Below are positions 1 to 55,034 of a DNA stretch of 55,034 nt, in pieces. The stretch covers positions 1-55,034 of the forward strand of contig JAJBVG010000009.1 in NCBI GenBank assembly GCA_020859945.1, given 5' to 3'. A program made the translations under genes and the position numbers. Below the pieces are notes generated by a model. It worked only from the letters and a program-made list of their open reading frames with translations, searched no databases and was not told the DNA's origin. The DNA is from Clostridiales bacterium (GTDB taxonomy: Bacteria; Bacillota; Clostridia; Oscillospirales; Oscillospiraceae). Numbering within the stretch: position 1 is the stretch's first letter; each line of letters opens with the position of its first letter.

Positions 1-972
1 GGTATGCAGGTGATGGAGCTGCTGCGGCAGAACATCCGCCCCCGGGACATCATGACCGCCGACGCCTTCCACAACGCCGAGACGGTGGATATGGCTTTGG
101 GCTGCTCCACCAACACCATGCTCCACCTGCCCGCCATCGCCCACGAGTGCGGCATTGAGCTGGATTTGAACATGTCCAACGAGATCGCCGCCGTCACCCC
201 CAACCTGTGCCACCTGGCTCCCGCCGGGTTCACCTATATGGAGGATCTGGAGCAGGCGGGCGGCGTGTACGCCGTCATGAAGGAGCTGGCCGACGCGGGT
301 CTGCTGAAAACCGACCTCATCACCTGCACCGGCAAGACCATTGGGGAGAACATCGCTGACGCTGTCAACCGGGACCCGGAGATCATCCGGCCCATCGACA
401 ACCCCTTCATGAAAACCGGCGGCATCGCCGTCCTCTTTGGCAATCTGGCCCCCGACGGCTGCGTGGTTAAGCAGGCCGCCGTCGCCCCGGAGATGATGCA
501 GCACAGCGGCCCTGCCCGCGTCTTTGACAGCGAGGAGGACGCCATTGCCGTCATCTACGCCGGCGGCATCAAGCCCGGCGACGTGGTGGTCATCCGCTAC
601 GAAGGCCCCAAGGGTGGCCCCGGTATGCGGGAAATGCTCAACCCCACCTCCGCCATCTGCGGCATGGGCCTGGGCGAGTCCGTGGCCCTCATCACCGACG
701 GTCGCTTCTCCGGCGCAACCCGCGGCGCGTCCATCGGACACGTCTCTCCCGAAGCTGCCGCAGGCGGCATGATCGGCCTGGTGGAAGAGGGCGACATTAT
801 CTCCATCGACATCCCCGCCCACACCATCTCTCTGGACGTGCCTGACGACGTGCTGGCCGCCCGGAAAGCCGCCTGGGTCTGCCCGGAGCCGAAGGTCAAG
901 ACCGGCTATCTGGCCCGGTATGCCTCCCTGGTCACCTCCGCCGACAAGGGCGCGGTGCTGCGGACGCTGTAA
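1..972 (+). CDS. ilvD: Dihydroxy-acid dehydratase, C-terminal part (5'-truncated by window edge)
   Basis: Dehydrates 2,3-dihydroxy-isovalerate and its methylvalerate homologue to the 2-keto acids, the third common step of valine and isoleucine synthesis in the cytoplasm. The open frame runs in from base 1 with no start. About 323 residues are visible, against roughly 555 for the family, so some 230 N-terminal residues, including the Fe-S ligand cysteines, lie outside. Visible signatures are [12 protein letters not shown] near the left edge and the C-terminal blocks GPGMREML and [16 protein letters not shown], whose RFSG serine is conserved in the IlvD/Edd family. The second of these blocks separates it from unrelated hydratases. 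6-phosphogluconate dehydratase (Edd) shares the fold, but the sequence reads as IlvD. The gene ends 15 bp before a heptad repeat array. Confidence 0.96.
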
Positions 973-985
973 AATAGTGACCAGC

Positions 986-1018
986 GGCTAGTAGTTAGTG
1001 GTTAGCAGAGCGTTCTGC
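986..1018. repeat. Heptad repeat array, TTAGTGG type, after ilvD
   Basis: CTAGTAG, TTAGTGG and TTAGCAG follow one another at a 7-bp period, just downstream of the ilvD stop. This is the same family as the ACTAACC arrays near 13120 and 25540, in the opposite orientation. Confidence 0.6.
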
Positions 1019-1058
1019 TGCAACTGACTGTTTGACAATTTTGCAACAACTTTTTCAC

Positions 1059-1085
1059 GGGAGCGCCGCGCCTTGCGGCGCTCCC
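1059..1085. terminator. 11-bp perfect hairpin downstream of ilvD
   Basis: GGGAGCGCCGC (1059-1069) pairs perfectly with GCGGCGCTCCC (1075-1085) around a 5-nt loop. It is the only strong stem between ilvD and pepD, so it probably ends ilvD transcription. The following bases (AAACTGTTTCTTTG) give only a broken T-tract, so termination efficiency is uncertain. Confidence 0.55.
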
Positions 1086-1111
1086 AAACTGTTTCTTTGC
1101 CCCAAATTACA

Positions 1112-1140
1112 TTGCAATTTTCCCCGGTTCGGGGTATGAT
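1112..1140 (+). promoter_or_regulatory. Promoter for pepD
   Basis: TTGCAA (1112-1117), a 17-bp spacer and TATGAT (1135-1140), a sigma-A type match placed 33 bp before the pepD start. The spacer contains a small CCCCGGTTCGGGG palindrome. Confidence 0.7.
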
Positions 1141-1173
1141 AGGAACAGAAAAAATCCACAAAGGAGAATCAAC

Positions 1174-2622
1174 ATGGCAGTTTTGTCCCACCTGGAACCG
1201 GCTTCGGTGTTCCACTATTTCGAGGAACTTTGTTCCATCCCTCACGGCTCCGGCAACACCCGCGCCGTCAGCGACTACTGCGTCCGCTTCGCCCAGGTCC
1301 ACGGCCTGCGGTATGTCCAGGACGCCCAAAACAATGTTATCATTTACCAGCCCGGCACCCCCGGCTATGAGCAGTCCCCGGCGGTGATGCTCCAGGGCCA
1401 CCTGGACATGGTCTGTGAGAAGGAACTGGACTGTGACATCGACTTTGCCGCCGACGGTCTGCGGCTCCAGGTGGAGGACGGGGTCATCTCCGCCCAGGGC
1501 ACCACCCTGGGGGGCGATGACGGCATCGCCGTGGCCTACGCCCTGGCGGTTTTGGCGGCGGAGGACATCCCCCATCCGCCGCTGGAGGTGGTGCTGACGG
1601 TGGACGAGGAGATCGGCCTGCTAGGTGCCGCCGCGCTGGACGGGAGCCTGCTCCAGTCCCGGATTTTGCTCAACATCGACTCCGAGGAGGAGGGCCACCT
1701 GCTCATCAGCTGCGCCGGGGGAGCAACCGCCACCTGCCGCCTGCCGGTGGAGCGGGGGGAAGTCTCCGGCCAGCTGGCCACCCTGACCGTCACTGGGCTG
1801 CGGGGCGGACACTCCGGCACGGAAATCATCCAGAACCGGGCCAATGCCAACGTGCTGCTGGGCCGGGTGCTCTACGCGCTGGACCGGGAGCTGGACTACG
1901 ACCTGCTCCGGGTGGACGGCGGCACAAAGGACAACGCCATTCCCCGGCAGTCCGTGGCCCAGCTGGTGGTGAACCCGGAGGAAGGGGACACCCTGGCTGC
2001 GTTCGCGGCGGAGTGGAGCGCTACCTTCGCCAAAGAGTTCCAGTCCACCGACCCGGGCGTCTCTCTGCGGCTGGAGCTGGGAGAGGAGGGGAACTTCCTC
2101 GCCATGAGCGAGTCGGACAAGTGTACTGTTGTTTCCAGCCTGGTGCTGCTGCCCAACGGCATCCAGCGCATGAGCGGCGACATCCCCGGTCTGGTGCAGA
2201 CCTCCCTGAACCTGGGGATTTTGCAGACCAGCGAGGACGAGGTCTCCGCCAGTTTCTCCGTTCGCAGCAGTGTGGGCAGCGAAAAGACCGCTCTGCTCCA
2301 CAAGCTCACCGCTCTGATGGGGGTGCTGGGGGGACGGTTGGAGGTCTCCGGCGAGTACCCCGCCTGGGAGTACCGGCCCGATTCTCCCCTGCGGGACCTG
2401 ATGGTACAGGTGTTTGAGGAGCAGTACGGCCACCCGCCGGTGGTGGAGGCCATTCACGCCGGGGTAGAGTGCGGCCTGCTGTCCGACAAGCTGCCGGGGC
2501 TGGACTGCGTCTCCTTCGGGCCAGACATGAAGGACGTACACACCACTTCCGAGCGGATGGACGTGGCTTCGGTACAGCGGGTGTGGAACTACCTGCTGGA
2601 GGTGCTGAAACGGCTGAAATGA
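1174..2622 (+). CDS. pepD: Aminoacyl-histidine dipeptidase (Xaa-His dipeptidase, M20C)
   Basis: Cytoplasmic di-zinc metallopeptidase that cleaves dipeptides such as Xaa-His (carnosine-like) and others, for amino-acid recycling. The protein is 482 aa, the usual family length. Metal-site motifs occur in order: GHLDMV (His76), GGDDG (Asp115/116), DEEIG (Glu145/146, catalytic base plus ligand) and NIDSEEEG (Asp169). The C-terminal HAGVECG and KDVHTT blocks are typical of PepD. The lid/dimerisation domain lies between about residues 190 and 390. The start is set by AAAGGAG eight bases before ATG. The stop overlaps the next start (AAATGATGG), so the two genes are translationally coupled. The gene has its own promoter and is separate from ilvD. 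Confidence 0.95.
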   Translation: MAVLSHLEPASVFHYFEELCSIPHGSGNTRAVSDYCVRFAQVHGLRYVQDAQNNVIIYQPGTPGYEQSPAVMLQGHLDMVCEKELDCDIDFAADGLRLQVEDGVISAQGTTLGGDDGIAVAYALAVLAAEDIPHPPLEVVLTVDEEIGLLGAAALDGSLLQSRILLNIDSEEEGHLLISCAGGATATCRLPVERGEVSGQLATLTVTGLRGGHSGTEIIQNRANANVLLGRVLYALDRELDYDLLRVDGGTKDNAIPRQSVAQLVVNPEEGDTLAAFAAEWSATFAKEFQSTDPGVSLRLELGEEGNFLAMSESDKCTVVSSLVLLPNGIQRMSGDIPGLVQTSLNLGILQTSEDEVSASFSVRSSVGSEKTALLHKLTALMGVLGGRLEVSGEYPAWEYRPDSPLRDLMVQVFEEQYGHPPVVEAIHAGVECGLLSDKLPGLDCVSFGPDMKDVHTTSERMDVASVQRVWNYLLEVLKRLK

Positions 2623-2963
2623 TGGAGTTTTCCCACTATAAGCTGGAGATTTACGTACCGGAGAGCCACTTTGAGGCTGTCCGCGCCGCCCTGTTCCGGG
2701 TGGACGCGGGGCACATCGGGAACTATGACCGGTGCCTGAGTTGGTCGCCGGTGCGCTCCTGCTGGCGGCCTCTGGCGGGGACCCACCCCTGGCAGGGGAC
2801 GGAGGGGGCGCTGGAGGAGGCCGACGAGGTAAAAGTAGAAGTCACCGTCACCGCCCGGCGGCTGGCGGAGACGCTGGCCGCAGTCCGGGAGGCTCACCCC
2901 TATGAGGAACCGGTCATTCAAATTATCCCTCTCTGTTTGTCAACCGATGAGAAAAACGGTTGA
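2619..2963 (+). CDS. YqfO/NIF3-type CutA-like domain protein (COG3323 type)
   Basis: A 114-aa protein resembling the stand-alone version of the PII/CutA-like domain found inserted in NIF3/YqfO proteins. The family pattern is visible: a start strand KLEIYVPE, then GHIGNYDRCLS, GTHPWQG, and the ending HPYEEPVIQI, whose HPYEE-P motif is diagnostic. The molecular function of this family is not established. The CutA/PII-like fold suggests a trimeric metal- or ligand-sensing role, which is inference. The start is one of two adjacent ATGs (2619 or 2622) overlapping the pepD stop, so expression depends on pepD. The stop lies inside the palindrome that precedes bioB. Confidence 0.8.
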   Translation: MMEFSHYKLEIYVPESHFEAVRAALFRVDAGHIGNYDRCLSWSPVRSCWRPLAGTHPWQGTEGALEEADEVKVEVTVTARRLAETLAAVREAHPYEEPVIQIIPLCLSTDEKNG

Positions 2964-2967
2964 CAAA
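2936..2967. promoter_or_regulatory. Palindromic operator over the bioB -35 box, BirA-like
   Basis: TTTGTCAACCG (2936-2946) and CGGTTGACAAA (2957-2967) are perfect 11-bp inverted arms with a 10-bp spacer. The right arm contains the bioB -35 TTGACA. Known BirA operators in Firmicutes have TTGTnAACC/GGTTnACAA half-sites with a longer spacer (14-15 bp between 9-bp arms, against 12 here). A BirA-type biotin repressor site is therefore likely, but the spacing is atypical. Confidence 0.6.
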
Positions 2968-2987
2968 CGCCCAAAACCTGCTATACT
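2960..2987 (+). promoter_or_regulatory. Promoter for bioB
   Basis: TTGACA (2960-2965), a 16-bp spacer and TATACT (2982-2987), near-consensus sigma-A. The -35 lies within the palindrome at 2936-2967, as expected for a promoter blocked by a repressor. Confidence 0.8.
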
Positions 2988-3038
2988 GATTGATAACTTC
3001 GTTTAACAATGAGTTGACAATCGGGAGGAACGACAGAC

Positions 3039-4043
3039 ATGGACGTAGCAAAGCTGGCACAGGAGATCATCGACGGCAGACGGCTGACTCGGGAGGATGA
3101 CCTCTCCGGGTTTATTACCTGCGACTTGGAGGCCCTCTGCGCCGGGGCGGACGCCATTCGCGCCGCCTACGTGGGGGATAAGGTGGATTTGTGCTCCATC
3201 ATCAACGGGCGCAGCGGACGCTGCCCGGAGGACTGCAAATACTGCGCCCAGTCGGTCCACCACCACACCAACTGCGAGGTGTACCCCTTCCTGCCGGAAG
3301 AGGACATCGTGGCGGCGTGTAAGCTCCACGAGAGCGAGGGGGTGGACCGGTTCTCCATCGTTACCTCCGGGCGGGCGCTGACCGGCGAGGAGTTCGACAA
3401 AGCCGTTCACGCCTACGAGACCATGCACCGGGAATGTAACATCGACCTGTGTGCCTCCATGGGCTTCCTGACCGCCGGGCAGCTCCACCGGCTCCACCAA
3501 GCGGGAGTCACCAGCTACCACCACAACATCGAGACCTCCCGCCGGAACTTCCCCAACATCTGCACCACTCACACCTACGACCAGAAGGTGGAGACCTTGA
3601 AGCTGGTCAAGGCCGAGGGGATGTGCGCCTGCTCCGGCGGCATCATCGGCATGGGGGAGACCTGGGAGGACCGGCTGGACATGGCGGTGAGCCTGGCGGA
3701 GCTGGGCATCGACTCCATCCCACTGAACGCCCTGATGCCCATTCCCGGCACCCCGCTGGAGGGCACGCCCCGGCTGACCGAAGCGGAGATTTTGCGTACC
3801 GTGGCCTTCTTCCGCTACCTCAACCCGGAGGCCAACATCCGCCTGGCGGCGGGCCGCGCCCTGATGGAGCGGGACGGGGAGCGGGCCTTTCAGTCCGGGG
3901 CCTCCGCCACCATCACCGGCAATATGCTGACCACCGCCGCCCGCGCCACTATCCAGAGCGACAAGCGGATGCTGACCGCCCTGGGCCGGGACGTGACGCC
4001 AGCGTGGGCGAAGTCAGCCAACGGGGGAGCGGCTGACGAATAA
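3039..4043 (+). CDS. bioB: Biotin synthase
   Basis: Radical SAM enzyme that inserts sulfur into dethiobiotin, the last step of biotin synthesis. At 334 aa it has full family length. The 4Fe-4S/SAM motif is CPEDCKYC with Cys62, Cys66 and Cys69, preceded by NGRSGRCPEDC. Later BioB blocks include the YHHNIETS region, the GIIGMGE segment and the C-terminal NMLTT region. The start follows GGGAGGAA by eight bases. bioA, bioD and bioF are absent next to it, so it is a single-gene transcription unit, probably completing biotin from imported dethiobiotin or from genes elsewhere. It has its own promoter with a likely biotin-repressor palindrome, and a strong terminator follows. Confidence 0.97.
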   Translation: MDVAKLAQEIIDGRRLTREDDLSGFITCDLEALCAGADAIRAAYVGDKVDLCSIINGRSGRCPEDCKYCAQSVHHHTNCEVYPFLPEEDIVAACKLHESEGVDRFSIVTSGRALTGEEFDKAVHAYETMHRECNIDLCASMGFLTAGQLHRLHQAGVTSYHHNIETSRRNFPNICTTHTYDQKVETLKLVKAEGMCACSGGIIGMGETWEDRLDMAVSLAELGIDSIPLNALMPIPGTPLEGTPRLTEAEILRTVAFFRYLNPEANIRLAAGRALMERDGERAFQSGASATITGNMLTTAARATIQSDKRMLTALGRDVTPAWAKSANGGAADE

Positions 4044-4060
4044 AACAGACTGTGCAAAAC

Positions 4061-4100
4061 AAAAGGGAACCACCCAAATCTGACGGGTGGTTCCCTTTTT
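4061..4100. terminator. Bidirectional terminator between bioB and truB
   Basis: AAAAGGGAACCACCC (4061-4075) pairs with GGGTGGTTCCCTTTT (4085-4099), followed by T residues on + and, reading -, by TTTT. It serves both the bioB and truB convergent units. Confidence 0.92.
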
Positions 4101-4107
4101 GCATATT

Positions 4108-4992
4108 TTATGTTGATTCCGGTTCAAAAAAGCTCTTAACGGTGCGCATTTCCCCGCTCTTTCGCTCTCCCAGCATGAGAAACACGCCGTCCGCGCCGTA
4201 GATTCGGAACCGCCCGTCCGTCCCCTCCAGCCGGAAGGGGTTCCCGTTGCGGCAGAGCCGTTCCTGCCGCCCGGAGACCGTGACCGCCGGATACTGGGCA
4301 AACAGCGTGTCGATGGGCCGGAGCAGCTCGTTCCCCCGGCCTTCCTCTACCGCAGCAGCTACCTGCTCCAGCGTGAGTGCGTCCGCCAGGGTGAACCCCG
4401 CCGCCTGGGTGCGCCGCAGGGCGGCCATGGCCCCGCCGCAACCCAACGCCTGGCCGATGTCGTGGCAGAGGGTTCGGATGTATGTCCCCTTGGAGCAGCG
4501 CACCCGCAAGGTGTAGGCTCCCGGCCACAGCTCCTCCCCCAGCTCCAGAGCGTAGATAGTGACAGGGCGGGGCGGGCGCTCCACGGTCTTGCCTGCCCGC
4601 GCCAGCTGGTAGAGCTTCTTTCCGTTCCGCTTCAGGGCGGAGTACATGGGCGGCACCTGTAAGATGTCCCCCCGGAACCGGGGCAGCACCGCCTCGATGT
4701 CCTCGCGGGTGCAGGTGACGGGCCGCTGGTGTAAAATCTGCCCAGTGGTGTCCTGGGTGTCGGTCTCCAGCCCCAGCTGGAGGGTGGCCAGGTACTCCTT
4801 TTCGCCGCCCTCGGCGAACTCCGCGCCCCGGGTGGCCCGGCCCACGAACACCGTCAGCACCCCCGTTGCCATGGGGTCCAGCGTCCCGGCGTGTCCCACC
4901 CGGCGCTCCCCCAGCAGGCGGCGGAGCTTGGCGCAGACGTCCATGCTGGTCCAGTCCTGGGGCTTGTCAATGATGATGATTCCGTTTGGCAT
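4108..4992 (-). CDS. truB: tRNA pseudouridine(55) synthase
   Basis: Isomerises U55 in the T-loop of tRNAs. The protein is 294 aa. The N-terminal block GIIIIDKPQDWTS is the TruB signature, and the catalytic aspartate is Asp39 in GHAGTLDPMATG. The RCSKGTYIRTL block and a C-terminal PUA-like segment ending near residue 290 complete the family layout. It is the last gene of the rimP-nusA-infB-rbfA cluster, reading leftwards, and ends at the shared terminator. AGGAGG is only three bases from ATG, an unusually short spacing. ribF, which often follows truB in Firmicutes, is not here. Confidence 0.96.
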   Translation of the reverse strand: MPNGIIIIDKPQDWTSMDVCAKLRRLLGERRVGHAGTLDPMATGVLTVFVGRATRGAEFAEGGEKEYLATLQLGLETDTQDTTGQILHQRPVTCTREDIEAVLPRFRGDILQVPPMYSALKRNGKKLYQLARAGKTVERPPRPVTIYALELGEELWPGAYTLRVRCSKGTYIRTLCHDIGQALGCGGAMAALRRTQAAGFTLADALTLEQVAAAVEEGRGNELLRPIDTLFAQYPAVTVSGRQERLCRNGNPFRLEGTDGRFRIYGADGVFLMLGERKSGEMRTVKSFFEPEST

Positions 4993-5011
4993 GATCCTCC
5001 TGCCTTACATT

Positions 5012-5554
5012 TTAAAACAATTCTTGCAAATGCGCCCTGGCATACCGGATGCACAGGGCCTCCAGCGGCGTCTTGCTGTACAGGTCGCAATAAGCGCTGT
5101 CAAAGGCACTGAGCGGGCAGCTCTCGCACTGGTCCCCGCACTGTACCACTTGGGAGACCTCTGAGCCGTCCAGCCCCGCCAGGTTGATTTCAAATTTGGT
5201 GAGGGTTTCATGAAGCAGCGTCAGATACGGCTCCGCGCCCAGCGCGGTCAGCGCGTCCTCCAGATAGGGGGCGCTTTCCGGGCAGTTGTCAAAAAACTGG
5301 CACAGCCCGCCGTTTTGTACTTCCAGGTCAAAGAGATACGCGGTGTACAGCGTCCGCTTCGCGCCGGGGGTAGCCAGCGCGTCGTCGTCCAGGCGGGCGG
5401 TGACGCACTCCCACAACTCCTCGTCAGAGAGGGCTGCGGCCTCCTGCGCCGTTGTGTTCTGCCAACGCTCCTTTGCTGCCTGTGCCTTTTTCTCGATGGT
5501 TCGCAGCTCTTTGAAGAACGTCCACCCGGCTTTGAGGCCCTGCAACAGTCCCAC
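5012..5554 (-). CDS. DUF4375 (DMP19-like) protein
   Basis: A 180-aa protein of unknown biochemical function. The N-terminus (residues 1-35) is helical and basic. Residues 40-145 carry the DMP19/DUF4375 layout: LSDEELW, then YLFDLEVQNGGLCQFFDN. The C-terminal 40 residues contain a cysteine-rich stretch (CGDQCESCPL) unusual for the family, perhaps a metal site. The likely start is GTG at 5554, one base after the nrnA stop, so translation is coupled. It sits between nrnA and truB, genes that are adjacent in many Firmicutes, so it is probably a lineage-specific insertion. The family assignment rests on the NGG-QFF pattern only. Confidence 0.7.
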   Translation of the reverse strand: MGLLQGLKAGWTFFKELRTIEKKAQAAKERWQNTTAQEAAALSDEELWECVTARLDDDALATPGAKRTLYTAYLFDLEVQNGGLCQFFDNCPESAPYLEDALTALGAEPYLTLLHETLTKFEINLAGLDGSEVSQVVQCGDQCESCPLSAFDSAYCDLYSKTPLEALCIRYARAHLQELF

Positions 5555-5555
5555 T

Positions 5556-6509
5556 TCACGCCTCCGCGCTCAGCACCTGCATAATGCTGTCATAGACCAC
5601 CTGTCGGGCGTGTTCCACGGTCCCAGCCACGCTGCCTCCGGCGGCTGCGGCGTGACCGCCGCCCCCCATCAGGGCGCAGACCTGGCTGGCGTTGATGTAG
5701 TTGGGGTCAGCGCGCAGGGAAATTTTGCAGTTGCCGGGGGCCAGCTCCCGGATGGTGGCGGCGCAGCGCACCCCCTCGATGGCGGCGGCGAAGGAGGACA
5801 GCTCCTCGCAGTCCCCCTCGTCGGCGTCCACGCTGGCTTTGTCCGCCATGGTGATACAGCCGATGCAGATCTTCCCGTCCTCGAAGAACTGTTCGGAGGC
5901 CATGAGCTTGGCCTGCAAGCTCAGTTCCTTGAAGGATTTCGTCTGGAAAAAGTGCTTGTTCACCGGGGAAAAGTCGCCGTACTCCATCAGCTCCGCCGCG
6001 ATGCGGTGGGTGGTGGGGCTGGTGTTGCTGTAGGCGAAGCAGCCGCAGTCGGTGGAGATGGCGATATACAGCGCCTGAGCGATGTCCTTTGTCAGCGGAC
6101 ACAGCCCCTTGACGATGCGGTACACCACCTCCCCGGCGGCGGCGGCGTCCGCGTCCAGACAGGTCTGCTGGGCGTAAAAGGTGTTGCTGCCGTGGTGGTC
6201 GATGCAAAGCTCGGTCTTGCCCAAGTACGCCTGCTGAGGCCCCTCCGGGAACAGGTTCTCGGTGGCAATGTCCACCGCCACCACATGCTCCGGCACGTAG
6301 CCCTCCGGTGCCCACCGAAAATTCAAAAAGCCGTCATAAGTGCGGGTCACACCGGGGTTGGGCAGGGTGTAGGCGGTCTTGCCCAGCTGCTCCAGGGCCA
6401 GGCACAGGGCGGTGGCGCAGCCCAGGGTGTCCCCGTCCGGGCGGATGTGGGTCAGGACGAGGAAGTTGTCCCGCTCCCGGAGCCACTGAATGGTCTGCTG
6501 CTCGGTCAT
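5556..6509 (-). CDS. nrnA: DHH/DHHA1 phosphoesterase, NrnA-type oligoribonuclease/pAp phosphatase
   Basis: Degrades 2-5 nt oligoribonucleotides and dephosphorylates pAp in Firmicutes that lack Orn. The protein is 317 aa. The DHH domain has THIRPDGD (His21, Asp25, Asp27) and the DHH triad CIDHHGSN (Asp104-His105-His106). The DHHA1 domain ends in GGGGHAAAAGG near residue 285. The start overlaps the rbfA stop (ATGA), and the position between rbfA and truB is the conserved one for this gene. Confidence 0.93.
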   Translation of the reverse strand: MTEQQTIQWLRERDNFLVLTHIRPDGDTLGCATALCLALEQLGKTAYTLPNPGVTRTYDGFLNFRWAPEGYVPEHVVAVDIATENLFPEGPQQAYLGKTELCIDHHGSNTFYAQQTCLDADAAAAGEVVYRIVKGLCPLTKDIAQALYIAISTDCGCFAYSNTSPTTHRIAAELMEYGDFSPVNKHFFQTKSFKELSLQAKLMASEQFFEDGKICIGCITMADKASVDADEGDCEELSSFAAAIEGVRCAATIRELAPGNCKISLRADPNYINASQVCALMGGGGHAAAAGGSVAGTVEHARQVVYDSIMQVLSAEA

Positions 6510-6883
6510 AGCGTGTCCTCCGTTTCCGCCGGGGTCTCGTCCGGCTGGATGTCCAGCTCGTTCATCATCTGGATGAGCCTGGAACCCCGGTCAATGGAGT
6601 CGTCCGCGATGAATTGCAGCTCCGGGGTGTAGCGCAGGGTCATCCGGTGGCCCAGCTCCCGGCGCAGATAGCCCGCGCTGGATTTCAGGCCCCGCATGAC
6701 CTCCTGCACATCGTCCTTGTCCAGGGTGGAGACGTAGACCTTGCAATAGCGCAGGTCGGTGGTGGTGTCCACCCGCGTGATGGAGATGAGGCCCCGCACC
6801 CGGGGGTCTTTCAGGGTGGGGATCATGGACGCAAGCTCCCGCTTGATGTCGTCGTTGATGCGTCCAATGCGATAACTTGCCAT
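6506..6883 (-). CDS. rbfA: 30S ribosome-binding factor A
   Basis: Assists 16S 5'-end processing and 30S maturation. The protein is 125 aa with a KH-like fold. Visible RbfA features are the opening RIGRINDDIKRELA, the DPRVRGLISITRVD segment and the LGHRMTLRYTPELQFIADDSID ending region, in order. The start follows AAAGGAG. A 340-bp repeat-filled gap separates it from infB, which is normally immediately upstream, so it may be transcribed partly independently here. Confidence 0.95.
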   Translation of the reverse strand: MASYRIGRINDDIKRELASMIPTLKDPRVRGLISITRVDTTTDLRYCKVYVSTLDKDDVQEVMRGLKSSAGYLRRELGHRMTLRYTPELQFIADDSIDRGSRLIQMMNELDIQPDETPAETEDTL

Positions 6884-6970
6884 AATAACGCTCCTTTGTT
6901 TGGGTAAATAAGAAAGAAGGCGCGGAACACAGAATTGCCCTTCTGTATTCTGCGCCCTCTGCGGTGTTTT

Positions 6971-7223
6971 TATTAGCTATTAGCCATTAGCTGTTAGCTG
7001 TTAGCTGTTAGTCAGGTGCTGCCAGCGGATGGCGTAGAGGTTAAAAACGAAAAACTACCCTTTCGTAACCCACCACCCTTCTTGCCTCCCCTGAAAGGGG
7101 AGGTGGCACGGCAAAGCCGTGCCGGAGGGGTTTCCGCCGGAATCACTAACTAGGCTGCCTCAAAGGAACAACCGCAAAAGTCAGCAGTTCCAAGCGAAAG
7201 GCTAAAAGCTAAGAGCTAACAGC
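6971..7223. repeat. Heptad-flanked intergenic element between rbfA and infB
   Basis: This element fills the 340-bp gap. The left array (6971-7012) has about six TTAGCNN units, then GTCAGGTGCTGCC. The right array (7199-7223) has the inverted AGCTAAN units and runs into the infB stop. Inside are two adjacent hairpins: CTCCCCT-GAA-AGGGGAG (7086-7102) and GGCACGGC-AAA-GCCGTGCC (7105-7123). A further module near 7147-7185, read in reverse (CTGCTGACTTTTG), recurs at about 37440-37470. No coding potential is seen. Flanking inverted arrays could pair in RNA. Confidence 0.8.
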
Positions 7224-9758
7224 TTACTTTTCGACTTCTTCCATTTGGAAGCACTCGAAGATATCCCCGACCTTGATATCGGAGAACTTCTCCAGGGTGA
7301 TGCCGCACTCGTACCCGGCCTGCACCTCCCGGACGGAGTCCTTGAAGCGCTGGAGGCTGGCGATGTTGCCCTCGTGGATGACGATGCCGTCCCGGACCAG
7401 CCGCAGCTGGGCGTTCCGGGTGACTTTGCCTTCCAGCACGTAGGAACCGGCCACGATGCCCACGTTGGTGATTTTGTACACTTGGCGGACCTCCACGCGG
7501 CCCAGCTCCACCTCTTTGAAGGTGGGGGCCAGCATACCCTTCATGGCGGCTTCGATTTCCTCGATGCACTCGTAAATGACCCGGTACATCCGCATATCCA
7601 CCTTGTTCCGCTCGGCCATGGCTTTGGCGGCGGGGTCGGGGCGGACGTTGAAGCCCACGATAATGGCGTTGGAGGTGGAGGCCAGCATGATGTCGCTCTC
7701 GTTGACCGCGCCCACGCCGCCGTGGATGACCCGGACACGGACCTCATCGTTGGAGAGCTTCTCCAGGTTCTGCTTGACGGCCTCCACGCTGCCCTGCACG
7801 TCGGCCTTGACGATGATGTTCAGGTCCTTGACCTCGCCCTCCTGGATCTGGGAGAACAGGTCGTCCAGGCTGACCTTCTTGGCGGTGGGAGCGGCGGCTG
7901 CGGCCTTCTGTTCCTGCTTGCGCTGCTCGGCCAGTTCCCGGGCCATGCGCTCGTCGGCCACGGCGTAGAAGTCATCGCCTGCGCTGGGGACTTCGGCCAT
8001 GCCAGTAATCTCCACGGGGACGGAGGGACCGGCGGACTTGAGCCGTCTGCCCCGGTAGTCGGTCATGGCCCGGACACGGCCCACGGCGGTCCCGGCGATG
8101 ATGACGTCGCCCTGCTTCAGGGTGCCGTTCTGCACCAGCAGGGTGGCCACCGGGCCGCGGCCCTTGTCCAGCCGGGCCTCGATGACCGCGCCCTTGGCGG
8201 CGCGGTTGGGGTTGGCCCGCAGCTCCCGCATTTCGGCGGTCAGCAGCACCATCTCCAGCAGCTCATCGATGCCCTCGCCGGTCTTGGCGGAGATGGGACA
8301 AACGATGGTGTCGCCGCCCCAGTCCTCGGCCAGCAGGTCGTATTTGGTCAGCTCCTGCTTGATGCGCTCCGGGTCGGCCCCGGGCAGGTCCATCTTGTTG
8401 ATGGCCACCACGATGGGGATGCCGGCGGCCTTGGCGTGGTTGATGGCCTCCACGGTCTGGGGCATGATGCCGTCGTCCGCCGCTACCACCAGAATGGCGA
8501 TGTCCGTGACCATGGCGCCACGGGCGCGCATGGCGGTGAAGGCTTCGTGGCCGGGGGTGTCCAGGAAGGTGACGATCTTGCCGCCGGGCACCTTCACTTG
8601 ATACGCGCCGATGGCCTGGGTGATGCCGCCGGCCTCGCCAGCGGTGACGTTGGTGGAACGGATTTTATCCAGCAGAGAGGTCTTGCCGTGGTCCACGTGG
8701 CCCATGACCACCACCACGGGGGCGCGAGGCTCCAGGTTCTCTTCGGCGTCTTCGGTGGTGTCGATGAGCTTCTCCTCGATGGTGACGACCACTTCCTTCT
8801 CCACTTTGCAGCCCAGCTCTTCGGCGATGAAGGCGGCGGTGTCGAAGTCGATGGTGTCGCTCATGGAGGCCATGATGCCGTTCATCATCAGGCGCTTGAC
8901 CACCTCCGCGCCGGTTTTCTTCATCCGGGAGGCCAGCTCGCCCACGGTGATCTCGTCGGGGATCTCCACCTTGACGGGGGCTTTCCGGGCGGCCTCCTGC
9001 TGGAGGCGGCGCATCCGCTGCTGCTGTTCCTCCTGGCGGCGCTTGGCGGACTGCTTGCCCTGCTTCTGCTGCTGCTGGCGGCGGGAGGAAATTTTCTGCT
9101 TGCCCTGCTGCATCCGCTCGGCCCGCTCCGGGGTCAGGTCGTCCAGCCGGGAATCGTACCGGTCCAGGTTGACGTTGACGTTCTTCCGGGTGTTGACCAC
9201 CTTTTTCTGGGGGACCCGACTGGCGGGCTGCTGCTGAGCGGTCTGCTTCTGTTCGGCAGGCTGCTGCTTCTGGCTGGCGGCGGGTTGCTGCTGCTTGGGC
9301 TGCGCCTTCTGCGCCGGAGCCTGCTTCTGCTCGGCGGGCTGCTGCTTGCTGCCCTGGGCGCTCTGCTGGCGGCGGTCAGACTGCGGCTGAGATTTGCTGC
9401 TGCCCTGGCGCTGATTGCGGTCGCTGCGCTGGGCGGGGGCCGCAGTTTTGCCGCCCTGTTTGGGCTGCGCCTTCTGGCCCTGCTGGGGCTTTTGAGCGCT
9501 GTCCTTAGCTGCGGGAGCCTTGCCAGGCTCCTGATACGTCTCGGCAAACACCTCTTCCAGGCTGTCGATTTGATTGGTTTGGGTCAGATAGTCGAAGATG
9601 ATGGAAAGCTCCTGGTCGGTCAGCACGGCCATGGCGCTGGTGGGCGTTTTGGCGTACTTTGTCAGAATCTCAGTCACTTTCTTGTTGCCGACGGCTTTGC
9701 CGTTCAATGCGAAGTCCTTGGCGACCTCGCGCACTCTGTATTTGATCTCCAGACTCAT
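7224..9758 (-). CDS. infB: Translation initiation factor IF-2
   Basis: GTPase that delivers fMet-tRNA to the 30S subunit and promotes subunit joining. The protein is 844 aa. Residues 1-60 hold an IF2-N type domain. About residues 80-250 are a low-complexity Gln/Lys/Ala/Pro region, followed by a second IF2-N domain near 265-325. The G domain starts with GHVDHGKT (353-360), followed by [22 protein letters not shown] and SAKTGEG. Domains II-IV follow, ending in EEVEK. The start follows AGGAGG. The stop codon TAA is the first base triplet of an inverted heptad array (GCTGTTAGCTC on the coding strand). Confidence 0.98.
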
Positions 9759-9845
9759 CTATAGCCACCTCCTGTTAGGTATGGGGCGGTCTCCCGGACG
9801 GCTGGCGAAGCCAGTGCCCGAAAAACGCTCCGGGTGATTCCTTCT

Positions 9846-10241
9846 TTACTTCTTCCTCGGTTTGGTCTTCTTGCGCCGGAGCAGCTTCTCCTGCTTCCGG
9901 GCCAGCTCCTGGGCGATGGGGACCAGGTCGGGGTCCTCCCCGGCCACCAGACCGGCGATTTTGGCGGCGAAGCCCAAGTCGGTGACGGCGCAGACGGCGC
10001 AGGTGTCCCGCCCCAGGGCCGCGCCCAGCTGGGCTTTGTCGCAGGGCAGCTTCATCACCGCTACCCGCTCCCCGGCCAGGGTGCGCACCCGCCGGACGGT
10101 GCCGGGGGCGGCGTCCTCCGCCAGCAGCAGCAGCCGGGCCTTGTGTCCGGCGACGGCCTCCTGGGTCATATCCTCGCCCTGGGCCACCCGCCCGGCTCGC
10201 TTTGCCAGGCCCAGCAGCCGCAGGCTCTCAGTTTGTTCCAT
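9846..10241 (-). CDS. ylxQ: L7Ae/L30e-family RNA-binding protein YlxQ
   Basis: A 131-aa kink-turn-binding type ribosomal protein homologue encoded between ylxR and infB, as in Bacillus. Family features are LRLLGLAKRAGRV near the N-terminus, then LLLLAEDAAPGTVRRV and the FAAKIAGLV stretch. The C-terminal tail is very basic (RRKKTKPRKK). A longer upstream reading is possible, but the ATG at 10241 begins the conserved block and overlaps the end of ylxR by 14 bases, consistent with coupling. Its cellular role in this phylum is unresolved; RNA binding is inferred from the family. Confidence 0.88.
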   Translation of the reverse strand: MEQTESLRLLGLAKRAGRVAQGEDMTQEAVAGHKARLLLLAEDAAPGTVRRVRTLAGERVAVMKLPCDKAQLGAALGRDTCAVCAVTDLGFAAKIAGLVAGEDPDLVPIAQELARKQEKLLRRKKTKPRKK

Positions 10242-10503
10242 CGCCGCGCTCCATCTGGCCCTCCAGGGCCTCGTAGACCTCATCGGGTATCTTCATACCG
10301 AAGGCGCGGCCCAGAGCGTTGCTCTTTCTGGCCCGCTTCAGGCAGTCCCCGTTGGGACAGACATACGCGCCCCGGCCGGGTTTCTTGCCCCGGAAGTCCA
10401 GGGACAGCTCCCCCTCCGGGGAACGGACCACCCGGATCAGCTCCCGCTTGGGCTTCATCTCCCGGCAGCCCACGCACTGGCGCATGGGGATTTTTTTCGG
10501 CAT
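10228..10503 (-). CDS. ylxR: YlxR (DUF448) RNA/DNA-binding protein
   Basis: A 91-aa basic protein with the DUF448 signature: MRQCVGCREM near the N-terminus, then KRELIRVVR, GRGAYVC and CLKRARK. Homologues lie in the nusA-infB operon of most Firmicutes. YlxR has been described as a nucleoid-associated or RNase P-related factor in some species, so the molecular role here is open. The start follows GGGAGGA. The gene overlaps ylxQ by 14 bases. Confidence 0.92.
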   Translation of the reverse strand: MPKKIPMRQCVGCREMKPKRELIRVVRSPEGELSLDFRGKKPGRGAYVCPNGDCLKRARKSNALGRAFGMKIPDEVYEALEGQMERGDGTN

Positions 10504-10532
10504 AGGGGTTCCTCCCTTCGGTGTCGGGGTGT

Positions 10533-11768
10533 TTATTCGTCCTCGGCGAAGAGCTCGTCGTCAGCGAACAGCGCCTCCTCCGGGGCCGCCTCTGCGCCCT
10601 CATCGGTCGGGATTTCCTCGGCGCGTGCCAGCGCTTCCTGGGCTTCTTGGGCCTCCTGCTGGGCCAGCTCCGCGGCGGCGGTGACGCTCTTGATGTCGAT
10701 TTTGTAGCCGGTGAGCCGGGCGGCGAGGCGGGCGTTCTGGCCCTCCTTGCCGATGGCCAGGGAAAGCTGGTCGTCGGGGACCACTACGCGGCAGGTCTTT
10801 TGCTCCGGCTGGGCGTCCACGCTGACCACGTCGGCGGGGGCCAGGGCCGCGGCGATATAGGCGGCGGGGTCGTCGGAATACTTGATGATGTCCACCTTTT
10901 CGCCGTGCAGTTCCTCTACCACGGCGTTGACGCGGGCGCCCCGGGTGCCCACACAGGCGCCGATGGGGTCGATCTCCGGGTCAGCGGACCAGACGGCCAT
11001 CTTGGTGCGGCTGCCCGCCTCTCGTGCGATGGACTTGACCTCCACCGTTCCGTCGAACAGCTCCGGCACCTCCAGCTCGAACAGGCGGCGCACCAGGCCG
11101 TGGTGGGTGCGGGAGATGACCACCTGGGTCCCGCGGGTGCCCTTGCGCACCTCTACTACGTAGACCTTTAGGCGCTGGCCCTCGGTGTAGGTCTCGCCCC
11201 GGACCTGCTCGCTGGTGGAGAGCAGGGCCTCGGTGGTCTTGTCGCCGGAGGTCAGCTTCACGTAGATGCCGCCGCTGCGGGGGTCGGTGCGGGAGACCAC
11301 GCCGGTGAGAATTTCCTTCTCCTTGGTGTGGAACTCGTCAAAGACCATGTTCCGCTCGGCCTCGCGGATGCCCTGGATGATGACCTGCCGGGCGGTCTGG
11401 GCGGCGATGCGGCCAAAGTTTTTGGTTTTCAGCTCTTTGCTGACCACGTCGCCGATCTGGGCGTTGGGGAGGCTCCGGCGGACCTCCTCCAGGGAGATCT
11501 CGGTGTCGGGGTTATCGACCTCCTCCACCACCTCCCGCTTGATGATCATACGGATGGAATTTTTCTCCTGGTCCGCCAGCACCACCACATTGTCGCCAAT
11601 GCCTTCGTGGTCCCGCTTGTAGGCGGTGACCAGGGCCTGGGTGATTTTTTCCAGCATATAGTCCTTGGAAATGCCCCGTTCCTGCTCCAGCATATCCAGG
11701 GCCAGGAAGAAGTCCTTTGCGTCCTCTTCGGGAGTGGGACCCTTCTTTTTGCTTACTCTTCTAGCCAT
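10533..11768 (-). CDS. nusA: Transcription termination/antitermination factor NusA
   Basis: Binds RNA polymerase and modulates pausing, termination and rRNA antitermination. The protein is 411 aa: an N-terminal RNAP-binding domain (about 1-130), an S1 domain (about 135-205) and two KH domains. The signature blocks are [21 protein letters not shown] and the later [25 protein letters not shown]-terminal Ala/Glu/Asp-rich acidic tail (about 365-411) replaces the AR repeats of E. coli NusA. The ribosome site AAAGGAG lies 13 bases from ATG, rather far. It is the second gene of the operon after rimP. Confidence 0.97.
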
Positions 11769-11922
11769 GTCACAGCTTCACTCCTTTATCGTTGGGCGGG
11801 ACGGGATGCGCCCCGCCGTGTTTTCTTTGTATAAGCAATTCTCGCCGCGCAGTTGAGGAGCGCTTCTGTCGGTTCCTGCTGCACATTCGGCAGGTTTGAG
11901 CCAGCGCCCCGCTTGCCGCAAA

Positions 11923-11953
11923 ATTGCACATTGCACATTGCTAATTGCACATT
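11923..11953. repeat. ATTGCAC heptad array between nusA and rimP
   Basis: ATTGCAC, ATTGCAC, ATTGCTA, ATTGCAC at an exact 7-bp period, 30 bp downstream of the rimP stop (reading -). The same family occurs at 37492-37540 and 13202-13222. Confidence 0.85.
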
Positions 11954-11982
11954 CCAGCAGCGCGAAAAGGAAAGCAGCTCAT

Positions 11983-12441
11983 TTAAAAATCAATGTGCAG
12001 CCGCACCAGCGCCGTCTCCTTCTTCCCGAAGGACAGCGCTTCGCCCGCCGGGTCGGTGATGGTCACAGTCCCGTCCTCGTACCCGGTCAGGGTCCCCTGG
12101 AACTCTTTCTTTCCATCCCTGGGGCGGTAGAGCTTCACATCTACCTCTTGGCCCATGCACTGGGCGAAGTGGGCGGGCTTTTTCAGCGCCCGGTCCGCCC
12201 CGGCGCTGCCCACCTCTAATACATAGCTGCCCTCGATGGGGTCGGCCTCGTCCAGCAGGTCGCTGAGAGGGCGGCTGACCGCCTCACACTGGTTGATGGA
12301 GACCCCCTCCGGGCAGTCGATAAACACCCGCAGATACCAGGTCCCGGCCTCCCGGACGTATTCCACGTCCCACAGGGTACAGCCCGCCTGCTCCACCAGG
12401 GGCAGAGCCAGCTCCGCAGTCAATTCTGTCACTTTTTTCAT
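11983..12441 (-). CDS. rimP: Ribosome maturation factor RimP
   Basis: Needed for 30S assembly. The protein is 152 aa. The N-terminal alpha/beta domain carries the family blocks WYLRVFIDCPEGV and LSDLLDEADPIEG-YVLEVGSAG, followed by the SH3-like C-terminal domain ending LVRLHIDF. The ATG at 12441 aligns with the usual MKKVTE-type N-terminus. An upstream GTG pair (12453) with a better GGGAGA site is an alternative, adding four residues. It is the first gene of the rimP-nusA-infB operon, behind a promoter and a leader hairpin. Confidence 0.94.
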   Translation of the reverse strand: MKKVTELTAELALPLVEQAGCTLWDVEYVREAGTWYLRVFIDCPEGVSINQCEAVSRPLSDLLDEADPIEGSYVLEVGSAGADRALKKPAHFAQCMGQEVDVKLYRPRDGKKEFQGTLTGYEDGTVTITDPAGEALSFGKKETALVRLHIDF

Positions 12442-12505
12442 TGCTTCCACCACGCTTTCTCTCCCGGCCCGCAAACGCGCCGGGGACGCAAAAAAGCTCA
12501 AAGAA

Positions 12506-12529
12506 AAGAGCGGGGCAGGCCCCACTCTT
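12506..12529 (-). promoter_or_regulatory. Leader hairpin of the rimP operon, possible attenuator
   Basis: On the - strand, AAGAGTGGGGC and GCCCCGCTCTT fold into a GC-rich stem with one mismatch, followed by TTTTCTTT. It lies between the predicted start of transcription (near 12548) and rimP (12441), so it could terminate or pause leader transcription. Confidence 0.55.
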
Positions 12530-12554
12530 ATGGTTGATACGATCTTACTGTGTT

Positions 12555-12583
12555 ATAGTAGCACGTCTCGGCGGGAAAAGCAA
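12555..12583 (-). promoter_or_regulatory. Promoter for the rimP-nusA-infB operon
   Basis: On the - strand TTGCTT (12583-12578), a 17-bp spacer and TACTAT (12560-12555). Position and spacing fit a sigma-A promoter with a leader of about 105 nt. Confidence 0.6.
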
Positions 12584-12616
12584 GGGCTTTTCCGGGTCGG
12601 AAACAAATTTTCTGCG

Positions 12617-12955
12617 TCACGAGCACAAATCTTCGAGAAGGGACGCCAGCTCCTGGTCGGATTCTGCGGCAATGCCCTCCTCCAGCAGGGCGCGGTCCTC
12701 TCGCGGCAGGGAGGATACCAGCACCCCCGTGTGGGTCAGCAGGCTGCCATTGCGGAACACGCAGATTTCACCGTCCACGCTGCGCAGCTCATAGAGGGGG
12801 ACCACCTCGACGGATGGTTCGTCGGCAGACGCGACAATGGCGGTCTCTGCCGCAGTCGCCACGGCCTGGGGCCAGGGGGAGGACAGGGCGGCGCAGGACA
12901 GGGTCAGCGCCAGAGAAAAGGCGGTCAGCAGCAGGGCAAAGCGCAGTTTGAGCAT
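12617..12955 (-). CDS. Small secreted protein with a BofC C-terminal-like segment
   Basis: A 112-aa protein. Residues 1-25 form a signal peptide (basic start, then hydrophobic LLLTAFSLALTL, AALSS). The mature part is LYELRSVDGEICVFRNG, then LPREDRALLEEGI and ELASLLEDLCS. This resembles short clostridial proteins with a BofC_C-type domain (tyrosine-x-leucine-arginine, then IAVF, then LLEDF). In Bacillus, BofC acts in the intermembrane space in pro-sigma-K control, but homology at this level is tentative and the function is not assigned. ATG at 12955 is chosen because it begins the signal peptide and follows GGAAGGA; a 54-bp longer reading has no RBS. It stands alone upstream of the rimP promoter. 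Confidence 0.65.
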   Translation of the reverse strand: MLKLRFALLLTAFSLALTLSCAALSSPWPQAVATAAETAIVASADEPSVEVVPLYELRSVDGEICVFRNGSLLTHTGVLVSSLPREDRALLEEGIAAESDQELASLLEDLCS

Positions 12956-13039
12956 AGTGTATCCGTTCCTTCCGGTGATAAATTTGGTTAGTGGCTTAGT
13001 ATGCACCAATTTACCAGTTTTTAATCACCGGAAGGGATA

Positions 13040-13222
13040 TTAGCTGTTAGCGATTAGTCTTTAGCTGTTAGTTAGGCACTACCAGACAAAAGCAAAAGGC
13101 AAAAGTCAGGTATGGCTAGCCACTAGTCACTAACCACTAACCACTCGTTTAGTACCACAAAGCTAATAGCTGGAAGCTAACAGCCAATAGCTGGCGCAGC
13201 CATTGCTCATTGCAAATTGTCA
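13040..13222. repeat. Heptad-flanked element abutting the racemase stop codon
   Basis: The left array (13040-13072) is TTAGCTG/TTAGCGA/TTAGTCT type, then AGGCACTACCAGACAAAAGC. An internal ACTAGTC-ACTAACC-ACTAACC array spans about 13122-13145. After GTTTAGTACCACAAAGC come inverted AGCTAA units to about 13193. ATTGCTC-ATTGCAA-ATTGTCA (13202-13222) ends exactly with the stop codon of the racemase gene. All three heptad families therefore occur in one gap. The same modules recur at 25399-25607. Confidence 0.85.
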
Positions 13223-13930
13223 ATACCCGACGCTCTCCTTGACGCTGGCTCCAACGAACCGCACCGCCGCCGCCGCAAGGACCATGGTGGGGTCGATGTT
13301 GGGCTTGTCGATGTGGAACAGGTCGAAGGCCACTGGCAGCTCGGTGCAGCCCAGAATCAGCACCTGCGCCCCCTCGTCGAACAGTTCGTCCATGGCGGCG
13401 TAGAAGCCTGTCAGGTCGATGGAGAGGTTGCCCGCCTTGACGCCCTTGTAAATCACATCCATGACCGCCTGCTGCCGCTCCGGGGAAGGCATACACATCT
13501 CGACCCCTTCCGCGTCGAAGGCGGCTTTGTAGACACCGGAGCGACAGGTGCCGTCGGTGGCAAGCAGGCCCACTTTGGTCAGGCCCCGGGCCTTGACGGT
13601 CTTGGCGGTCTCCCGGATCATGTGGAGCATGGGGACGTCGATGAAGGGGGCGATGCGGTCATAGAAGTAGTGGGCGGTGTTGCAGGGCATGATGAGCACG
13701 TCCGCGCCCATGCCCTGGAGCCGCACCGCGCTCTTGACCATCTCCGGCACGGGGTCCTTCCCGCCCTCCAGAATGGCCTTGGTGCGGTCCGCGATCTCGG
13801 TGTTGCTGTCGATGCACACCCGCACGTGCTCCTGGTCGCAGGCGGCGTCGGTGATGTCAACGATTTTGTGGAACAGGTCGCAGGTGGCCAGCGGCCCCAT
13901 GCCGCCCAGGATACCTATGGTCTTTTTCAT
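13220..13930 (-). CDS. Aspartate/glutamate racemase family protein
   Basis: PLP-independent amino-acid racemase, most like aspartate racemase (EC 5.1.1.13), supplying D-Asp or D-Glu for peptidoglycan or signalling. The protein is 236 aa. Two catalytic cysteines are in place: Cys83 in MPCNTAHYF and Cys195 in LGCTELP. The N-terminal GILGGMGPLAT motif is typical. Substrate choice between Asp and Glu cannot be read from sequence. It is a single-gene unit with its own promoter. Its stop (TGA) lies inside an ATTGNNN heptad. Confidence 0.92.
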   Translation of the reverse strand: MKKTIGILGGMGPLATCDLFHKIVDITDAACDQEHVRVCIDSNTEIADRTKAILEGGKDPVPEMVKSAVRLQGMGADVLIMPCNTAHYFYDRIAPFIDVPMLHMIRETAKTVKARGLTKVGLLATDGTCRSGVYKAAFDAEGVEMCMPSPERQQAVMDVIYKGVKAGNLSIDLTGFYAAMDELFDEGAQVLILGCTELPVAFDLFHIDKPNIDPTMVLAAAAVRFVGASVKESVGY

Positions 13931-13964
13931 GGTTGGTTCGCCTCGCAGTCTTGAAATATAAGTT

Positions 13965-13994
13965 ATTTTACCATGATTTCCGGGGGCGTGTCAA
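13965..13994 (-). promoter_or_regulatory. Promoter for the Asp/Glu racemase gene
   Basis: On the - strand TTGACA (13994-13989), an 18-bp spacer and TAAAAT (13970-13965), 35 bp before the start codon. Confidence 0.7.
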
Positions 13995-14164
13995 CAGGGG
14001 GAGATGTCGCAGGAGAAGAAGCCGATCTTCAGGCAACCCGCTGGACAGGCGTTCCGGCTGCCCCGTTTGCCTTCGGCCAAATCTGTGGCAAAATACACAA
14101 AAGCGGACCCGATTTTCCGAAATTTTTTAGGAACGAAATAACCGTTTGCGCGGATTTTTGACCG

Positions 14165-14208
14165 TTCAAGCAAAACCGCTTGAAAAACACCCCTGAAAAT
14201 GATAGACT
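14165..14208 (+). promoter_or_regulatory. Promoter and overlapping palindrome before the DUF2974 gene
   Basis: TTCAAGC (14165-14171) and GCTTGAA (14178-14184) form an inverted repeat whose right arm overlaps the -35 TTGAAA (14180-14185). A 17-bp spacer leads to TAGACT (14203-14208). The palindrome is a candidate repressor site. The rest of the 434-bp gap (13931-14364) is AT-rich and shows no gene. Confidence 0.5.
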
Positions 14209-14322
14209 CCCTTCCAGAAGGCGGCAGGATGCCAGACGAGGAACGCGCCTGGCGGCTCAGACAGCCGGAACGCGGCAGATGTAGCGCAAACTGCATGAAT
14301 CGTTCTAATGTTATTAATATTA

Positions 14323-14342
14323 TCTGCGGCGGATTCCGCAGA
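14323..14342 (+). promoter_or_regulatory. Leader hairpin just upstream of the DUF2974 gene
   Basis: TCTGCGG-CGGATT-CCGCAGA forms a 7-bp stem that ends about 10 bases before the ribosome binding site AGGAGGG. It could affect initiation or mRNA stability. Confidence 0.4.
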
Positions 14343-14364
14343 ACACAACCAGGAGGGATGACAA

Positions 14365-15453
14365 ATGACGCGCAGACGAAAAGACATTTTTCATTACATT
14401 GATAGCAGGGGAGGGATGAGCTTTCAGCAAAGTGCATTTAACGAGGTTGACGCGCTGATCCTTTCGGTGTTGGCCTATCTCGATTTTTCCTTTGTGAAAG
14501 ACGGCGCCACCGTCTCTCTGCCCGACGCAGCAGAGGCGATCCGCCAGATGCCGGATGCGGTCAAATACAACGGGCTGACGGTTGGCTATATGCGCTCTGT
14601 TGTGCGGCTGGCCGAGGCCGCCGCCCGGTCCGCTCGCTTCCGGGAGATGAAAGTATTCCGCTATGTGAACCTCATTGATGAGGAAACGGAAATGCAGTTT
14701 TCCGCTGTCTCGTTTCTGCTCCCTGACCGGACCCTGTTCCTCTCGTTCCGGGGGACCGACAACACTCTGGTCGGGTGGAAGGAAGACCTCAATATGGGCT
14801 TCATGCACGGCGTACCGGCACAGTGGGAAGCCGTCAACTATGTGGTGCGTTCGCTCAGTCGGGTCAACCTGCCGTTTCGGCTGGGCGGTCACTCCAAAGG
14901 CGGGAATCTGGCCGTTTGGGCAGGGGCGCATCTGCCCGCGGACTGTAAACGAAATCTGATTGCGATCTATAACAACGACGGACCCGGATTTGACAGCTAT
15001 TTTTTGGAAAGCGCGCAGTATCGGGCGGTACGGGCGAAAATCGCCTCGTTTGTCCCCGCGTCCTCCATTGTCGGGGTCCTCATGGAACATGACGACTACA
15101 CCACCATTCGCAGCTCCAGCCTCTCGTTCCTGCAGCACGACCCGTTTTCCTGGCTCGTCGATGGGACACGGTTTTTCTACGCTGACACCCGCACTGCCTC
15201 CGGGTTGCGGTTCGAGACGGCCCTCAATGCCTGGATACGGTCCCTGTCGGCGGGGGAGCGCAAGACGTTTGTCGAATACATCTATCTGATCATCTGCGCC
15301 TCCGAGGCCAAGACGTTGCAGGACCTGATGAGGAACAAACGCCGTTCTCTGCGGTCTATGAGGAGGAGTTTCGTGGACATGGAACGCGAAAAAAGGTCGC
15401 AGTTACTGGATGAAATCAGAAGATTTACCCTGCGGCCCGAAACGGAATGGTAA
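14365..15453 (+). CDS. DUF2974 (Mbeg1-like) alpha/beta-hydrolase-type protein
   Basis: A 362-aa protein with the DUF2974 layout. The N-terminal half contains LSFRGTDNTLVGWKEDLNM, the block that precedes the nucleophile in lipase-like hydrolases. GGHSKGGNLAVWAG follows, with the GxSxG serine at about residue 177. Members resemble class-3 lipases, but no substrate is established. There is no signal peptide, so the protein is cytoplasmic. The C-terminal 60 residues are rich in Arg and charged helices. The start follows AGGAGGG. It is monocistronic, between its own promoter and a strong terminator. Confidence 0.88.
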   Translation: MTRRRKDIFHYIDSRGGMSFQQSAFNEVDALILSVLAYLDFSFVKDGATVSLPDAAEAIRQMPDAVKYNGLTVGYMRSVVRLAEAAARSARFREMKVFRYVNLIDEETEMQFSAVSFLLPDRTLFLSFRGTDNTLVGWKEDLNMGFMHGVPAQWEAVNYVVRSLSRVNLPFRLGGHSKGGNLAVWAGAHLPADCKRNLIAIYNNDGPGFDSYFLESAQYRAVRAKIASFVPASSIVGVLMEHDDYTTIRSSSLSFLQHDPFSWLVDGTRFFYADTRTASGLRFETALNAWIRSLSAGERKTFVEYIYLIICASEAKTLQDLMRNKRRSLRSMRRSFVDMEREKRSQLLDEIRRFTLRPETEW

Positions 15454-15482
15454 AGCGCCGTTAGACGGTTCAAACCGAAACG

Positions 15483-15521
15483 ACAACAGGGAGACGGCCC
15501 CGTGCCGTCTCCCTGTTGTTT
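15483..15521 (+). terminator. Terminator of the DUF2974 gene
   Basis: ACAACAGGGAGACGGC (15483-15498) pairs perfectly over 16 bp with GCCGTCTCCCTGTTGT (15504-15519), then TT. The opposite strand also shows a strong stem. Confidence 0.88.
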
Positions 15522-15724
15522 CTAGCGTTTTTGTCTATTCTCCTGGGCTAATTTTAAATGCTGTCGCCCTGGCGCAGCGCAGGGAGGCACGAATTGCCGG
15601 AAATGTCCCTTGAGGGTAGAAGTGCCGCTTGACGGCGGGGACGCGGCGGAGTAAGGGGATTTCTATGTTGTCTGCGCTTTGGGTTTCACTGCGCAAAGTG
15701 AAGCGAAAGAACAGGCAAAAACCG

Positions 15725-15756
15725 GCGCCGGACAGGACCGAAATCCTGCCCGGCGC
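15725..15756 (-). terminator. Terminator downstream of the tannase-family gene
   Basis: On the - strand GCGCCGG...CCGGCGC (15756-15750 and 15731-15725) with an inner AGGA/TCCT stem, followed by CGGTTTTTGCC. It lies 45 bp past the stop of the - strand esterase gene. Confidence 0.72.
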
Positions 15757-15800
15757 TTTCTGCTGGGGTTGTGTGGGGTGAGAAGGAGAAAAGAGTATCA

Positions 15801-17534
15801 TCAGGTACGACAGATCTTTTCGACCCAGTCGCAGACCTCAAAGGGGTAATCCGCCTCGCAGTGGGGGTTGTCCCAAATCAGGTGGTATTCCACGTCCTTG
15901 CCCAGGTTCGCCAGCTTGACGGCCAGAGACATGGAGATGGTGAAAGCAGTGTCAGCGTCGCAAGCGCCCACGTTGATGCGGTAGTATCCGGCGGGGGAGC
16001 ACTGGTCCAGCTTGCTCATATAGTCCATGGGGTTGATGAGGGTGCGGCGGGTGGCCAGGGCGTCGTCGTCCAGCACCTTGGCCCAGCTGTCGTACACCTG
16101 AGCGACCTCGTCGGGGAAGTCGGCCCGCAGCTCGTCCAGCAGGGCAGGGATGTAGGGGTTAAAGTGGAGATAATCGTCCTCAGGCGTGCCGAACTCCTGA
16201 TTTTCGCCGCTGTCCATGCCCAGGGTGTCGAAACTGGTGCAGGGCTTCATCCGGCGGCGGTGGTTCAGGATGTAGTCGTCCAGGTTGGAGATGGTGGCCT
16301 TCTGGCCGTCCCAGGAGAGCCAGGCAGTCTTGTCGGTGCCGGGAGCCTCCACCTTGGGGAACTCCAGCCCCACGTAGGGCACGCCCTTGGGAGGACGGGA
16401 CACCAAATCGCCCAGGCTGGGGGGGCCAGAGGGCTTGTCGCCGTCCATGCCGTCGTCCAGCGGGGGCATAGCCACCGCCGCGCCCGCATGGTGCAGGCCC
16501 ACGTCATCCTTGCCCTCCGACTCATCGTCGGGCTTGGGAGCATCGACCAGGTGGGTGTAGTTGCCGGTCAGGTAGTCGGCGGAGGTGTACTGCTCCGGCA
16601 GCTCGCCCCGGTCCAGCCGGGAGAGGTAGTCGGCGGCAGATTTCTCCAGCTGCGCCATCAGGTAGTCGTAGCCGGAACCGCTGCGCCCGTCCTCGTTCAG
16701 CACCAGCGGCTCACCGGTCTCCGGGTCTTTCAGGCCCAGACCATTGAAATAGGAGATGTAGGCCGCCGCCAGCTTCTGGGACAGCGCCGCCTGGAAGGGA
16801 GTGAACGTTCCGGCAGGCCCGGCGGGAGAGGATTCGTTCTCCGGGTCGTTCTGGAACTGCCACTCATAGGCCAGGTCCGCGTGGTCCAGGTCCAGGATGG
16901 GGCAGTAGATCTGACCGGCGAAAACCGCGTCGGATTCGTCCATAAAGGCCCCGTTTTGCTCCAGGTAGGGCACATAATCGGGGTGGTCGCCGGTGACGGA
17001 GACGAGGGTGGACATAGCGCCGCCTGCACTCCAGCCCACGGAGACCATGTGGCCCATGTCACCGGGGAGGACGGCGGCGTTGTGCCGCAGGAAACGGATG
17101 CCGGTTTTCAGGTCGATCAGCGCCCAGGGAGACTTGCCGCAAAGCTTGCCCTCCTGGTTCCGGGATTCCCGACCCCGGCAGCCGCAGGTGACGTAGACCA
17201 TGCCCCGCTGGAGGTACTTGGGTCCTTCGTCACGGGGGCCGCCCAGCCAGGTGTGGGGCATCTGCATATACCCGGCGGAGTTGTTCTCAAAAACCACCGG
17301 GGCGGTTTTGGCGTTGTAGTTCCCGCACACACCCGCAGGGTTCACGGTGCCGTCGGCGTTCAGGTAGGCTTCCGGCACAAAAATGCTCATCCGCTGGAAT
17401 TTGGGGGTGGTGGCCTTCATGGTGTAGAGGATATCCTCAAGGCACCAGCAGTGGTAAGTCTCGTCCAGGAACCATTTGTCCTGGCAGTCCGCCAGCTCCA
17501 GGGTGCTGTTCAGGATGGGGAGGTAGGGTTTCAA
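15801..17534 (-). CDS. Subtype B tannase-family alpha/beta-hydrolase
   Basis: Likely hydrolyses esters of gallic acid or related plant phenolics. The 577-aa protein has no signal peptide. It shares the characteristic run of Lactobacillus-type tannase: a CGCRGRESRN oxyanion-side region, the nucleophile motif GWSAGGAMS (Ser169), the strongly conserved CPILDLDHADLAYEWQF, and C-terminal His-containing YHLIWDNPHCEADYPFE. In the L. plantarum enzyme the catalytic Asp and His lie in the matching C-terminal part. The best start is TTG at 17534, because AAAGGAG lies eight bases before it. Other in-frame starts upstream lack an RBS. It is divergent in function from, but near, a LysR regulator on the same strand and a transporter/esterase/GH3 operon on the other. 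The exact ester substrate is inference. Confidence 0.87.
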   Translation of the reverse strand: MKPYLPILNSTLELADCQDKWFLDETYHCWCLEDILYTMKATTPKFQRMSIFVPEAYLNADGTVNPAGVCGNYNAKTAPVVFENNSAGYMQMPHTWLGGPRDEGPKYLQRGMVYVTCGCRGRESRNQEGKLCGKSPWALIDLKTGIRFLRHNAAVLPGDMGHMVSVGWSAGGAMSTLVSVTGDHPDYVPYLEQNGAFMDESDAVFAGQIYCPILDLDHADLAYEWQFQNDPENESSPAGPAGTFTPFQAALSQKLAAAYISYFNGLGLKDPETGEPLVLNEDGRSGSGYDYLMAQLEKSAADYLSRLDRGELPEQYTSADYLTGNYTHLVDAPKPDDESEGKDDVGLHHAGAAVAMPPLDDGMDGDKPSGPPSLGDLVSRPPKGVPYVGLEFPKVEAPGTDKTAWLSWDGQKATISNLDDYILNHRRRMKPCTSFDTLGMDSGENQEFGTPEDDYLHFNPYIPALLDELRADFPDEVAQVYDSWAKVLDDDALATRRTLINPMDYMSKLDQCSPAGYYRINVGACDADTAFTISMSLAVKLANLGKDVEYHLIWDNPHCEADYPFEVCDWVEKICRT

Positions 17535-17596
17535 ATGTATCACTCCTTTGAAAAGTCTGAAAAGTCTCAATTCACGAATTAGTCACAAATGAATGT

Positions 17597-17635
17597 GGTG
17601 CTTCTGGCTTATAGTTTAGTCAGAAGCACCAAAAA
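17597..17635 (-). promoter_or_regulatory. Inverted repeat and weak promoter before the tannase-family gene
   Basis: GGTGCTTCTG (17597-17606) and CAGAAGCACC (17621-17630) are perfect 10-bp arms 14 bp apart. On the - strand a -10 TATAAG (17613-17608) lies between the arms, with a poor -35 TTTTTG (17635-17630). CCAAAAAGAA (17629-17638) is also found in the transporter promoter region at 18947-18956, suggesting a shared regulator. Confidence 0.5.
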
Positions 17636-17685
17636 GAACAATTCTAATTTTCTTTTTTCTATTTCCCCTTTGGAATTGATGAATT

Positions 17686-17852
17686 GAGCTATTAGCTATT
17701 GGCTCTTAGCTGCTAGCTTGGCAGTGCTTCGTTTTAAGCACTGCGCATATCGCTTGCATTGCTTTACATGCGGCTGGATTTACGCTTCGCTTATATTTGC
17801 AGATGTTCACGACTGGTTTGTAGTGCTTAACTAACAGCTAATTGAGCTAATT
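17686..17852. repeat. Heptad-flanked element overlapping the LysR gene's stop
   Basis: The left array (about 17686-17717) is TTAGCTA/TTGGCTC/TTAGCTG type and is followed by TTGGCAGTGCTT. The right end is TTTGTAGTGCTTAAC, then TAACAGC and inverted units to 17852. The last units encode the final codon and the TAG stop of the LysR gene. The internal flanks (GGCAGTGCTT, TTGYAGTGC) match the element at 24619-24732, which defines a subfamily. Confidence 0.8.
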
Positions 17853-18791
17853 GACAGCCCCCTCGTCAAACCGTGTTTTCACCTGCTTGCAATATTCGAT
17901 GAAGTACGCGGCGGCGGCGGAGAGGGGTTCCCCCTTGCGGTAGCACAGGTAGAGGTTGGTCTTGATTGCGGGGGTGATGGGAACCGACACAAAGGGCGGC
18001 GTGTCTCCGAAGTCCACTTGATGGGGGAAGTTCATGTGATGGGTGAACAGCAGCGCCACGCAGCTGCCCCGGCGGACGGTATCCAGAATGGCCTCCAGGT
18101 TGTTGGAGGTGAAGATCACGTTGGGCAGGAAGTTGGCCTCCTGGCAGGCCCGCATACACACGTTGTAGGGCAGGGTGCCGGGGGGAATGAGGGCGAAGTT
18201 CTCCCCAGCCAGCTGAGCCAGCTCGATGCTCTCAGCGCCGCACAGGGGATGGTCCGGGGGCAGCACCACCAGCAGCCGGTCCCTTGCGAAGGGCAGCTTG
18301 ACCAGGCGGCGCTCCTTCTCCGGGTCGTGCTCCATATAGTTTTTGCTTTCCCGGTAGAAGGCCAACTCACAGGTGCGGTCCAGCAGCATATCCCGGGCCA
18401 CCAGGGTGTCCGCCTCGTGGATGTTCACCTGCACGGTGGGGTGGTCCTGCTTGAACTGCATCAGCGCGTCGATGAGGCCGTAGTGGGCCATCACCGGGAT
18501 GGTGGCGATTTCCAGTGGCGCGGTCTCCTGGTTGCAGAAGTTGAAAGCCGCCGCCTCGTACTCATATTGCAGGTTGGCGATGGACTGGGCGTAGGGCAGC
18601 ATCACTTCTCCGAAGGGGGTCAGCTCCACCTTCCGGGAGGTGCGGATAAACAGGGGCTGGCCCAGCTGGTTCTCCAGGGTCTTGATGTGCTTGGACAGGG
18701 AGGACTGGCCGATGAAGAGCCGGTCCGCCGCGGCCCAGAAGTTTTTGGTCTCCGCCAGAACGACGAACTCCCGAAAGTAGGATATTTCCAT
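17847..18791 (-). CDS. LysR-family transcriptional regulator
   Basis: A 314-aa regulator. The N-terminal winged HTH (1-60) has the typical FVVLAETKNFWAAADRLFIGQSSLSKHIKTLE pattern. The C-terminal effector domain spans about 90-300 and would sense a small aromatic or organic acid. ATG at 18791 is preceded by AAGGAGG. The gene sits between the tannase-family gene and the GPH transporter operon, divergent from the latter. The shared palindromic promoter region at 18938-18985 implies that it autoregulates and controls the transporter operon, possibly also the tannase gene. The inducer is unknown; a phenolic such as gallate is a guess from context. Its last codons are within a heptad array. Confidence 0.93.
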   Translation of the reverse strand: MEISYFREFVVLAETKNFWAAADRLFIGQSSLSKHIKTLENQLGQPLFIRTSRKVELTPFGEVMLPYAQSIANLQYEYEAAAFNFCNQETAPLEIATIPVMAHYGLIDALMQFKQDHPTVQVNIHEADTLVARDMLLDRTCELAFYRESKNYMEHDPEKERRLVKLPFARDRLLVVLPPDHPLCGAESIELAQLAGENFALIPPGTLPYNVCMRACQEANFLPNVIFTSNNLEAILDTVRRGSCVALLFTHHMNFPHQVDFGDTPPFVSVPITPAIKTNLYLCYRKGEPLSAAAAYFIEYCKQVKTRFDEGAVN

Positions 18792-18937
18792 GTGCAGGGC
18801 CTCCTTGGTTGGGTAATGCTGGATGGTTCTCTCCCCGGCGCAGCCCTGGGGCGGGGACGCCAAATGAAAAATGGGCGGATACGCGACAGGAATTATCAGA
18901 AAAGACTTTAATAATGTTCGATTCTTTCTTGGAATCA

Positions 18938-18985
18938 ATTATATACCCAAAAAGAATTGTTTGTCAATTCTTTTTAAAATATAAT
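18938..18985. promoter_or_regulatory. Divergent overlapping promoters with a shared palindrome (LysR / GPH transporter)
   Basis: + strand: TTGTTT (18957-18962), 17 bp, TATAAT (18980-18985). - strand: TTGACA (18967-18962), 18 bp, TATAAT (18943-18938). Between them AAAGAATTG (18951-18959) and CAATTCTTT (18965-18973) form a perfect 9-bp inverted repeat with a 5-bp spacer that covers both -35 boxes. One bound protein could thus set both transcription directions. Confidence 0.8.
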
Positions 18986-19067
18986 ACACTCACAGCCCAG
19001 ATTTGGGCAGAAAGACGGAACAGCACGCGCACTGTCCCCGGAAAGAAAGAATAAGGAGGTTTCTTAA

Positions 19068-20411
19068 ATGAACAACAACAAAAAAGTACCGCTATGGCGC
19101 AAAACGGTCTACGGCCTCGGCACCGGCGGCGGTAACATCTTCAGTCAGATCGGCTCGGCCTTTCTGCTGAGCTACTACACGGACACCGCCCTGATGGGCG
19201 CGGCGGCCATTGGCACCATGTTCGTGGTCTGCCGTGTTTTTGACGGCGTCAGCGACCTGCTGATGGGCGCTGTGGTGGACTCCACCCACACCAAATGGGG
19301 CAAAGCGCGGCCCTGGCTCATTCTCTCCGGCCCGCTGACCTTCCTGGGCATCGTGCTGCTGATGCACGTCCCCGTTTCGATGGGAGCCAGCGCCAAACTG
19401 GTCTACGCCTACTGTACTTACATCTTCATGTCGGTCATCGTGTACACCATCTTCGGCATCGCCAACACCGCTATGCTGCCCCTGATGACCCGCGACCCTG
19501 ACGACAGCACCCTGTTGGCCACCTTCTCCGCCGTTGGCAACAACGTCATCGGCCTCATCGCCGGCAGCGCCATCACCCCCCTGGTTCTGTACTTTGGCTG
19601 GCACTGGGCCAGCATCTTCCTGGGCCTCATCGCCGGCGTCCTGATCCTGATCTCCGGCCTGGTCAACAAGGAGATCGACTTTGAAGGCGAAGCTGCGGCC
19701 GACGGCCCCAAGGCCGACGAGCCTACCCTCCGTCAGCAGTTCCCCTCCGTTATGAAAAACCGTTACTTCTGGCTGCTCCTGCTCATCGGCGTGTTCTCCC
19801 TGCTGATGAACGCCAACGCCATCGCCGCCCAGACCTACTATTGCAGCGTGGTGCTGAACAACCCCATGTTTATGTCCACCCTCATCGTGGCAGGCCAGGC
19901 CCCTGGCATCGTCATCCTGCTGGCTATGCCCGCCATCTCCAGCCGCTGGTCTAAGCAGTTCTTCCTGGAGATTGGCGCAGTGCTGCTGATTATCGGCTTC
20001 GTCATCTGCGGCCTGGCCGGGACCAACACCACCCTGGTCATCATCGGCGTGCTCATCCGCTCCCTGGGCGCAGGCCCGCTGCTGAGCGCAGTGTTCGCCC
20101 TGGTCCCCGACGTGGTGGAATACGGCAACTGGAAGTATGGCGTTCGTTCTGAGGGCCTGATTTCCTCCGCTCAGTCCATCGGTTCCAAAATCGGCATGGG
20201 CTTCGGCTCCGGCATGACCGCTTGGGTCCTGGCTGCCGCCGGTTACGACGCCACCCTGGAAGTGCAGAGCGCCGCCACCGTCAGCGCCATTCAGTTCGAC
20301 TACACCTACATGGGCGCCATCTTTGGCGTCATCATCCTAGTGCTGGTGCTGCTGACCAACGTGGAAAAGTACCGCCCGCAGATCGAGGCGGACATGGCCG
20401 CGAAGCAGTAA
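19068..20411 (+). CDS. GPH-family (MelB-like) sugar/glycoside:cation symporter
   Basis: A 447-aa membrane protein with about 12 transmembrane helices. It has the GPH/MelB N-terminal pattern: KTVYGLGTGGGNIF, LSYYTDTALMG, then DGVSDLLMGAVVDSTHTKWGKARPW. The conserved Asp in the second helix region and the RPW motif are the cation/sugar symport hallmarks. It likely imports glycosides, pentosides or uronides. The start follows AAGGAGG and is driven by the palindromic promoter divergent from LysR. A terminator follows, so the downstream esterases depend on read-through or an unseen promoter. The nearby GH3 and esterases suggest a phenolic glycoside or glycoside ester substrate, which is inference. 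Confidence 0.93.
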   Translation: MNNNKKVPLWRKTVYGLGTGGGNIFSQIGSAFLLSYYTDTALMGAAAIGTMFVVCRVFDGVSDLLMGAVVDSTHTKWGKARPWLILSGPLTFLGIVLLMHVPVSMGASAKLVYAYCTYIFMSVIVYTIFGIANTAMLPLMTRDPDDSTLLATFSAVGNNVIGLIAGSAITPLVLYFGWHWASIFLGLIAGVLILISGLVNKEIDFEGEAAADGPKADEPTLRQQFPSVMKNRYFWLLLLIGVFSLLMNANAIAAQTYYCSVVLNNPMFMSTLIVAGQAPGIVILLAMPAISSRWSKQFFLEIGAVLLIIGFVICGLAGTNTTLVIIGVLIRSLGAGPLLSAVFALVPDVVEYGNWKYGVRSEGLISSAQSIGSKIGMGFGSGMTAWVLAAAGYDATLEVQSAATVSAIQFDYTYMGAIFGVIILVLVLLTNVEKYRPQIEADMAAKQ

Positions 20412-20507
20412 TGGCCCCTCGGTAAGTTCCATTCGTCAGTCATTGGCCGTGCCGCCTCGTCATGCAAGAGCAGCGTCACACGGCGCGGCCCGATTTCTCT
20501 CCCCCTT

Positions 20508-20552
20508 GCCGGGACAGCAAAACGGATTTTCCCGGCTGTCCCGGCCTTTTTT
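20508..20552 (+). terminator. Terminator after the GPH transporter gene
   Basis: GCCGGGACAGC (20508-20518) pairs perfectly with GCTGTCCCGGC (20535-20545), followed by CTTTTTTAT. It should reduce read-through into the esterase genes. Confidence 0.9.
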
Positions 20553-20605
20553 ATACTCTATTTTGTGCGATAAGCTCAAATTTACAATAGAAAGGATGAA
20601 TCACA

Positions 20606-21565
20606 ATGAGCGAAGAAAAGAAAGGCTTCGGCCTGGAGGATTACGACAAGCTGGAAGGCTCCCTTCGGTTCGACGCCCCCGCAGAGGGCGGCGCGCCCGC
20701 CATGGAGATGAAAATGGCGGACATCAGCTGGGTCAAGCGCAAATACCTGGACATCCCCTATGCGACGGCCTCCAACGCCCAGCGGCTGGACCTGTACCTG
20801 CCGGAGGAGGGCGAAGGTCCTTTCCCTCTGGTGGTGCATATGCACGGCGGCGGCTTCGGCATGGGCGACAAGCGGGACGACCACATGGACACCTACCTCC
20901 AAGGACTGGCCCACGGCTACGCCATCGCCTCGGTGGAGTACCGGCTCAGCAGCGAGGCCATCTTCCCCGCCGCCGTGTTGGACTGCCGGGAGGCGTTCCG
21001 GTTCCTGCGGCGGAACGCGGCGGAGTATTCCATCGACCCTGACCGCATCTGCGCCCTGGGTGGCAGCGCCGGGGGCAACCTGGCGGCCATTCTGGGCATG
21101 AACATCCCCAACGGTCAGTTCCCCGGCGAGGAGGGCATGACCTTCAACGGCGACTGCTCCGTGAAAGCGGCGGTGGACCAGTTTGGCCCTATGGACTTCC
21201 GTCCCATGGACGACCAGGCCAGAGCCAACGGCGTCAGCTTCGTGGACCACGACACGCCCCAGTCCGCCGAAAGCACCTACATGGGCGGCGCGCTGCCCAC
21301 CCTCTCTGACGAGTGGCTGGCCAAGGCCAACCCCGCCACCTACATCAGCGACGCCATGGCTCCCATGCTAGTGGAGCACGGCTGCATGGACCGGCTGGTG
21401 CCTTTCATGCAGAGCGTCAACTTTGTCAACACCATCTACCAAAAGCTGGGCGCTGGCCGGGTGGAGTTCGTTCCCCTGCCCAACGCCGACCACGAGGACA
21501 AGGAGTATTCCAGCGAGTGGAATATGAACGTCCTGTGGGGCTGGCTGGACAAACACCTCAAGTAA
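20606..21565 (+). CDS. Alpha/beta-hydrolase esterase, hormone-sensitive-lipase/BD-FAE type
   Basis: A cytoplasmic carboxylesterase of 319 aa. The oxyanion motif HGGG is at 80-83, the nucleophile is Ser154 in GGSAGG, and Asp and His are expected in the C-terminal EHGCMDRLVPF and NADHEDKEY segments. This organisation is shared by esterases acting on acetyl or feruloyl groups. Fourteen bases separate it from a lipoprotein paralogue with the same HGGG/GxSAG architecture, so the pair may deesterify one substrate outside and inside the cell. The start follows GAAAGGA. Confidence 0.88.
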   Translation: MSEEKKGFGLEDYDKLEGSLRFDAPAEGGAPAMEMKMADISWVKRKYLDIPYATASNAQRLDLYLPEEGEGPFPLVVHMHGGGFGMGDKRDDHMDTYLQGLAHGYAIASVEYRLSSEAIFPAAVLDCREAFRFLRRNAAEYSIDPDRICALGGSAGGNLAAILGMNIPNGQFPGEEGMTFNGDCSVKAAVDQFGPMDFRPMDDQARANGVSFVDHDTPQSAESTYMGGALPTLSDEWLAKANPATYISDAMAPMLVEHGCMDRLVPFMQSVNFVNTIYQKLGAGRVEFVPLPNADHEDKEYSSEWNMNVLWGWLDKHLK

Positions 21566-21578
21566 GGAGGAAATCACC

Positions 21579-22964
21579 ATGAAAAAAGCACTTGCCCTGT
21601 TACTTGCCCTGGCTATGTGTCTGAGCCTGGCCGCCTGCGGCTCCTCCACCTCCAGCACCGAGGACACCGAAGATACCTCTGTCGCGGCGGACACTTCCGC
21701 GGCGGACGCCTCTGTGGACGCGGCGGACGCCAGCGCCGAGGCCGAAGAGGTCGAGAGCGGCCTCACCAGCGACGTTCTCCCGGAGGACGTGGTGGGGAAC
21801 ACCTACACCTACACCGAGGTCGTCGAGGCGTATGGCTTCTCTACCGACTGGGAGCTGACCTTCACCAGCGATACCGAAGGCACCCTATTTGAGCCGAACG
21901 ATATGCTGGGCGATAACACTTATACCACCTCCTGGACCTACGCGGACGGCCTGTACACCGTCACCCTGGTGGAGTCTGACACCGGCGAGATGACCGAGTC
22001 CACCATGTTTGATGAGACCTATACCTGCGACTTCGTCGTGATGAGCGACGGCACCTTCGCTCCGGCCAACGCCAGCACCGACACCGCTGTGGCGGCAGAG
22101 ACCGCCAACACCGGCTCCGAGAACGCGAACTATCCCGCTGTCTCCTACGCCTCCAACTCCAACGCCCAGGTGATGGACATCTACCTGCCGGAGAACGCCA
22201 CCGGCTCTGACCCCGTTATCGTCGTGGTACACGGCGGCGGCTTCATGTTCGGCGACCAGATGATGGACATCATTCAGCCCGTCATCGAGGCCGGCGTCGC
22301 CAACGGTTATGTAGTGGCCTCTGTGGACTATCGGAAGTCCAGCGAAGCCTCCTTCCCCGCTGCCCTGTCTGACGTGAAGGCGGCGGTGCGCTATCTGCGG
22401 GCCAACGCCGAGACCTACGGCATCGATGCTGACAAGGTGGCAATCTGGGGCGAGAGCGCAGGCGCGTACCTCTCCCTGATGACGGCTCTGACCCCGGAAG
22501 TGGAGGACCTGAACGGGGACGTGACCGACAACCTTGACCAATCCTCTGCGGTCACTGCTCTGGTGGACTTCTACGGCCCGGTGGAGTTCTACACGATGGA
22601 CGCGGAATATGAGGCCCTGGGCATTGAGGGCACCACCTATTCCAGTGAGGACAGCTTCGAGAGCGCCTTTGTGGGGCAGGCCATCGGGGAGGACGAAGAG
22701 ACCACCTACAAGACCTGGTGGTACACCTACGTGGACCAGTTGCCGGAGGACTTCACCCTGTCCGCGTGGATCCAGGTGGGGGATTCCGACACCAGCGTCC
22801 CCTACACCCAGTCCCAGAACTTCGCGGAGAAGCTGGCCGAGGTGCTGAGGGAGGACAGCGTGACCTTCGGCATCATCGAGGGCGCGGAGCATGAGGACGA
22901 CCTGTTCTATACCGACGACAACCTGGCCCAGGTGTTCGCGTTCCTGGCGGAAGCCTTAAACTAA
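21579..22964 (+). CDS. Lipoprotein esterase (HGGG alpha/beta-hydrolase with N-terminal extension)
   Basis: A 461-aa surface-anchored protein. The signal peptide ends with the lipobox LAAC, lipidated at Cys20, followed by a low-complexity Ser/Asp/Ala region (21-65). A small beta-rich domain follows (about 70-165) with repeated threonine/aspartate strands, then the hydrolase domain (about 185-461) with HGGG (218-221), Ser293 in GESAG and a late His in GAEHEDDLFY. It would act outside the membrane on ester-decorated substrates before import. It is paralogous to the upstream cytoplasmic esterase. The beta-rich segment is not recognised and may bind substrate or cell wall. The start follows AAGGAGG. 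Confidence 0.87.
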   Translation: MKKALALLLALAMCLSLAACGSSTSSTEDTEDTSVAADTSAADASVDAADASAEAEEVESGLTSDVLPEDVVGNTYTYTEVVEAYGFSTDWELTFTSDTEGTLFEPNDMLGDNTYTTSWTYADGLYTVTLVESDTGEMTESTMFDETYTCDFVVMSDGTFAPANASTDTAVAAETANTGSENANYPAVSYASNSNAQVMDIYLPENATGSDPVIVVVHGGGFMFGDQMMDIIQPVIEAGVANGYVVASVDYRKSSEASFPAALSDVKAAVRYLRANAETYGIDADKVAIWGESAGAYLSLMTALTPEVEDLNGDVTDNLDQSSAVTALVDFYGPVEFYTMDAEYEALGIEGTTYSSEDSFESAFVGQAIGEDEETTYKTWWYTYVDQLPEDFTLSAWIQVGDSDTSVPYTQSQNFAEKLAEVLREDSVTFGIIEGAEHEDDLFYTDDNLAQVFAFLAEALN

Positions 22965-22977
22965 AGGGAGGGCCGGT

Positions 22978-24618
22978 ATGGACATCGCAAAACTCCGGGA
23001 AAAACCCTTTTATCTGACAGAAACCGAGCGGGAGTGGGTGCAGAGTACGCTGGCCTCGCTGACCACCGAAGAAAAGGCCGGGCAGCTGTTCTGCGTCCTG
23101 GGGGACGCCAACACCCCCGAGGGCCTCATTGACCTGGTGCAGAACTACCACGTCTCCGGCGTGCTGTTCCGGCCCAACCCTCAGCAGGAGGTCAAGGCCA
23201 AGTATGACAGTTTGGACCAGTACGCAAAGGTCCCCCTGCTGAAAGCCGCCAACCTGGAGGAAGGCGGCGCGGGGGTGCTGTCGGACGGCACCTATTTCGG
23301 CTCCGAGTTGCAAGTAGCGGCGGCGGACGACCTGACCTGTACCGAAGCCTTCGCCAAGACTTGCGCCCTGGAGGGCCGCAGCGTGGGGGTCAACTGGACG
23401 TTTTCGCCGGTGGTGGACATCGACGTGAACTTCCGCAACCCCATCACCAACGTGCGGACCTTCGGCAGCGACCCGGACAAGGTGCTGGCCAACGCCTCCA
23501 CCTTCGTCCGCACCATTCAGAAGTACGGCGTGGCGGCCTCCTGCAAGCACTTCCCCGGCGACGGCGTGGACTACCGGGACCAGCACCTGCACCCCACCTA
23601 CAACGACCTCTCCGCCGAGGAGTGGTACGCCACCTACGGCAAGGTTTACCAGACCCTCATCGACGAAGGGCTGATGAGCGTCATGGTGGGACACATCGTC
23701 CAGCCCAACGTCATCCGGGCCTACAACCCCCACGCGACGGAGGACGCCCTGCTGCCCGGCAGCCAGTCCAAGGAGATGCTCACCGGCGTGCTGCGGAACC
23801 AGTTCGGGTTCAACGGGGTCATCATCACCGATGCCACCATCATGGGTGGCTACACCATGACCATGCCCCGCCGGGAGGCCATCCCTCACAGCATCGCCGC
23901 CGGGTGCGACATGCTGTGCTTCGGCACCGACATCCGGGAGGACATCTCCTATATTTTGGACGCGGTGGCCGATGGCCGCCTGACCCACCAGCGGCTGGAC
24001 GAGGCTGTGACCCGTGTGCTGGCCCTGAAAGCCACCCTGCGCCGCAATTACCCGCTGCCCGACATCGACCCCAAGGCCGAACAGCGGCGGTGCGCGGACG
24101 AGGCCATTACCCTGGTCAAGGACAACCCAAAATTAGTTCCCGTCACAGTTGAAAAGTATCCCCACATCCGCCTGATGACCCTGGGCCAGGACGAAACCTA
24201 TGATGGCTCCCTGACCGAGCTGGCGGCCAACTATCTGACCGGCCAGGGGTTCCAGGTGGAGCGCTATGACCCCATGGCGGACGACCTCCACGGCACGCGG
24301 GACCTGCCGGTTGACCGGCTGACGCTGATTTTGTGCAACCTGCCCGCCGCCAGCAACCAAACCACCGTGCGCATCAAGTGGTGCGATAAGCACGCTCTGG
24401 AGATTCCCCGGTTCGTGCATGAGGAGCCTTACGCCTTTATCTCTTTCGCCAACCCCTACCACTTGCAGGACATCCCGCGGGTGCCTACGTTCATCAACGC
24501 CTACACCGCGACTGCGGCCACCGTCACCGCCGCCCTGAGCAAGCTGCTGGGGCAGTCCCCCTTCACCGGGGTCAGCCCGGTGGACCCCTTCTGTGGCCTG
24601 TACGACGCACATCTTTGA
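22978..24618 (+). CDS. GH3-family glycoside hydrolase or phosphorylase, NagZ-like type
   Basis: A 546-aa enzyme with no signal peptide. The GH3 TIM-barrel domain covers about 1-350: NVR, then KHFPGDG (190-196), and the nucleophile Asp285 in IITDATIMGG. The loop reads GDGVDYRDQHLHP, with an Asp-x-His (DQH) like the DSH dyad of NagZ rather than the C-terminal acid/base glutamate of GH3 glucosidases. Such enzymes are hydrolases or phosphorylases of beta-glucosides/hexosaminides. A C-terminal domain (about 370-546) follows. The substrate is not identifiable; co-location with esterases suggests a glycoside carried by a phenolic ester. A heptad array starts right after the stop. Confidence 0.85.
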   Translation: MDIAKLREKPFYLTETEREWVQSTLASLTTEEKAGQLFCVLGDANTPEGLIDLVQNYHVSGVLFRPNPQQEVKAKYDSLDQYAKVPLLKAANLEEGGAGVLSDGTYFGSELQVAAADDLTCTEAFAKTCALEGRSVGVNWTFSPVVDIDVNFRNPITNVRTFGSDPDKVLANASTFVRTIQKYGVAASCKHFPGDGVDYRDQHLHPTYNDLSAEEWYATYGKVYQTLIDEGLMSVMVGHIVQPNVIRAYNPHATEDALLPGSQSKEMLTGVLRNQFGFNGVIITDATIMGGYTMTMPRREAIPHSIAAGCDMLCFGTDIREDISYILDAVADGRLTHQRLDEAVTRVLALKATLRRNYPLPDIDPKAEQRRCADEAITLVKDNPKLVPVTVEKYPHIRLMTLGQDETYDGSLTELAANYLTGQGFQVERYDPMADDLHGTRDLPVDRLTLILCNLPAASNQTTVRIKWCDKHALEIPRFVHEEPYAFISFANPYHLQDIPRVPTFINAYTATAATVTAALSKLLGQSPFTGVSPVDPFCGLYDAHL

Positions 24619-24732
24619 TTTTAGCTCTTAGCTTTTAGCTTTTAGCTCTTAGCTTGGCGGTGCTTTCTTTGATGCTCTACGCTTCTGGTTTGCAGTGCCT
24701 ACTAACAGCTAACAGCTAACGGCTAACAGCTC
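24619..24732. repeat. Heptad-flanked element after the GH3 gene stop
   Basis: The left array (24619-24651) holds TTAGCTC/TTAGCTT/TTAGCTT/TTAGCTC, then TTGGCGGTGCTTTC. The right end is GGTTTGCAGTGCCTAC, then CTAACAG repeats (24700-24732) right before the pgmB ribosome site. The arms are inverted, so a long hairpin is possible. No gene is inside. Confidence 0.85.
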
Positions 24733-24753
24733 CCATAAGGAGAGACAACAACC

Positions 24754-25419
24754 ATGAGATTCACCGCGTTGCTTTTTGATTTGGACGGCGTTCTGGTGGA
24801 CACCGCAAAATATCACTACATCGCGTGGAAAGCCCTGGCGGAGGAGCTGGGCATCCCCTTCACTCTGAAAGACAACGAGCGGTTGAAAGGCGTCAGCCGT
24901 CAGCGCTCCCTGGACATCGTGCTGGAGATCGGCGGCGTGGACAAGACGCCGGAGGAACGGGAGGCGCTGTGTACTGAAAAAAACGAGCGCTACCTGTCCT
25001 ACATTCGCAAAATGGAGCCGGAGGAGATTCTGCCCGGCGTGCGGGAATTTCTCACCGAGGCCCGGCGGCAGGGCTACAAAATCGCTCTCGGTTCCGCCAG
25101 CAAAAACGCCCGGCTCATTCTGGACCGGCTGGAGCTGACCGACCTCTTTGACGCCATCGTAGACGGCTATATGGTCACTCAGGCCAAGCCCGACCCGGAG
25201 GTGTTCGCCCTGGGCGGCAGACTGCTGGGGGCGCAGCCCTCCCAGTGTCTGGTGTTTGAGGACTCCGTGGCGGGCATCCAGGCAGCTCACGCCGGAGGCA
25301 TGACCGCCGTGGGCATCGGCACGCGGGAGGACCTGCCGGAGGCGGACCTGGTGCTGCCGGGCTTCGCCGGGGCCACGATGGAGGACATTGAAAAGAAGCT
25401 ATTAGCCATTAGCCGTTAG
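24754..25419 (+). CDS. pgmB: Beta-phosphoglucomutase
   Basis: Interconverts beta-glucose 1-phosphate and glucose 6-phosphate, the partner of GH65 phosphorylases. The protein is 221 aa of the HAD family. The nucleophile and acid/base aspartates are Asp9 and Asp11 in FDLDGVLVDTAKYH. The cap region has KGVSRQRSLDIVL, then the LGSASKN block and the AKPDPEVF block. Its last residues LLAISR and the TAG stop are encoded by TTAGCNN heptads, so the repeat has overwritten the end of the gene. The start follows AAGGAG, and GH65 lies downstream. Confidence 0.95.
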   Translation: MRFTALLFDLDGVLVDTAKYHYIAWKALAEELGIPFTLKDNERLKGVSRQRSLDIVLEIGGVDKTPEEREALCTEKNERYLSYIRKMEPEEILPGVREFLTEARRQGYKIALGSASKNARLILDRLELTDLFDAIVDGYMVTQAKPDPEVFALGGRLLGAQPSQCLVFEDSVAGIQAAHAGGMTAVGIGTREDLPEADLVLPGFAGATMEDIEKKLLAISR

Positions 25420-25607
25420 CTGTTAGTCAGGCGCTACCAGACAAAAGCGCAGTGGCTAGAAACTAGTGGTCAGTGGTTAGCGAGGCACAGCAAATCATAA
25501 GCGAATAGAAAATAATCCGGGCAGTACTAGCTACTAGTCACGAGTCACTAACCACTTGTTTAGTACTACCAAGCTAATAGCCAATAGCTAAAAGCTAACA
25601 GCTACCA
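25399..25607. repeat. Heptad-flanked element between pgmB and the GH65 gene
   Basis: TTAGCNN units (25399-25426) supply the pgmB C-terminus and stop, followed by CAGGCGCTACCAGACAAAAGC. Internal CTAGTCA/CTAACCA-type units occur near 25455-25480 and 25530-25555. GTTTAGTACTACCAAGC precedes inverted AGCTAA units (25570-25607). The element ends in CATAAGGAGGG, so the GH65 ribosome site touches its right end. Its modules match 13040-13222. Confidence 0.85.
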
Positions 25608-25624
25608 TAAGGAGGGAAAACCAT

Positions 25625-27928
25625 ATGGGAATGGATTATTCCAAAATCGACCAGTGGATTCTGGCAGAGGATTCCTTTGACCCGGTCCACCTGGGCAAAT
25701 GCGAGGCGGTGATGAGCCTGGGCAACGGCTACATGGGACTGCGTTCCGCCGCCGAGGAGCGGTACGTGGGGGAGACCCGGGACCTGCTCATCAACGGCAC
25801 CTTTGACCGCTTCGACGAGAGCGAAGTCACCGAGCTGCCCAACGCCGCCGACGTGACGGCGGTGGAGCTGTGGGTGGGTGGCGAACGCTTCTCACTGGAC
25901 CAGGGCAGCTGCACCGGCTACAGCCGGGAGCTGAACCTGAAAACCGGTGAGCTGACCCGCCGGGTGGAGTGGACCTCCCCCAAGGGGGACAAGGTGGGCC
26001 TTGTGTTCCGGCGCATCGTCTCCCTGAAGCGGCTCCACGACATCGCCCTGACCGTTACCGTGACCTGTCTGGAGCAGCCGGTGGCCCTGAAGGTGCGCTC
26101 TGGCATCGACGCCCGCGTCACCAACACCGGCACCCAGCACTTCACCGAGGGCGAAAAGCGGTTCTACGAGAAAAAGTACCTCCAGCTGCTGGAGACCACC
26201 ATCGAGAGCGGCATCACCTTTGTGGTCAACGCCGTCCACCGCTTCGCACTGAACGGCCAGCCGCTGGAGCTGGATACCGACGTGAACATTGACCGCCGGG
26301 TGCTTTACGCCGACTACACGGTGGACCTGAAACCGGGGGACTGTTTTACGGTGGAGAAGTACGCCAACGTGTTCACCACCCGGGACCTGGACTGCGCCGG
26401 AAAGACTGTGGCGGAGTTGCAGGCGCAGACCCTGGAGGACCTGAAAACCTCCGCCGCCCTGGGGTATCAGGCGCTGGCGGAGGAGTCGGCGGCCCAGTGG
26501 CAGCTGGAGGTCTGGGACAGAGCGCCGCTGGATATCCAGGGGGACGAAAACAGCCAGTTTGACCTGTTCGCCCTGCGCTTCGCCCAGTACCATATGCGCC
26601 TGATGCTGCCCCGCCACGACAACCGCATGAACATCGGGGCTAAGGGGCTTTCCGGCGAGGGCTACAAAGGCCATTGCTTCTGGGATACCGAGATTTTCCT
26701 GCTGCCCTATTACATGTTCACCGACCCGGAGGCCGCCCGCAAGCTGGAGGAGTACCGTTACCTCTCCCTTCCCGGCGCACACCGGAAGGCGAAAGAAAAC
26801 GGCTACCGGGGGGCCATGTTCCCCTGGGAGTCGGCCTGGCTGGATGACGGCGAGACCTGCCCCCTGTACATGGGCACCGATATTCTCACCGGCACCCCCA
26901 TCAAGGTCTGGTCGGGCATCATCGAGCAGCACATCACCGCTGACGTGGCCTTTGGCGCGTGGCAGTATTACGCCATCACCGGCGACCAGGCGTTTTTGGA
27001 CGACTACGGCTATGAGTTGATCATGGACGCCGCCATTTTCTGGGCCTCCCGCCTGGAGAAGGGCGAGGACGGCCAGTACCACATCAACGATGTGGTGGGA
27101 CCTGATGAGTACCACGAGCACGTCAACGACAACGCTTTCACCAACTACATGGCCCAGTGGAACCTGAACAAGGCCATCGAGTACCACGACGAGCTGAAAG
27201 CGGAGAGGCCGGAGCTGTTCCAGCGGCTGGATGAAAAGCTGAACCTGGCGGAAGTCTATCCCCAGTGGGTGGACGGCGCGGCCCACATCTACCTGCCCCA
27301 GCCCACAGAAGAGAACATCTTGCCCATGGACGACCGGTTCATGCAGGGCAAGGAAATCGACCTGACCAAGTACAAGGAGCAGGACTTCGTGGCCGGCATC
27401 ATGAAGGATTACAACCTGGAGCAGATTCAGGGGATTCAGGTCTGCAAGCAAGCGGATTGCCTTGTGCTGTTCTACCTGCTGGAGGATGAGTTCCCGCCGG
27501 AGGTCAAACGGGCGAGCTGGGCCTATTACGAGGCCCGCACCCTCCACGACAGCTCCCTGTCCCTCTCCACCCACAGCGTCCAGGCGGCGGATATGGGCGA
27601 GCTGGACATGGCCTATGACCTGTTCCGCAAGGCGGCCACCATCGACCTGGGGCCGTATATGGGCACCTCTGACGCGGGCATCCACGCGGCCTCCTTCGGC
27701 GGTGTGTGGCAGTGCGCGGTCTACGGCTTCGGCGGCGTGCGGATGCTCAATGGAAAGCTGCGCATCGAGCCGAAGCTGCCCAAGGGATGGGACAAGCTGC
27801 AATTCACCCTGATGTGGCAGGGGCAGAAGCTCCAGGTCACCGCAACCAAGGAGAATGTGGTGGTGGAGAACCTGACCGGCACCAAGCCTGTCACCTTCAC
27901 CCTGAACGGGACAGAAATCCAGGCATAA
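25625..27928 (+). CDS. GH65-family disaccharide phosphorylase
   Basis: Cleaves an alpha-linked glucose disaccharide (maltose, trehalose, kojibiose or nigerose type) with phosphate, giving beta-glucose 1-phosphate for PgmB. The protein is 767 aa, typical for the family. The layout is an N-terminal beta-sandwich (about 1-270), a linker, an (alpha/alpha)6 barrel and a small C-terminal beta domain. The catalytic acid Glu495 lies in VVGPDEYHEH. KQADCLVLFYLL and the SLSTHSVQAAD block (phosphate loop region) follow. The start follows AAGGAGGG; the ATG at 25634 is a possible alternative. The specificity is not determinable from sequence. It is paired with pgmB and ends at a terminator. Confidence 0.93.
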   Translation: MGMDYSKIDQWILAEDSFDPVHLGKCEAVMSLGNGYMGLRSAAEERYVGETRDLLINGTFDRFDESEVTELPNAADVTAVELWVGGERFSLDQGSCTGYSRELNLKTGELTRRVEWTSPKGDKVGLVFRRIVSLKRLHDIALTVTVTCLEQPVALKVRSGIDARVTNTGTQHFTEGEKRFYEKKYLQLLETTIESGITFVVNAVHRFALNGQPLELDTDVNIDRRVLYADYTVDLKPGDCFTVEKYANVFTTRDLDCAGKTVAELQAQTLEDLKTSAALGYQALAEESAAQWQLEVWDRAPLDIQGDENSQFDLFALRFAQYHMRLMLPRHDNRMNIGAKGLSGEGYKGHCFWDTEIFLLPYYMFTDPEAARKLEEYRYLSLPGAHRKAKENGYRGAMFPWESAWLDDGETCPLYMGTDILTGTPIKVWSGIIEQHITADVAFGAWQYYAITGDQAFLDDYGYELIMDAAIFWASRLEKGEDGQYHINDVVGPDEYHEHVNDNAFTNYMAQWNLNKAIEYHDELKAERPELFQRLDEKLNLAEVYPQWVDGAAHIYLPQPTEENILPMDDRFMQGKEIDLTKYKEQDFVAGIMKDYNLEQIQGIQVCKQADCLVLFYLLEDEFPPEVKRASWAYYEARTLHDSSLSLSTHSVQAADMGELDMAYDLFRKAATIDLGPYMGTSDAGIHAASFGGVWQCAVYGFGGVRMLNGKLRIEPKLPKGWDKLQFTLMWQGQKLQVTATKENVVVENLTGTKPVTFTLNGTEIQA

Positions 27929-27940
27929 TCGAAAAAACAC

Positions 27941-27993
27941 AACGACCAGGCGACACCCTTCCGCAACAGGAAGGGCCGCCTGGTCGTTTTTTT
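27941..27993 (+). terminator. Terminator after the GH65 gene
   Basis: AACGACCAGGCG (27941-27952) pairs with CGCCTGGTCGTT (27977-27988) with an inner CCCTTCC/GGAAGGG stem, followed by a T-run (to 27993). Confidence 0.93.
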
Positions 27994-28041
27994 GACTTGT
28001 GTCAGGCAACTGCTGGCACTGGATCGCGTTTTGTTGGAAAA

Positions 28042-29886
<1,845 letters not shown>

Positions 29887-29936
29887 GTCGTCTCCTCCTT
29901 TAAGAGCGTTCGCTGTTCGGTTTTACTGGTTATCCC

Positions 29937-29951
29937 TTGCAACCGATTCAA
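29937..29951. promoter_or_regulatory. Catabolite- or LacI-type operator before the GH13_4 gene
   Basis: TTGCAACCGATTCAA is a near-palindrome matching the CcpA cre consensus (WTGNAANCGNWNNCA) except for one base. It lies 51 bp upstream of the GH13_4 start. A closely related site is at 31120-31133. CcpA or a local sucrose repressor could bind; neither is proven. Confidence 0.5.
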
Positions 29952-29968
29952 CAGTTTCACCTTACTCC

Positions 29969-30037
29969 TGTAGGGGCGGCCTGTGGCCGCCCGGATATGC
30001 AAGAGGGGTCTGCGGGCGGCCAAGGGCCGCCCCTACA
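29969..30037. repeat. Palindromic TGTAGGGGCGGCC element, copy 1
   Basis: A 69-bp segment with TGTAGGGGCGGCC at the left and its inverse GGCCGCCCCTACA at the right. No gene is present. The second full copy is 31236-31306, and a partial copy is at 50667-50700. Confidence 0.85.
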
Positions 30038-30094
30038 CTCACCTATAAAAGCCGAACCGTATGTGTATTGATACAACAAATTTGTTTGCGACTC

Positions 30095-30130
30095 CGCAGC
30101 TAACAGCTAATAGCTAAAGGCTAACAGCTC
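30095..30130. repeat. AGCTAA heptad array after the fructokinase stop
   Basis: Inverted heptad units (GCTAACA/GCTAATA/GCTAAAG/GCTAACA) start five bases past the TGA stop of the - strand fructokinase gene. Confidence 0.8.
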
Positions 30131-30133
30131 AAT

Positions 30134-31093
30134 TCACTGCTTCGCCAGCAGTTCCAGCACCTCTTCCCGGGTGGGAACGCTGGAAATGCCGCCAAACCGG
30201 GTGGCGGAGAGGGACGCGGTGGCACAGGCCAGCCGGACGATCTCGGTCAGTTCGTCCTTGCCCAGGTCGCCGGGGGCGGCGGAGGCCCGCAGCACCTCCC
30301 GGACAGCGGTGCCTCCGAAGATGTCTCCCGCGCCGGTGGTGTCCACCACCTTGATGCCGCTGACCTTCCCGGCGGTGCCGCAGCAGGTCTTGTTGGCGAA
30401 GTGGCAGCCGTCCGGCCCCAGGGTGGCAAAGACCAGCTGGATGCCGTACTCGCAGAGCAGCTTCTGCGCGCCCTCCTCCGGGGTGCAGCCAAAGAGGAAC
30501 TCAATTTCGTTGTCAGAGATTTTCACAACGTCGCACTGCTCCAGGCCCCAGAGGATCTGCTTTTTGGCCTCCTCCAGGTCGTCCCACAGCGGCTCCCGCA
30601 GGTTGGGGTCGAAGGTGATGAGCTTGCCCTTGCTTTTGGCATAGGCTACGGCCTTCTGGGTGCAGGTGCGGGCCGGTTCCCCGGTCAGGGAGAGGGTGCC
30701 GAAGTGGAAGGCGTTGGCCTCGTCGATGAGGGACAGGTCCAGCTCCTCAAAGTGCAGCTGGGTGTCCGCGCCGGGCTTCCGGGCAAAGGAGAACTCCCGG
30801 TCGCCGGTCTCGTCCAGGGTGACGAAGGCCAGGGTGGTGAAATAATCGGGGTCTTTCAGGATGCCCCGGGCCTCGATGCCCGCCTCCCGGACGGTGTTGG
30901 TCAGCAGCTTGCCAAAGGCGTCGTCGCCCACCTTGCCCAGGAAGGCGGTCTTGCCCCCCAGCATATTGATGGCGGCCAGGAAATTGGCAGGCGCTCCGCC
31001 GGGGTGAGCGGCCATGGTGGGATACCCGGCCTCGTCGGTGCTGACAGGGGCGAAGTCGATGAGCAGCTCGCCCAGTGCGGTGATGTCATACAT
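30134..31093 (-). CDS. Fructokinase, PfkB/ribokinase family
   Basis: Phosphorylates fructose, probably to fructose 6-phosphate. The protein is 319 aa. The N-terminal block is ALGELLIDFAP with GGAPANFLAAINMLGG, the PfkB signature 1. Signature 2, VVDTTGAGDIFGG, near residue 265 carries the catalytic aspartate of the GAGD motif. ATG at 31093 follows GAGGAA, which fixes this start; a longer upstream reading runs into the promoter. The upstream region has a strong promoter plus a cre-like site at +1 to +25. It sits downstream of the Etf genes and upstream (reading -) of the GH13_4 enzyme. Sugar specificity is inferred from neighbours. Confidence 0.87.
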   Translation of the reverse strand: MYDITALGELLIDFAPVSTDEAGYPTMAAHPGGAPANFLAAINMLGGKTAFLGKVGDDAFGKLLTNTVREAGIEARGILKDPDYFTTLAFVTLDETGDREFSFARKPGADTQLHFEELDLSLIDEANAFHFGTLSLTGEPARTCTQKAVAYAKSKGKLITFDPNLREPLWDDLEEAKKQILWGLEQCDVVKISDNEIEFLFGCTPEEGAQKLLCEYGIQLVFATLGPDGCHFANKTCCGTAGKVSGIKVVDTTGAGDIFGGTAVREVLRASAAPGDLGKDELTEIVRLACATASLSATRFGGISSVPTREEVLELLAKQ

Positions 31094-31119
31094 AACACAT
31101 TCCTCGTTTCTTCTAAAAG

Positions 31120-31133
31120 TGGAATCGGTTTCA
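31120..31133. promoter_or_regulatory. Cre-like operator downstream of the fructokinase promoter
   Basis: TGGAATCGGTTTCA fits the cre consensus TGNAANCGNWNNCA at every defined position. It lies 11 bp downstream of the -10 box, a position suited to block transcription. Confidence 0.65.
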
Positions 31134-31144
31134 AACTTGGAACT

Positions 31145-31173
31145 ATCATACCGGACGATGGAAAAAAAGTCAA
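31145..31173 (-). promoter_or_regulatory. Promoter for the fructokinase gene
   Basis: On the - strand TTGACT (31173-31168), a 17-bp spacer and TATGAT (31150-31145), close to consensus. Confidence 0.8.
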
Positions 31174-31235
31174 GATGCCTGAGCCGTTTTTCAGAGAAAT
31201 CAATTTTGAAAAGCGCTTGGGGAAATTGCACATTT

Positions 31236-31306
31236 TGTAGGGGCGGCGCTCCGCCGCCCGCAGGTTTGGGGTTTCCATTTGAGGGCGGCCACGGGCCGCC
31301 CCTACA
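31236..31306. repeat. Palindromic TGTAGGGGCGGC element, copy 2
   Basis: A 71-bp element with terminal TGTAGGGGCGGC and GCCGCCCCTACA, and an inner CCGCCGCCCG/GGGCGGCC region. With the copy at 29969-30037 it brackets the fructokinase gene and its promoter. Confidence 0.85.
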
Positions 31307-31349
31307 GGTTTTTGAATAACAAAGGTATCCTTTTTTCGCTTTTTCCCAA

Positions 31350-31385
31350 AAAACACCCGGACACAGGGGTGAGCCTGTATCCGGG
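31350..31385 (-). terminator. Terminator of the etf operon
   Basis: On the - strand CCCGGATACAGG (31385-31374) pairs with CCTGTGTCCGGG (31367-31356) with one mismatch, followed by TGTTTTTTGG. It lies 38 bp past the etfA stop. Confidence 0.82.
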
Positions 31386-31422
31386 CGCTGAAAGGTTTCT
31401 GATTGGGAGGCGCTATCGGGAC

Positions 31423-32418
31423 TTATTCCTTCGCGGCCTTGATCTCCTGGACCAGGGCGGGGATGACCTCGAACAGGTCGCCCACGATGCCGTAGTCCGC
31501 AACCTCGAAGATGGGGGCGTTGGGGTCCTTGTTGATGGCGATGACGGTGTCGGAACCGCTCATACCGGCCAGGTGCTGGATGGCGCCGGAGATGCCGCAG
31601 GCCACATAGATTTTCGGGGCCACGGTCTTGCCGGTCTGCCCCACCTGATGGGCGTGGGGGATCCAGCCCGCATCCACAGCGGCCCGGGACGCGCCCACAA
31701 CGCCGCCCATGGCGTCGGCCAGGTCGCGGATGACGGAGAAGCCCTCCGGCCCCTTGACGCCGCGGCCACCGGAGACGATGACGTCGGCCTCCTCCAGGTT
31801 GACGGCCTCAGCCACTTCTTTGACCCGCTCCAGCAGCTTGACGCGGATGGCGGCGGGGTCGATGTGAATGTCCTCAGCGATGATTTCCCCGGTGCGGCTC
31901 TCGTCGGGCTGGCTCTTCTTGAACACGCCGGGACGGACGGTGGACATCTGGGGCCGGTGGTCCGGGCAGGCGATGGTGGCCATCAGGTTGCCGCCGAAGG
32001 TGGGACGGGTGGACATCATCAGGCCGTCCTCGATGTCCAGGCCAGTGCAGTCGGCAGTCAGGCCGGTCTGCATCTTGCAGGCCACCCGGGGACCCAGGTC
32101 CCGGCCATTGCTGGTGGCGCCGTAGAGGACGATGGTGGGCTGATACTTCTCGATCAGCTGGCACATGGCGTAGGTGGCGGCGTCGGTGTTGTAGGTGTTG
32201 TACTCCTCGCCTTCCACCAGAATGACCTGGTCCGCGCCGTAGGCAATGGCCTGCTTCGCCACGGGCTCCACGTTCTGGCCCATGACCACGGCCACCAGCG
32301 CCTCGCCCAGCTTGTCCGCCATGGCGCGGCCGGGGGTCAGCAGCTCATAGCCCACGTTTTTGGCGCGGCCTTCGTCGGTCTCGATAAATACCCAAAGATT
32401 CTTAGACATAGTCAGCAC
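31423..32418 (-). CDS. etfA: Electron transfer flavoprotein alpha subunit
   Basis: FAD-binding subunit of the Etf pair that exchanges electrons with acyl-CoA dehydrogenases. The protein is 331 aa. The conserved C-terminal FAD domain reads [30 protein letters not shown], then [22 protein letters not shown]. Clostridial homologues of this length are part of electron-bifurcating complexes, but bifurcation is not provable by eye. The start follows AAGGAGGG, five bases after the stop of the fused dehydrogenase-EtfB gene. The order dehydrogenase-EtfB-EtfA is that of the clostridial bcd-etfB-etfA cluster. Confidence 0.96.
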
Positions 32419-32423
32419 CCTCC

Positions 32424-34493
32424 TTACAGCAGCTTGGCGTCGCCCAGCAGACCCACCAGCTTGCTGGCGGCCTCAGCAGCCTCCAGCCCTTCGATCTTCA
32501 TGCCGTTCTTCTGGTGAGTGGGGGTATACGTCTTTTTGACCTTGGTGGGGGAACCCGCCAGGCCCCGCTTGTCCTCGGGAACCACCACTTCGGCGGCGGT
32601 GAGGACGGTGATTTCAGCGTTGCGGGCGGCCATCTTCCCCTTCAGGCTGGGATAGCGCAGGTCATAAGGGGTTTTGTTCATGGTGATGACGCAGGGCAGG
32701 GGGGCGGTGAAGTAGTCATAGCCCTCGTCGCTCTCCCGCTTGACGCGGAGGGTGTCGTCCTTCAGCTCCACCTCGGAGGCGTAGGTGATGAGGGAGCGGT
32801 TCAGGTGCTGGGACAGCTCAGGACCCACCTGGCCGGTGTCTCCGTCAATGGCCTGCTTGCCACAGAAGATGATATCGAAGGGCTTGCCGTTTTTCTCCTC
32901 GATGGTCTTGATAGCGGTGGAGATGATGCGGCTGGTGGCCAGGGTGTCGGAGCCGCCGAAGGCCCGGTCAGAGAGCAGATACGCCTCGTCCGCGCCCACG
33001 GCGATGCAGTCCCGCAGGGCTTCCTTGGCCTGGTCGGGGCCCATGCAGACCAGGGTGATTTTGCCGCCGTTGGTCTGGCGCAGCCGCAGGGCGGTCTCCA
33101 GGGCGTAGGTGTCGTAGGTGTTGACGATGGCGGGAACGCCCTCCCGGATGAGGGTGTGCTTCACCGGGTCGATTTTGATTTGGGTGGTGTCGGGCACCTG
33201 CTTGACGCAGACCAGCAGGTTCAGGGGCTTGCTGCCGGAGACGGCGGGAGCCGGAGCGGGGGCCGCCACGGGAGCGGGCTTGGCCGCAGGTTTGGGTGCG
33301 CTCTTGGGCGCGGCGGCGGCGGGCTTGGGGGCGGATTTCTTGCCGTTGTCGGTGTACTTCTTCTTGATCTGCCCGGCGATGACGGTGCGCTGCACCTGGT
33401 TGGTGCCCTCGTAGATCTGGAGAATTTTTGCGTCCCGCATCAGCTTCTCCATGGGGTAGTCCTTCATATAGCCGTAGCCGCCCATGACCTGCACGCCGTC
33501 GATGGCGCACTTCATGCCGGTGTCGGTGCCGAAGGTCTTGGCGATGGCGGCCTCGTTGGTGAAGGGCAGCCCCGCGTCCATCAGCTCGGCGGCGTGGAGG
33601 TACATCTGCCGTCCGGCCTGGACCTGAATTTCCATATCCGCCAGCATCAGCTCCACGGCCTGGAAGTTGGCCACGGGCTGGTCAAACTGACGGCGCTGCT
33701 TGGCGTACTTGGTTGCCTCTTCCACCACGCGCTGGCCGATGCCGATGCCGAACGCGCCCACACCGGCGCGGCTGTGGTCTAGGGTCTCCATGATATACTT
33801 GAAGCCCCGGTTCTTCCGGCCCAGCAGGTGGTCCTTGGGGATGCGGACGTTGTCGAAGATGACCTCGCTGGTGCAGCTCAGGCGCATACCCATCTTGTCC
33901 TCTTCCTTGCCGATGGACACGCCGGGGCGGTCCCGCTCCACGATGAAGGCGGACAGGCCCATGACACCGGCGGAGGGCCGGGTGGAGGCCAGCACCGTGT
34001 AAATGCCCGCGATGGGGCCGTTGGAAATAAAGCTCTTGGTGCCGTTGATGACGTATTCGTCGCCGTCCAGCACGGCGGTGGTGCGCACGCCGCCCGCGTC
34101 AGAACCGGCATTCGGCTCGGTCAGGCAGAAGGCCGCGTACTTCTTCTCGTGCATGGTTTCAAACCACAGCTTCTGCTGGTCGTGGGTGCCGGCGATGAGC
34201 ACCGGATAGGAAGCCAGGCAGTTGCCGATCAGGGTGGTGCCGATGCCGATATCGCCCCGGGCGATCTCCTCGCAGATGGCGAAGCACTGCACGTTGGTCA
34301 GGCCATTGCCGCCGAACTCTACGGGGACGCACAGCTCGTTCAGGCCCATGTCGCAGGCCATGTCCAGCAGGGGCTTGGCCGCTTCGGGGGGATTTTCGGT
34401 TTTTTCAATCTCACCGACTTGGGGGATGATCTTATTGTCCACAAATTCCCGGACCATGTCCAGCAATGCTCTGGTTTCTTCATCAAAAATCAT
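32424..34493 (-). CDS. Acyl-CoA dehydrogenase-EtfB fusion protein
   Basis: A single 689-aa polypeptide. Residues 1-380 are a complete short-chain acyl-CoA dehydrogenase: TEPNAGSDAGG in the FAD region, VMGGYGYMKDYP, and the catalytic base Glu362 in YEGTNQVQ. Residues about 381-423 are a low-complexity Ala/Pro/Lys linker. Residues 424-689 are a full EtfB: NLLVCVKQVPD, then VGADEAYLLSD and GKQAIDGDTGQVGP. In related clostridia these are separate bcd and etfB genes, so the fusion would tether the flavoprotein pair to its dehydrogenase. The substrate acyl-CoA (butyryl or another) is not decided by sequence. ATG follows AAAGGAG, with a sigma-A promoter 36 bp upstream. etfA follows at five bases. 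Confidence 0.93.
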   Translation of the reverse strand: MIFDEETRALLDMVREFVDNKIIPQVGEIEKTENPPEAAKPLLDMACDMGLNELCVPVEFGGNGLTNVQCFAICEEIARGDIGIGTTLIGNCLASYPVLIAGTHDQQKLWFETMHEKKYAAFCLTEPNAGSDAGGVRTTAVLDGDEYVINGTKSFISNGPIAGIYTVLASTRPSAGVMGLSAFIVERDRPGVSIGKEEDKMGMRLSCTSEVIFDNVRIPKDHLLGRKNRGFKYIMETLDHSRAGVGAFGIGIGQRVVEEATKYAKQRRQFDQPVANFQAVELMLADMEIQVQAGRQMYLHAAELMDAGLPFTNEAAIAKTFGTDTGMKCAIDGVQVMGGYGYMKDYPMEKLMRDAKILQIYEGTNQVQRTVIAGQIKKKYTDNGKKSAPKPAAAAPKSAPKPAAKPAPVAAPAPAPAVSGSKPLNLLVCVKQVPDTTQIKIDPVKHTLIREGVPAIVNTYDTYALETALRLRQTNGGKITLVCMGPDQAKEALRDCIAVGADEAYLLSDRAFGGSDTLATSRIISTAIKTIEEKNGKPFDIIFCGKQAIDGDTGQVGPELSQHLNRSLITYASEVELKDDTLRVKRESDEGYDYFTAPLPCVITMNKTPYDLRYPSLKGKMAARNAEITVLTAAEVVVPEDKRGLAGSPTKVKKTYTPTHQKNGMKIEGLEAAEAASKLVGLLGDAKLL

Positions 34494-34528
34494 GACAGTC
34501 TACTCCTTTGCATTGGATGTCAGGTTAG

Positions 34529-34557
34529 ATTATAGCATTGAATCCGACGGTTGGCAA
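34529..34557 (-). promoter_or_regulatory. Promoter for the ACAD-etfB/etfA operon
   Basis: On the - strand TTGCCA (34557-34552), a 17-bp spacer and TATAAT (34534-34529), 36 bp before the start codon. Confidence 0.8.
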
Positions 34558-34667
34558 TGACTTTTGTGAAAAATCAGCGTCTCCGAATCAAAATCGTAAA
34601 AAACGGCGAAGAAGGGTCCCCGTCACCGTTCGATTCAACGCCGGGCAGAAGCGGATTTCACAGAAAA

Positions 34668-34708
34668 ACCAGGCCGCCGCCGGGAATCTGTCCCTGCGGC
34701 CACCTGGT
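34668..34708 (-). terminator. Terminator of the four-gene membrane operon
   Basis: On the - strand ACCAGGTGGCCGC (34708-34696) pairs with GCGGCGGCCTGGT (34680-34668) with a small mismatch, followed by TTTTCTG. It lies downstream of the YcxB-like gene. Confidence 0.7.
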
Positions 34709-34741
34709 CTGCGGCGCAGTCGTTTCTCTGCGCCCTGTGAA

Positions 34742-35248
34742 TCACTGTGCGGAAAGCAGCGCCCGCGCCTCCGCCGCGCTGCCCTGAGAGAAACCCTCCT
34801 TGTCCAGCAGCACCGTTCCCCCGCCGTAGGTCAGGGTCAGGGTGTGCTGTGTCTCCTGCACGTCGGTGATGTCCTCGTAGGCAACGGAGACCGCTTCGCC
34901 CGTCTCCGGCTCCACCAGCATGTGGTCCTCAAAGAAGGATATCTCCCTGCCCGTGAAGCCGCCGCAGCGGGACTCAAACGCCCGATACGCCCGTTTGCAC
35001 TCCGTCCTGGGGAGAGCAATGCGGATCCACCCCAGCACAAGAACGAAGATGACCCCTTCAAAGGCCAAAGAGAGGACGCCGCCAGAGAGCAGCACCATCA
35101 CCACTGCCAAAACAGCCAGTGCCGCCAGCAGCGCCAACGCCACCTTTGCCGCCATGCGGTTGTACTTCTGGTTCAGCTGGGCCTTGGCCCCCTCCCGGAA
35201 CAGCTCCTGTGTGATTTCTGTGTGGTTGCACACCAGCGGCTCGGTCAT
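34742..35248 (-). CDS. YcxB-like membrane protein
   Basis: A 168-aa protein. Two adjacent hydrophobic helices (about residues 31-50 and 53-70: KVALALLAALAVLAVVMVLL and SLAFEGVIFVLVLG) are followed by a soluble C-terminal domain of about 90 residues. This reads ISFFEDHMLVEPETGEAVSVAYEDI with a VQETQHTLTL strand, resembling the YcxB-like C-terminal domain (a PH-like fold). Its function is unknown. ATG at 35248 overlaps the stop of the upstream membrane gene by four bases (ATGA), so they are coupled. It is the last of four overlapping genes. Confidence 0.75.
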   Translation of the reverse strand: MTEPLVCNHTEITQELFREGAKAQLNQKYNRMAAKVALALLAALAVLAVVMVLLSGGVLSLAFEGVIFVLVLGWIRIALPRTECKRAYRAFESRCGGFTGREISFFEDHMLVEPETGEAVSVAYEDITDVQETQHTLTLTYGGGTVLLDKEGFSQGSAAEARALLSAQ

Positions 35249-36048
35249 TCCTCGTCCACCTCCCAGGGGTCGTCGTAGCAGGGGGCCTGCTCCGGGAAGT
35301 GTTCTTTGATTTCCTCCTCGATCTGGAACGCCTGGTTCAGGTCGTTGTAGAGCAGGAAGTTGGCCAGGAACAGCACGAACCACAGACCGATGATTGGCAT
35401 GACCAGCATCGACCAGGGCAGAAACAGCGCAATGACCGCCCAATACACCACCTCAATGGCGGACACCCCCAGGGTGTGCCAGAAGTATTTGATGCAGAAC
35501 AGCAGACAGTTTTTGAAACGCAAAAAGTTGCTTTGCTGAAACAGCACCAGCTGGGGCCAGTAGACCGCAAAAAACATGGTGGTGATGAGGGTACTGACTA
35601 CGTACACCGCAATGGTGCCCCAGCTGGGCAGCGTCTCCGCCCACCAGAACATCAGCAGTCCCGCGAAAATGATGATGCCCAAAAAGAGGCAGAACACCAC
35701 GCCGGGCAGCAGGGCGCTCTTCCAGTTCTCCGCCATGGCTTTTCTGTAGCTCTTCCACCACTTGCCCGGCGCGTCCCGCAGAGAGCGGAACAGCAGGTCA
35801 TACATGCCGTAAATCCCCGGCCCGGCGAACAGGCCGCCGACGATACTGGCGACAAACATCATCATCACGCTGGTGGAGAGGACGGCGTAGACCATGCCCA
35901 GCGCAAAGGGCAGGAAAAACACCAGTGTGACCAGACCACACAGCATAAACGGAATGAAATCCCGCTCCAGCACCTCCCGATACCGGTCAAAGCCCGTGAG
36001 CCTGCCGCCGTCGGAATGGACGGGGTCCTCCGCGAAAAACATACCCAT
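35245..36048 (-). CDS. Multi-pass membrane protein, DUF624/YesL-like
   Basis: A 267-aa integral membrane protein with about six hydrophobic segments. Its middle part, GLFAGPGIYGMYDLLFRSLRD and then KWWKSYRKAMAENWKSALLPG, resembles DUF624 (YesL-type) proteins, whose molecular role is unknown. The C-terminal 35 residues are acidic and cytoplasmic. The ATG at 36048 follows GAGGTGA by eight bases and is preferred over the GTG at 36060. It lies 22 bp after the lipoprotein gene and overlaps the YcxB-like gene. The family match is moderate. Confidence 0.7.
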   Translation of the reverse strand: MGMFFAEDPVHSDGGRLTGFDRYREVLERDFIPFMLCGLVTLVFFLPFALGMVYAVLSTSVMMMFVASIVGGLFAGPGIYGMYDLLFRSLRDAPGKWWKSYRKAMAENWKSALLPGVVFCLFLGIIIFAGLLMFWWAETLPSWGTIAVYVVSTLITTMFFAVYWPQLVLFQQSNFLRFKNCLLFCIKYFWHTLGVSAIEVVYWAVIALFLPWSMLVMPIIGLWFVLFLANFLLYNDLNQAFQIEEEIKEHFPEQAPCYDDPWEVDEE

Positions 36049-36069
36049 TGTTTGAATCACCTCATTGAA

Positions 36070-36660
36070 TTACTCAGCGTAGTGGAATCCTTCCAGGAAC
36101 TCGGTCAGGATGGCGAAGGCGTCTCCCTCGAACCCCTCCTGACAGGTCAGCTCCGCGTTGATGGCGTGGTTGTCGTAGACGGCGAAGGCGGTCGCGCCGA
36201 AGCTGTAGGGGTTGTCCCCCCCGGTGCCGTCATAAATCAAAACGGTAAATTCCTGGCCCGCACAGGTGACGGTCTGCGTCTCAGAGACGGAATAATTCTC
36301 CTCTTCTGTGGCCTGCCACTCCGCCACCTCCGCCTCGGCCTTTTCAACGCTCTTGCAGTCCTCCAGCAGCACATAGAGCTGGGCGTCGTAGAGGTCCACA
36401 GTCTCGTCGTCCTCGTTGACGTACTCGGTCTTGTCCCCGATGGTCCAGGCGGCGTAATAGAGGTCGGAGACAGCCAGCGCGTCCTTGTTGTCCAGCAGGG
36501 TCAGGCCGTTCCCCGGCTCCTCCACGCCGATGGTGGCTCCCACCAGCGTCCAGTCTTCGTCCCAGTCGGTCCCCTCAGCGGTGACGGTGGGCTTTTTGCT
36601 GCACCCGCACAGGGCCAGCGCCATCCCCGCCGCCAAAAGGAAAGAAATCCAGCGTTTCAT
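36070..36660 (-). CDS. Unknown lipoprotein of the membrane operon
   Basis: A 196-aa protein with an N-terminal signal peptide and lipobox (LALCGC), lipidated at about Cys20, so it is anchored outside the membrane. The mature part is very acidic (repeated DWDED, EEP, EDDETVDLYD). No known family is recognised. ATG at 36660 overlaps the stop of the upstream gene (ATGA). The genes on either side are membrane proteins, so it may be part of an envelope complex. Confidence 0.78.
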   Translation of the reverse strand: MKRWISFLLAAGMALALCGCSKKPTVTAEGTDWDEDWTLVGATIGVEEPGNGLTLLDNKDALAVSDLYYAAWTIGDKTEYVNEDDETVDLYDAQLYVLLEDCKSVEKAEAEVAEWQATEEENYSVSETQTVTCAGQEFTVLIYDGTGGDNPYSFGATAFAVYDNHAINAELTCQEGFEGDAFAILTEFLEGFHYAE

Positions 36661-37400
36661 CTCGTCGCCCCCTCTGTCAGCAGTTCCCACAGGGCCTCGC
36701 AGCCCTCCAGGTTGTCCACGGTGTTGCTGTTTTCCTCATAGAAGCAGCGCCGCCCGAAATAGAGGTTTTCCAGCAGGTCCCGGCTTTCCCCGGTCAGGGT
36801 CTCGCCCAGGACGCTTTCGGTGTAACTGCCCAAGTCAAGACTGTCCAGCACCGGGCAGTCCGACCACAGGTAAACCTTGTCCTCCCAGTCGTAATCCGTT
36901 TCCTCCGGGCAGCTGCCGTCAGCTTCTGCCAGCACCTGGTAGTTGGTCTGGAAGGTCTCCGGGTCCTCCAACAGGAAGAAGTAGCTTTCGCAGTCGCTGA
37001 TGTCGGCGATCAGCTCCACCTCCGATGCGTACTGCTGCATGGCGGCGGTGTCGTCCCCCTCCGTGTCCTCGCTGCTGCAATACTGGTTCAGGGTGACCAC
37101 CACTTTTCCATCGCCGTTCAGGTCCTCCCCCAGCGCTTCCAGGGCGGTGGTCAGCGCCTGGGCAGTGTCGTCGGGCAGATCGCTGGTCCCCACATAGGCG
37201 ATTTGGTAGTCGGGCTTGACCACCCCCACCCCGAAGGCGTTCAGCACCAGGGAAAGGGTGATACCGCCCACAACGATGCCGCCCACGACGATCCACTTAT
37301 AATAGTGCCACCAGTTTTTTCGTTTTTCCTGGGGGGTCAGCTGAATTTTTTCCTCCGGCTGCACGTCTCGTTGCAGCCACTGCTGATAATTGCTGGGCAT
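36657..37400 (-). CDS. Membrane-anchored protein of unknown function
   Basis: A 247-aa protein. A cytoplasmic, charged N-terminus (1-35, with QLTPQEKRKNWWHYYKW) is followed by one transmembrane helix (about 36-55, IVVGGIVVGGITLSLVLNAF) and an extracellular acidic domain of about 190 residues containing four to five cysteines. No family is recognised. It is the first gene of the four-gene operon; its ATG has a GGAGCG site. Acidic extracytoplasmic domains here and in the next lipoprotein suggest that the two act together. Confidence 0.8.
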   Translation of the reverse strand: MPSNYQQWLQRDVQPEEKIQLTPQEKRKNWWHYYKWIVVGGIVVGGITLSLVLNAFGVGVVKPDYQIAYVGTSDLPDDTAQALTTALEALGEDLNGDGKVVVTLNQYCSSEDTEGDDTAAMQQYASEVELIADISDCESYFFLLEDPETFQTNYQVLAEADGSCPEETDYDWEDKVYLWSDCPVLDSLDLGSYTESVLGETLTGESRDLLENLYFGRRCFYEENSNTVDNLEGCEALWELLTEGATR

Positions 37401-37491
37401 AGGGTTCGCTCCTTTTGGAAATAAGCTGTTAATAGGGTGCTGCTGACTTTTGAGGCTGTTCCTCTAAGACTGATTCAACGGAATAACCATA

Positions 37492-37540
37492 ATTGCACAT
37501 TGCACATTGCACATTGCTAATTGCTAATTGCTAATTGTCG
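37492..37540. repeat. ATTGCAC/ATTGCTA heptad array overlapping the lacI-type gene end
   Basis: ATTGCAC three times, then ATTGCTA three times, at an exact 7-bp period, and ATTGTCG. On the - strand it encodes the last residues (ISN) and the TAG stop of the regulator gene. Upstream (37425-37470) a GCTGTTA unit is followed by GGTGCTGCTGACTTTTG, which is also found in reverse at 7147-7185. Confidence 0.88.
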
Positions 37541-38516
37541 TACCGCCGTCGGCGTAGGTCACGGGCAGCGAGAGCAGCGGCGGCGCTTTGGACCAGTCCT
37601 CCGTCAAAATCAGCTCCACGCTGGCCTCAGCGATTTTGTCAATGGGCTGGACGATGGTGGAGCAGATATGTTTCTTGGTGTAGAACTCCAGCACGCCGTC
37701 AAAGCCGACGATCTGCACGTCCTCCGGCACCCGGATGCCCCGGCTGCGCAGGTAGGTCATCACCTTAAAGGCCAAGTCGTCCGTCACGCAGAAGATGCCG
37801 TCGAACTCCAGCGCCCCGTCGTGGGTGTGCTGGTCCAGGAAGTCCGTGAACACCTGGAAGGGGGTGCCGTCGTAGACCCGGAGCATTTCATAGGGGACCC
37901 CCGCCTCGGTGCAGCTGGAAAGGAATCCGTCCCCCCGCTTGTTCACCTCGTTGGCGAAGGGAGAAGAAGTGCTCATATAGGCCAGCTTTTTGCAGCCGTT
38001 CTTCAGCAGCTGACGGACTGCCAGCTGGCCGCCGCCAAAGTTGTCGCTGGAGACGCAGGGGACAGCCGGGTCCAGGTGGCGGTCGATGGTGACCAGCGGC
38101 GTTCCCTCCGGCACCTGGAGCTTTTGGCTGTAGGAAAGCATGATGATGCCGTCCACCTTATTTTGATACGCCATATCCACATACGCCTGCTCCAGCTGGG
38201 CCTCGGCATTGGTGCAGCAAAGCAGCATCCGGTAGCCCCGCTTGGCCAGGGTACAGTTAATATGGTAGGTCAGCCGCCCAAAAAAGGGGTTAATGGTGTC
38301 CGGCACCAAAAAGGCGATGGTCATGGTCTTATTGCTTTTCAGCCCCTTGGCGTAGCTGTTCACCCGGTAATCCAGCTTTTTGATGGCCGCCTCCACCTTC
38401 TTTTGATAGGCCGCGCCCACGGGGATGCCGTTGACCACCTTGGACACGGTGCCAAGCGCGACCCCCGCCTCCTGGGCAACGTCCTTCATGGTGGGCGCAG
38501 CGTTTTTCTTCGCCAT
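37524..38516 (-). CDS. LacI-family transcriptional regulator
   Basis: A 330-aa repressor. The N-terminal HTH reads TMKDVAQEAGVALGTVSKVVNG, the exact LacI pattern. The sugar-binding domain (about 60-330) has NPFFGRLTYHINCTLAKRGYRML and PEDVQIVGFDG. Genes on the other strand are CUT1 ABC permeases, a binding protein and a GH32 fructosidase. Operators upstream of both directions (GTGAAA-N6-TTTCAC and TGAAATTTCA) suggest it controls that operon and itself, probably responding to a fructose-containing sugar. ATG at 38516 follows GAGAGG. An upstream in-frame start would extend into the promoter. The C-terminal residues are encoded by the ATTGCTA array. Confidence 0.94.
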   Translation of the reverse strand: MAKKNAAPTMKDVAQEAGVALGTVSKVVNGIPVGAAYQKKVEAAIKKLDYRVNSYAKGLKSNKTMTIAFLVPDTINPFFGRLTYHINCTLAKRGYRMLLCCTNAEAQLEQAYVDMAYQNKVDGIIMLSYSQKLQVPEGTPLVTIDRHLDPAVPCVSSDNFGGGQLAVRQLLKNGCKKLAYMSTSSPFANEVNKRGDGFLSSCTEAGVPYEMLRVYDGTPFQVFTDFLDQHTHDGALEFDGIFCVTDDLAFKVMTYLRSRGIRVPEDVQIVGFDGVLEFYTKKHICSTIVQPIDKIAEASVELILTEDWSKAPPLLSLPVTYADGGTTISN

Positions 38517-38535
38517 AGAATACCTCTCTTTCTTC

Positions 38536-38549
38536 ATGAAACATTTCAT
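38536..38549. promoter_or_regulatory. LacI-type operator at the lacI gene start
   Basis: ATGAAACATTTCAT has inverted arms ATGAAA and TTTCAT. It lies in the lacI leader 20 bp before the ATG, suggesting autoregulation. A second site, TGAAATTTCA (38643-38652), lies just upstream of the -35. Confidence 0.6.
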
Positions 38550-38604
38550 ATGTATCAGGGACAGAATGTGTGACAGTCTGCCCTTCCGCTTGCGGTTTGA
38601 GGGT

Positions 38605-38633
38605 ATTATAACGCAAAAGAACGGCGTTGTAAA
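38605..38633 (-). promoter_or_regulatory. Promoter of the LacI-family regulator
   Basis: On the - strand TTTACA (38633-38628), a 17-bp spacer and TATAAT (38610-38605). An operator-like TGAAATTTCA lies 10 bp upstream. Confidence 0.78.
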
Positions 38634-38750
38634 GAGGCTTCGTGAAATTTCATGAAATAAATTTGAGGCACGAACACTGTCAATCTGCACAAAACGCATA
38701 GGTTTGTTTTGTTCAATCCATAAAAAATGGGCATTATTCTAAAAAAGCTG

Positions 38751-38780
38751 TTGACAAATCAGGGAAAATGAGTGTATTCT
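38751..38780 (+). promoter_or_regulatory. Promoter of the CUT1 ABC-GH32 operon
   Basis: TTGACA (38751-38756), an 18-bp spacer and TATTCT (38775-38780). The predicted transcript starts just before the first GTGAAA operator copy. Confidence 0.75.
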
Positions 38781-38792
38781 TTAGCCACAGGT

Positions 38793-38872
38793 GAAAATAA
38801 CGTTTCACGGAGGGAGCAGCCCGGTTGCCCATCGGCTGCTTTTTATGGGGACGGACCGTGAAACGTTATTTC
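38793..38872 (+). promoter_or_regulatory. Leader with two inverted operator copies around a terminator-like hairpin
   Basis: GAAAATAACGTTTCACGG (38793-38810) and CCGTGAAACGTTATTTC (38856-38872) are inverted copies differing by one inserted base. Both carry the LacI-like GTGAAA-N6-TTTCAC unit. Between them AGCAGCC (38815-38821) and GGCTGCT (38834-38840) form a stem followed by TTTTAT. The whole leader can fold into one long hairpin, or the inner stem can act alone as an attenuator. Confidence 0.7.
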
Positions 38873-38950
38873 TACAATGCGCCTGCCAAGCGAAAGGAGG
38901 CTGAGTTCATTTCCCAACTGACTAATAAAGAAAGATAGGAGTGAATCAAA

Positions 38951-39880
38951 GTGAGTTCAAAACCCGCAACAGCAACCGCAAAAAAGCAGTTGCCGCTGAG
39001 CAAACGGATAGCGGCCAACTGGCAGCTCTACCTGCTGCTTCTGGTCCCTGTCATCATCACCGTCATTTACAAGTACATCCCCATGTACGGCATCCAGATC
39101 GCCTTCCGCGACTACAAAGCCAGCCGAGGCTATCTGGGCAGCGAATGGGTAGGTCTGTACTGGTTCCAGCGGTTCTTCAGCAGCCCCAACTGCGTCCGTA
39201 TGATCCGCAACACGGTGTTGCTGAGCCTGTACAGCCTGCTGTGGAGCTTCCCGGTCCCCATCATCCTGTCCCTGGCCATCAACCAACTGCGCTTCGCCAA
39301 GTTCAAGCGCGTGGTGCAGACCGTGCTGTACGCCCCCCACTTCATTTCCACCATGGTCATCTGCGGTATGATCCGCATCTTCCTGAGTCCCTCCGGCGGC
39401 CTCATCAACCTGATTTTGGGTACCCAGACTGACTTCCTGACCATGAGCAGCGCCTTCCGTACCATCTACATCTCCACCGGCATCTGGCAGGAGGCCGGCT
39501 GGGGCACCATCATCTACCTGGCCACCCTTTCCAGCGTGGATTCCAGCCTCTATGAGGCCGCCAAGGTGGACGGCGCTTCCATGTTCCAGCGCATCCTGAA
39601 CATCGACGTTCCCGCCCTGATCCCCATGGCCGTCCTCCAGCTCATCATGAGCGCCGGCAGCCTGATGAACGTGGGCTTCGAAAAGGTCTGGCTGCTGCAA
39701 ACCGACCTGAACAAGGCCACCAGCGACGTCATCGCCGTGTATGTGTACCAACAGGGTATTGAAAATGCCAAGTACAGTTACTCCACGGCTGTGGGTCTGT
39801 TCAACACGGTGGTCAATATCATCCTACTGGTTATCGTCAACAAGATCGCGTCCAAGGCTTCGGACGTCAGCTTTGTGTAA
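38951..39880 (+). CDS. CUT1 ABC transporter permease (LplB-type)
   Basis: A 309-aa membrane subunit with six predicted helices. The permease EAA loop is EAAKVDGASMFQRILNID, near residue 200, which contacts the ATPase. The start is GTG at 38951, decided by AGGAG nine bases before it. A short overlapping GTG at 38941 lies inside the RBS context and is not used. It is the first gene of the operon, with a second permease, a binding lipoprotein and GH32 following. No ATPase is encoded here, so a shared MsmX-like ATPase elsewhere is expected. Confidence 0.94.
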   Translation: MSSKPATATAKKQLPLSKRIAANWQLYLLLLVPVIITVIYKYIPMYGIQIAFRDYKASRGYLGSEWVGLYWFQRFFSSPNCVRMIRNTVLLSLYSLLWSFPVPIILSLAINQLRFAKFKRVVQTVLYAPHFISTMVICGMIRIFLSPSGGLINLILGTQTDFLTMSSAFRTIYISTGIWQEAGWGTIIYLATLSSVDSSLYEAAKVDGASMFQRILNIDVPALIPMAVLQLIMSAGSLMNVGFEKVWLLQTDLNKATSDVIAVYVYQQGIENAKYSYSTAVGLFNTVVNIILLVIVNKIASKASDVSFV

Positions 39881-39893
39881 GGGGGTGCCTGTA

Positions 39894-40793
39894 ATGAAAA
39901 GAAAAGAAAAAGTGAGCGCGGGCCTGTCCGAACGGGCCAGTGACACCATTCTGGTCATCCTGTGCGTGATTATCCTGGTCATCGTGGCGTACCCCCTTTA
40001 CTACGTGGTGGTCGCCTCCTTCTCCGACCCCTACGACGTCTATGCAGGCAAGACCTTCCTGCTGCCCAGCGGGTTCACCCTGAAGGGCTATCAGGCGGTG
40101 TTCGCCGATGACAGCATCTTCTCCGGCCTGCTCAACAGCATCAAGTACACCATCATCGGTACTGTGTACTCCGTGGTCATGATTTACCTGGTGGCCTTCC
40201 CCCTGAGCCAGAAGAGTATGCCCGGCCGCACCGCCATCAGCCTCTTCTTCATCGTCACCATGTACTTCGGCGGCGGCCTGATCCCCACCTACTTGGTGGT
40301 CAAGCAGACCGGCCTGCTGGGTAATATGTGGGCTCTGTTCCTGCCCGGCGGCGTGGCTGTGGGCAACATGATCATCGTCCGCAACTACATTGAAAACAGC
40401 ATCCCCCACTCCCTGGTGGAACAGGCGGAGATCGACGGCGCCTCCCAGCTCCGGGTGTTCTGGAACATCATCATCCCCCTGTCCCGTCCCATCATGGCGG
40501 TCATGGTGGTGTTCAGCATGGTGGCCTACTGGAACGACTGGTTCACCGCCATGATTTACCTGAACTCCGACCAGGCTCCCCTGCCTTTGGTGCTGCGCAA
40601 CGTGCTGATCAAGTCCAGCGCCAGCGCCGCTCAGGCTTCCACCATCTCCGGCGGCTACGCCGAGCTGAACAAGCTGACGGAAATGATCAAGTTCTCGTCC
40701 ATCGTTGTGGCAGCGGCCCCCATGCTCATCATCTACCCCTTCGTACAGAAGTACTTCGAGGCCGGCTTTATGGCTGGCGCTGTGAAGGGCTGA
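39894..40793 (+). CDS. CUT1 ABC transporter permease (LplC/AraQ-type)
   Basis: A 299-aa membrane subunit with six predicted helices. The EAA loop is VEQAEIDGASQLRVFWNIIIPLSRP near residue 180. Carbohydrate CUT1 signatures are YPLYYVVVASFSDP and GGGLIPTYLVV. ATG at 39894 has a GGGGGTG site and starts 13 bases after the first permease stop. It pairs with LplB-type permease for a sugar or oligosaccharide. Confidence 0.93.
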   Translation: MKRKEKVSAGLSERASDTILVILCVIILVIVAYPLYYVVVASFSDPYDVYAGKTFLLPSGFTLKGYQAVFADDSIFSGLLNSIKYTIIGTVYSVVMIYLVAFPLSQKSMPGRTAISLFFIVTMYFGGGLIPTYLVVKQTGLLGNMWALFLPGGVAVGNMIIVRNYIENSIPHSLVEQAEIDGASQLRVFWNIIIPLSRPIMAVMVVFSMVAYWNDWFTAMIYLNSDQAPLPLVLRNVLIKSSASAAQASTISGGYAELNKLTEMIKFSSIVVAAAPMLIIYPFVQKYFEAGFMAGAVKG

Positions 40794-40862
40794 TCGTCTC
40801 GCTCATTTTCTGCCGGAGGCCCTCTACTCCGGCAGAGATGAAATAAACAAAGGAGTGTATTT

Positions 40863-42533
40863 ATGAAAAAGAACCGTATCAAAAAGCTGCTCGCTCTGGT
40901 TCTGGCGATGGCCATGGCCATGAGCCTGCTCACCGGCTGCGGCGGCAGCAGCAGCTCCGGCGATTCCAGCGCCGAGTTCGGCAACACTGACCAGACCGAA
41001 TTTTACATCATGGGCGGCCAGTCCTCCCTGAGCTCTGGTTATGACGACAACGAGGTGCTGAACCAGCTCCAGGAGGAAGCTGGGATCTCCATCACCTGGG
41101 AGACCATGAGCGAGTCCCTCAGCGAGCAGGTCAACATCAAGATCGCCGGCGGCGACCTGCCCGATGCCTTCATGGGCGTTGGCTTCTCCAACTACGACCT
41201 GACCACCTACGGCGAGGACGGCACCTTCATCGACCTGACCCCCTACATCACCGAGGAGTATATGCCCAACCTGACCGCCATCCTGGAGGAGCATCCTGAG
41301 ATCCGCTCCGCCATCACCATGGATGACGGCTGCATCTACGGCCTGCCCGCCGCCGAGCAGATGGGCACCGCCGGTATCGGTGACGAGGAGGACTACTCCA
41401 TCTACTCCATCCCCCAGTACAGCATGATCAACAAGGCCTGGCTGGATTACCTGGGCCTGGACGTTCCCACCACCCTGGACGAACTGCATGACTGCCTGGT
41501 GGCCTTCGCCGAGAACGACATGAGCCACACTTACTACGGCAACGACGAAGGCACCACCATTCCCATGAGCACCGGCTTTGACGAGTGGTGCTGGGGCCAG
41601 AACATCTTCTATGCCGGCTTCGGCTTCACCAACTGGACCAACGACGTCTGCAACGACCTGGTTCTGAGCAGTGACGGCACCTGCAGCTTCGTCTGCGTTT
41701 CCGACAACTACCGCGAGGCTCTGACCTACTTCCATGACTGGTACGCCGAGGGCCTGATGGACGTGGAGATGTTCTCTCAGGACGACACCCAGCTGATCTC
41801 CAAGTGCCAGCAGGGTTACGTGGGCGTTTCTACCTGGTGGTACATTGAAGAGCTGATGGGCGACTACGCCGACGACTATGTGTTCCTGCCCATCCTGGAA
41901 GGCCCCGACGGCACCTACAACGTCACCCTGCGTGACGGCGGCGGCACCAACAGCGGCAACCTGAGCATCACCTGCGACTGCGAAAGCCCCGCCAACCTGC
42001 TGAAGTTCTTCGACCTGTGGTATGACGGCGAGACCGTCATGCAGCTCCAGTACGGCGCCATCGGCACCTACTTCACCGAGCAGGACGAGAGCGGCAAGTG
42101 GGTCTCCATCACCGAGGAAGAGAGCCAGGAGCTGTACGGCAAGGGCGCCGGCGAGCTGAAGAGCACCCTGGAGGTCTATGGCCCCAAGCTGATCCTCAGC
42201 GAGTACTATGACGAGTACTTCTACATGGAAGACCGCGCCATCGAGCGTCTGACCGACCTGTCTGAGTACTGGATGAGCTTCGTCACCGACACCACTACCT
42301 ACCCCATCGACTGCGTGTTCACCGCCGACGAGCTGGACCTCATCGACCGCTACAAGACCGACTTCCAGGACACCGTGGCTGAGCAGGAGGGCCTGTGGAT
42401 CAAGAACGGCGGCCCCACCGACGAGGAGTGGGAGTCCTATAAGTCCAACCTGTCCGCCACCTGCGGCATGGACGAGCTGCTGGAGTGCTACCAGGACGCC
42501 TATGACCGCTATGCGGAGAATGCGGAAGAGTAA
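40863..42533 (+). CDS. CUT1 ABC transporter substrate-binding lipoprotein
   Basis: A 556-aa lipoprotein. The signal peptide ends with the lipobox LLTGCGG (Cys24), followed by a Ser/Gly linker. The mature protein has the LplA/extracellular-family-1 layout: ISITWETMSESLSEQVNIKIAGGDLPDAF, then NKAWLDYLGLDVPTTLDELHDCLVAF, typical of binding proteins for oligosaccharides. It is rich in acidic residues. Aromatic-rich runs such as WTND and STWWY may form the sugar site. The start follows AGGAGTG. The substrate is inferred as fructan or sucrose-like from the downstream GH32 gene. Confidence 0.93.
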   Translation: MKKNRIKKLLALVLAMAMAMSLLTGCGGSSSSGDSSAEFGNTDQTEFYIMGGQSSLSSGYDDNEVLNQLQEEAGISITWETMSESLSEQVNIKIAGGDLPDAFMGVGFSNYDLTTYGEDGTFIDLTPYITEEYMPNLTAILEEHPEIRSAITMDDGCIYGLPAAEQMGTAGIGDEEDYSIYSIPQYSMINKAWLDYLGLDVPTTLDELHDCLVAFAENDMSHTYYGNDEGTTIPMSTGFDEWCWGQNIFYAGFGFTNWTNDVCNDLVLSSDGTCSFVCVSDNYREALTYFHDWYAEGLMDVEMFSQDDTQLISKCQQGYVGVSTWWYIEELMGDYADDYVFLPILEGPDGTYNVTLRDGGGTNSGNLSITCDCESPANLLKFFDLWYDGETVMQLQYGAIGTYFTEQDESGKWVSITEEESQELYGKGAGELKSTLEVYGPKLILSEYYDEYFYMEDRAIERLTDLSEYWMSFVTDTTTYPIDCVFTADELDLIDRYKTDFQDTVAEQEGLWIKNGGPTDEEWESYKSNLSATCGMDELLECYQDAYDRYAENAEE

Positions 42534-42617
42534 TTCTCCACACATTTCCTAAGGTTCCATTTCCATTTTCCATCTAACTTCCGGCCTGTCTCCTCTACTG
42601 CCAGAGGGGGACGGGAC

Positions 42618-42646
42618 GCCGGGATAGGCCCCGTGCCTATCCCGGC
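42618..42646. repeat. Perfect 12-bp inverted repeat after the binding-protein gene
   Basis: GCCGGGATAGGC (42618-42629) and GCCTATCCCGGC (42635-42646) with a 5-nt loop. It lacks a T-run, so simple termination is doubtful; it may protect the 3' end of the upstream mRNA. Confidence 0.7.
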
Positions 42647-42748
42647 ACATGGGCAGAGGGCTGGCCGGTTGGCCAACCTTCTGGCGATGTGTTTTTCTTC
42701 CTTTCCCCCAAGCGCCTTTCCCCATTGCTCCGGCAGTGGGGGAGGGCA

Positions 42749-42784
42749 ACGTCCGAACAGGATTGAGGGGTCCTGCTCGGACGT
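42749..42784. repeat. Inverted repeat ACGTCCGA...TCGGACGT before the GH32 gene
   Basis: ACGTCCGA (42749-42756) and TCGGACGT (42777-42784) with an inner CAGGA/TCCTG stem around a GGGG loop region. There is no T-run. The related core GTCCGAAC/GTTCGGAC also forms the terminator at 44570-44604. Confidence 0.65.
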
Positions 42785-42851
42785 ATTATCGTAATGTCCG
42801 CTGACTAAACCGCCATGCCGGTTTGTTTGCGTAAAAAATATTGCGCTTGAG

Positions 42852-42900
42852 CAAAGCCGTCAGGCACGAAAAGTCTTGCCTTTCCATGCTTGCGGCTTTG
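42852..42900 (+). promoter_or_regulatory. Inverted repeat overlapping the GH32 -35 box
   Basis: CAAAGCCG (42852-42859) and CGGCTTTG (42893-42900) with inner AGGC/GCCT. The right arm lies next to the -35, a possible regulator site or hairpin. Confidence 0.5.
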
Positions 42901-42918
42901 TTCTGTCCGCATTATAAT
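42890..42918 (+). promoter_or_regulatory. Internal promoter for the GH32 gene
   Basis: TTGCGG (42890-42895), a 17-bp spacer and a perfect TATAAT (42913-42918), giving GH32 expression separate from the ABC genes. Confidence 0.65.
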
Positions 42919-42927
42919 AAGCATTTG

Positions 42928-42963
42928 GCGGCGCCGCGTTGAACACACGGCTGCGCCGCTTTT
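42928..42963 (+). terminator. Terminator-like hairpin in the GH32 leader
   Basis: GCGGCGC (42928-42934) pairs with GCGCCGC (42953-42959), followed by TTTT. It sits just after the predicted start site, so attenuation is possible. A second stem, ACATCGCA/TGCGATGT (about 42982-43007), lies close to the ribosome site. Confidence 0.65.
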
Positions 42964-43027
42964 CTTCCCATATTTTTCGGTGACATCGCAGCGCTGATGA
43001 TGCGATGTTGCCCCAGGAGGTAGTTTC

Positions 43028-44512
43028 ATGATAAGTGAAAAGCTGCGCAAAGCACGGGAGTACGAACAGCAATACGCCCCCTATGTTCTCCCAGAAAGTC
43101 GTCCCGCCTATCATCTGACCCCCATGATTGGCTGGATGAACGACCCCAACGGGTTCTCCTGCTACAAAGGAGAATACCATCTGTTTTACCAGTATCACCC
43201 CTACAGCGTCCAGTGGGGTCCCATGCACTGGGGCCACGCGGTCAGCCGGGACCTGATTCACTGGGAGTACCGGCCCTGCGCCATTGCCCCGGACCAGCCC
43301 TATGACAACGCCGGCTGCTTTTCCGGCAGCGCCATCGAGCTGCCCGACGGACGGCAGCTGCTGCTCTACACCGGCGTCCGCTACCAGACCTCAGAGGCTG
43401 GCGTCCGGCAGGAGGTCCAGACCCAGTGCGTCGCCATCGGGGACGGCCTGGACTATGAGAAGCTGGACTGCAACCCCGTTTTGGACGCCAGCGACCTGCC
43501 GAAGGGGGGCAGCCCCTTCGACTTCCGTGACCCGAAGATCTGGCGGGAGGCGGACGGGACTTACGCCTGCATCGTGGGCAACCGCCCTGCGGACGGCAGC
43601 GGCTCCTTGCTGATTTATCGCTCTGAGGACGCCATTCACTGGACCTTCGACACCGTCCTGGACGAGTGCCACAACGAGTTCGGGAAAATGTGGGAATGTC
43701 CCGATTTCTTCCCCCTGGACGGGAAGTGGGTGGTGCTGACCAGTCCCCAGGACATGACCCCCAGCGGGCTGGAGTTCCACAACGGCAACGGCACCCTCTG
43801 TCTCATCGGCAGCTACGACGAGGCCACCCACCGCTTCCAGCGGGAGGATATGCAGTCCATCGACTACGGCCTGGACTTTTACGCCACCCAGACCCTGTTG
43901 GCCCCCGACGGGCGGCGCATTATGGTGGCGTGGATGCAGAACTGGGACACCTGCGTGGTGGTCAACCGGGAGCAGCGCTGGTACGGGCAAATGTGCATCC
44001 CCCGCGAGCTGGGGGTGCGGGACGGCAAGCTCATCCAGAATCCCGTCCGAGAGCTGGAGGCGTACCGGGGCCGCCGGGTGTTCCACCGGGTCACGATTTG
44101 CCAGGAGACGACCCTCCAGGGGGTCTATGGCCGCGTAGTGGACATGACCATCACCCTCCATCCGGTGGAGAACGATGTGTACCAAAGCTTCAAGCTCAAG
44201 GTGGCCCGTGGCAGCCAGCACGACACCACCATCACCTATAAGCCCCGCACTTCCGTCCTCTGCGTCAACCGCAGCAACGCAGGGTTCCGCCGGGACTTCG
44301 TCCACGAGCGGAAGTGCCTGGTGCGCCGTCAGAACGGCGAAATCAAGCTGCGTATCCTGCTGGACCGGTTCAGCATCGAAATCTTCGTCAACGACGGCGA
44401 ACAGGCCCTGAGCACCACCATTTACACCCCCCTGACCGCCGACGGCATCAGCTTTGAGTGCTTCGGTCAGGTGCAGGCGGACGTGGAGAAATACGACCTG
44501 GAGTTTGACTGA
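43028..44512 (+). CDS. GH32 beta-fructofuranosidase (sucrose/fructan hydrolase)
   Basis: A 494-aa cytoplasmic enzyme that releases fructose from sucrose, kestose or inulin-type oligosaccharides. The three active-site motifs are present: WMNDPNG with nucleophile Asp39, FRDPK with Asp168 (transition-state stabiliser) and ECPDF with acid/base Glu223. The five-bladed propeller (about 20-320) is followed by a C-terminal beta-sandwich with RFSIEIFVNDGE. No signal peptide is seen, so substrate is imported first. The start follows AGGAGG. It is transcribed with or after the ABC genes, and its products feed fructokinase and glycolysis. Confidence 0.95.
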   Translation: MISEKLRKAREYEQQYAPYVLPESRPAYHLTPMIGWMNDPNGFSCYKGEYHLFYQYHPYSVQWGPMHWGHAVSRDLIHWEYRPCAIAPDQPYDNAGCFSGSAIELPDGRQLLLYTGVRYQTSEAGVRQEVQTQCVAIGDGLDYEKLDCNPVLDASDLPKGGSPFDFRDPKIWREADGTYACIVGNRPADGSGSLLIYRSEDAIHWTFDTVLDECHNEFGKMWECPDFFPLDGKWVVLTSPQDMTPSGLEFHNGNGTLCLIGSYDEATHRFQREDMQSIDYGLDFYATQTLLAPDGRRIMVAWMQNWDTCVVVNREQRWYGQMCIPRELGVRDGKLIQNPVRELEAYRGRRVFHRVTICQETTLQGVYGRVVDMTITLHPVENDVYQSFKLKVARGSQHDTTITYKPRTSVLCVNRSNAGFRRDFVHERKCLVRRQNGEIKLRILLDRFSIEIFVNDGEQALSTTIYTPLTADGISFECFGQVQADVEKYDLEFD

Positions 44513-44569
44513 TGTACCGGGCGCGGTTTCTCTCATAAAATCCATACCGTAAAAAGCAAATACATGCAA

Positions 44570-44604
44570 AAACCCGTCCGAACGTGAGTTGTTCGGACGG
44601 GTTT
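44570..44604. terminator. Bidirectional terminator between GH32 and gpmI
   Basis: AAACCCGTCCGAAC (44570-44583) pairs perfectly with GTTCGGACGGGTTT (44591-44604) around a 7-nt loop. On the opposite strand a GGGTTTTTGC run follows. Confidence 0.92.
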
Positions 44605-44630
44605 CGTTGTTATAGGGATTCAGGCGAACA

Positions 44631-46151
44631 TTACTTGCAAATCAAGCTCTCGCCATCCATCTCCGCGGGCTTCTCCAGGCCCATCAGGTCCAGCATGGTG
44701 GGGCAGATGTCGGCCAGACGGCCATCCCGCAGCTTCACGTCGGCGCCGACGATGCAGAAGGGGACCAGGTTGGTGGTGTGGGCGGTGTAGGGCTTCACGC
44801 CATCGGGCTGGAGCATCCGCTCAGCGTTGCCGTGGTCGGCGGTGATGAGGGAGATGCCGCCCATCTTGGCGGTGGCTTCCACCACGCGGGCCACGCACTT
44901 GTCCACGGTCTCTACGGCCAGGCGAGCGGCCTCGTAGACGCCGGTGTGACCGACCATGTCGCAGTTGGCGTAGTTCAGGATGATAACGTCATACTTGCCG
45001 GAGAGGATGCGCTCTACGCAGTTGTCGCAGACCTCATAGGCGGACATTTCAGGCTTCAGGTCGTAGGTGGCAACCTTGGGGGAGGCGATGAGGCAGCGGT
45101 CCTCGCCGGGGAACACCTGCTCCACGCCGCCGTTGAAGAAGAAGGTGACATGGGCGTACTTCTCGGTCTCAGCGATGCGCAGCTGGGTCAGGCCCAGGTT
45201 GGAGATATACTCGCCGAAGATGTTGTCCAGATGCTCCTTGGGATAGGCGATCTCCACGTTGGGCATGGTGGCGTCATAGGAGGTGGTGCAGACGTAGTTG
45301 ACGTGGAAGAAGCCCTTCTTCCGCTCGAAGCCGGAGAAATCGGGGTCCACGAAGGTGCGGGTGATCTCGCGGGCGCGGTCGGGGCGGAAGTTCATGAAGA
45401 TGATGCTGTCGCCCTCGCCGATTTCCGCGTTCTCGGCGGTAATGACGGGGATGACGAACTCATCGGTGACGCCCGCGTCATAGCTGGCCTGCATCGCGCC
45501 CACGGGGTCGTCGATGAAGCGCTGCTCGCTCTCGCCGTAGACCATGGCCTTGTAGGAGCGCTCCACACGGTCCCAGTTGGTGTCACGGTCCATGGCGTAG
45601 TAACGCCCGGAGATGGTGGCGATTTTCGCGCCGTACTGGTCGCAGGTCTCCTTCATCTGGGCCACATAGCCCTTGCCGGAGGTGGGGGGCACGTCACGGC
45701 CGTCCATGAAGCAGTGGACGAAGATCTTCTTGCAGCCCAGGTCGTGAGCCATCTTGACGGCGGCCTGGATATGGGTGATGTGGGAGTGAACGCCGCCGTC
45801 GGACATCAGGCCGTAGATGTGAACGGCGGTGCCGGCGTCACGGGCGGCGGTCATGGCCTTCACGTAGACGGGGTTCTCGAAGAAGGTTCCCTCGTTGATG
45901 GCCTTGGTGATTTTGGGCAGGTCCTGGAACACCACCCGGCCTGCGCCGATGTTGGTGTGGCCCACCTCGGAGTTGCCCATCTGTCCGTCGGGCAGGCCCA
46001 CGTCCAGGCCGGAGGCGGACAGGCGGCTGTGGGGATTCTCCGCGAAGATTTTGTCCAGGTTGGGTTTCTGGGCATGGTAGACGGCGTTGCCCTCGGTGTA
46101 GTCGGTCAGGCCGAAGCCGTCCATGATGATCAGGGTAGTGGGAGTTTTCAT
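44631..46151 (-). CDS. gpmI: 2,3-bisphosphoglycerate-independent phosphoglycerate mutase
   Basis: Interconverts 3- and 2-phosphoglycerate in glycolysis. The protein is 506 aa. The metal site begins with MDGFGLT (Asp11), and the phosphoserine nucleophile is Ser61 in GNSEVGHTNIGAGR. The later conserved blocks are SDGGVHSHITHI, GRDVPPTSG and ADHGNAERM. ATG at 46151 follows GAGGCTATCA; an upstream start at 46169 has no RBS. It is the last of the pgk-tpiA-gpmI row. gap and eno are not here. Confidence 0.97.
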   Translation of the reverse strand: MKTPTTLIIMDGFGLTDYTEGNAVYHAQKPNLDKIFAENPHSRLSASGLDVGLPDGQMGNSEVGHTNIGAGRVVFQDLPKITKAINEGTFFENPVYVKAMTAARDAGTAVHIYGLMSDGGVHSHITHIQAAVKMAHDLGCKKIFVHCFMDGRDVPPTSGKGYVAQMKETCDQYGAKIATISGRYYAMDRDTNWDRVERSYKAMVYGESEQRFIDDPVGAMQASYDAGVTDEFVIPVITAENAEIGEGDSIIFMNFRPDRAREITRTFVDPDFSGFERKKGFFHVNYVCTTSYDATMPNVEIAYPKEHLDNIFGEYISNLGLTQLRIAETEKYAHVTFFFNGGVEQVFPGEDRCLIASPKVATYDLKPEMSAYEVCDNCVERILSGKYDVIILNYANCDMVGHTGVYEAARLAVETVDKCVARVVEATAKMGGISLITADHGNAERMLQPDGVKPYTAHTTNLVPFCIVGADVKLRDGRLADICPTMLDLMGLEKPAEMDGESLICK

Positions 46152-46248
46152 TGATAGCCTCTTTTCCATTCAGTGGGCGCGGCCTACCGCCGCACCCCTC
46201 GAAAATACCCGCGTTTTTGGGTCGGGTCTCACCCCTGTTTGACAAACG

Positions 46249-46275
46249 CTGCCCGACGGAGGAACCGCCGGGCAG
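46249..46275 (-). terminator. Hairpin after tpiA
   Basis: CTGCCCG-A-CGG (46249-46259) pairs with CCG-C-CGGGCAG (46265-46275) with one mismatch. On the - strand it is followed by CGTTTGTC, a weak T-tract, so it may only partly end tpiA transcription before gpmI. Confidence 0.5.
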
Positions 46276-46296
46276 TACGTTACCGCACGGACAGAA

Positions 46297-47070
46297 TTAC
46301 TCCTGGTTGGCGGCGTTGATGATGGTGGTCAGCTTGGTGGGGACCAGGGAGGCGCCGCCGATCAGACCGCCGTCCACGTCGGGCTGAGCCAGCAGCTCTT
46401 CGGCGTTCTGGTCGTTCATGGAGCCGCCGTAGAGGATAGTGACGGAGCGGGCGACACGGGCGCCGTACAGCTTGCGGATGACGGTGCGGATCTCCTGGTT
46501 GACCTCGTTGGCCTGCTCAGCGGTGGCGGTGCGGCCGGTGCCGATGGCCCAGATGGGCTCGTAGGCGATGACCACATGGCGCATCTTGTCGGCGGGGACG
46601 CCAGCCAGAGCGGTCTTGACCTGGAGGTCGATCAGTTCCTTGGTGATGCCCAGCTCCCGCTGCTCCAGGCTCTCGCCCACGCAGATGATGGGATACAGAC
46701 CGGCTTCGATGGCGGCCAGGGCCTTCTTGTTGACGATGATGTCAGTGTCGTTCCAATACTGACGGCGCTCGGAGTGGCCCACGATGACGTACTTGACGCC
46801 CAGGTCCTTGAGCATAGCGGCGGAGACCTCGCCGGTGTAAGCGCCCTTTTCGTACTCGGAGACGTTCTCCGCGCCCACCATGACGCGGGTGTCCTTGAAC
46901 GCCTTCTGAGCGGCGGGGATGTTCACATAGGGGACGCAGACCAGAACATCGCACCACTTGGCCTTGGGCAGCATGGTCTTCAGCTCGTCGGCAAAGGCTT
47001 TGGTCTCGGAAGCAGTCTTGTTCATTTTCCAGTTGCCGGCAATCAGGGTTTTACGATATCTTCTGTTCAT
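46297..47070 (-). CDS. tpiA: Triosephosphate isomerase
   Basis: Interconverts dihydroxyacetone phosphate and glyceraldehyde 3-phosphate. The protein is 257 aa. Catalytic residues are Lys15 in AGNWKMN, His in VGHSERR and Glu in AYEPIWAIGTG; the phosphate loop YGGSMNDQN follows. The ATG at 47070 begins the conserved N-terminus and follows AGAGG. Longer upstream readings go into the repeat region. It lies between pgk (upstream on -, across a 617-bp gap) and gpmI. Confidence 0.97.
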   Translation of the reverse strand: MNRRYRKTLIAGNWKMNKTASETKAFADELKTMLPKAKWCDVLVCVPYVNIPAAQKAFKDTRVMVGAENVSEYEKGAYTGEVSAAMLKDLGVKYVIVGHSERRQYWNDTDIIVNKKALAAIEAGLYPIICVGESLEQRELGITKELIDLQVKTALAGVPADKMRHVVIAYEPIWAIGTGRTATAEQANEVNQEIRTVIRKLYGARVARSVTILYGGSMNDQNAEELLAQPDVDGGLIGGASLVPTKLTTIINAANQE

Positions 47071-47336
47071 AGTTGGATACCTCTTTCTGTTTTTTGTGCG
47101 TTTTTGGCCGTAATCTGGCCAGCAGAATTTGGATTTGACAACGGAGCGGTGGGAAACGCCCCGTTTATTGAAAACCTCGCTCCGCAGAGGGAGGGGAATC
47201 AACGTGGGGATGGACCGACGGTTTCGGTCTGTTCAGGCGCCGATGGGAGGCCCTCGTTTCGCCGGACGAGTTCCGGCGGGGCGCTGAGCCACTGGTTCCC
47301 GACTTTCTTCCTTTTTTCCCTGTCAGGAAAGGGGAG

Positions 47337-47360
47337 AGGGGGATGGCGAACCATCCCCCT
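47337..47360. repeat. Perfect 10-bp palindrome between tpiA and pgk
   Basis: AGGGGGATGG (47337-47346) and CCATCCCCCT (47351-47360) with a CGAA loop (TTCG on the - strand). It is outside the pgk repeat units. No T-run follows on either strand. Confidence 0.75.
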
Positions 47361-47449
47361 GAAAAGTTGCGAAAATAGGGGATAACGAGTTAAATTGCAG
47401 TTGTGTTGTGGAGAGCGGCAGCGTGGGTGCGGAGACCGCTCAGAGGGAT

Positions 47450-47698
47450 GGCACGTTTGGTTAGACAAGTTTTATTTGTCCAACAACGCCGCGGAATAGA
47501 GGAAGCGTCTTCGGCGCATGAATCCCAAGCGCGGCTCAAACGTGCCACCGGCATGTTTGTCTCGATAAATAATCGAAGATTATTTATCGAGCAGAGCTAC
47601 GGAATAGAGGAAGCACCTTCAGTGCGGAATCCCAAGCGCGGCTCAAACGTGCCACCGCCACGTTTGGTTGGACAAATAATTGTAAATTATTTGTCCAA
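47450..47698. repeat. Three tandem units repeating the end of pgk plus a hairpin
   Basis: Units at 47450-47549 and 47550-47657, then the pgk end itself from 47658, all start with GGCACGTTTG-like sequence and share GGAATAGAGGAAGC and CCCAAGCGCGGCTCAAACGTGCC. Each unit, on the - strand, re-creates pgk-like codons for (V)ALLDK and a TAA stop inside a hairpin. Copies: pgk, TTGGACAAATAATT-GTA-AATTATTTGTCCAA type (47668-47698); middle unit, CTCGATAAATAATC/GATTATTTATCGAG (47561-47591), with both arms changed yet fully paired; outer unit, a degraded stem (47461-47483). Confidence 0.88.
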
Positions 47699-48892
47699 CA
47701 GGGCCGCTACACCAGGAAGCTCCTTGCCTTCCATGAACTCCAGGGAAGCGCCGCCGCCGGTGGAGATGTGGGTCATCTTCTCGGCATAGCCCAGCTGCTG
47801 GACGGCAGCCGCGGAGTCGCCGCCGCCGATGATGGTGATGGCGTCGGTCTTGCTGAGGGCCTCAGCCACAGCCTTGGTGCCCACGGCGAACTTGTCGAAC
47901 TCGAACACACCCATGGGGCCGTTCCAGATAACGGTGCCAGCGTCGGCCACGGCGTCGCAGTAAGCCTTGACGGTGTCAGGACCGATGTCCAGACCCTGCC
48001 AGCCATCGGGGATGGCGCCGGTGGGGACCACCTGGCTGTCGGCGTCGGGAGCGAAAGCGTTGGCGGCCACGGTGTCGGTGGGCAGCAGCAGCTTCACGCC
48101 CTTGTCGGCGGCCTTCTTGACCATCTCGTTGGCATAGTCTTCCCAGTCAGCTTCCAGCAGAGAGTCGCCCACGGAGCCGCCTTGAGCAGCCGCGAAGGTG
48201 TAGGCCATGCCGCCGCCGATGATGACGGTGTCGGCGATCTCCAGCAGGTTGTTGATGACGCCGATCTTGGAGGAGACCTTGGAGCCGCCCAGGATGGCGA
48301 CCAGAGGACGCTTGGGAGCGGCCAGCGCGCCGCCGATGATCTCCAGCTCTTTCTGAATCAGGAAGCCGGACACGGCGGGCAGATAAGCGGCGACGCCAGC
48401 GGTGGAGGCGTGGGCGCGGTGGACAGTGCCGAAGGCGTCGGAGACATAGACGCCGTCGGGACCGGCCAGGTCAGCCAGGGCCTTGGCGAAGGCGGGGTCA
48501 TTCTTGGTCTCGCCCTTGTCGTAACGCAGGTTCTCCAGCAGCAGGATCTGGCCGGGCTGGAGCGCGGCGGCCTTGGCCTGAGCGTCCTCGCCCACGATGT
48601 CGGCGGCCAGGATGACTTCCTTGCCCAGCAGCTCAGACAGACGCGCGGCCACGGGCTTCATGGACAGCTCGGGCTTCCACTCGCCCTTGGGCTTGCCCAT
48701 GTGGGAGCAGGCGATAACGGCGGCGTTCTGGTCCAGCAGGTACTGGATGGTGGGCAGAGCGGCACGGATACGCTTGTCGTCGGTGATGACGCCAGAGCCG
48801 TCCTTCGCCATAGGAACGTTGAAGTCGCAGCGCAGCAGGACCTTCTTGCCGGCTACGTCGATGTCGGTAACGGTCTTTTTGTTGTAATTCAT
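47687..48892 (-). CDS. pgk: Phosphoglycerate kinase
   Basis: Transfers phosphate from 1,3-bisphosphoglycerate to ADP in glycolysis. The protein is 401 aa. The family pattern is clear: [17 protein letters not shown], then [13 protein letters not shown], the [13 protein letters not shown] block, and the C-terminal [13 protein letters not shown] nucleotide loop. The start follows AAGGAGTAATTTTT. The stop lies inside a 31-bp hairpin (47668-47698), and two repeat copies of this 3' end follow downstream, before tpiA. The terminal residues VAALLDK are what the repeats copy. Confidence 0.97.
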
Positions 48893-48971
48893 AAAAATTA
48901 CTCCTTCCTTGCCCTTTGTTAAGAGATTTTATGATATAAATAAGCCAAAAGGCATATTTAACGCAGGATAG

Positions 48972-49472
48972 TTACGGCGTGGGGTTCCCGCCCATGGCCC
49001 CCACACCTGTCAGGCCGGGGAAATCGTTCTGCCGCAGCACCTCGTAGGCCATCACCGCCACGGCGTTGCTCAGGTTCAGGCACCGCACGTCGGGCAGCAT
49101 GGGGATGCGGACGCAGCGGGAGAAATGCTCGTCCAGAAACCACTGAGGCAGCCCGGCGGTCTCCTTGCCGAAGAAGAGCCAGCAGTCCGGGTCATAGCGG
49201 GGCGCGGTGTAGCTCTGAGGGGCTTTGCTGGAGGCCAGCCACAGGTTGTCCGCCGCCTCCGGGCAGCGGGAGAAGAAATCGTCTAAATTTTCGTATTCGG
49301 TGACGCTGACCCGGCTCCAGTAGTCCAGCCCCGCCCGGCGCACCCATTTCTCAGAGACTTCAAAGCCCAGCGGGTGGATCAGGTGGAGGCTGCATCCGGT
49401 GACGGCGCAGGTCCGCGCAATGTTGCCGGTGTTCTGGGGGATCTCCGGCTCGACCAAAACGATGTGCGGCAT
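48972..49472 (-). CDS. trmL: tRNA (cytidine/uridine-34-2'-O)-methyltransferase
   Basis: SPOUT-class enzyme that methylates the wobble base ribose in tRNA-Leu isoacceptors. The protein is 166 aa, a small family form. Visible SPOUT features are VLVEPEIPQNTGNIARTCAVTG at the N-terminus, LFFGKETAGLP (SAM knot) and IPMLPDVRCLNLSNAVAVMAYE. The second and third form the trefoil-knot SAM site. It sits by itself between pgk and a YheO-like regulator. Confidence 0.93.
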   Translation of the reverse strand: MPHIVLVEPEIPQNTGNIARTCAVTGCSLHLIHPLGFEVSEKWVRRAGLDYWSRVSVTEYENLDDFFSRCPEAADNLWLASSKAPQSYTAPRYDPDCWLFFGKETAGLPQWFLDEHFSRCVRIPMLPDVRCLNLSNAVAVMAYEVLRQNDFPGLTGVGAMGGNPTP

Positions 49473-49670
49473 ACTTCACGCCCCTTTGTAAGCTGACCTT
49501 ATTCTATTCCATTTTCGCAGGAAAATCAACAGAAAATCAGCGGTTTTGGGGCGGTTTACGCAATTTTTTCTTGTAAGCAGAAATGACGGAAAAAGTCAAT
49601 GGTGCAACCTCACCAAAAATTTCGGCGATTTTCTGTGAAAGTTTCCAAATGGGGATTTTGTAAAAATATC

Positions 49671-50312
49671 TTACGGCTCCGGCTGCTCCCGTTTGCGCTC
49701 CAGCTCGGAGAGGTACTTGTACACCGTATAGCGGGAGACGCCCAGCCGCTGAGCCACGTAGGGGACGGCCTTCTGGAAGGAAAAGGCGTTCTTCTGCTGG
49801 AGCAGGGCGATGATTTTCAGCCGGTCGGGTTTGTTCAGGGCGTGGACGGGCTTGCCCACGGCGGCGAGGCACTCGTCAAACAGCTCGGAGAGCTGGAAGT
49901 CGCTGCCCGACCACAGGGCGGATTTCAGGTCCGCGTCGGCGCTCATCAGGTCCACCAGTACCCGGTTGGCGAACACCAGCGAGCTGTAATCGAAGTTGAT
50001 GCCCAGGGCCAGGTTGTAGTCCTCCCCGATCATGTGAAAGGTAGAGCTTTTGATCTGCTGGCCGGAGGGAGTGGTGGCGTAGAGGTTGACGAAGTCGGTT
50101 TTCAGGGCCTCCTCGTCCAGCTCGGACTGGTTGCCCAAAATATCCATGGTAGAGCCGACCTTGCGCCCGGAGACCTGGCCGTTGTAGATGGCTAAAATAG
50201 GGTGGGAGGGGATGGACATATCGTGGACCAGCGTTTCGCAGCTGCTGCCGAAGGTCTCCGCGATGCCCCTGGCGGTGCGGTCCAGAAATTCAAAGGCTTC
50301 GTCCCGCGTCAC
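49671..50312 (-). CDS. YheO-like PAS and HTH DNA-binding regulator
   Basis: A 213-aa transcriptional regulator. Residues about 10-130 resemble the YheO/DauR PAS-like domain (HDMSIPSHPILAIYNGQVSGRKVGS, then ALGINFDYSSL). A C-terminal HTH (about 155-205) reads GVSRYTVYKYLSELE. Such proteins sense small ligands, for example D-amino acids in DauR, but the ligand here is unknown. The start is GTG at 50312 because GGGGGGAG lies four bases before it; a longer reading begins with no RBS. It is monocistronic with its own promoter, facing away from the germination operon. Confidence 0.87.
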   Translation of the reverse strand: MTRDEAFEFLDRTARGIAETFGSSCETLVHDMSIPSHPILAIYNGQVSGRKVGSTMDILGNQSELDEEALKTDFVNLYATTPSGQQIKSSTFHMIGEDYNLALGINFDYSSLVFANRVLVDLMSADADLKSALWSGSDFQLSELFDECLAAVGKPVHALNKPDRLKIIALLQQKNAFSFQKAVPYVAQRLGVSRYTVYKYLSELERKREQPEP

Positions 50313-50386
50313 GACGCTCCCCCCTCTGCATGGCAAACGGCTCGCCAGAGCCGCCTTGCCTTATGAAACCTGTTTTTCTTTTCCCT

Positions 50387-50414
50387 ATTTTAGCATGACA
50401 GGGGGATTTGTCAA
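50387..50414 (-). promoter_or_regulatory. Promoter of the YheO-like regulator
   Basis: On the - strand TTGACA (50414-50409), a 16-bp spacer and TAAAAT (50392-50387). The TTGTCAACCG around the -35 resembles the left arm of the bioB palindrome, but no inverted second arm is present. Confidence 0.75.
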
Positions 50415-50608
50415 CCGATAAAACCGTACAAATTTAAAAAATAGGTGAGAAAATGCCCTTGAAACAGACGAAAAACCCGCCTTCGGACGGCAAGAGGGAA
50501 ATTGAATCGTTTCACAGCCGTACAATTTCCGGCGCAAAAGTGAAAAAGGAGAAAATTTCCTTACCTCCCGCTGGTATACTTCCCGCCTGGGGTGGGATAC
50601 TGCAAGAA

Positions 50609-50700
50609 GAGCTGTTAGCTTTTAGCTTTTGGCTATTAGCCAGGTGCTGCAAGCCAATCATGTGCTTGTAGGGGTGGCCTGCGGCCGCCCGGGATAAGCA
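50609..50700. repeat. Heptad array and partial TGTAGGGG element before the ger operon
   Basis: TTAGCTT/TTAGCTT/TTGGCTA/TTAGCCA units (about 50609-50645) lead into GGTGCTGCAAGCC, as in other arrays. A partial palindromic copy, TGTAGGGGTGGCC...GGCCGCCCGG, follows at 50667-50700. The rest of the 419-bp gap between the regulator and gerA shows no gene. Confidence 0.75.
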
Positions 50701-50731
50701 GGCGGCTAAAACCGGAGGGGGAGACGACACG

Positions 50732-52231
50732 ATGGGCTTTTTTGGACAGCGGAGGGGCAAGACCCCCTATCACCCGGAACAGGAGACGCAATTTCCCGGG
50801 GAACCCACCTTTGAAAACGTGGAACAGATTTTCTCCGGCTGCGCCGACTTCGCCGCCCATACCGTTGTCTCCGCCCGGACGGGGGAGCGGTTCCGGCTGT
50901 GCTGGCTGGACGGCATGGTGAAAAGCGAGCGGCTCAACGACTACGTCCTCCGCCCGCTGGCGGCGGGACCCGCTCCGGCGGGGCTGGACGAGCTGCGCCA
51001 GCTGCTGGAGGGCGGCGTGTGGAATCTGAACGTCCAGGAGCAGACCGCCTTAGACGACATCGCGGAGCAGCTGGTGGCCGGGTCGGTGGCCGTTTTCTGC
51101 GGGGCAGGGGCGCTGACCTGTGACGTGGGCACCGAGGAAAAGCGCTCTGTCCAGGCCCCGGAGGACGAGGTGGCCGCGAAGGGAGCCAAGGACTCCTTTG
51201 TGGAGAGCCTGCGCACCAACACCAGTCTGCTCCGGCGGCACCTGCGCTCCCCTCACATTCAAATTGAGGAGTTCACCGTGGGCCGGGAGAGCCGGACGCC
51301 GGTGGACATCGTGTGGATGGAGGGCCTGACCAACCGGAAGTTGGTGGAGGACGTAGAGCGGCGGCTGGAGCAGGTGGACATCGACGGGTTGCTCTCCACC
51401 GGCGACTTTGAGGAGTATGTGGCCCAGCGCAAGGGGGCCACCTTCCCCCAGATGGTGTTCACCGAGCGGCCTGACCGGTTCTGTCGGGGGATTTTGGACG
51501 GCAGAGTGGGAGTGTTCATCGAGGGCATCCCCCTGGGCGGGCTGCTGCCGGGGAACATCGCCCAGTTTTTACAGGCCCCTCAGGACCAGATGTACCACTG
51601 GACCATCAGCGGGGCGCTGCTGACCCTGCGGTATCTCTGCCTGCTGGTGACGCTGCTGCTGCCAGGGTTTTATATCGCCGTGGCCTCCTTCCACTTTGAG
51701 ATGATCCCCACCAAGCTGGCTATGTCCATCATCGCCAGCAAGCAGAACGTCCCCTTCGCCACGCCGTTTGAGGTGCTGCTGCTCCTGTTGGCTTTTGAGA
51801 TTTTGCAGGAGGCGGGGCTGCGGCTCCCCAAGACCATCGGCCAGACGGTTTCCATCATCGGCGGGCTGGTGGTGGGCCAGGCGGCGGTGGACGCGAAAAT
51901 TCTCTCCCCGGCGGTGGTCATCGTGGTGGCGGCAGCGGGCATCGCCGGGTTCACCCTGCCCAATCAGGATTTATCCAACGCTCTGCGCATCTGGCGGTTT
52001 CTGGTGGCGCTGGCGGCCAGCGCAGCGGGACTGTTTGGCGTGGTGACGGCGCTGGCGGCGTTGGTCTGCCACCTGGCGGGGATGGAGAGCTTCGGCCTGG
52101 CCTATCTGACCCCCTTCGCCGCTGACGCGGGACAGCAGGTGGAGGGCCACGCCGTGTTCCGTCAGCCCATCCCAGAGGTGAAGCTGCGGGAGCTGTCGCT
52201 ACGACCGGAGAACCGGAGAAGGCAGAAGTGA
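50732..52231 (+). CDS. GerA-family spore germination protein
   Basis: A 499-aa subunit of a nutrient germinant receptor in the inner spore membrane. The N-terminal soluble domain (about 1-300) carries the GerA pattern, with NTSLLRRHLRSPHIQIEEFTVGRESRTPVDIVWMEGLTN. Four or five transmembrane helices follow (about 320-470), with GLVVGQAAVDAKILSPAVVIVVAAAGIAGF, the part conserved in SpoVAF/GerAA. The start follows GGAGGGGG. The gene order A-C-small-B with overlaps identifies a ger operon. The germinant is not predictable. Confidence 0.93.
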   Translation: MGFFGQRRGKTPYHPEQETQFPGEPTFENVEQIFSGCADFAAHTVVSARTGERFRLCWLDGMVKSERLNDYVLRPLAAGPAPAGLDELRQLLEGGVWNLNVQEQTALDDIAEQLVAGSVAVFCGAGALTCDVGTEEKRSVQAPEDEVAAKGAKDSFVESLRTNTSLLRRHLRSPHIQIEEFTVGRESRTPVDIVWMEGLTNRKLVEDVERRLEQVDIDGLLSTGDFEEYVAQRKGATFPQMVFTERPDRFCRGILDGRVGVFIEGIPLGGLLPGNIAQFLQAPQDQMYHWTISGALLTLRYLCLLVTLLLPGFYIAVASFHFEMIPTKLAMSIIASKQNVPFATPFEVLLLLLAFEILQEAGLRLPKTIGQTVSIIGGLVVGQAAVDAKILSPAVVIVVAAAGIAGFTLPNQDLSNALRIWRFLVALAASAAGLFGVVTALAALVCHLAGMESFGLAYLTPFAADAGQQVEGHAVFRQPIPEVKLRELSLRPENRRRQK

Positions 52232-52277
52232 GAGACGTTTTCGCCAACGATATACCATTCAATTGAGAGGGAGCACC

Positions 52278-53426
52278 TTGAAACGAAATAACCTCATTGC
52301 AATTTTGACCGTCCTGTGTCTTACCCTCACCGGCTGCTCCAACGCTTTTCTCCCGGAGAGTCGGGACATCACCAATGTCCAGCTCATGCGCACTCTGGCC
52401 CTGGACCCTGGGGAGGAGGCACAGGTGGCGGTGACGGCGGCGGGGGATGTCCAGCCCGGTGACGAGGGCGGCGAGGCCCAGCCGCCCACAATTTTGAGCT
52501 GGGAGGCCCCCACGGTGTTCTCCGCCTGTCTGACCATGCAGACCTACGGGGACGGCTATATTTCCTACGGCCACGTCAGCCAGTGTCTCATCAATGCCGA
52601 CCTGCCGGAGCGGGCGGGGAGTTACCTGCTGGACTTTATCGAGCGGGACTTTGAAATGCGGATGGACATCGACCTCTACGCCGTGATGGAGGGCTGGGCG
52701 GCGGACCTGCTGACGGAGACCGCCAGCGAGACACAGTCCGCCACCCAGCGGCTGGAATCGGTTGCCCGCGACTTGAAACTGACCTCCCAGGGCTGGCCGG
52801 TAACGCTGCGGGATTTCCTCATCGACCTGGCGGACAACGGCTGTGCTTTGTTGCCGGTGGCGGCGCTGCAAGAGGAGGAAGGGGAGGCTACCATTGTCTG
52901 CGACCACCTGTGCTGGTTCCGGGAGGAACGGCTGGGAGGCGAGCTGACCGGGGAGCAGTCACGGGCGGCGGGGATTTTGCTCGGCCAGGCGAAAAGCGGC
53001 GCGGTGGAGACGACCCTCTCCGACGGGAGCCTTGTTGGATTGCGGCTCACCGGTGCAACGGTCCGGTGGCAGCCCCAGTGGGAGGGGGATACCCTGACGG
53101 GCGTGACGGTTCAGGTCTCCGCCACTGCTGATTTGGCGGAGCTGCGGGGGGACGCGGACCCCTATGAGCCGTCGGTGCAGGAGGAACTGAATCAGCGTCT
53201 GGCGCAGGAATTGGAGAGGCAGCTACAGGAGCTGTTGGACCTCTCTCAGGCGGAAAACGCGGATTTCCTCCACCTGGCGCGCAGGCTGGGGGTACAATGT
53301 CCCGCCCGGAGCGGCGTCTTGCAGGAGAATTGGGCCGAGTGGTTTCCCCAGCTGACGCTGACCGCTCAGGTGGAGGGCATCGTGGAGCGCAGCTATGACG
53401 TGAACCGGGCGGAGGTCAGCACATGA
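52278..53426 (+). CDS. GerC-family germination lipoprotein
   Basis: A 382-aa lipoprotein subunit of the germinant receptor. The signal peptide ends with the lipobox LTLTGC. The mature part follows the Ger(x)C layout (N-terminal domain, then VVRGRLT-like strands and a C-terminal helix-rich section), but the overall identity is low and rests partly on the operon position between GerA and GerB. The start TTG at 52278 is chosen because GAGAGGGAG ends four bases before it. An upstream TTG (52263) lies inside that RBS. It overlaps the next small gene (ATGA). Confidence 0.82.
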   Translation: MKRNNLIAILTVLCLTLTGCSNAFLPESRDITNVQLMRTLALDPGEEAQVAVTAAGDVQPGDEGGEAQPPTILSWEAPTVFSACLTMQTYGDGYISYGHVSQCLINADLPERAGSYLLDFIERDFEMRMDIDLYAVMEGWAADLLTETASETQSATQRLESVARDLKLTSQGWPVTLRDFLIDLADNGCALLPVAALQEEEGEATIVCDHLCWFREERLGGELTGEQSRAAGILLGQAKSGAVETTLSDGSLVGLRLTGATVRWQPQWEGDTLTGVTVQVSATADLAELRGDADPYEPSVQEELNQRLAQELERQLQELLDLSQAENADFLHLARRLGVQCPARSGVLQENWAEWFPQLTLTAQVEGIVERSYDVNRAEVST

Positions 53427-53608
53427 GGTGGTTGTATTTGGCACTGTGGGGCCTGTTGGCCTGGCAGGAGCTGCCTCCCCTCTGGCGGGAGGGCAGGCGG
53501 CGGGAGCTGACCCTCTGGCTGGCGCTGGCCGGGGCGGGGCTGGCGCTGGCGGTGTGGTACTTCTGGGGAGACCCCCAGTGGCGGCTGGCGGAGTGGCTGG
53601 TTGGCTGA
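53423..53608 (+). CDS. Small membrane protein of the germination operon
   Basis: A 61-aa protein with two hydrophobic stretches: residues 1-16 (a short N-terminal segment) and 31-48 (WLALAGAGLALAVWYFW). Its start overlaps the gerC stop by ATGA, and gerB follows 22 bp later. Small hydrophobic proteins accompany some ger operons, but no family is recognised. Conservation in length and position would support a real gene. Confidence 0.65.
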   Translation: MRWLYLALWGLLAWQELPPLWREGRRRELTLWLALAGAGLALAVWYFWGDPQWRLAEWLVG

Positions 53609-53630
53609 CCGTAATGAAGGAGATTGACAG

Positions 53631-54710
53631 ATGGACAACGCAATTTCTCTGCGCCAATACCTGGTGCTGCTGTTTGTGGCGCTGCTGTCCCCGCTGGTGA
53701 AGCTGATCCCCGGCGGGCTGGCGGCGCAGGCCGGGACGGGGGCGTGGCTCTCCACGCTGCTCTTGCTGCTGCCCGCCCTGGCGGTGGTGTGGCTGGCGGC
53801 GTATCTGAGCCGGGGCCTGCCGGAGAAGGAGGGGCTGGGAGAGCTGCTGTGTCGCTGCCTGGGACAACGGCTGGGGCGCGTTCTCTGCGGCGTTTTCGGC
53901 GTTTGGCTGCTGTTGCTCAGTTGTCTGACCCTGCGGCTGGGTGTGGAGCGCCTGACCTCCACCATCTATCCCAACACGGAAATGGGACTGTTCTTTCTGG
54001 CGGTTTTGACCATCGAATGGTGGCTGGGCAAACAGAAGCTGCCGGTGCTGGCGCGAGTGGGGCAAATCTTTTTCTTCGCCGTGGTGCTGACCCTGGCGCT
54101 GGTGCTGGTGATGGGGGTTAGCAGGATTCATATATATAATGTATGGCCGGTGTGGTTCCAGGATCTGCCCAGTGTGGCCGGGGCCACAGTCCCCGCACTG
54201 GGGGTGCTGGGGACCGGTGTGGGGACACTGTTCTGCTTCGGCCAGGTGACGGACCGGCGGGACGGCAGGCGGCTGGCGCTGGGGTGGACAGCGGCGCTGT
54301 GTCTGACGCTGGCGGCGCTGAGCTTTGTGGTGCTGGGGGTGTTTGGTCCCACAGTCGTTCAGCGGCTGCAAATCCCTTTTTTCAGCCTGGCAAAAGAGGT
54401 GAGCGTTGAGGGCGCGGTGGAACGGCTGGAGCCGCTGGTGGTGACCATGTGGGTGTTCACCGATGTGGTGCTGCTGGGGCTGCTGCTGCGGAGCGCTGGC
54501 CGGGCGCTGACCCTGGCCGTAGGTGGCAGGGAGCAGCAGAGCTTGACGCCGCTGTTGCTGCTGGTGCTGCCGGGGGCGTATTTGGCGGCGGGTTCCTTTT
54601 TTGCCCTGGAGCGGAGCTATGAGATGTGGTTCCTGTGGGGAGACCTGGCGCTGTTCTATGGGGTCCCGCTGGCCGCCGGGATCATCGGCAAGTGCAGAGG
54701 CGTGTTGTAG
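53631..54710 (+). CDS. GerB-family spore germination permease
   Basis: A 359-aa integral membrane protein with about ten predicted helices, of the GerAB/amino acid permease-type fold that binds the germinant. The N-terminal blocks ISLRQYLVLLFVALLSPLVKLIPG and TLRLGVERLTSTIYPNTE match the family. The start follows AAGGAG. It is the last gene of the germination operon. The 324-bp stretch after it holds only tandem promoters and a leader. Confidence 0.9.
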   Translation: MDNAISLRQYLVLLFVALLSPLVKLIPGGLAAQAGTGAWLSTLLLLLPALAVVWLAAYLSRGLPEKEGLGELLCRCLGQRLGRVLCGVFGVWLLLLSCLTLRLGVERLTSTIYPNTEMGLFFLAVLTIEWWLGKQKLPVLARVGQIFFFAVVLTLALVLVMGVSRIHIYNVWPVWFQDLPSVAGATVPALGVLGTGVGTLFCFGQVTDRRDGRRLALGWTAALCLTLAALSFVVLGVFGPTVVQRLQIPFFSLAKEVSVEGAVERLEPLVVTMWVFTDVVLLGLLLRSAGRALTLAVGGREQQSLTPLLLLVLPGAYLAAGSFFALERSYEMWFLWGDLALFYGVPLAAGIIGKCRGVL

Positions 54711-54770
54711 AAGGGGAGAGAGGTTGTCGGGGGTCCCTGAAAATTTTTTGATTTTACGTCGAAAAAACAG

Positions 54771-54799
54771 TTGACATTCCTTTGTGAGCGTGGTATAGT
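54771..54799 (+). promoter_or_regulatory. Promoter P1 of a probable rRNA operon
   Basis: TTGACA (54771-54776), a 17-bp spacer and TATAGT (54794-54799), preceded by an A/T-rich upstream region (AAATTTTTTGATTTTACG) that could be an UP element. Confidence 0.8.
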
Positions 54800-54901
54800 A
54801 TCGTTCGTTCGGGCGATTCATTCGCATCCGCGAGGAAAAACGCCGACCATATCTGTAAAACATTTGCTTGCAACTGAATTTGAAAAAAATCAAAAAAGTG
54901 C

Positions 54902-54930
54902 TTGACAAAGGGTTGCGGATGTGCTAAGAT
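54902..54930 (+). promoter_or_regulatory. Promoter P2 of a probable rRNA operon
   Basis: TTGACA (54902-54907), a 17-bp spacer and TAAGAT (54925-54930), 131 bp downstream of P1. Tandem strong promoters with identical spacing are typical of Firmicutes rRNA operons. Confidence 0.82.
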
Positions 54931-55034
54931 TAATAAGTCGTTCAGAGCGGCGAAAAAGCAACGCGATGAAGAACGGCCGCTGTGTACCTTGTAAATTAAA
55001 CAACGTGAAACAAACTTGAAGCACCAGATAAGAT
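54931..55034 (+). ncRNA. Probable leader of a 16S rRNA operon
   Basis: From P2 the sequence continues without an ORF and contains AACAACGTGAAACAAAC, similar to Firmicutes 16S leader/antitermination regions. The 16S gene itself would begin beyond the window, so this is inference from promoters and leader only. Confidence 0.65.

Follow-up and report, generated by a model that had tools for sequence, protein, structure and literature searches.

Heptanucleotide over-representation in bacteria has been reported since 2007 (as cited in PMC4692102). The cyanobacterial STRRs and the GGGAATC / GGGGA(C/T)T arrays are, like the arrays studied here, made of intergenic 7-bp units with variable positions; the available text of PMC4692102 reads them as G-quadruplex formers of unknown role and draws no link to S23/IVP. 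The TAACTGA direct repeats of Beggiatoaceae, Cyanobacteria and Bacteroidetes also form 7-bp arrays, patchy over phyla, and their stops in all frames of one strand are recognised as shaping their position (PMC4679880, available text); the words ‘S23’, ‘four helix’ and ‘intervening’ are absent from that text. The 23S rRNA intervening sequences (IVS) with an S23p ORF share with the elements described below their protein family and terminal inverted repeats. The IVS of Coxiella, 428 nt long and called a selfish element, has GACAGAT heptamers ahead of S23p, and S23/IVS proteins are described as being without known function (PMC4990558, in the part available). Our literature search found no published link between heptad arrays and S23/IVP. 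Here we describe heptad arrays in a clostridial genome. They are probably the terminal repeats of small mobile elements, all of one family with an S23/IVP gene (PF05635) at its centre, and the copies in the window would be non-autonomous members.

Heptad arrays in the window

The window analysed is a stretch of 55,034 nucleotides. Self-matching at a threshold of 17/21 gave 11 clusters at lag 7 and 5 at lag 14, and 0–2 clusters at each remaining lag from 2 to 30, the non-zero lags all being multiples of three. TRF recovered the period-7 arrays too, and genome-wide counts were 177+159 for TTAGCNNTTAGC but 0+1 for the reversed pattern. These three results bear out the period of 7 that the original prediction had assigned to the arrays, and its coordinates, 6971-50645, were correct. 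Five of the seven positions of a unit are near-fixed, and two vary between units.

The window arrays (Table 1) are tandem 7-bp intergenic units, as heptanucleotide STRRs/SSRs are defined. MITE-like traits are also present: the elements are short and non-coding, with inverted ends and many copies in both orientations. Inverted pairs are formed by the arrays beginning at 6971/7192, 13040/13159, 17683/17831, 24614/24702 and 25394/25571, and those at 11923, 30094, 37488 and 50607 appear single. All of these copies are located between protein genes, i.e. outside 23S rRNA. A small TTAGTGG stretch is seen near position 995 as well.

Table 1. Positions of the heptad arrays in the window, with strand and source of evidence.
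Feature	Position	Strand	Evidence
Left TTAGCNN array, ~6 units; element core next	6971..7011	+	TRF and sequence
Right inverted array GCTAANN, abuts infB stop codon	7192..7227	-	TRF and sequence; Pfam for infB
ATTGCAC/ATTGCTA array, second family	11923..11953	+	G020 has the same array; G015 junction without array
Left TTAGCNN array	13040..13071	+	TRF and sequence
Inner CTAACCA array, third family	13116..13145	-	TRF and sequence
Right inverted GCTAA array	13159..13194	-	Sequence
Short ATTGC array immediately after racemase stop (TGA)	13201..13222	+	Sequence
Left TTAGC array	17683..17718	+	TRF
Right inverted array containing stop codon of LysR-type gene	17831..17853	-	Sequence, Pfam
Left array beginning just after TGA of GH3 gene	24614..24654	+	TRF, relatives compared
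Right inverted array just upstream of pgmB start region	24702..24735	-	TRF
Left array coding last residues LLAISR and stop of pgmB	25394..25430	+	TRF, ORF end
Nested inverted pair, third family (TTAGTGG / CTAACCA), inside core	25450..25557	.	By eye
Right inverted array	25571..25609	-	TRF and sequence
Inverted array 4 bp from PfkB (fructokinase) stop	30094..30129	-	ORF end
ATTGCAC/ATTGCTA array coding ISN and stop of - strand LacI-type gene	37488..37541	+	TRF, ORF end, Pfam
Single TTAGC array, divergent region, not located at a stop	50607..50642	+	TRF

Arrays at S23/IVP genes

PF05635 had no match in the genome of the window (0/4 candidates), and the window's link to IVP therefore runs through relatives. 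Among 25 genomes of the genus, IVP was found in 4 of the 5 array-richest and in 0 of the 20 others, and two families of the window occur at same-genus IVP genes (TTAGC in G001, G015 and G023; ATTGC in G020). The whole element at 24614/24702 is about 80% like a copy adjoining the IVP gene in G015, and the array at the PfkB stop is also present in G015 and G020, where the DNA beyond it differs. Outside the closest clostridial relatives, IVP was encoded in 27 of 30 genomes picked for a TTAGC array, which were hand-chosen for taxon spread among 80 listed loci and may include some chance array matches; the comparison rates were 28/149 in Bacillota, 136/291 in Cyanobacteria, 76/369 in Gammaproteobacteria and 0/14 in control genomes.

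Inverted arrays stand at IVP genes in many phyla. A lag-7 array lay within 200 bp of IVP at 24/28 cyanobacterial, 26/30 gammaproteobacterial and 19/30 Bacillota loci, these being the best-scoring matches of each search and not a random draw. The corresponding figures were 50/85 for loci of the array-picked genomes and 7/23 for loci of relatives, the other 16 being without such an array. Left out were 10 of 148 loci, whose flanks were too short, in the Bacillota, array-picked and relatives sets, and a further 2 of 30 in the cyanobacterial sample. At ParE control loci, no period-7 array was found within 200 bp (0/24, a further 6 of 30 loci being cut by contig ends). Other lags from 5 to 13 near IVP gave 0–3, save in the array-picked set, where lag 8 gave 17 and lag 9 gave 7; the IVP element of Picosynechococcus is built of 8-bp instead of 7-bp units. 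At loci with both arrays, the inverted match was better than the direct one in 75/85. The IVP element had a median length of 495 bp (interquartile range 459–545).

A complete element would be about 495 bp long, with the IVP gene between an array of roughly five 7-bp units and an inverted copy of that array. The window copies would be its non-autonomous relatives, in which arrays bracket a short non-coding core or one array stands alone. No IVP gene is now detectable in their own genome. These copies may have been spread in trans by IVP, and their putative partners are the IVP elements that carry matching heptads in G001, G015, G023 and G020.

The number of units peaks at five. Among own-genome TTAGC arrays, 20 of 50 had five units and 14 more had four and a partial outer unit (85 of 270 weak array matches yielded no unit), and 73/190 IVP-flanking arrays rounded to five by a method to which fewer than four are undetectable. 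The TRAP ring binds spaced triplets, and by analogy an IVP pentamer may bind one unit per subunit at each end. Five chains were deposited for each of the IVP homologues 2gsc (a Xanthomonas gene) and 2rld, and S23p is reported to be a homopentamer (PMC4990558, available text).

Arrays of this kind could also be ordinary microsatellites that grow by polymerase slippage in 7-bp steps and are tolerated near gene ends, slippage of this step having been proposed by Mrazek et al. (2007), according to both PMC4679880 and PMC4692102. Array length does vary between copies, and the available text of both papers records heptanucleotide repeats as over-represented in many bacteria. Slippage should homogenise the units, whereas two variable positions per unit persist; the peak at five units also counts against it, and neither the inverted pairing at IVP nor the result at ParE is predicted. 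We regard slippage as very improbable. The likelihoods that we attach to this and the other alternatives are not mutually exclusive.

Within one genome, homologous IVPs (73-77%) bear different heptads, and any IVP-heptad code is therefore loose. A Mantel correlation between IVP and heptad, which is confounded by base composition, lends weak support to such a code (rho 0.26, 0/1000 permutations, 51 loci). The differing heptads are compatible with another enzyme making and moving the arrays, with IVP genes as passengers that live in the elements or are protected by them. So are the 191 TTAGC-trimer matches of the window's genome, in which no IVP was detected, and we know of no catalytic activity or catalytic site for IVP. 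Against the IVP gene being a passenger, the median 495-bp bracket holds little beyond it, and the one reverse transcriptase profile tried, PF00078, is absent from the IVP-bearing, array-rich genomes G015, G023 and the less complete G001; overall, we think that a different enzyme is unlikely. A retroelement driven by a reverse transcriptase was considered separately, and is set back by this same absence; G020 and the window's own genome each have one PF00078 match, the latter at 31.1 bits (cut-off 29.6). PADLOC returned no match for the single IVP scanned.

The junctions of elements were compared between relatives. Three named plasmid pairs, as well as one intergenic region within the genus, each have a junction that is with an IVP element in one member and without it in another, and an IVP-free Pseudanabaena site is occupied by a different heptad array. 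Filled and empty junctions also differ by small replacements, and no clean target-site duplication was seen at the genus or plasmid junctions compared. Near-identical IVP elements at different sites were absent among copies from nine genomes: where two copies were identical, they were part of a longer stretch of identity or of rRNA, and no independent pair was more than 76% alike. The empty-site comparison in the genus shows turnover, and we infer that the element is mobile. Among 3 IVP loci checked against Rfam, L507 lies in LSU rRNA; in G095, an IVP gene is inside 23S rRNA, where one flank carries a heptad array and the other a weaker, inverted one.

These observations also bear on a regulatory role, in which IVP would be a regulator that binds RNA or DNA, with the inverted arrays serving as operators or as stem-loops in 3' UTRs. 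Hairpins of the REP-like or terminator kind were considered as well. Inverted arrays could pair as putative stems, they are placed behind genes, and MacGregor has proposed that protein binds to TAACTGA arrays (in the available text). Regulation fits poorly with an element present or absent at one junction between relatives, with the varied neighbour genes of IVP elements in the named records, or with an IVP gene within 23S rRNA, and we judge it improbable.

Gene 3' ends and stop codons

According to the original prediction, the stop codons of seven genes (infB, racemase, LysR, GH3, pgmB, fructokinase and LacI-type) are inside an array or no more than 5 bp away. This agrees with the sequence and the ORF ends for 7/7, and the terminal residues of pgmB (LLAISR*) and of the LacI-type gene (ISN*) are encoded within arrays as it had said. 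Pfam is in accord with all seven labels, giving for pgmB and fructokinase the wider families alone, HAD and PfkB. The comparison with random positions that had been suggested then was made on an own-genome sample of 40 elements from the window and 20 array-holding stretches (and L342), with genes called by a home-made codon score. After removal of 1 element inside a gene, 2 duplicates and 3 without a neighbour gene, 34 were used. In 23 of these, a stop flanked the element on one side and a start on the other, and 18 of the 23 lay at -26 to +10 bp from the stop, compared with 5.0 expected under uniform position and a maximum of 12 in 10,000 simulations; placement in this sample is thus non-random. 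The other 11 lay between two stops (5) or between two starts (6).

Placement at gene ends extends to IVP elements in other phyla, where a frame of 120 codons or more ended at -10 to +20 bp of 79/209 outer array edges, against 34/1345 random positions and 61/569 in a stricter control outside long frames. This excess is due to stop-containing arrays (75/179). Stop-free arrays were at gene ends in 4/30 cases, a rate that did not differ from that of the stricter control (p 0.56), and the confinement of the excess to stop-bearing arrays means that stop content matters. Part of the peak is expected without selection, because an open frame of any kind that reads into an array with stops is terminated there.

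The arrays had been proposed to be universal translation-stop cassettes, put or selected at coding ends, where three units supply a stop in every frame. In favour of this, gene-end placement is real and its excess is restricted to stop-bearing arrays. A stop in all six frames was found in 35/44 arrays detected in the own-genome sample, and stop-bearing consensus units flank IVP more often than shuffled units would (141/190, above 115). Some genes do terminate within arrays, which provide the stop and last residues of pgmB in the window, a trmH-like gene in G015 and cas6 in Pseudanabaena galeata. The unit ATTGCAC, on the other hand, has no stop on either strand, and 49/190 IVP-flanking consensus units are stop-free on both strands, where shuffled units predict 75. 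Native stops are often retained: nrdA on a Nostoc plasmid keeps its TAA with an array just behind, and the racemase ends ..GY* irrespective of the element behind it, its stop in G023 being the same as in the window with a different element following. The proposed comparison of orthologous C-termini went against the cassettes, since GH3 ends in DAHL* here and in DAHL* or DTHL* in five relatives that have no array at this place. Stop supply also leaves the core, the inversion and the five-unit mode unexplained, and does not predict inverted arrays around one gene family in many phyla. Of that proposal, placement at coding ends is supported, and stop supply as the purpose of the arrays is not; we consider cassettes of this kind an improbable explanation.

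Taken together, the arrays are not primarily stop cassettes, and their stops seem to be a prerequisite for a gene end to tolerate the insertion. For an IVP-built mobile element, landing on the last codons would let the array add a few residues of its own and, through its frequent stops, a new end to the frame; landing just behind the stop would leave the native end unchanged.

Significance and relation to known systems

A wider proposal, for which we find the case evenly balanced, is that these elements represent a transposase-free mobile class in Bacteria and at least one archaeon. In this class a pentameric four-helix-bundle ring would read about five 7-bp units (8 or 9 in some branches) per inverted end and insert at gene 3' ends. 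Cyanobacterial STRRs, the bacterial heptanucleotide excess, the paired GGGAATC arrays and the intervening sequences of 23S rRNA would all derive from this class. If so, several puzzling kinds of bacterial 7-letter repeat would be explained together, and joining the repeats to S23/IVP would give a testable account of both, with the repeats as ends and the protein acting on them. It would also imply a class of mobile elements for which no transposase is known, a way in which the C-termini of bacterial proteins can change (cas6, pgmB, trmH-like) and a stoichiometric prediction, five units for five subunits.

Some PF05635 matches resemble the Avd proteins of DGRs. The DGR accessory protein Avd is a remote homologue: the IVP of locus L055 stayed below cut-off with both NF033474 (46.7 bits) and PF22296 (35 bits). 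Unlike DGRs, some IVP-bearing, array-rich genomes are without a reverse transcriptase match. With MITEs, the elements share short, non-coding bodies, inverted ends, many copies and presumed movement in trans; they differ in that their ends are degenerate 7-bp arrays, no target duplication was found and the presumed autonomous partner shows no transposase. The TAACTGA repeats of BOGUAY, unlike the arrays here, are mostly before start codons, and a translational role is proposed for them (PMC4679880, available text). The Xanthomonas arrays often form convergent pairs near or over stop codons, as here (PMC4692102, available text). Finally, compared with the 23S rRNA intervening sequences, the present elements are intergenic, stand at the 3' ends of protein genes and include many gene-less copies.

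Heptad arrays and their placement at gene ends

The original prediction held that heptads recurring with a 7-bp period look like universal translation-stop cassettes at gene 3' ends. The period was borne out by a lag scan of the window, which gave 11 clusters at lag 7 (self-match at a 7-bp offset) and 5 at lag 14; the remaining lags from 2 to 30 gave 0-2, with non-zero counts confined to multiples of three. In the 2.67-Mb genome holding the window (own genome), the exact dimer TTAGCNNTTAGC was present in 336 copies, against 1 for the reversed pattern. The arrays are often inverted pairs flanking a short core, which is similar across many copies and present in both orientations. Five positions of the TTAGCNN unit are almost invariant and two are variable; among 50 own-genome TTAGC arrays counted, 20 had five units and 18 had four, with a partial outer unit in 14 of these 18. 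TTAGC trimer matches ranged from 0 to 603 per genome in the genus, and all 10 of the 40 genomes searched with any match were within it. The closest named matches to the heptad pattern, among those listed, were clostridial MAGs.

Pfam was consistent with all seven gene labels proposed (infB, racemase, LysR, GH3, pgmB, fructokinase and lacI-type), and the stop codons of all seven genes lie inside or beside arrays. In a distance test on the window and 20 own-genome stretches (34 of 40 elements used), 18 of the 23 elements with one stop side and one start side lay -26 to +10 bp from the stop, compared to 5.0 expected. A long frame (at least 120 codons, ending within -10 to +20 bp) ended at 79/209 outer array edges vs 34/1345 random positions; against a stricter control of positions outside long frames (61/569), the odds ratio for array edges was 5.1. 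This excess was carried by stop-containing arrays (75/179), and stop-free arrays (4/30) did not differ from the stricter control. As an observation the original prediction stands, except that ATTGCAC units contain no stop; among IVP-flanking consensus units, 49/190 lacked one, with 75 expected from shuffling. Stops in arrays are favoured, not required. Array-encoded gene ends are likewise real, but not the rule: on comparison with relatives, pgmB and a trmH-like gene change their ends, whereas the racemase and fructokinase ends are kept, and the GH3 gene has the same or nearly the same end in five relatives with no array at that place.

Association of arrays with IVP genes

A pattern scan of named genomes placed TTAGCNN in many phyla among the matches listed, part of which are estimated to be chance. 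One TTAGC-type array in a Pacearchaeota archaeon adjoins a four-helix-bundle gene that matches PF05635, the 23S rRNA-intervening-sequence protein (IVP or S23p), at 131 bits, as well as TIGR02436, and whose product is homologous to 2gsc and 2rld. A PF05635 search of 40 relatives resulted in 28 loci. In the genus, IVP genes lie between arrays of the families seen in the window, namely TTAGC in genomes G001, G015 and G023 (divided between two contigs in the last) and ATTGC in G020. IVP was present in 4/5 array-richest genomes of the genus vs 0/20 others (Fisher p 0.0004), the exception being the own genome, which is array-rich and gave no IVP in the PF05635 search. Of 30 genomes picked from array-bearing ones, 27 carried IVP; its frequency in group samples was 28/149 in Bacillota, 136/291 in Cyanobacteria and 76/369 in Gammaproteobacteria.

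Taking the best-scoring IVP matches and counting arrays no more than 200 bp from the IVP domain, we found lag-7 arrays at 7/23 loci of relatives, 19/30 Bacillota loci, 50/85 loci from genomes picked by TTAGC array, 24/28 cyanobacterial loci and 26/30 gammaproteobacterial loci, and at 0/24 control ParE genes in cyanobacteria. Beyond 600 bp from IVP, they occurred at 0-0.57 per kb. The inverted match was better than the direct one in 75/85 loci with both arrays, and median element length was 495 bp. Other lags from 5 to 13 were seen at 0-3 loci, apart from lag 8 (17/85) and lag 9 (7/85) in the TTAGC-array-picked set, mostly at loci separate from the lag-7 ones. These appear to be octad and nonad forms of the arrays, whose period may depend on the IVP subfamily. 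Arrays of 8 or 9 bp flank IVP genes at L239, L252, L290, L291, L309, L446; L255, L273 and L275.

PF05635 matches without arrays were seen at L218, L219, L220 and L248, and are probably Avd proteins; judged by eye, the flanking DNA looks like DGR template or variable repeats. The 1.5-Mb genome G832 had 11 weak PF05635 matches, several with near-identical surroundings, and L512, the one of these loci checked, had no Rfam match.

Junctions with and without an element

Named plasmids provided single cases for comparison. Between cas10 and cmr3, Picosynechococcus PCC 7003 carries an IVP element whose array units are 8 bp long; PCC 7002 lacks it, and the final cas10 codons differ where the element's left end starts. 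An IVP element lies directly behind the nrdA stop in Nostoc edaphicum, with none in Calothrix NIES-4105. In Pseudanabaena galeata an IVP element follows cas6, which ends LLAISC* within the array, resembling the LLAISR* end of pgmB in the window. At the cas6 site, Pseudanabaena ABRG5-3 has a short array of a different heptad and no IVP; in Anabaena sp. 90 the site is occupied by an IVP element with a third heptad. Within the genus, one intergenic region, whose neighbours we take to be dprA and trmH, is occupied by an IVP element in G015, G001 and G023 and by an ATTGC pair in G000; in G020, G008 and G016 it lacks a complete array.

Other repeats were also noted (table). The comparison at pgmB would fit gain or loss of this gene between two copies of a heptad element. 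Heptad elements L049, L061, L068, L072, L085, L026 and L027 have in common a stretch of some 35 bp (GGTTATCCCTTTGAATCAGCCGCGTTGTGATAAGC type) beyond the array; some also have an inverted counterpart on the opposite side, as if a larger element enclosed them.

Further features of the window and other loci
Location	Feature	Remarks
Window 7080-7145; L403, L404	Second G+C-rich repeat family, CTCCCCTGAAAGGGGAG type	Relatives carry it at different junctions; one copy lies within a heptad element in the window
Window 24660-25570	pgmB flanked by two heptad elements	pgmB missing between them in L331 (G023)
Window 29970-30040	G+C-rich inverted repeat family, GTAGGGGCGGCC..GGCCGCCCCTAC type	Many matches in relatives
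Window about 50668-50695	Same inverted repeat family	
Window 47492-47692	107-bp direct repeat, ~2 copies, 84% matches	Separate from the heptad system
L530 (Anabaena sp. 90 plasmid) 880-1149	Mixed heptad units over ~270 bp	Separate cas6 from an IVP gene
L530 1676-1720	Second array	Within the annotated cas4 start

Proposed mechanism and known systems

What the analysis shows is the array bracket with its inversion, period and five-unit mode, the placement at gene ends, and the differences in presence and absence. The explanation that fits best takes the arrays for the terminal repeats of S23/IVP elements and of relatives lacking the gene, and holds that insertion at gene ends is made tolerable by the stops. 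The pattern behind the stop-cassette proposal is true, and the interpretation was too narrow. An IVP homopentamer would bind the array, one unit per subunit, pair both ends and then move the element; gene-less copies could be moved in trans, and the own genome may have lost its IVP. A reverse transcriptase appears dispensable, since G015, G023 and G001 had no PF00078 match; G020 and the own genome had one each. Homologous IVPs within one cyanobacterium carry different heptads, which disfavours a strict IVP-heptad code.

In a literature search whose coverage excluded the majority of subscription papers and every bioRxiv preprint, no paper was recognised as linking heptad arrays generally with S23/IVP. 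IVP itself is reported to be a homopentamer torus, and in Coxiella three GACAGAT heptamers precede S23p (PMC4990558). TAACTGA arrays have been described by MacGregor, with their stops shaping array location (PMC4679880). The protein of the IVP elements is also that of the 23S rRNA intervening sequences; in G095, where an IVP gene lies within LSU rRNA, one flank bears a lag-7 array and the other an inverted one that emerges at a lower threshold. In Xanthomonas, Rehm et al. described GGGAATC arrays that occur as convergent pairs near stop codons and overlapping them (PMC4692102). The S23p crystal comes from this genus too.
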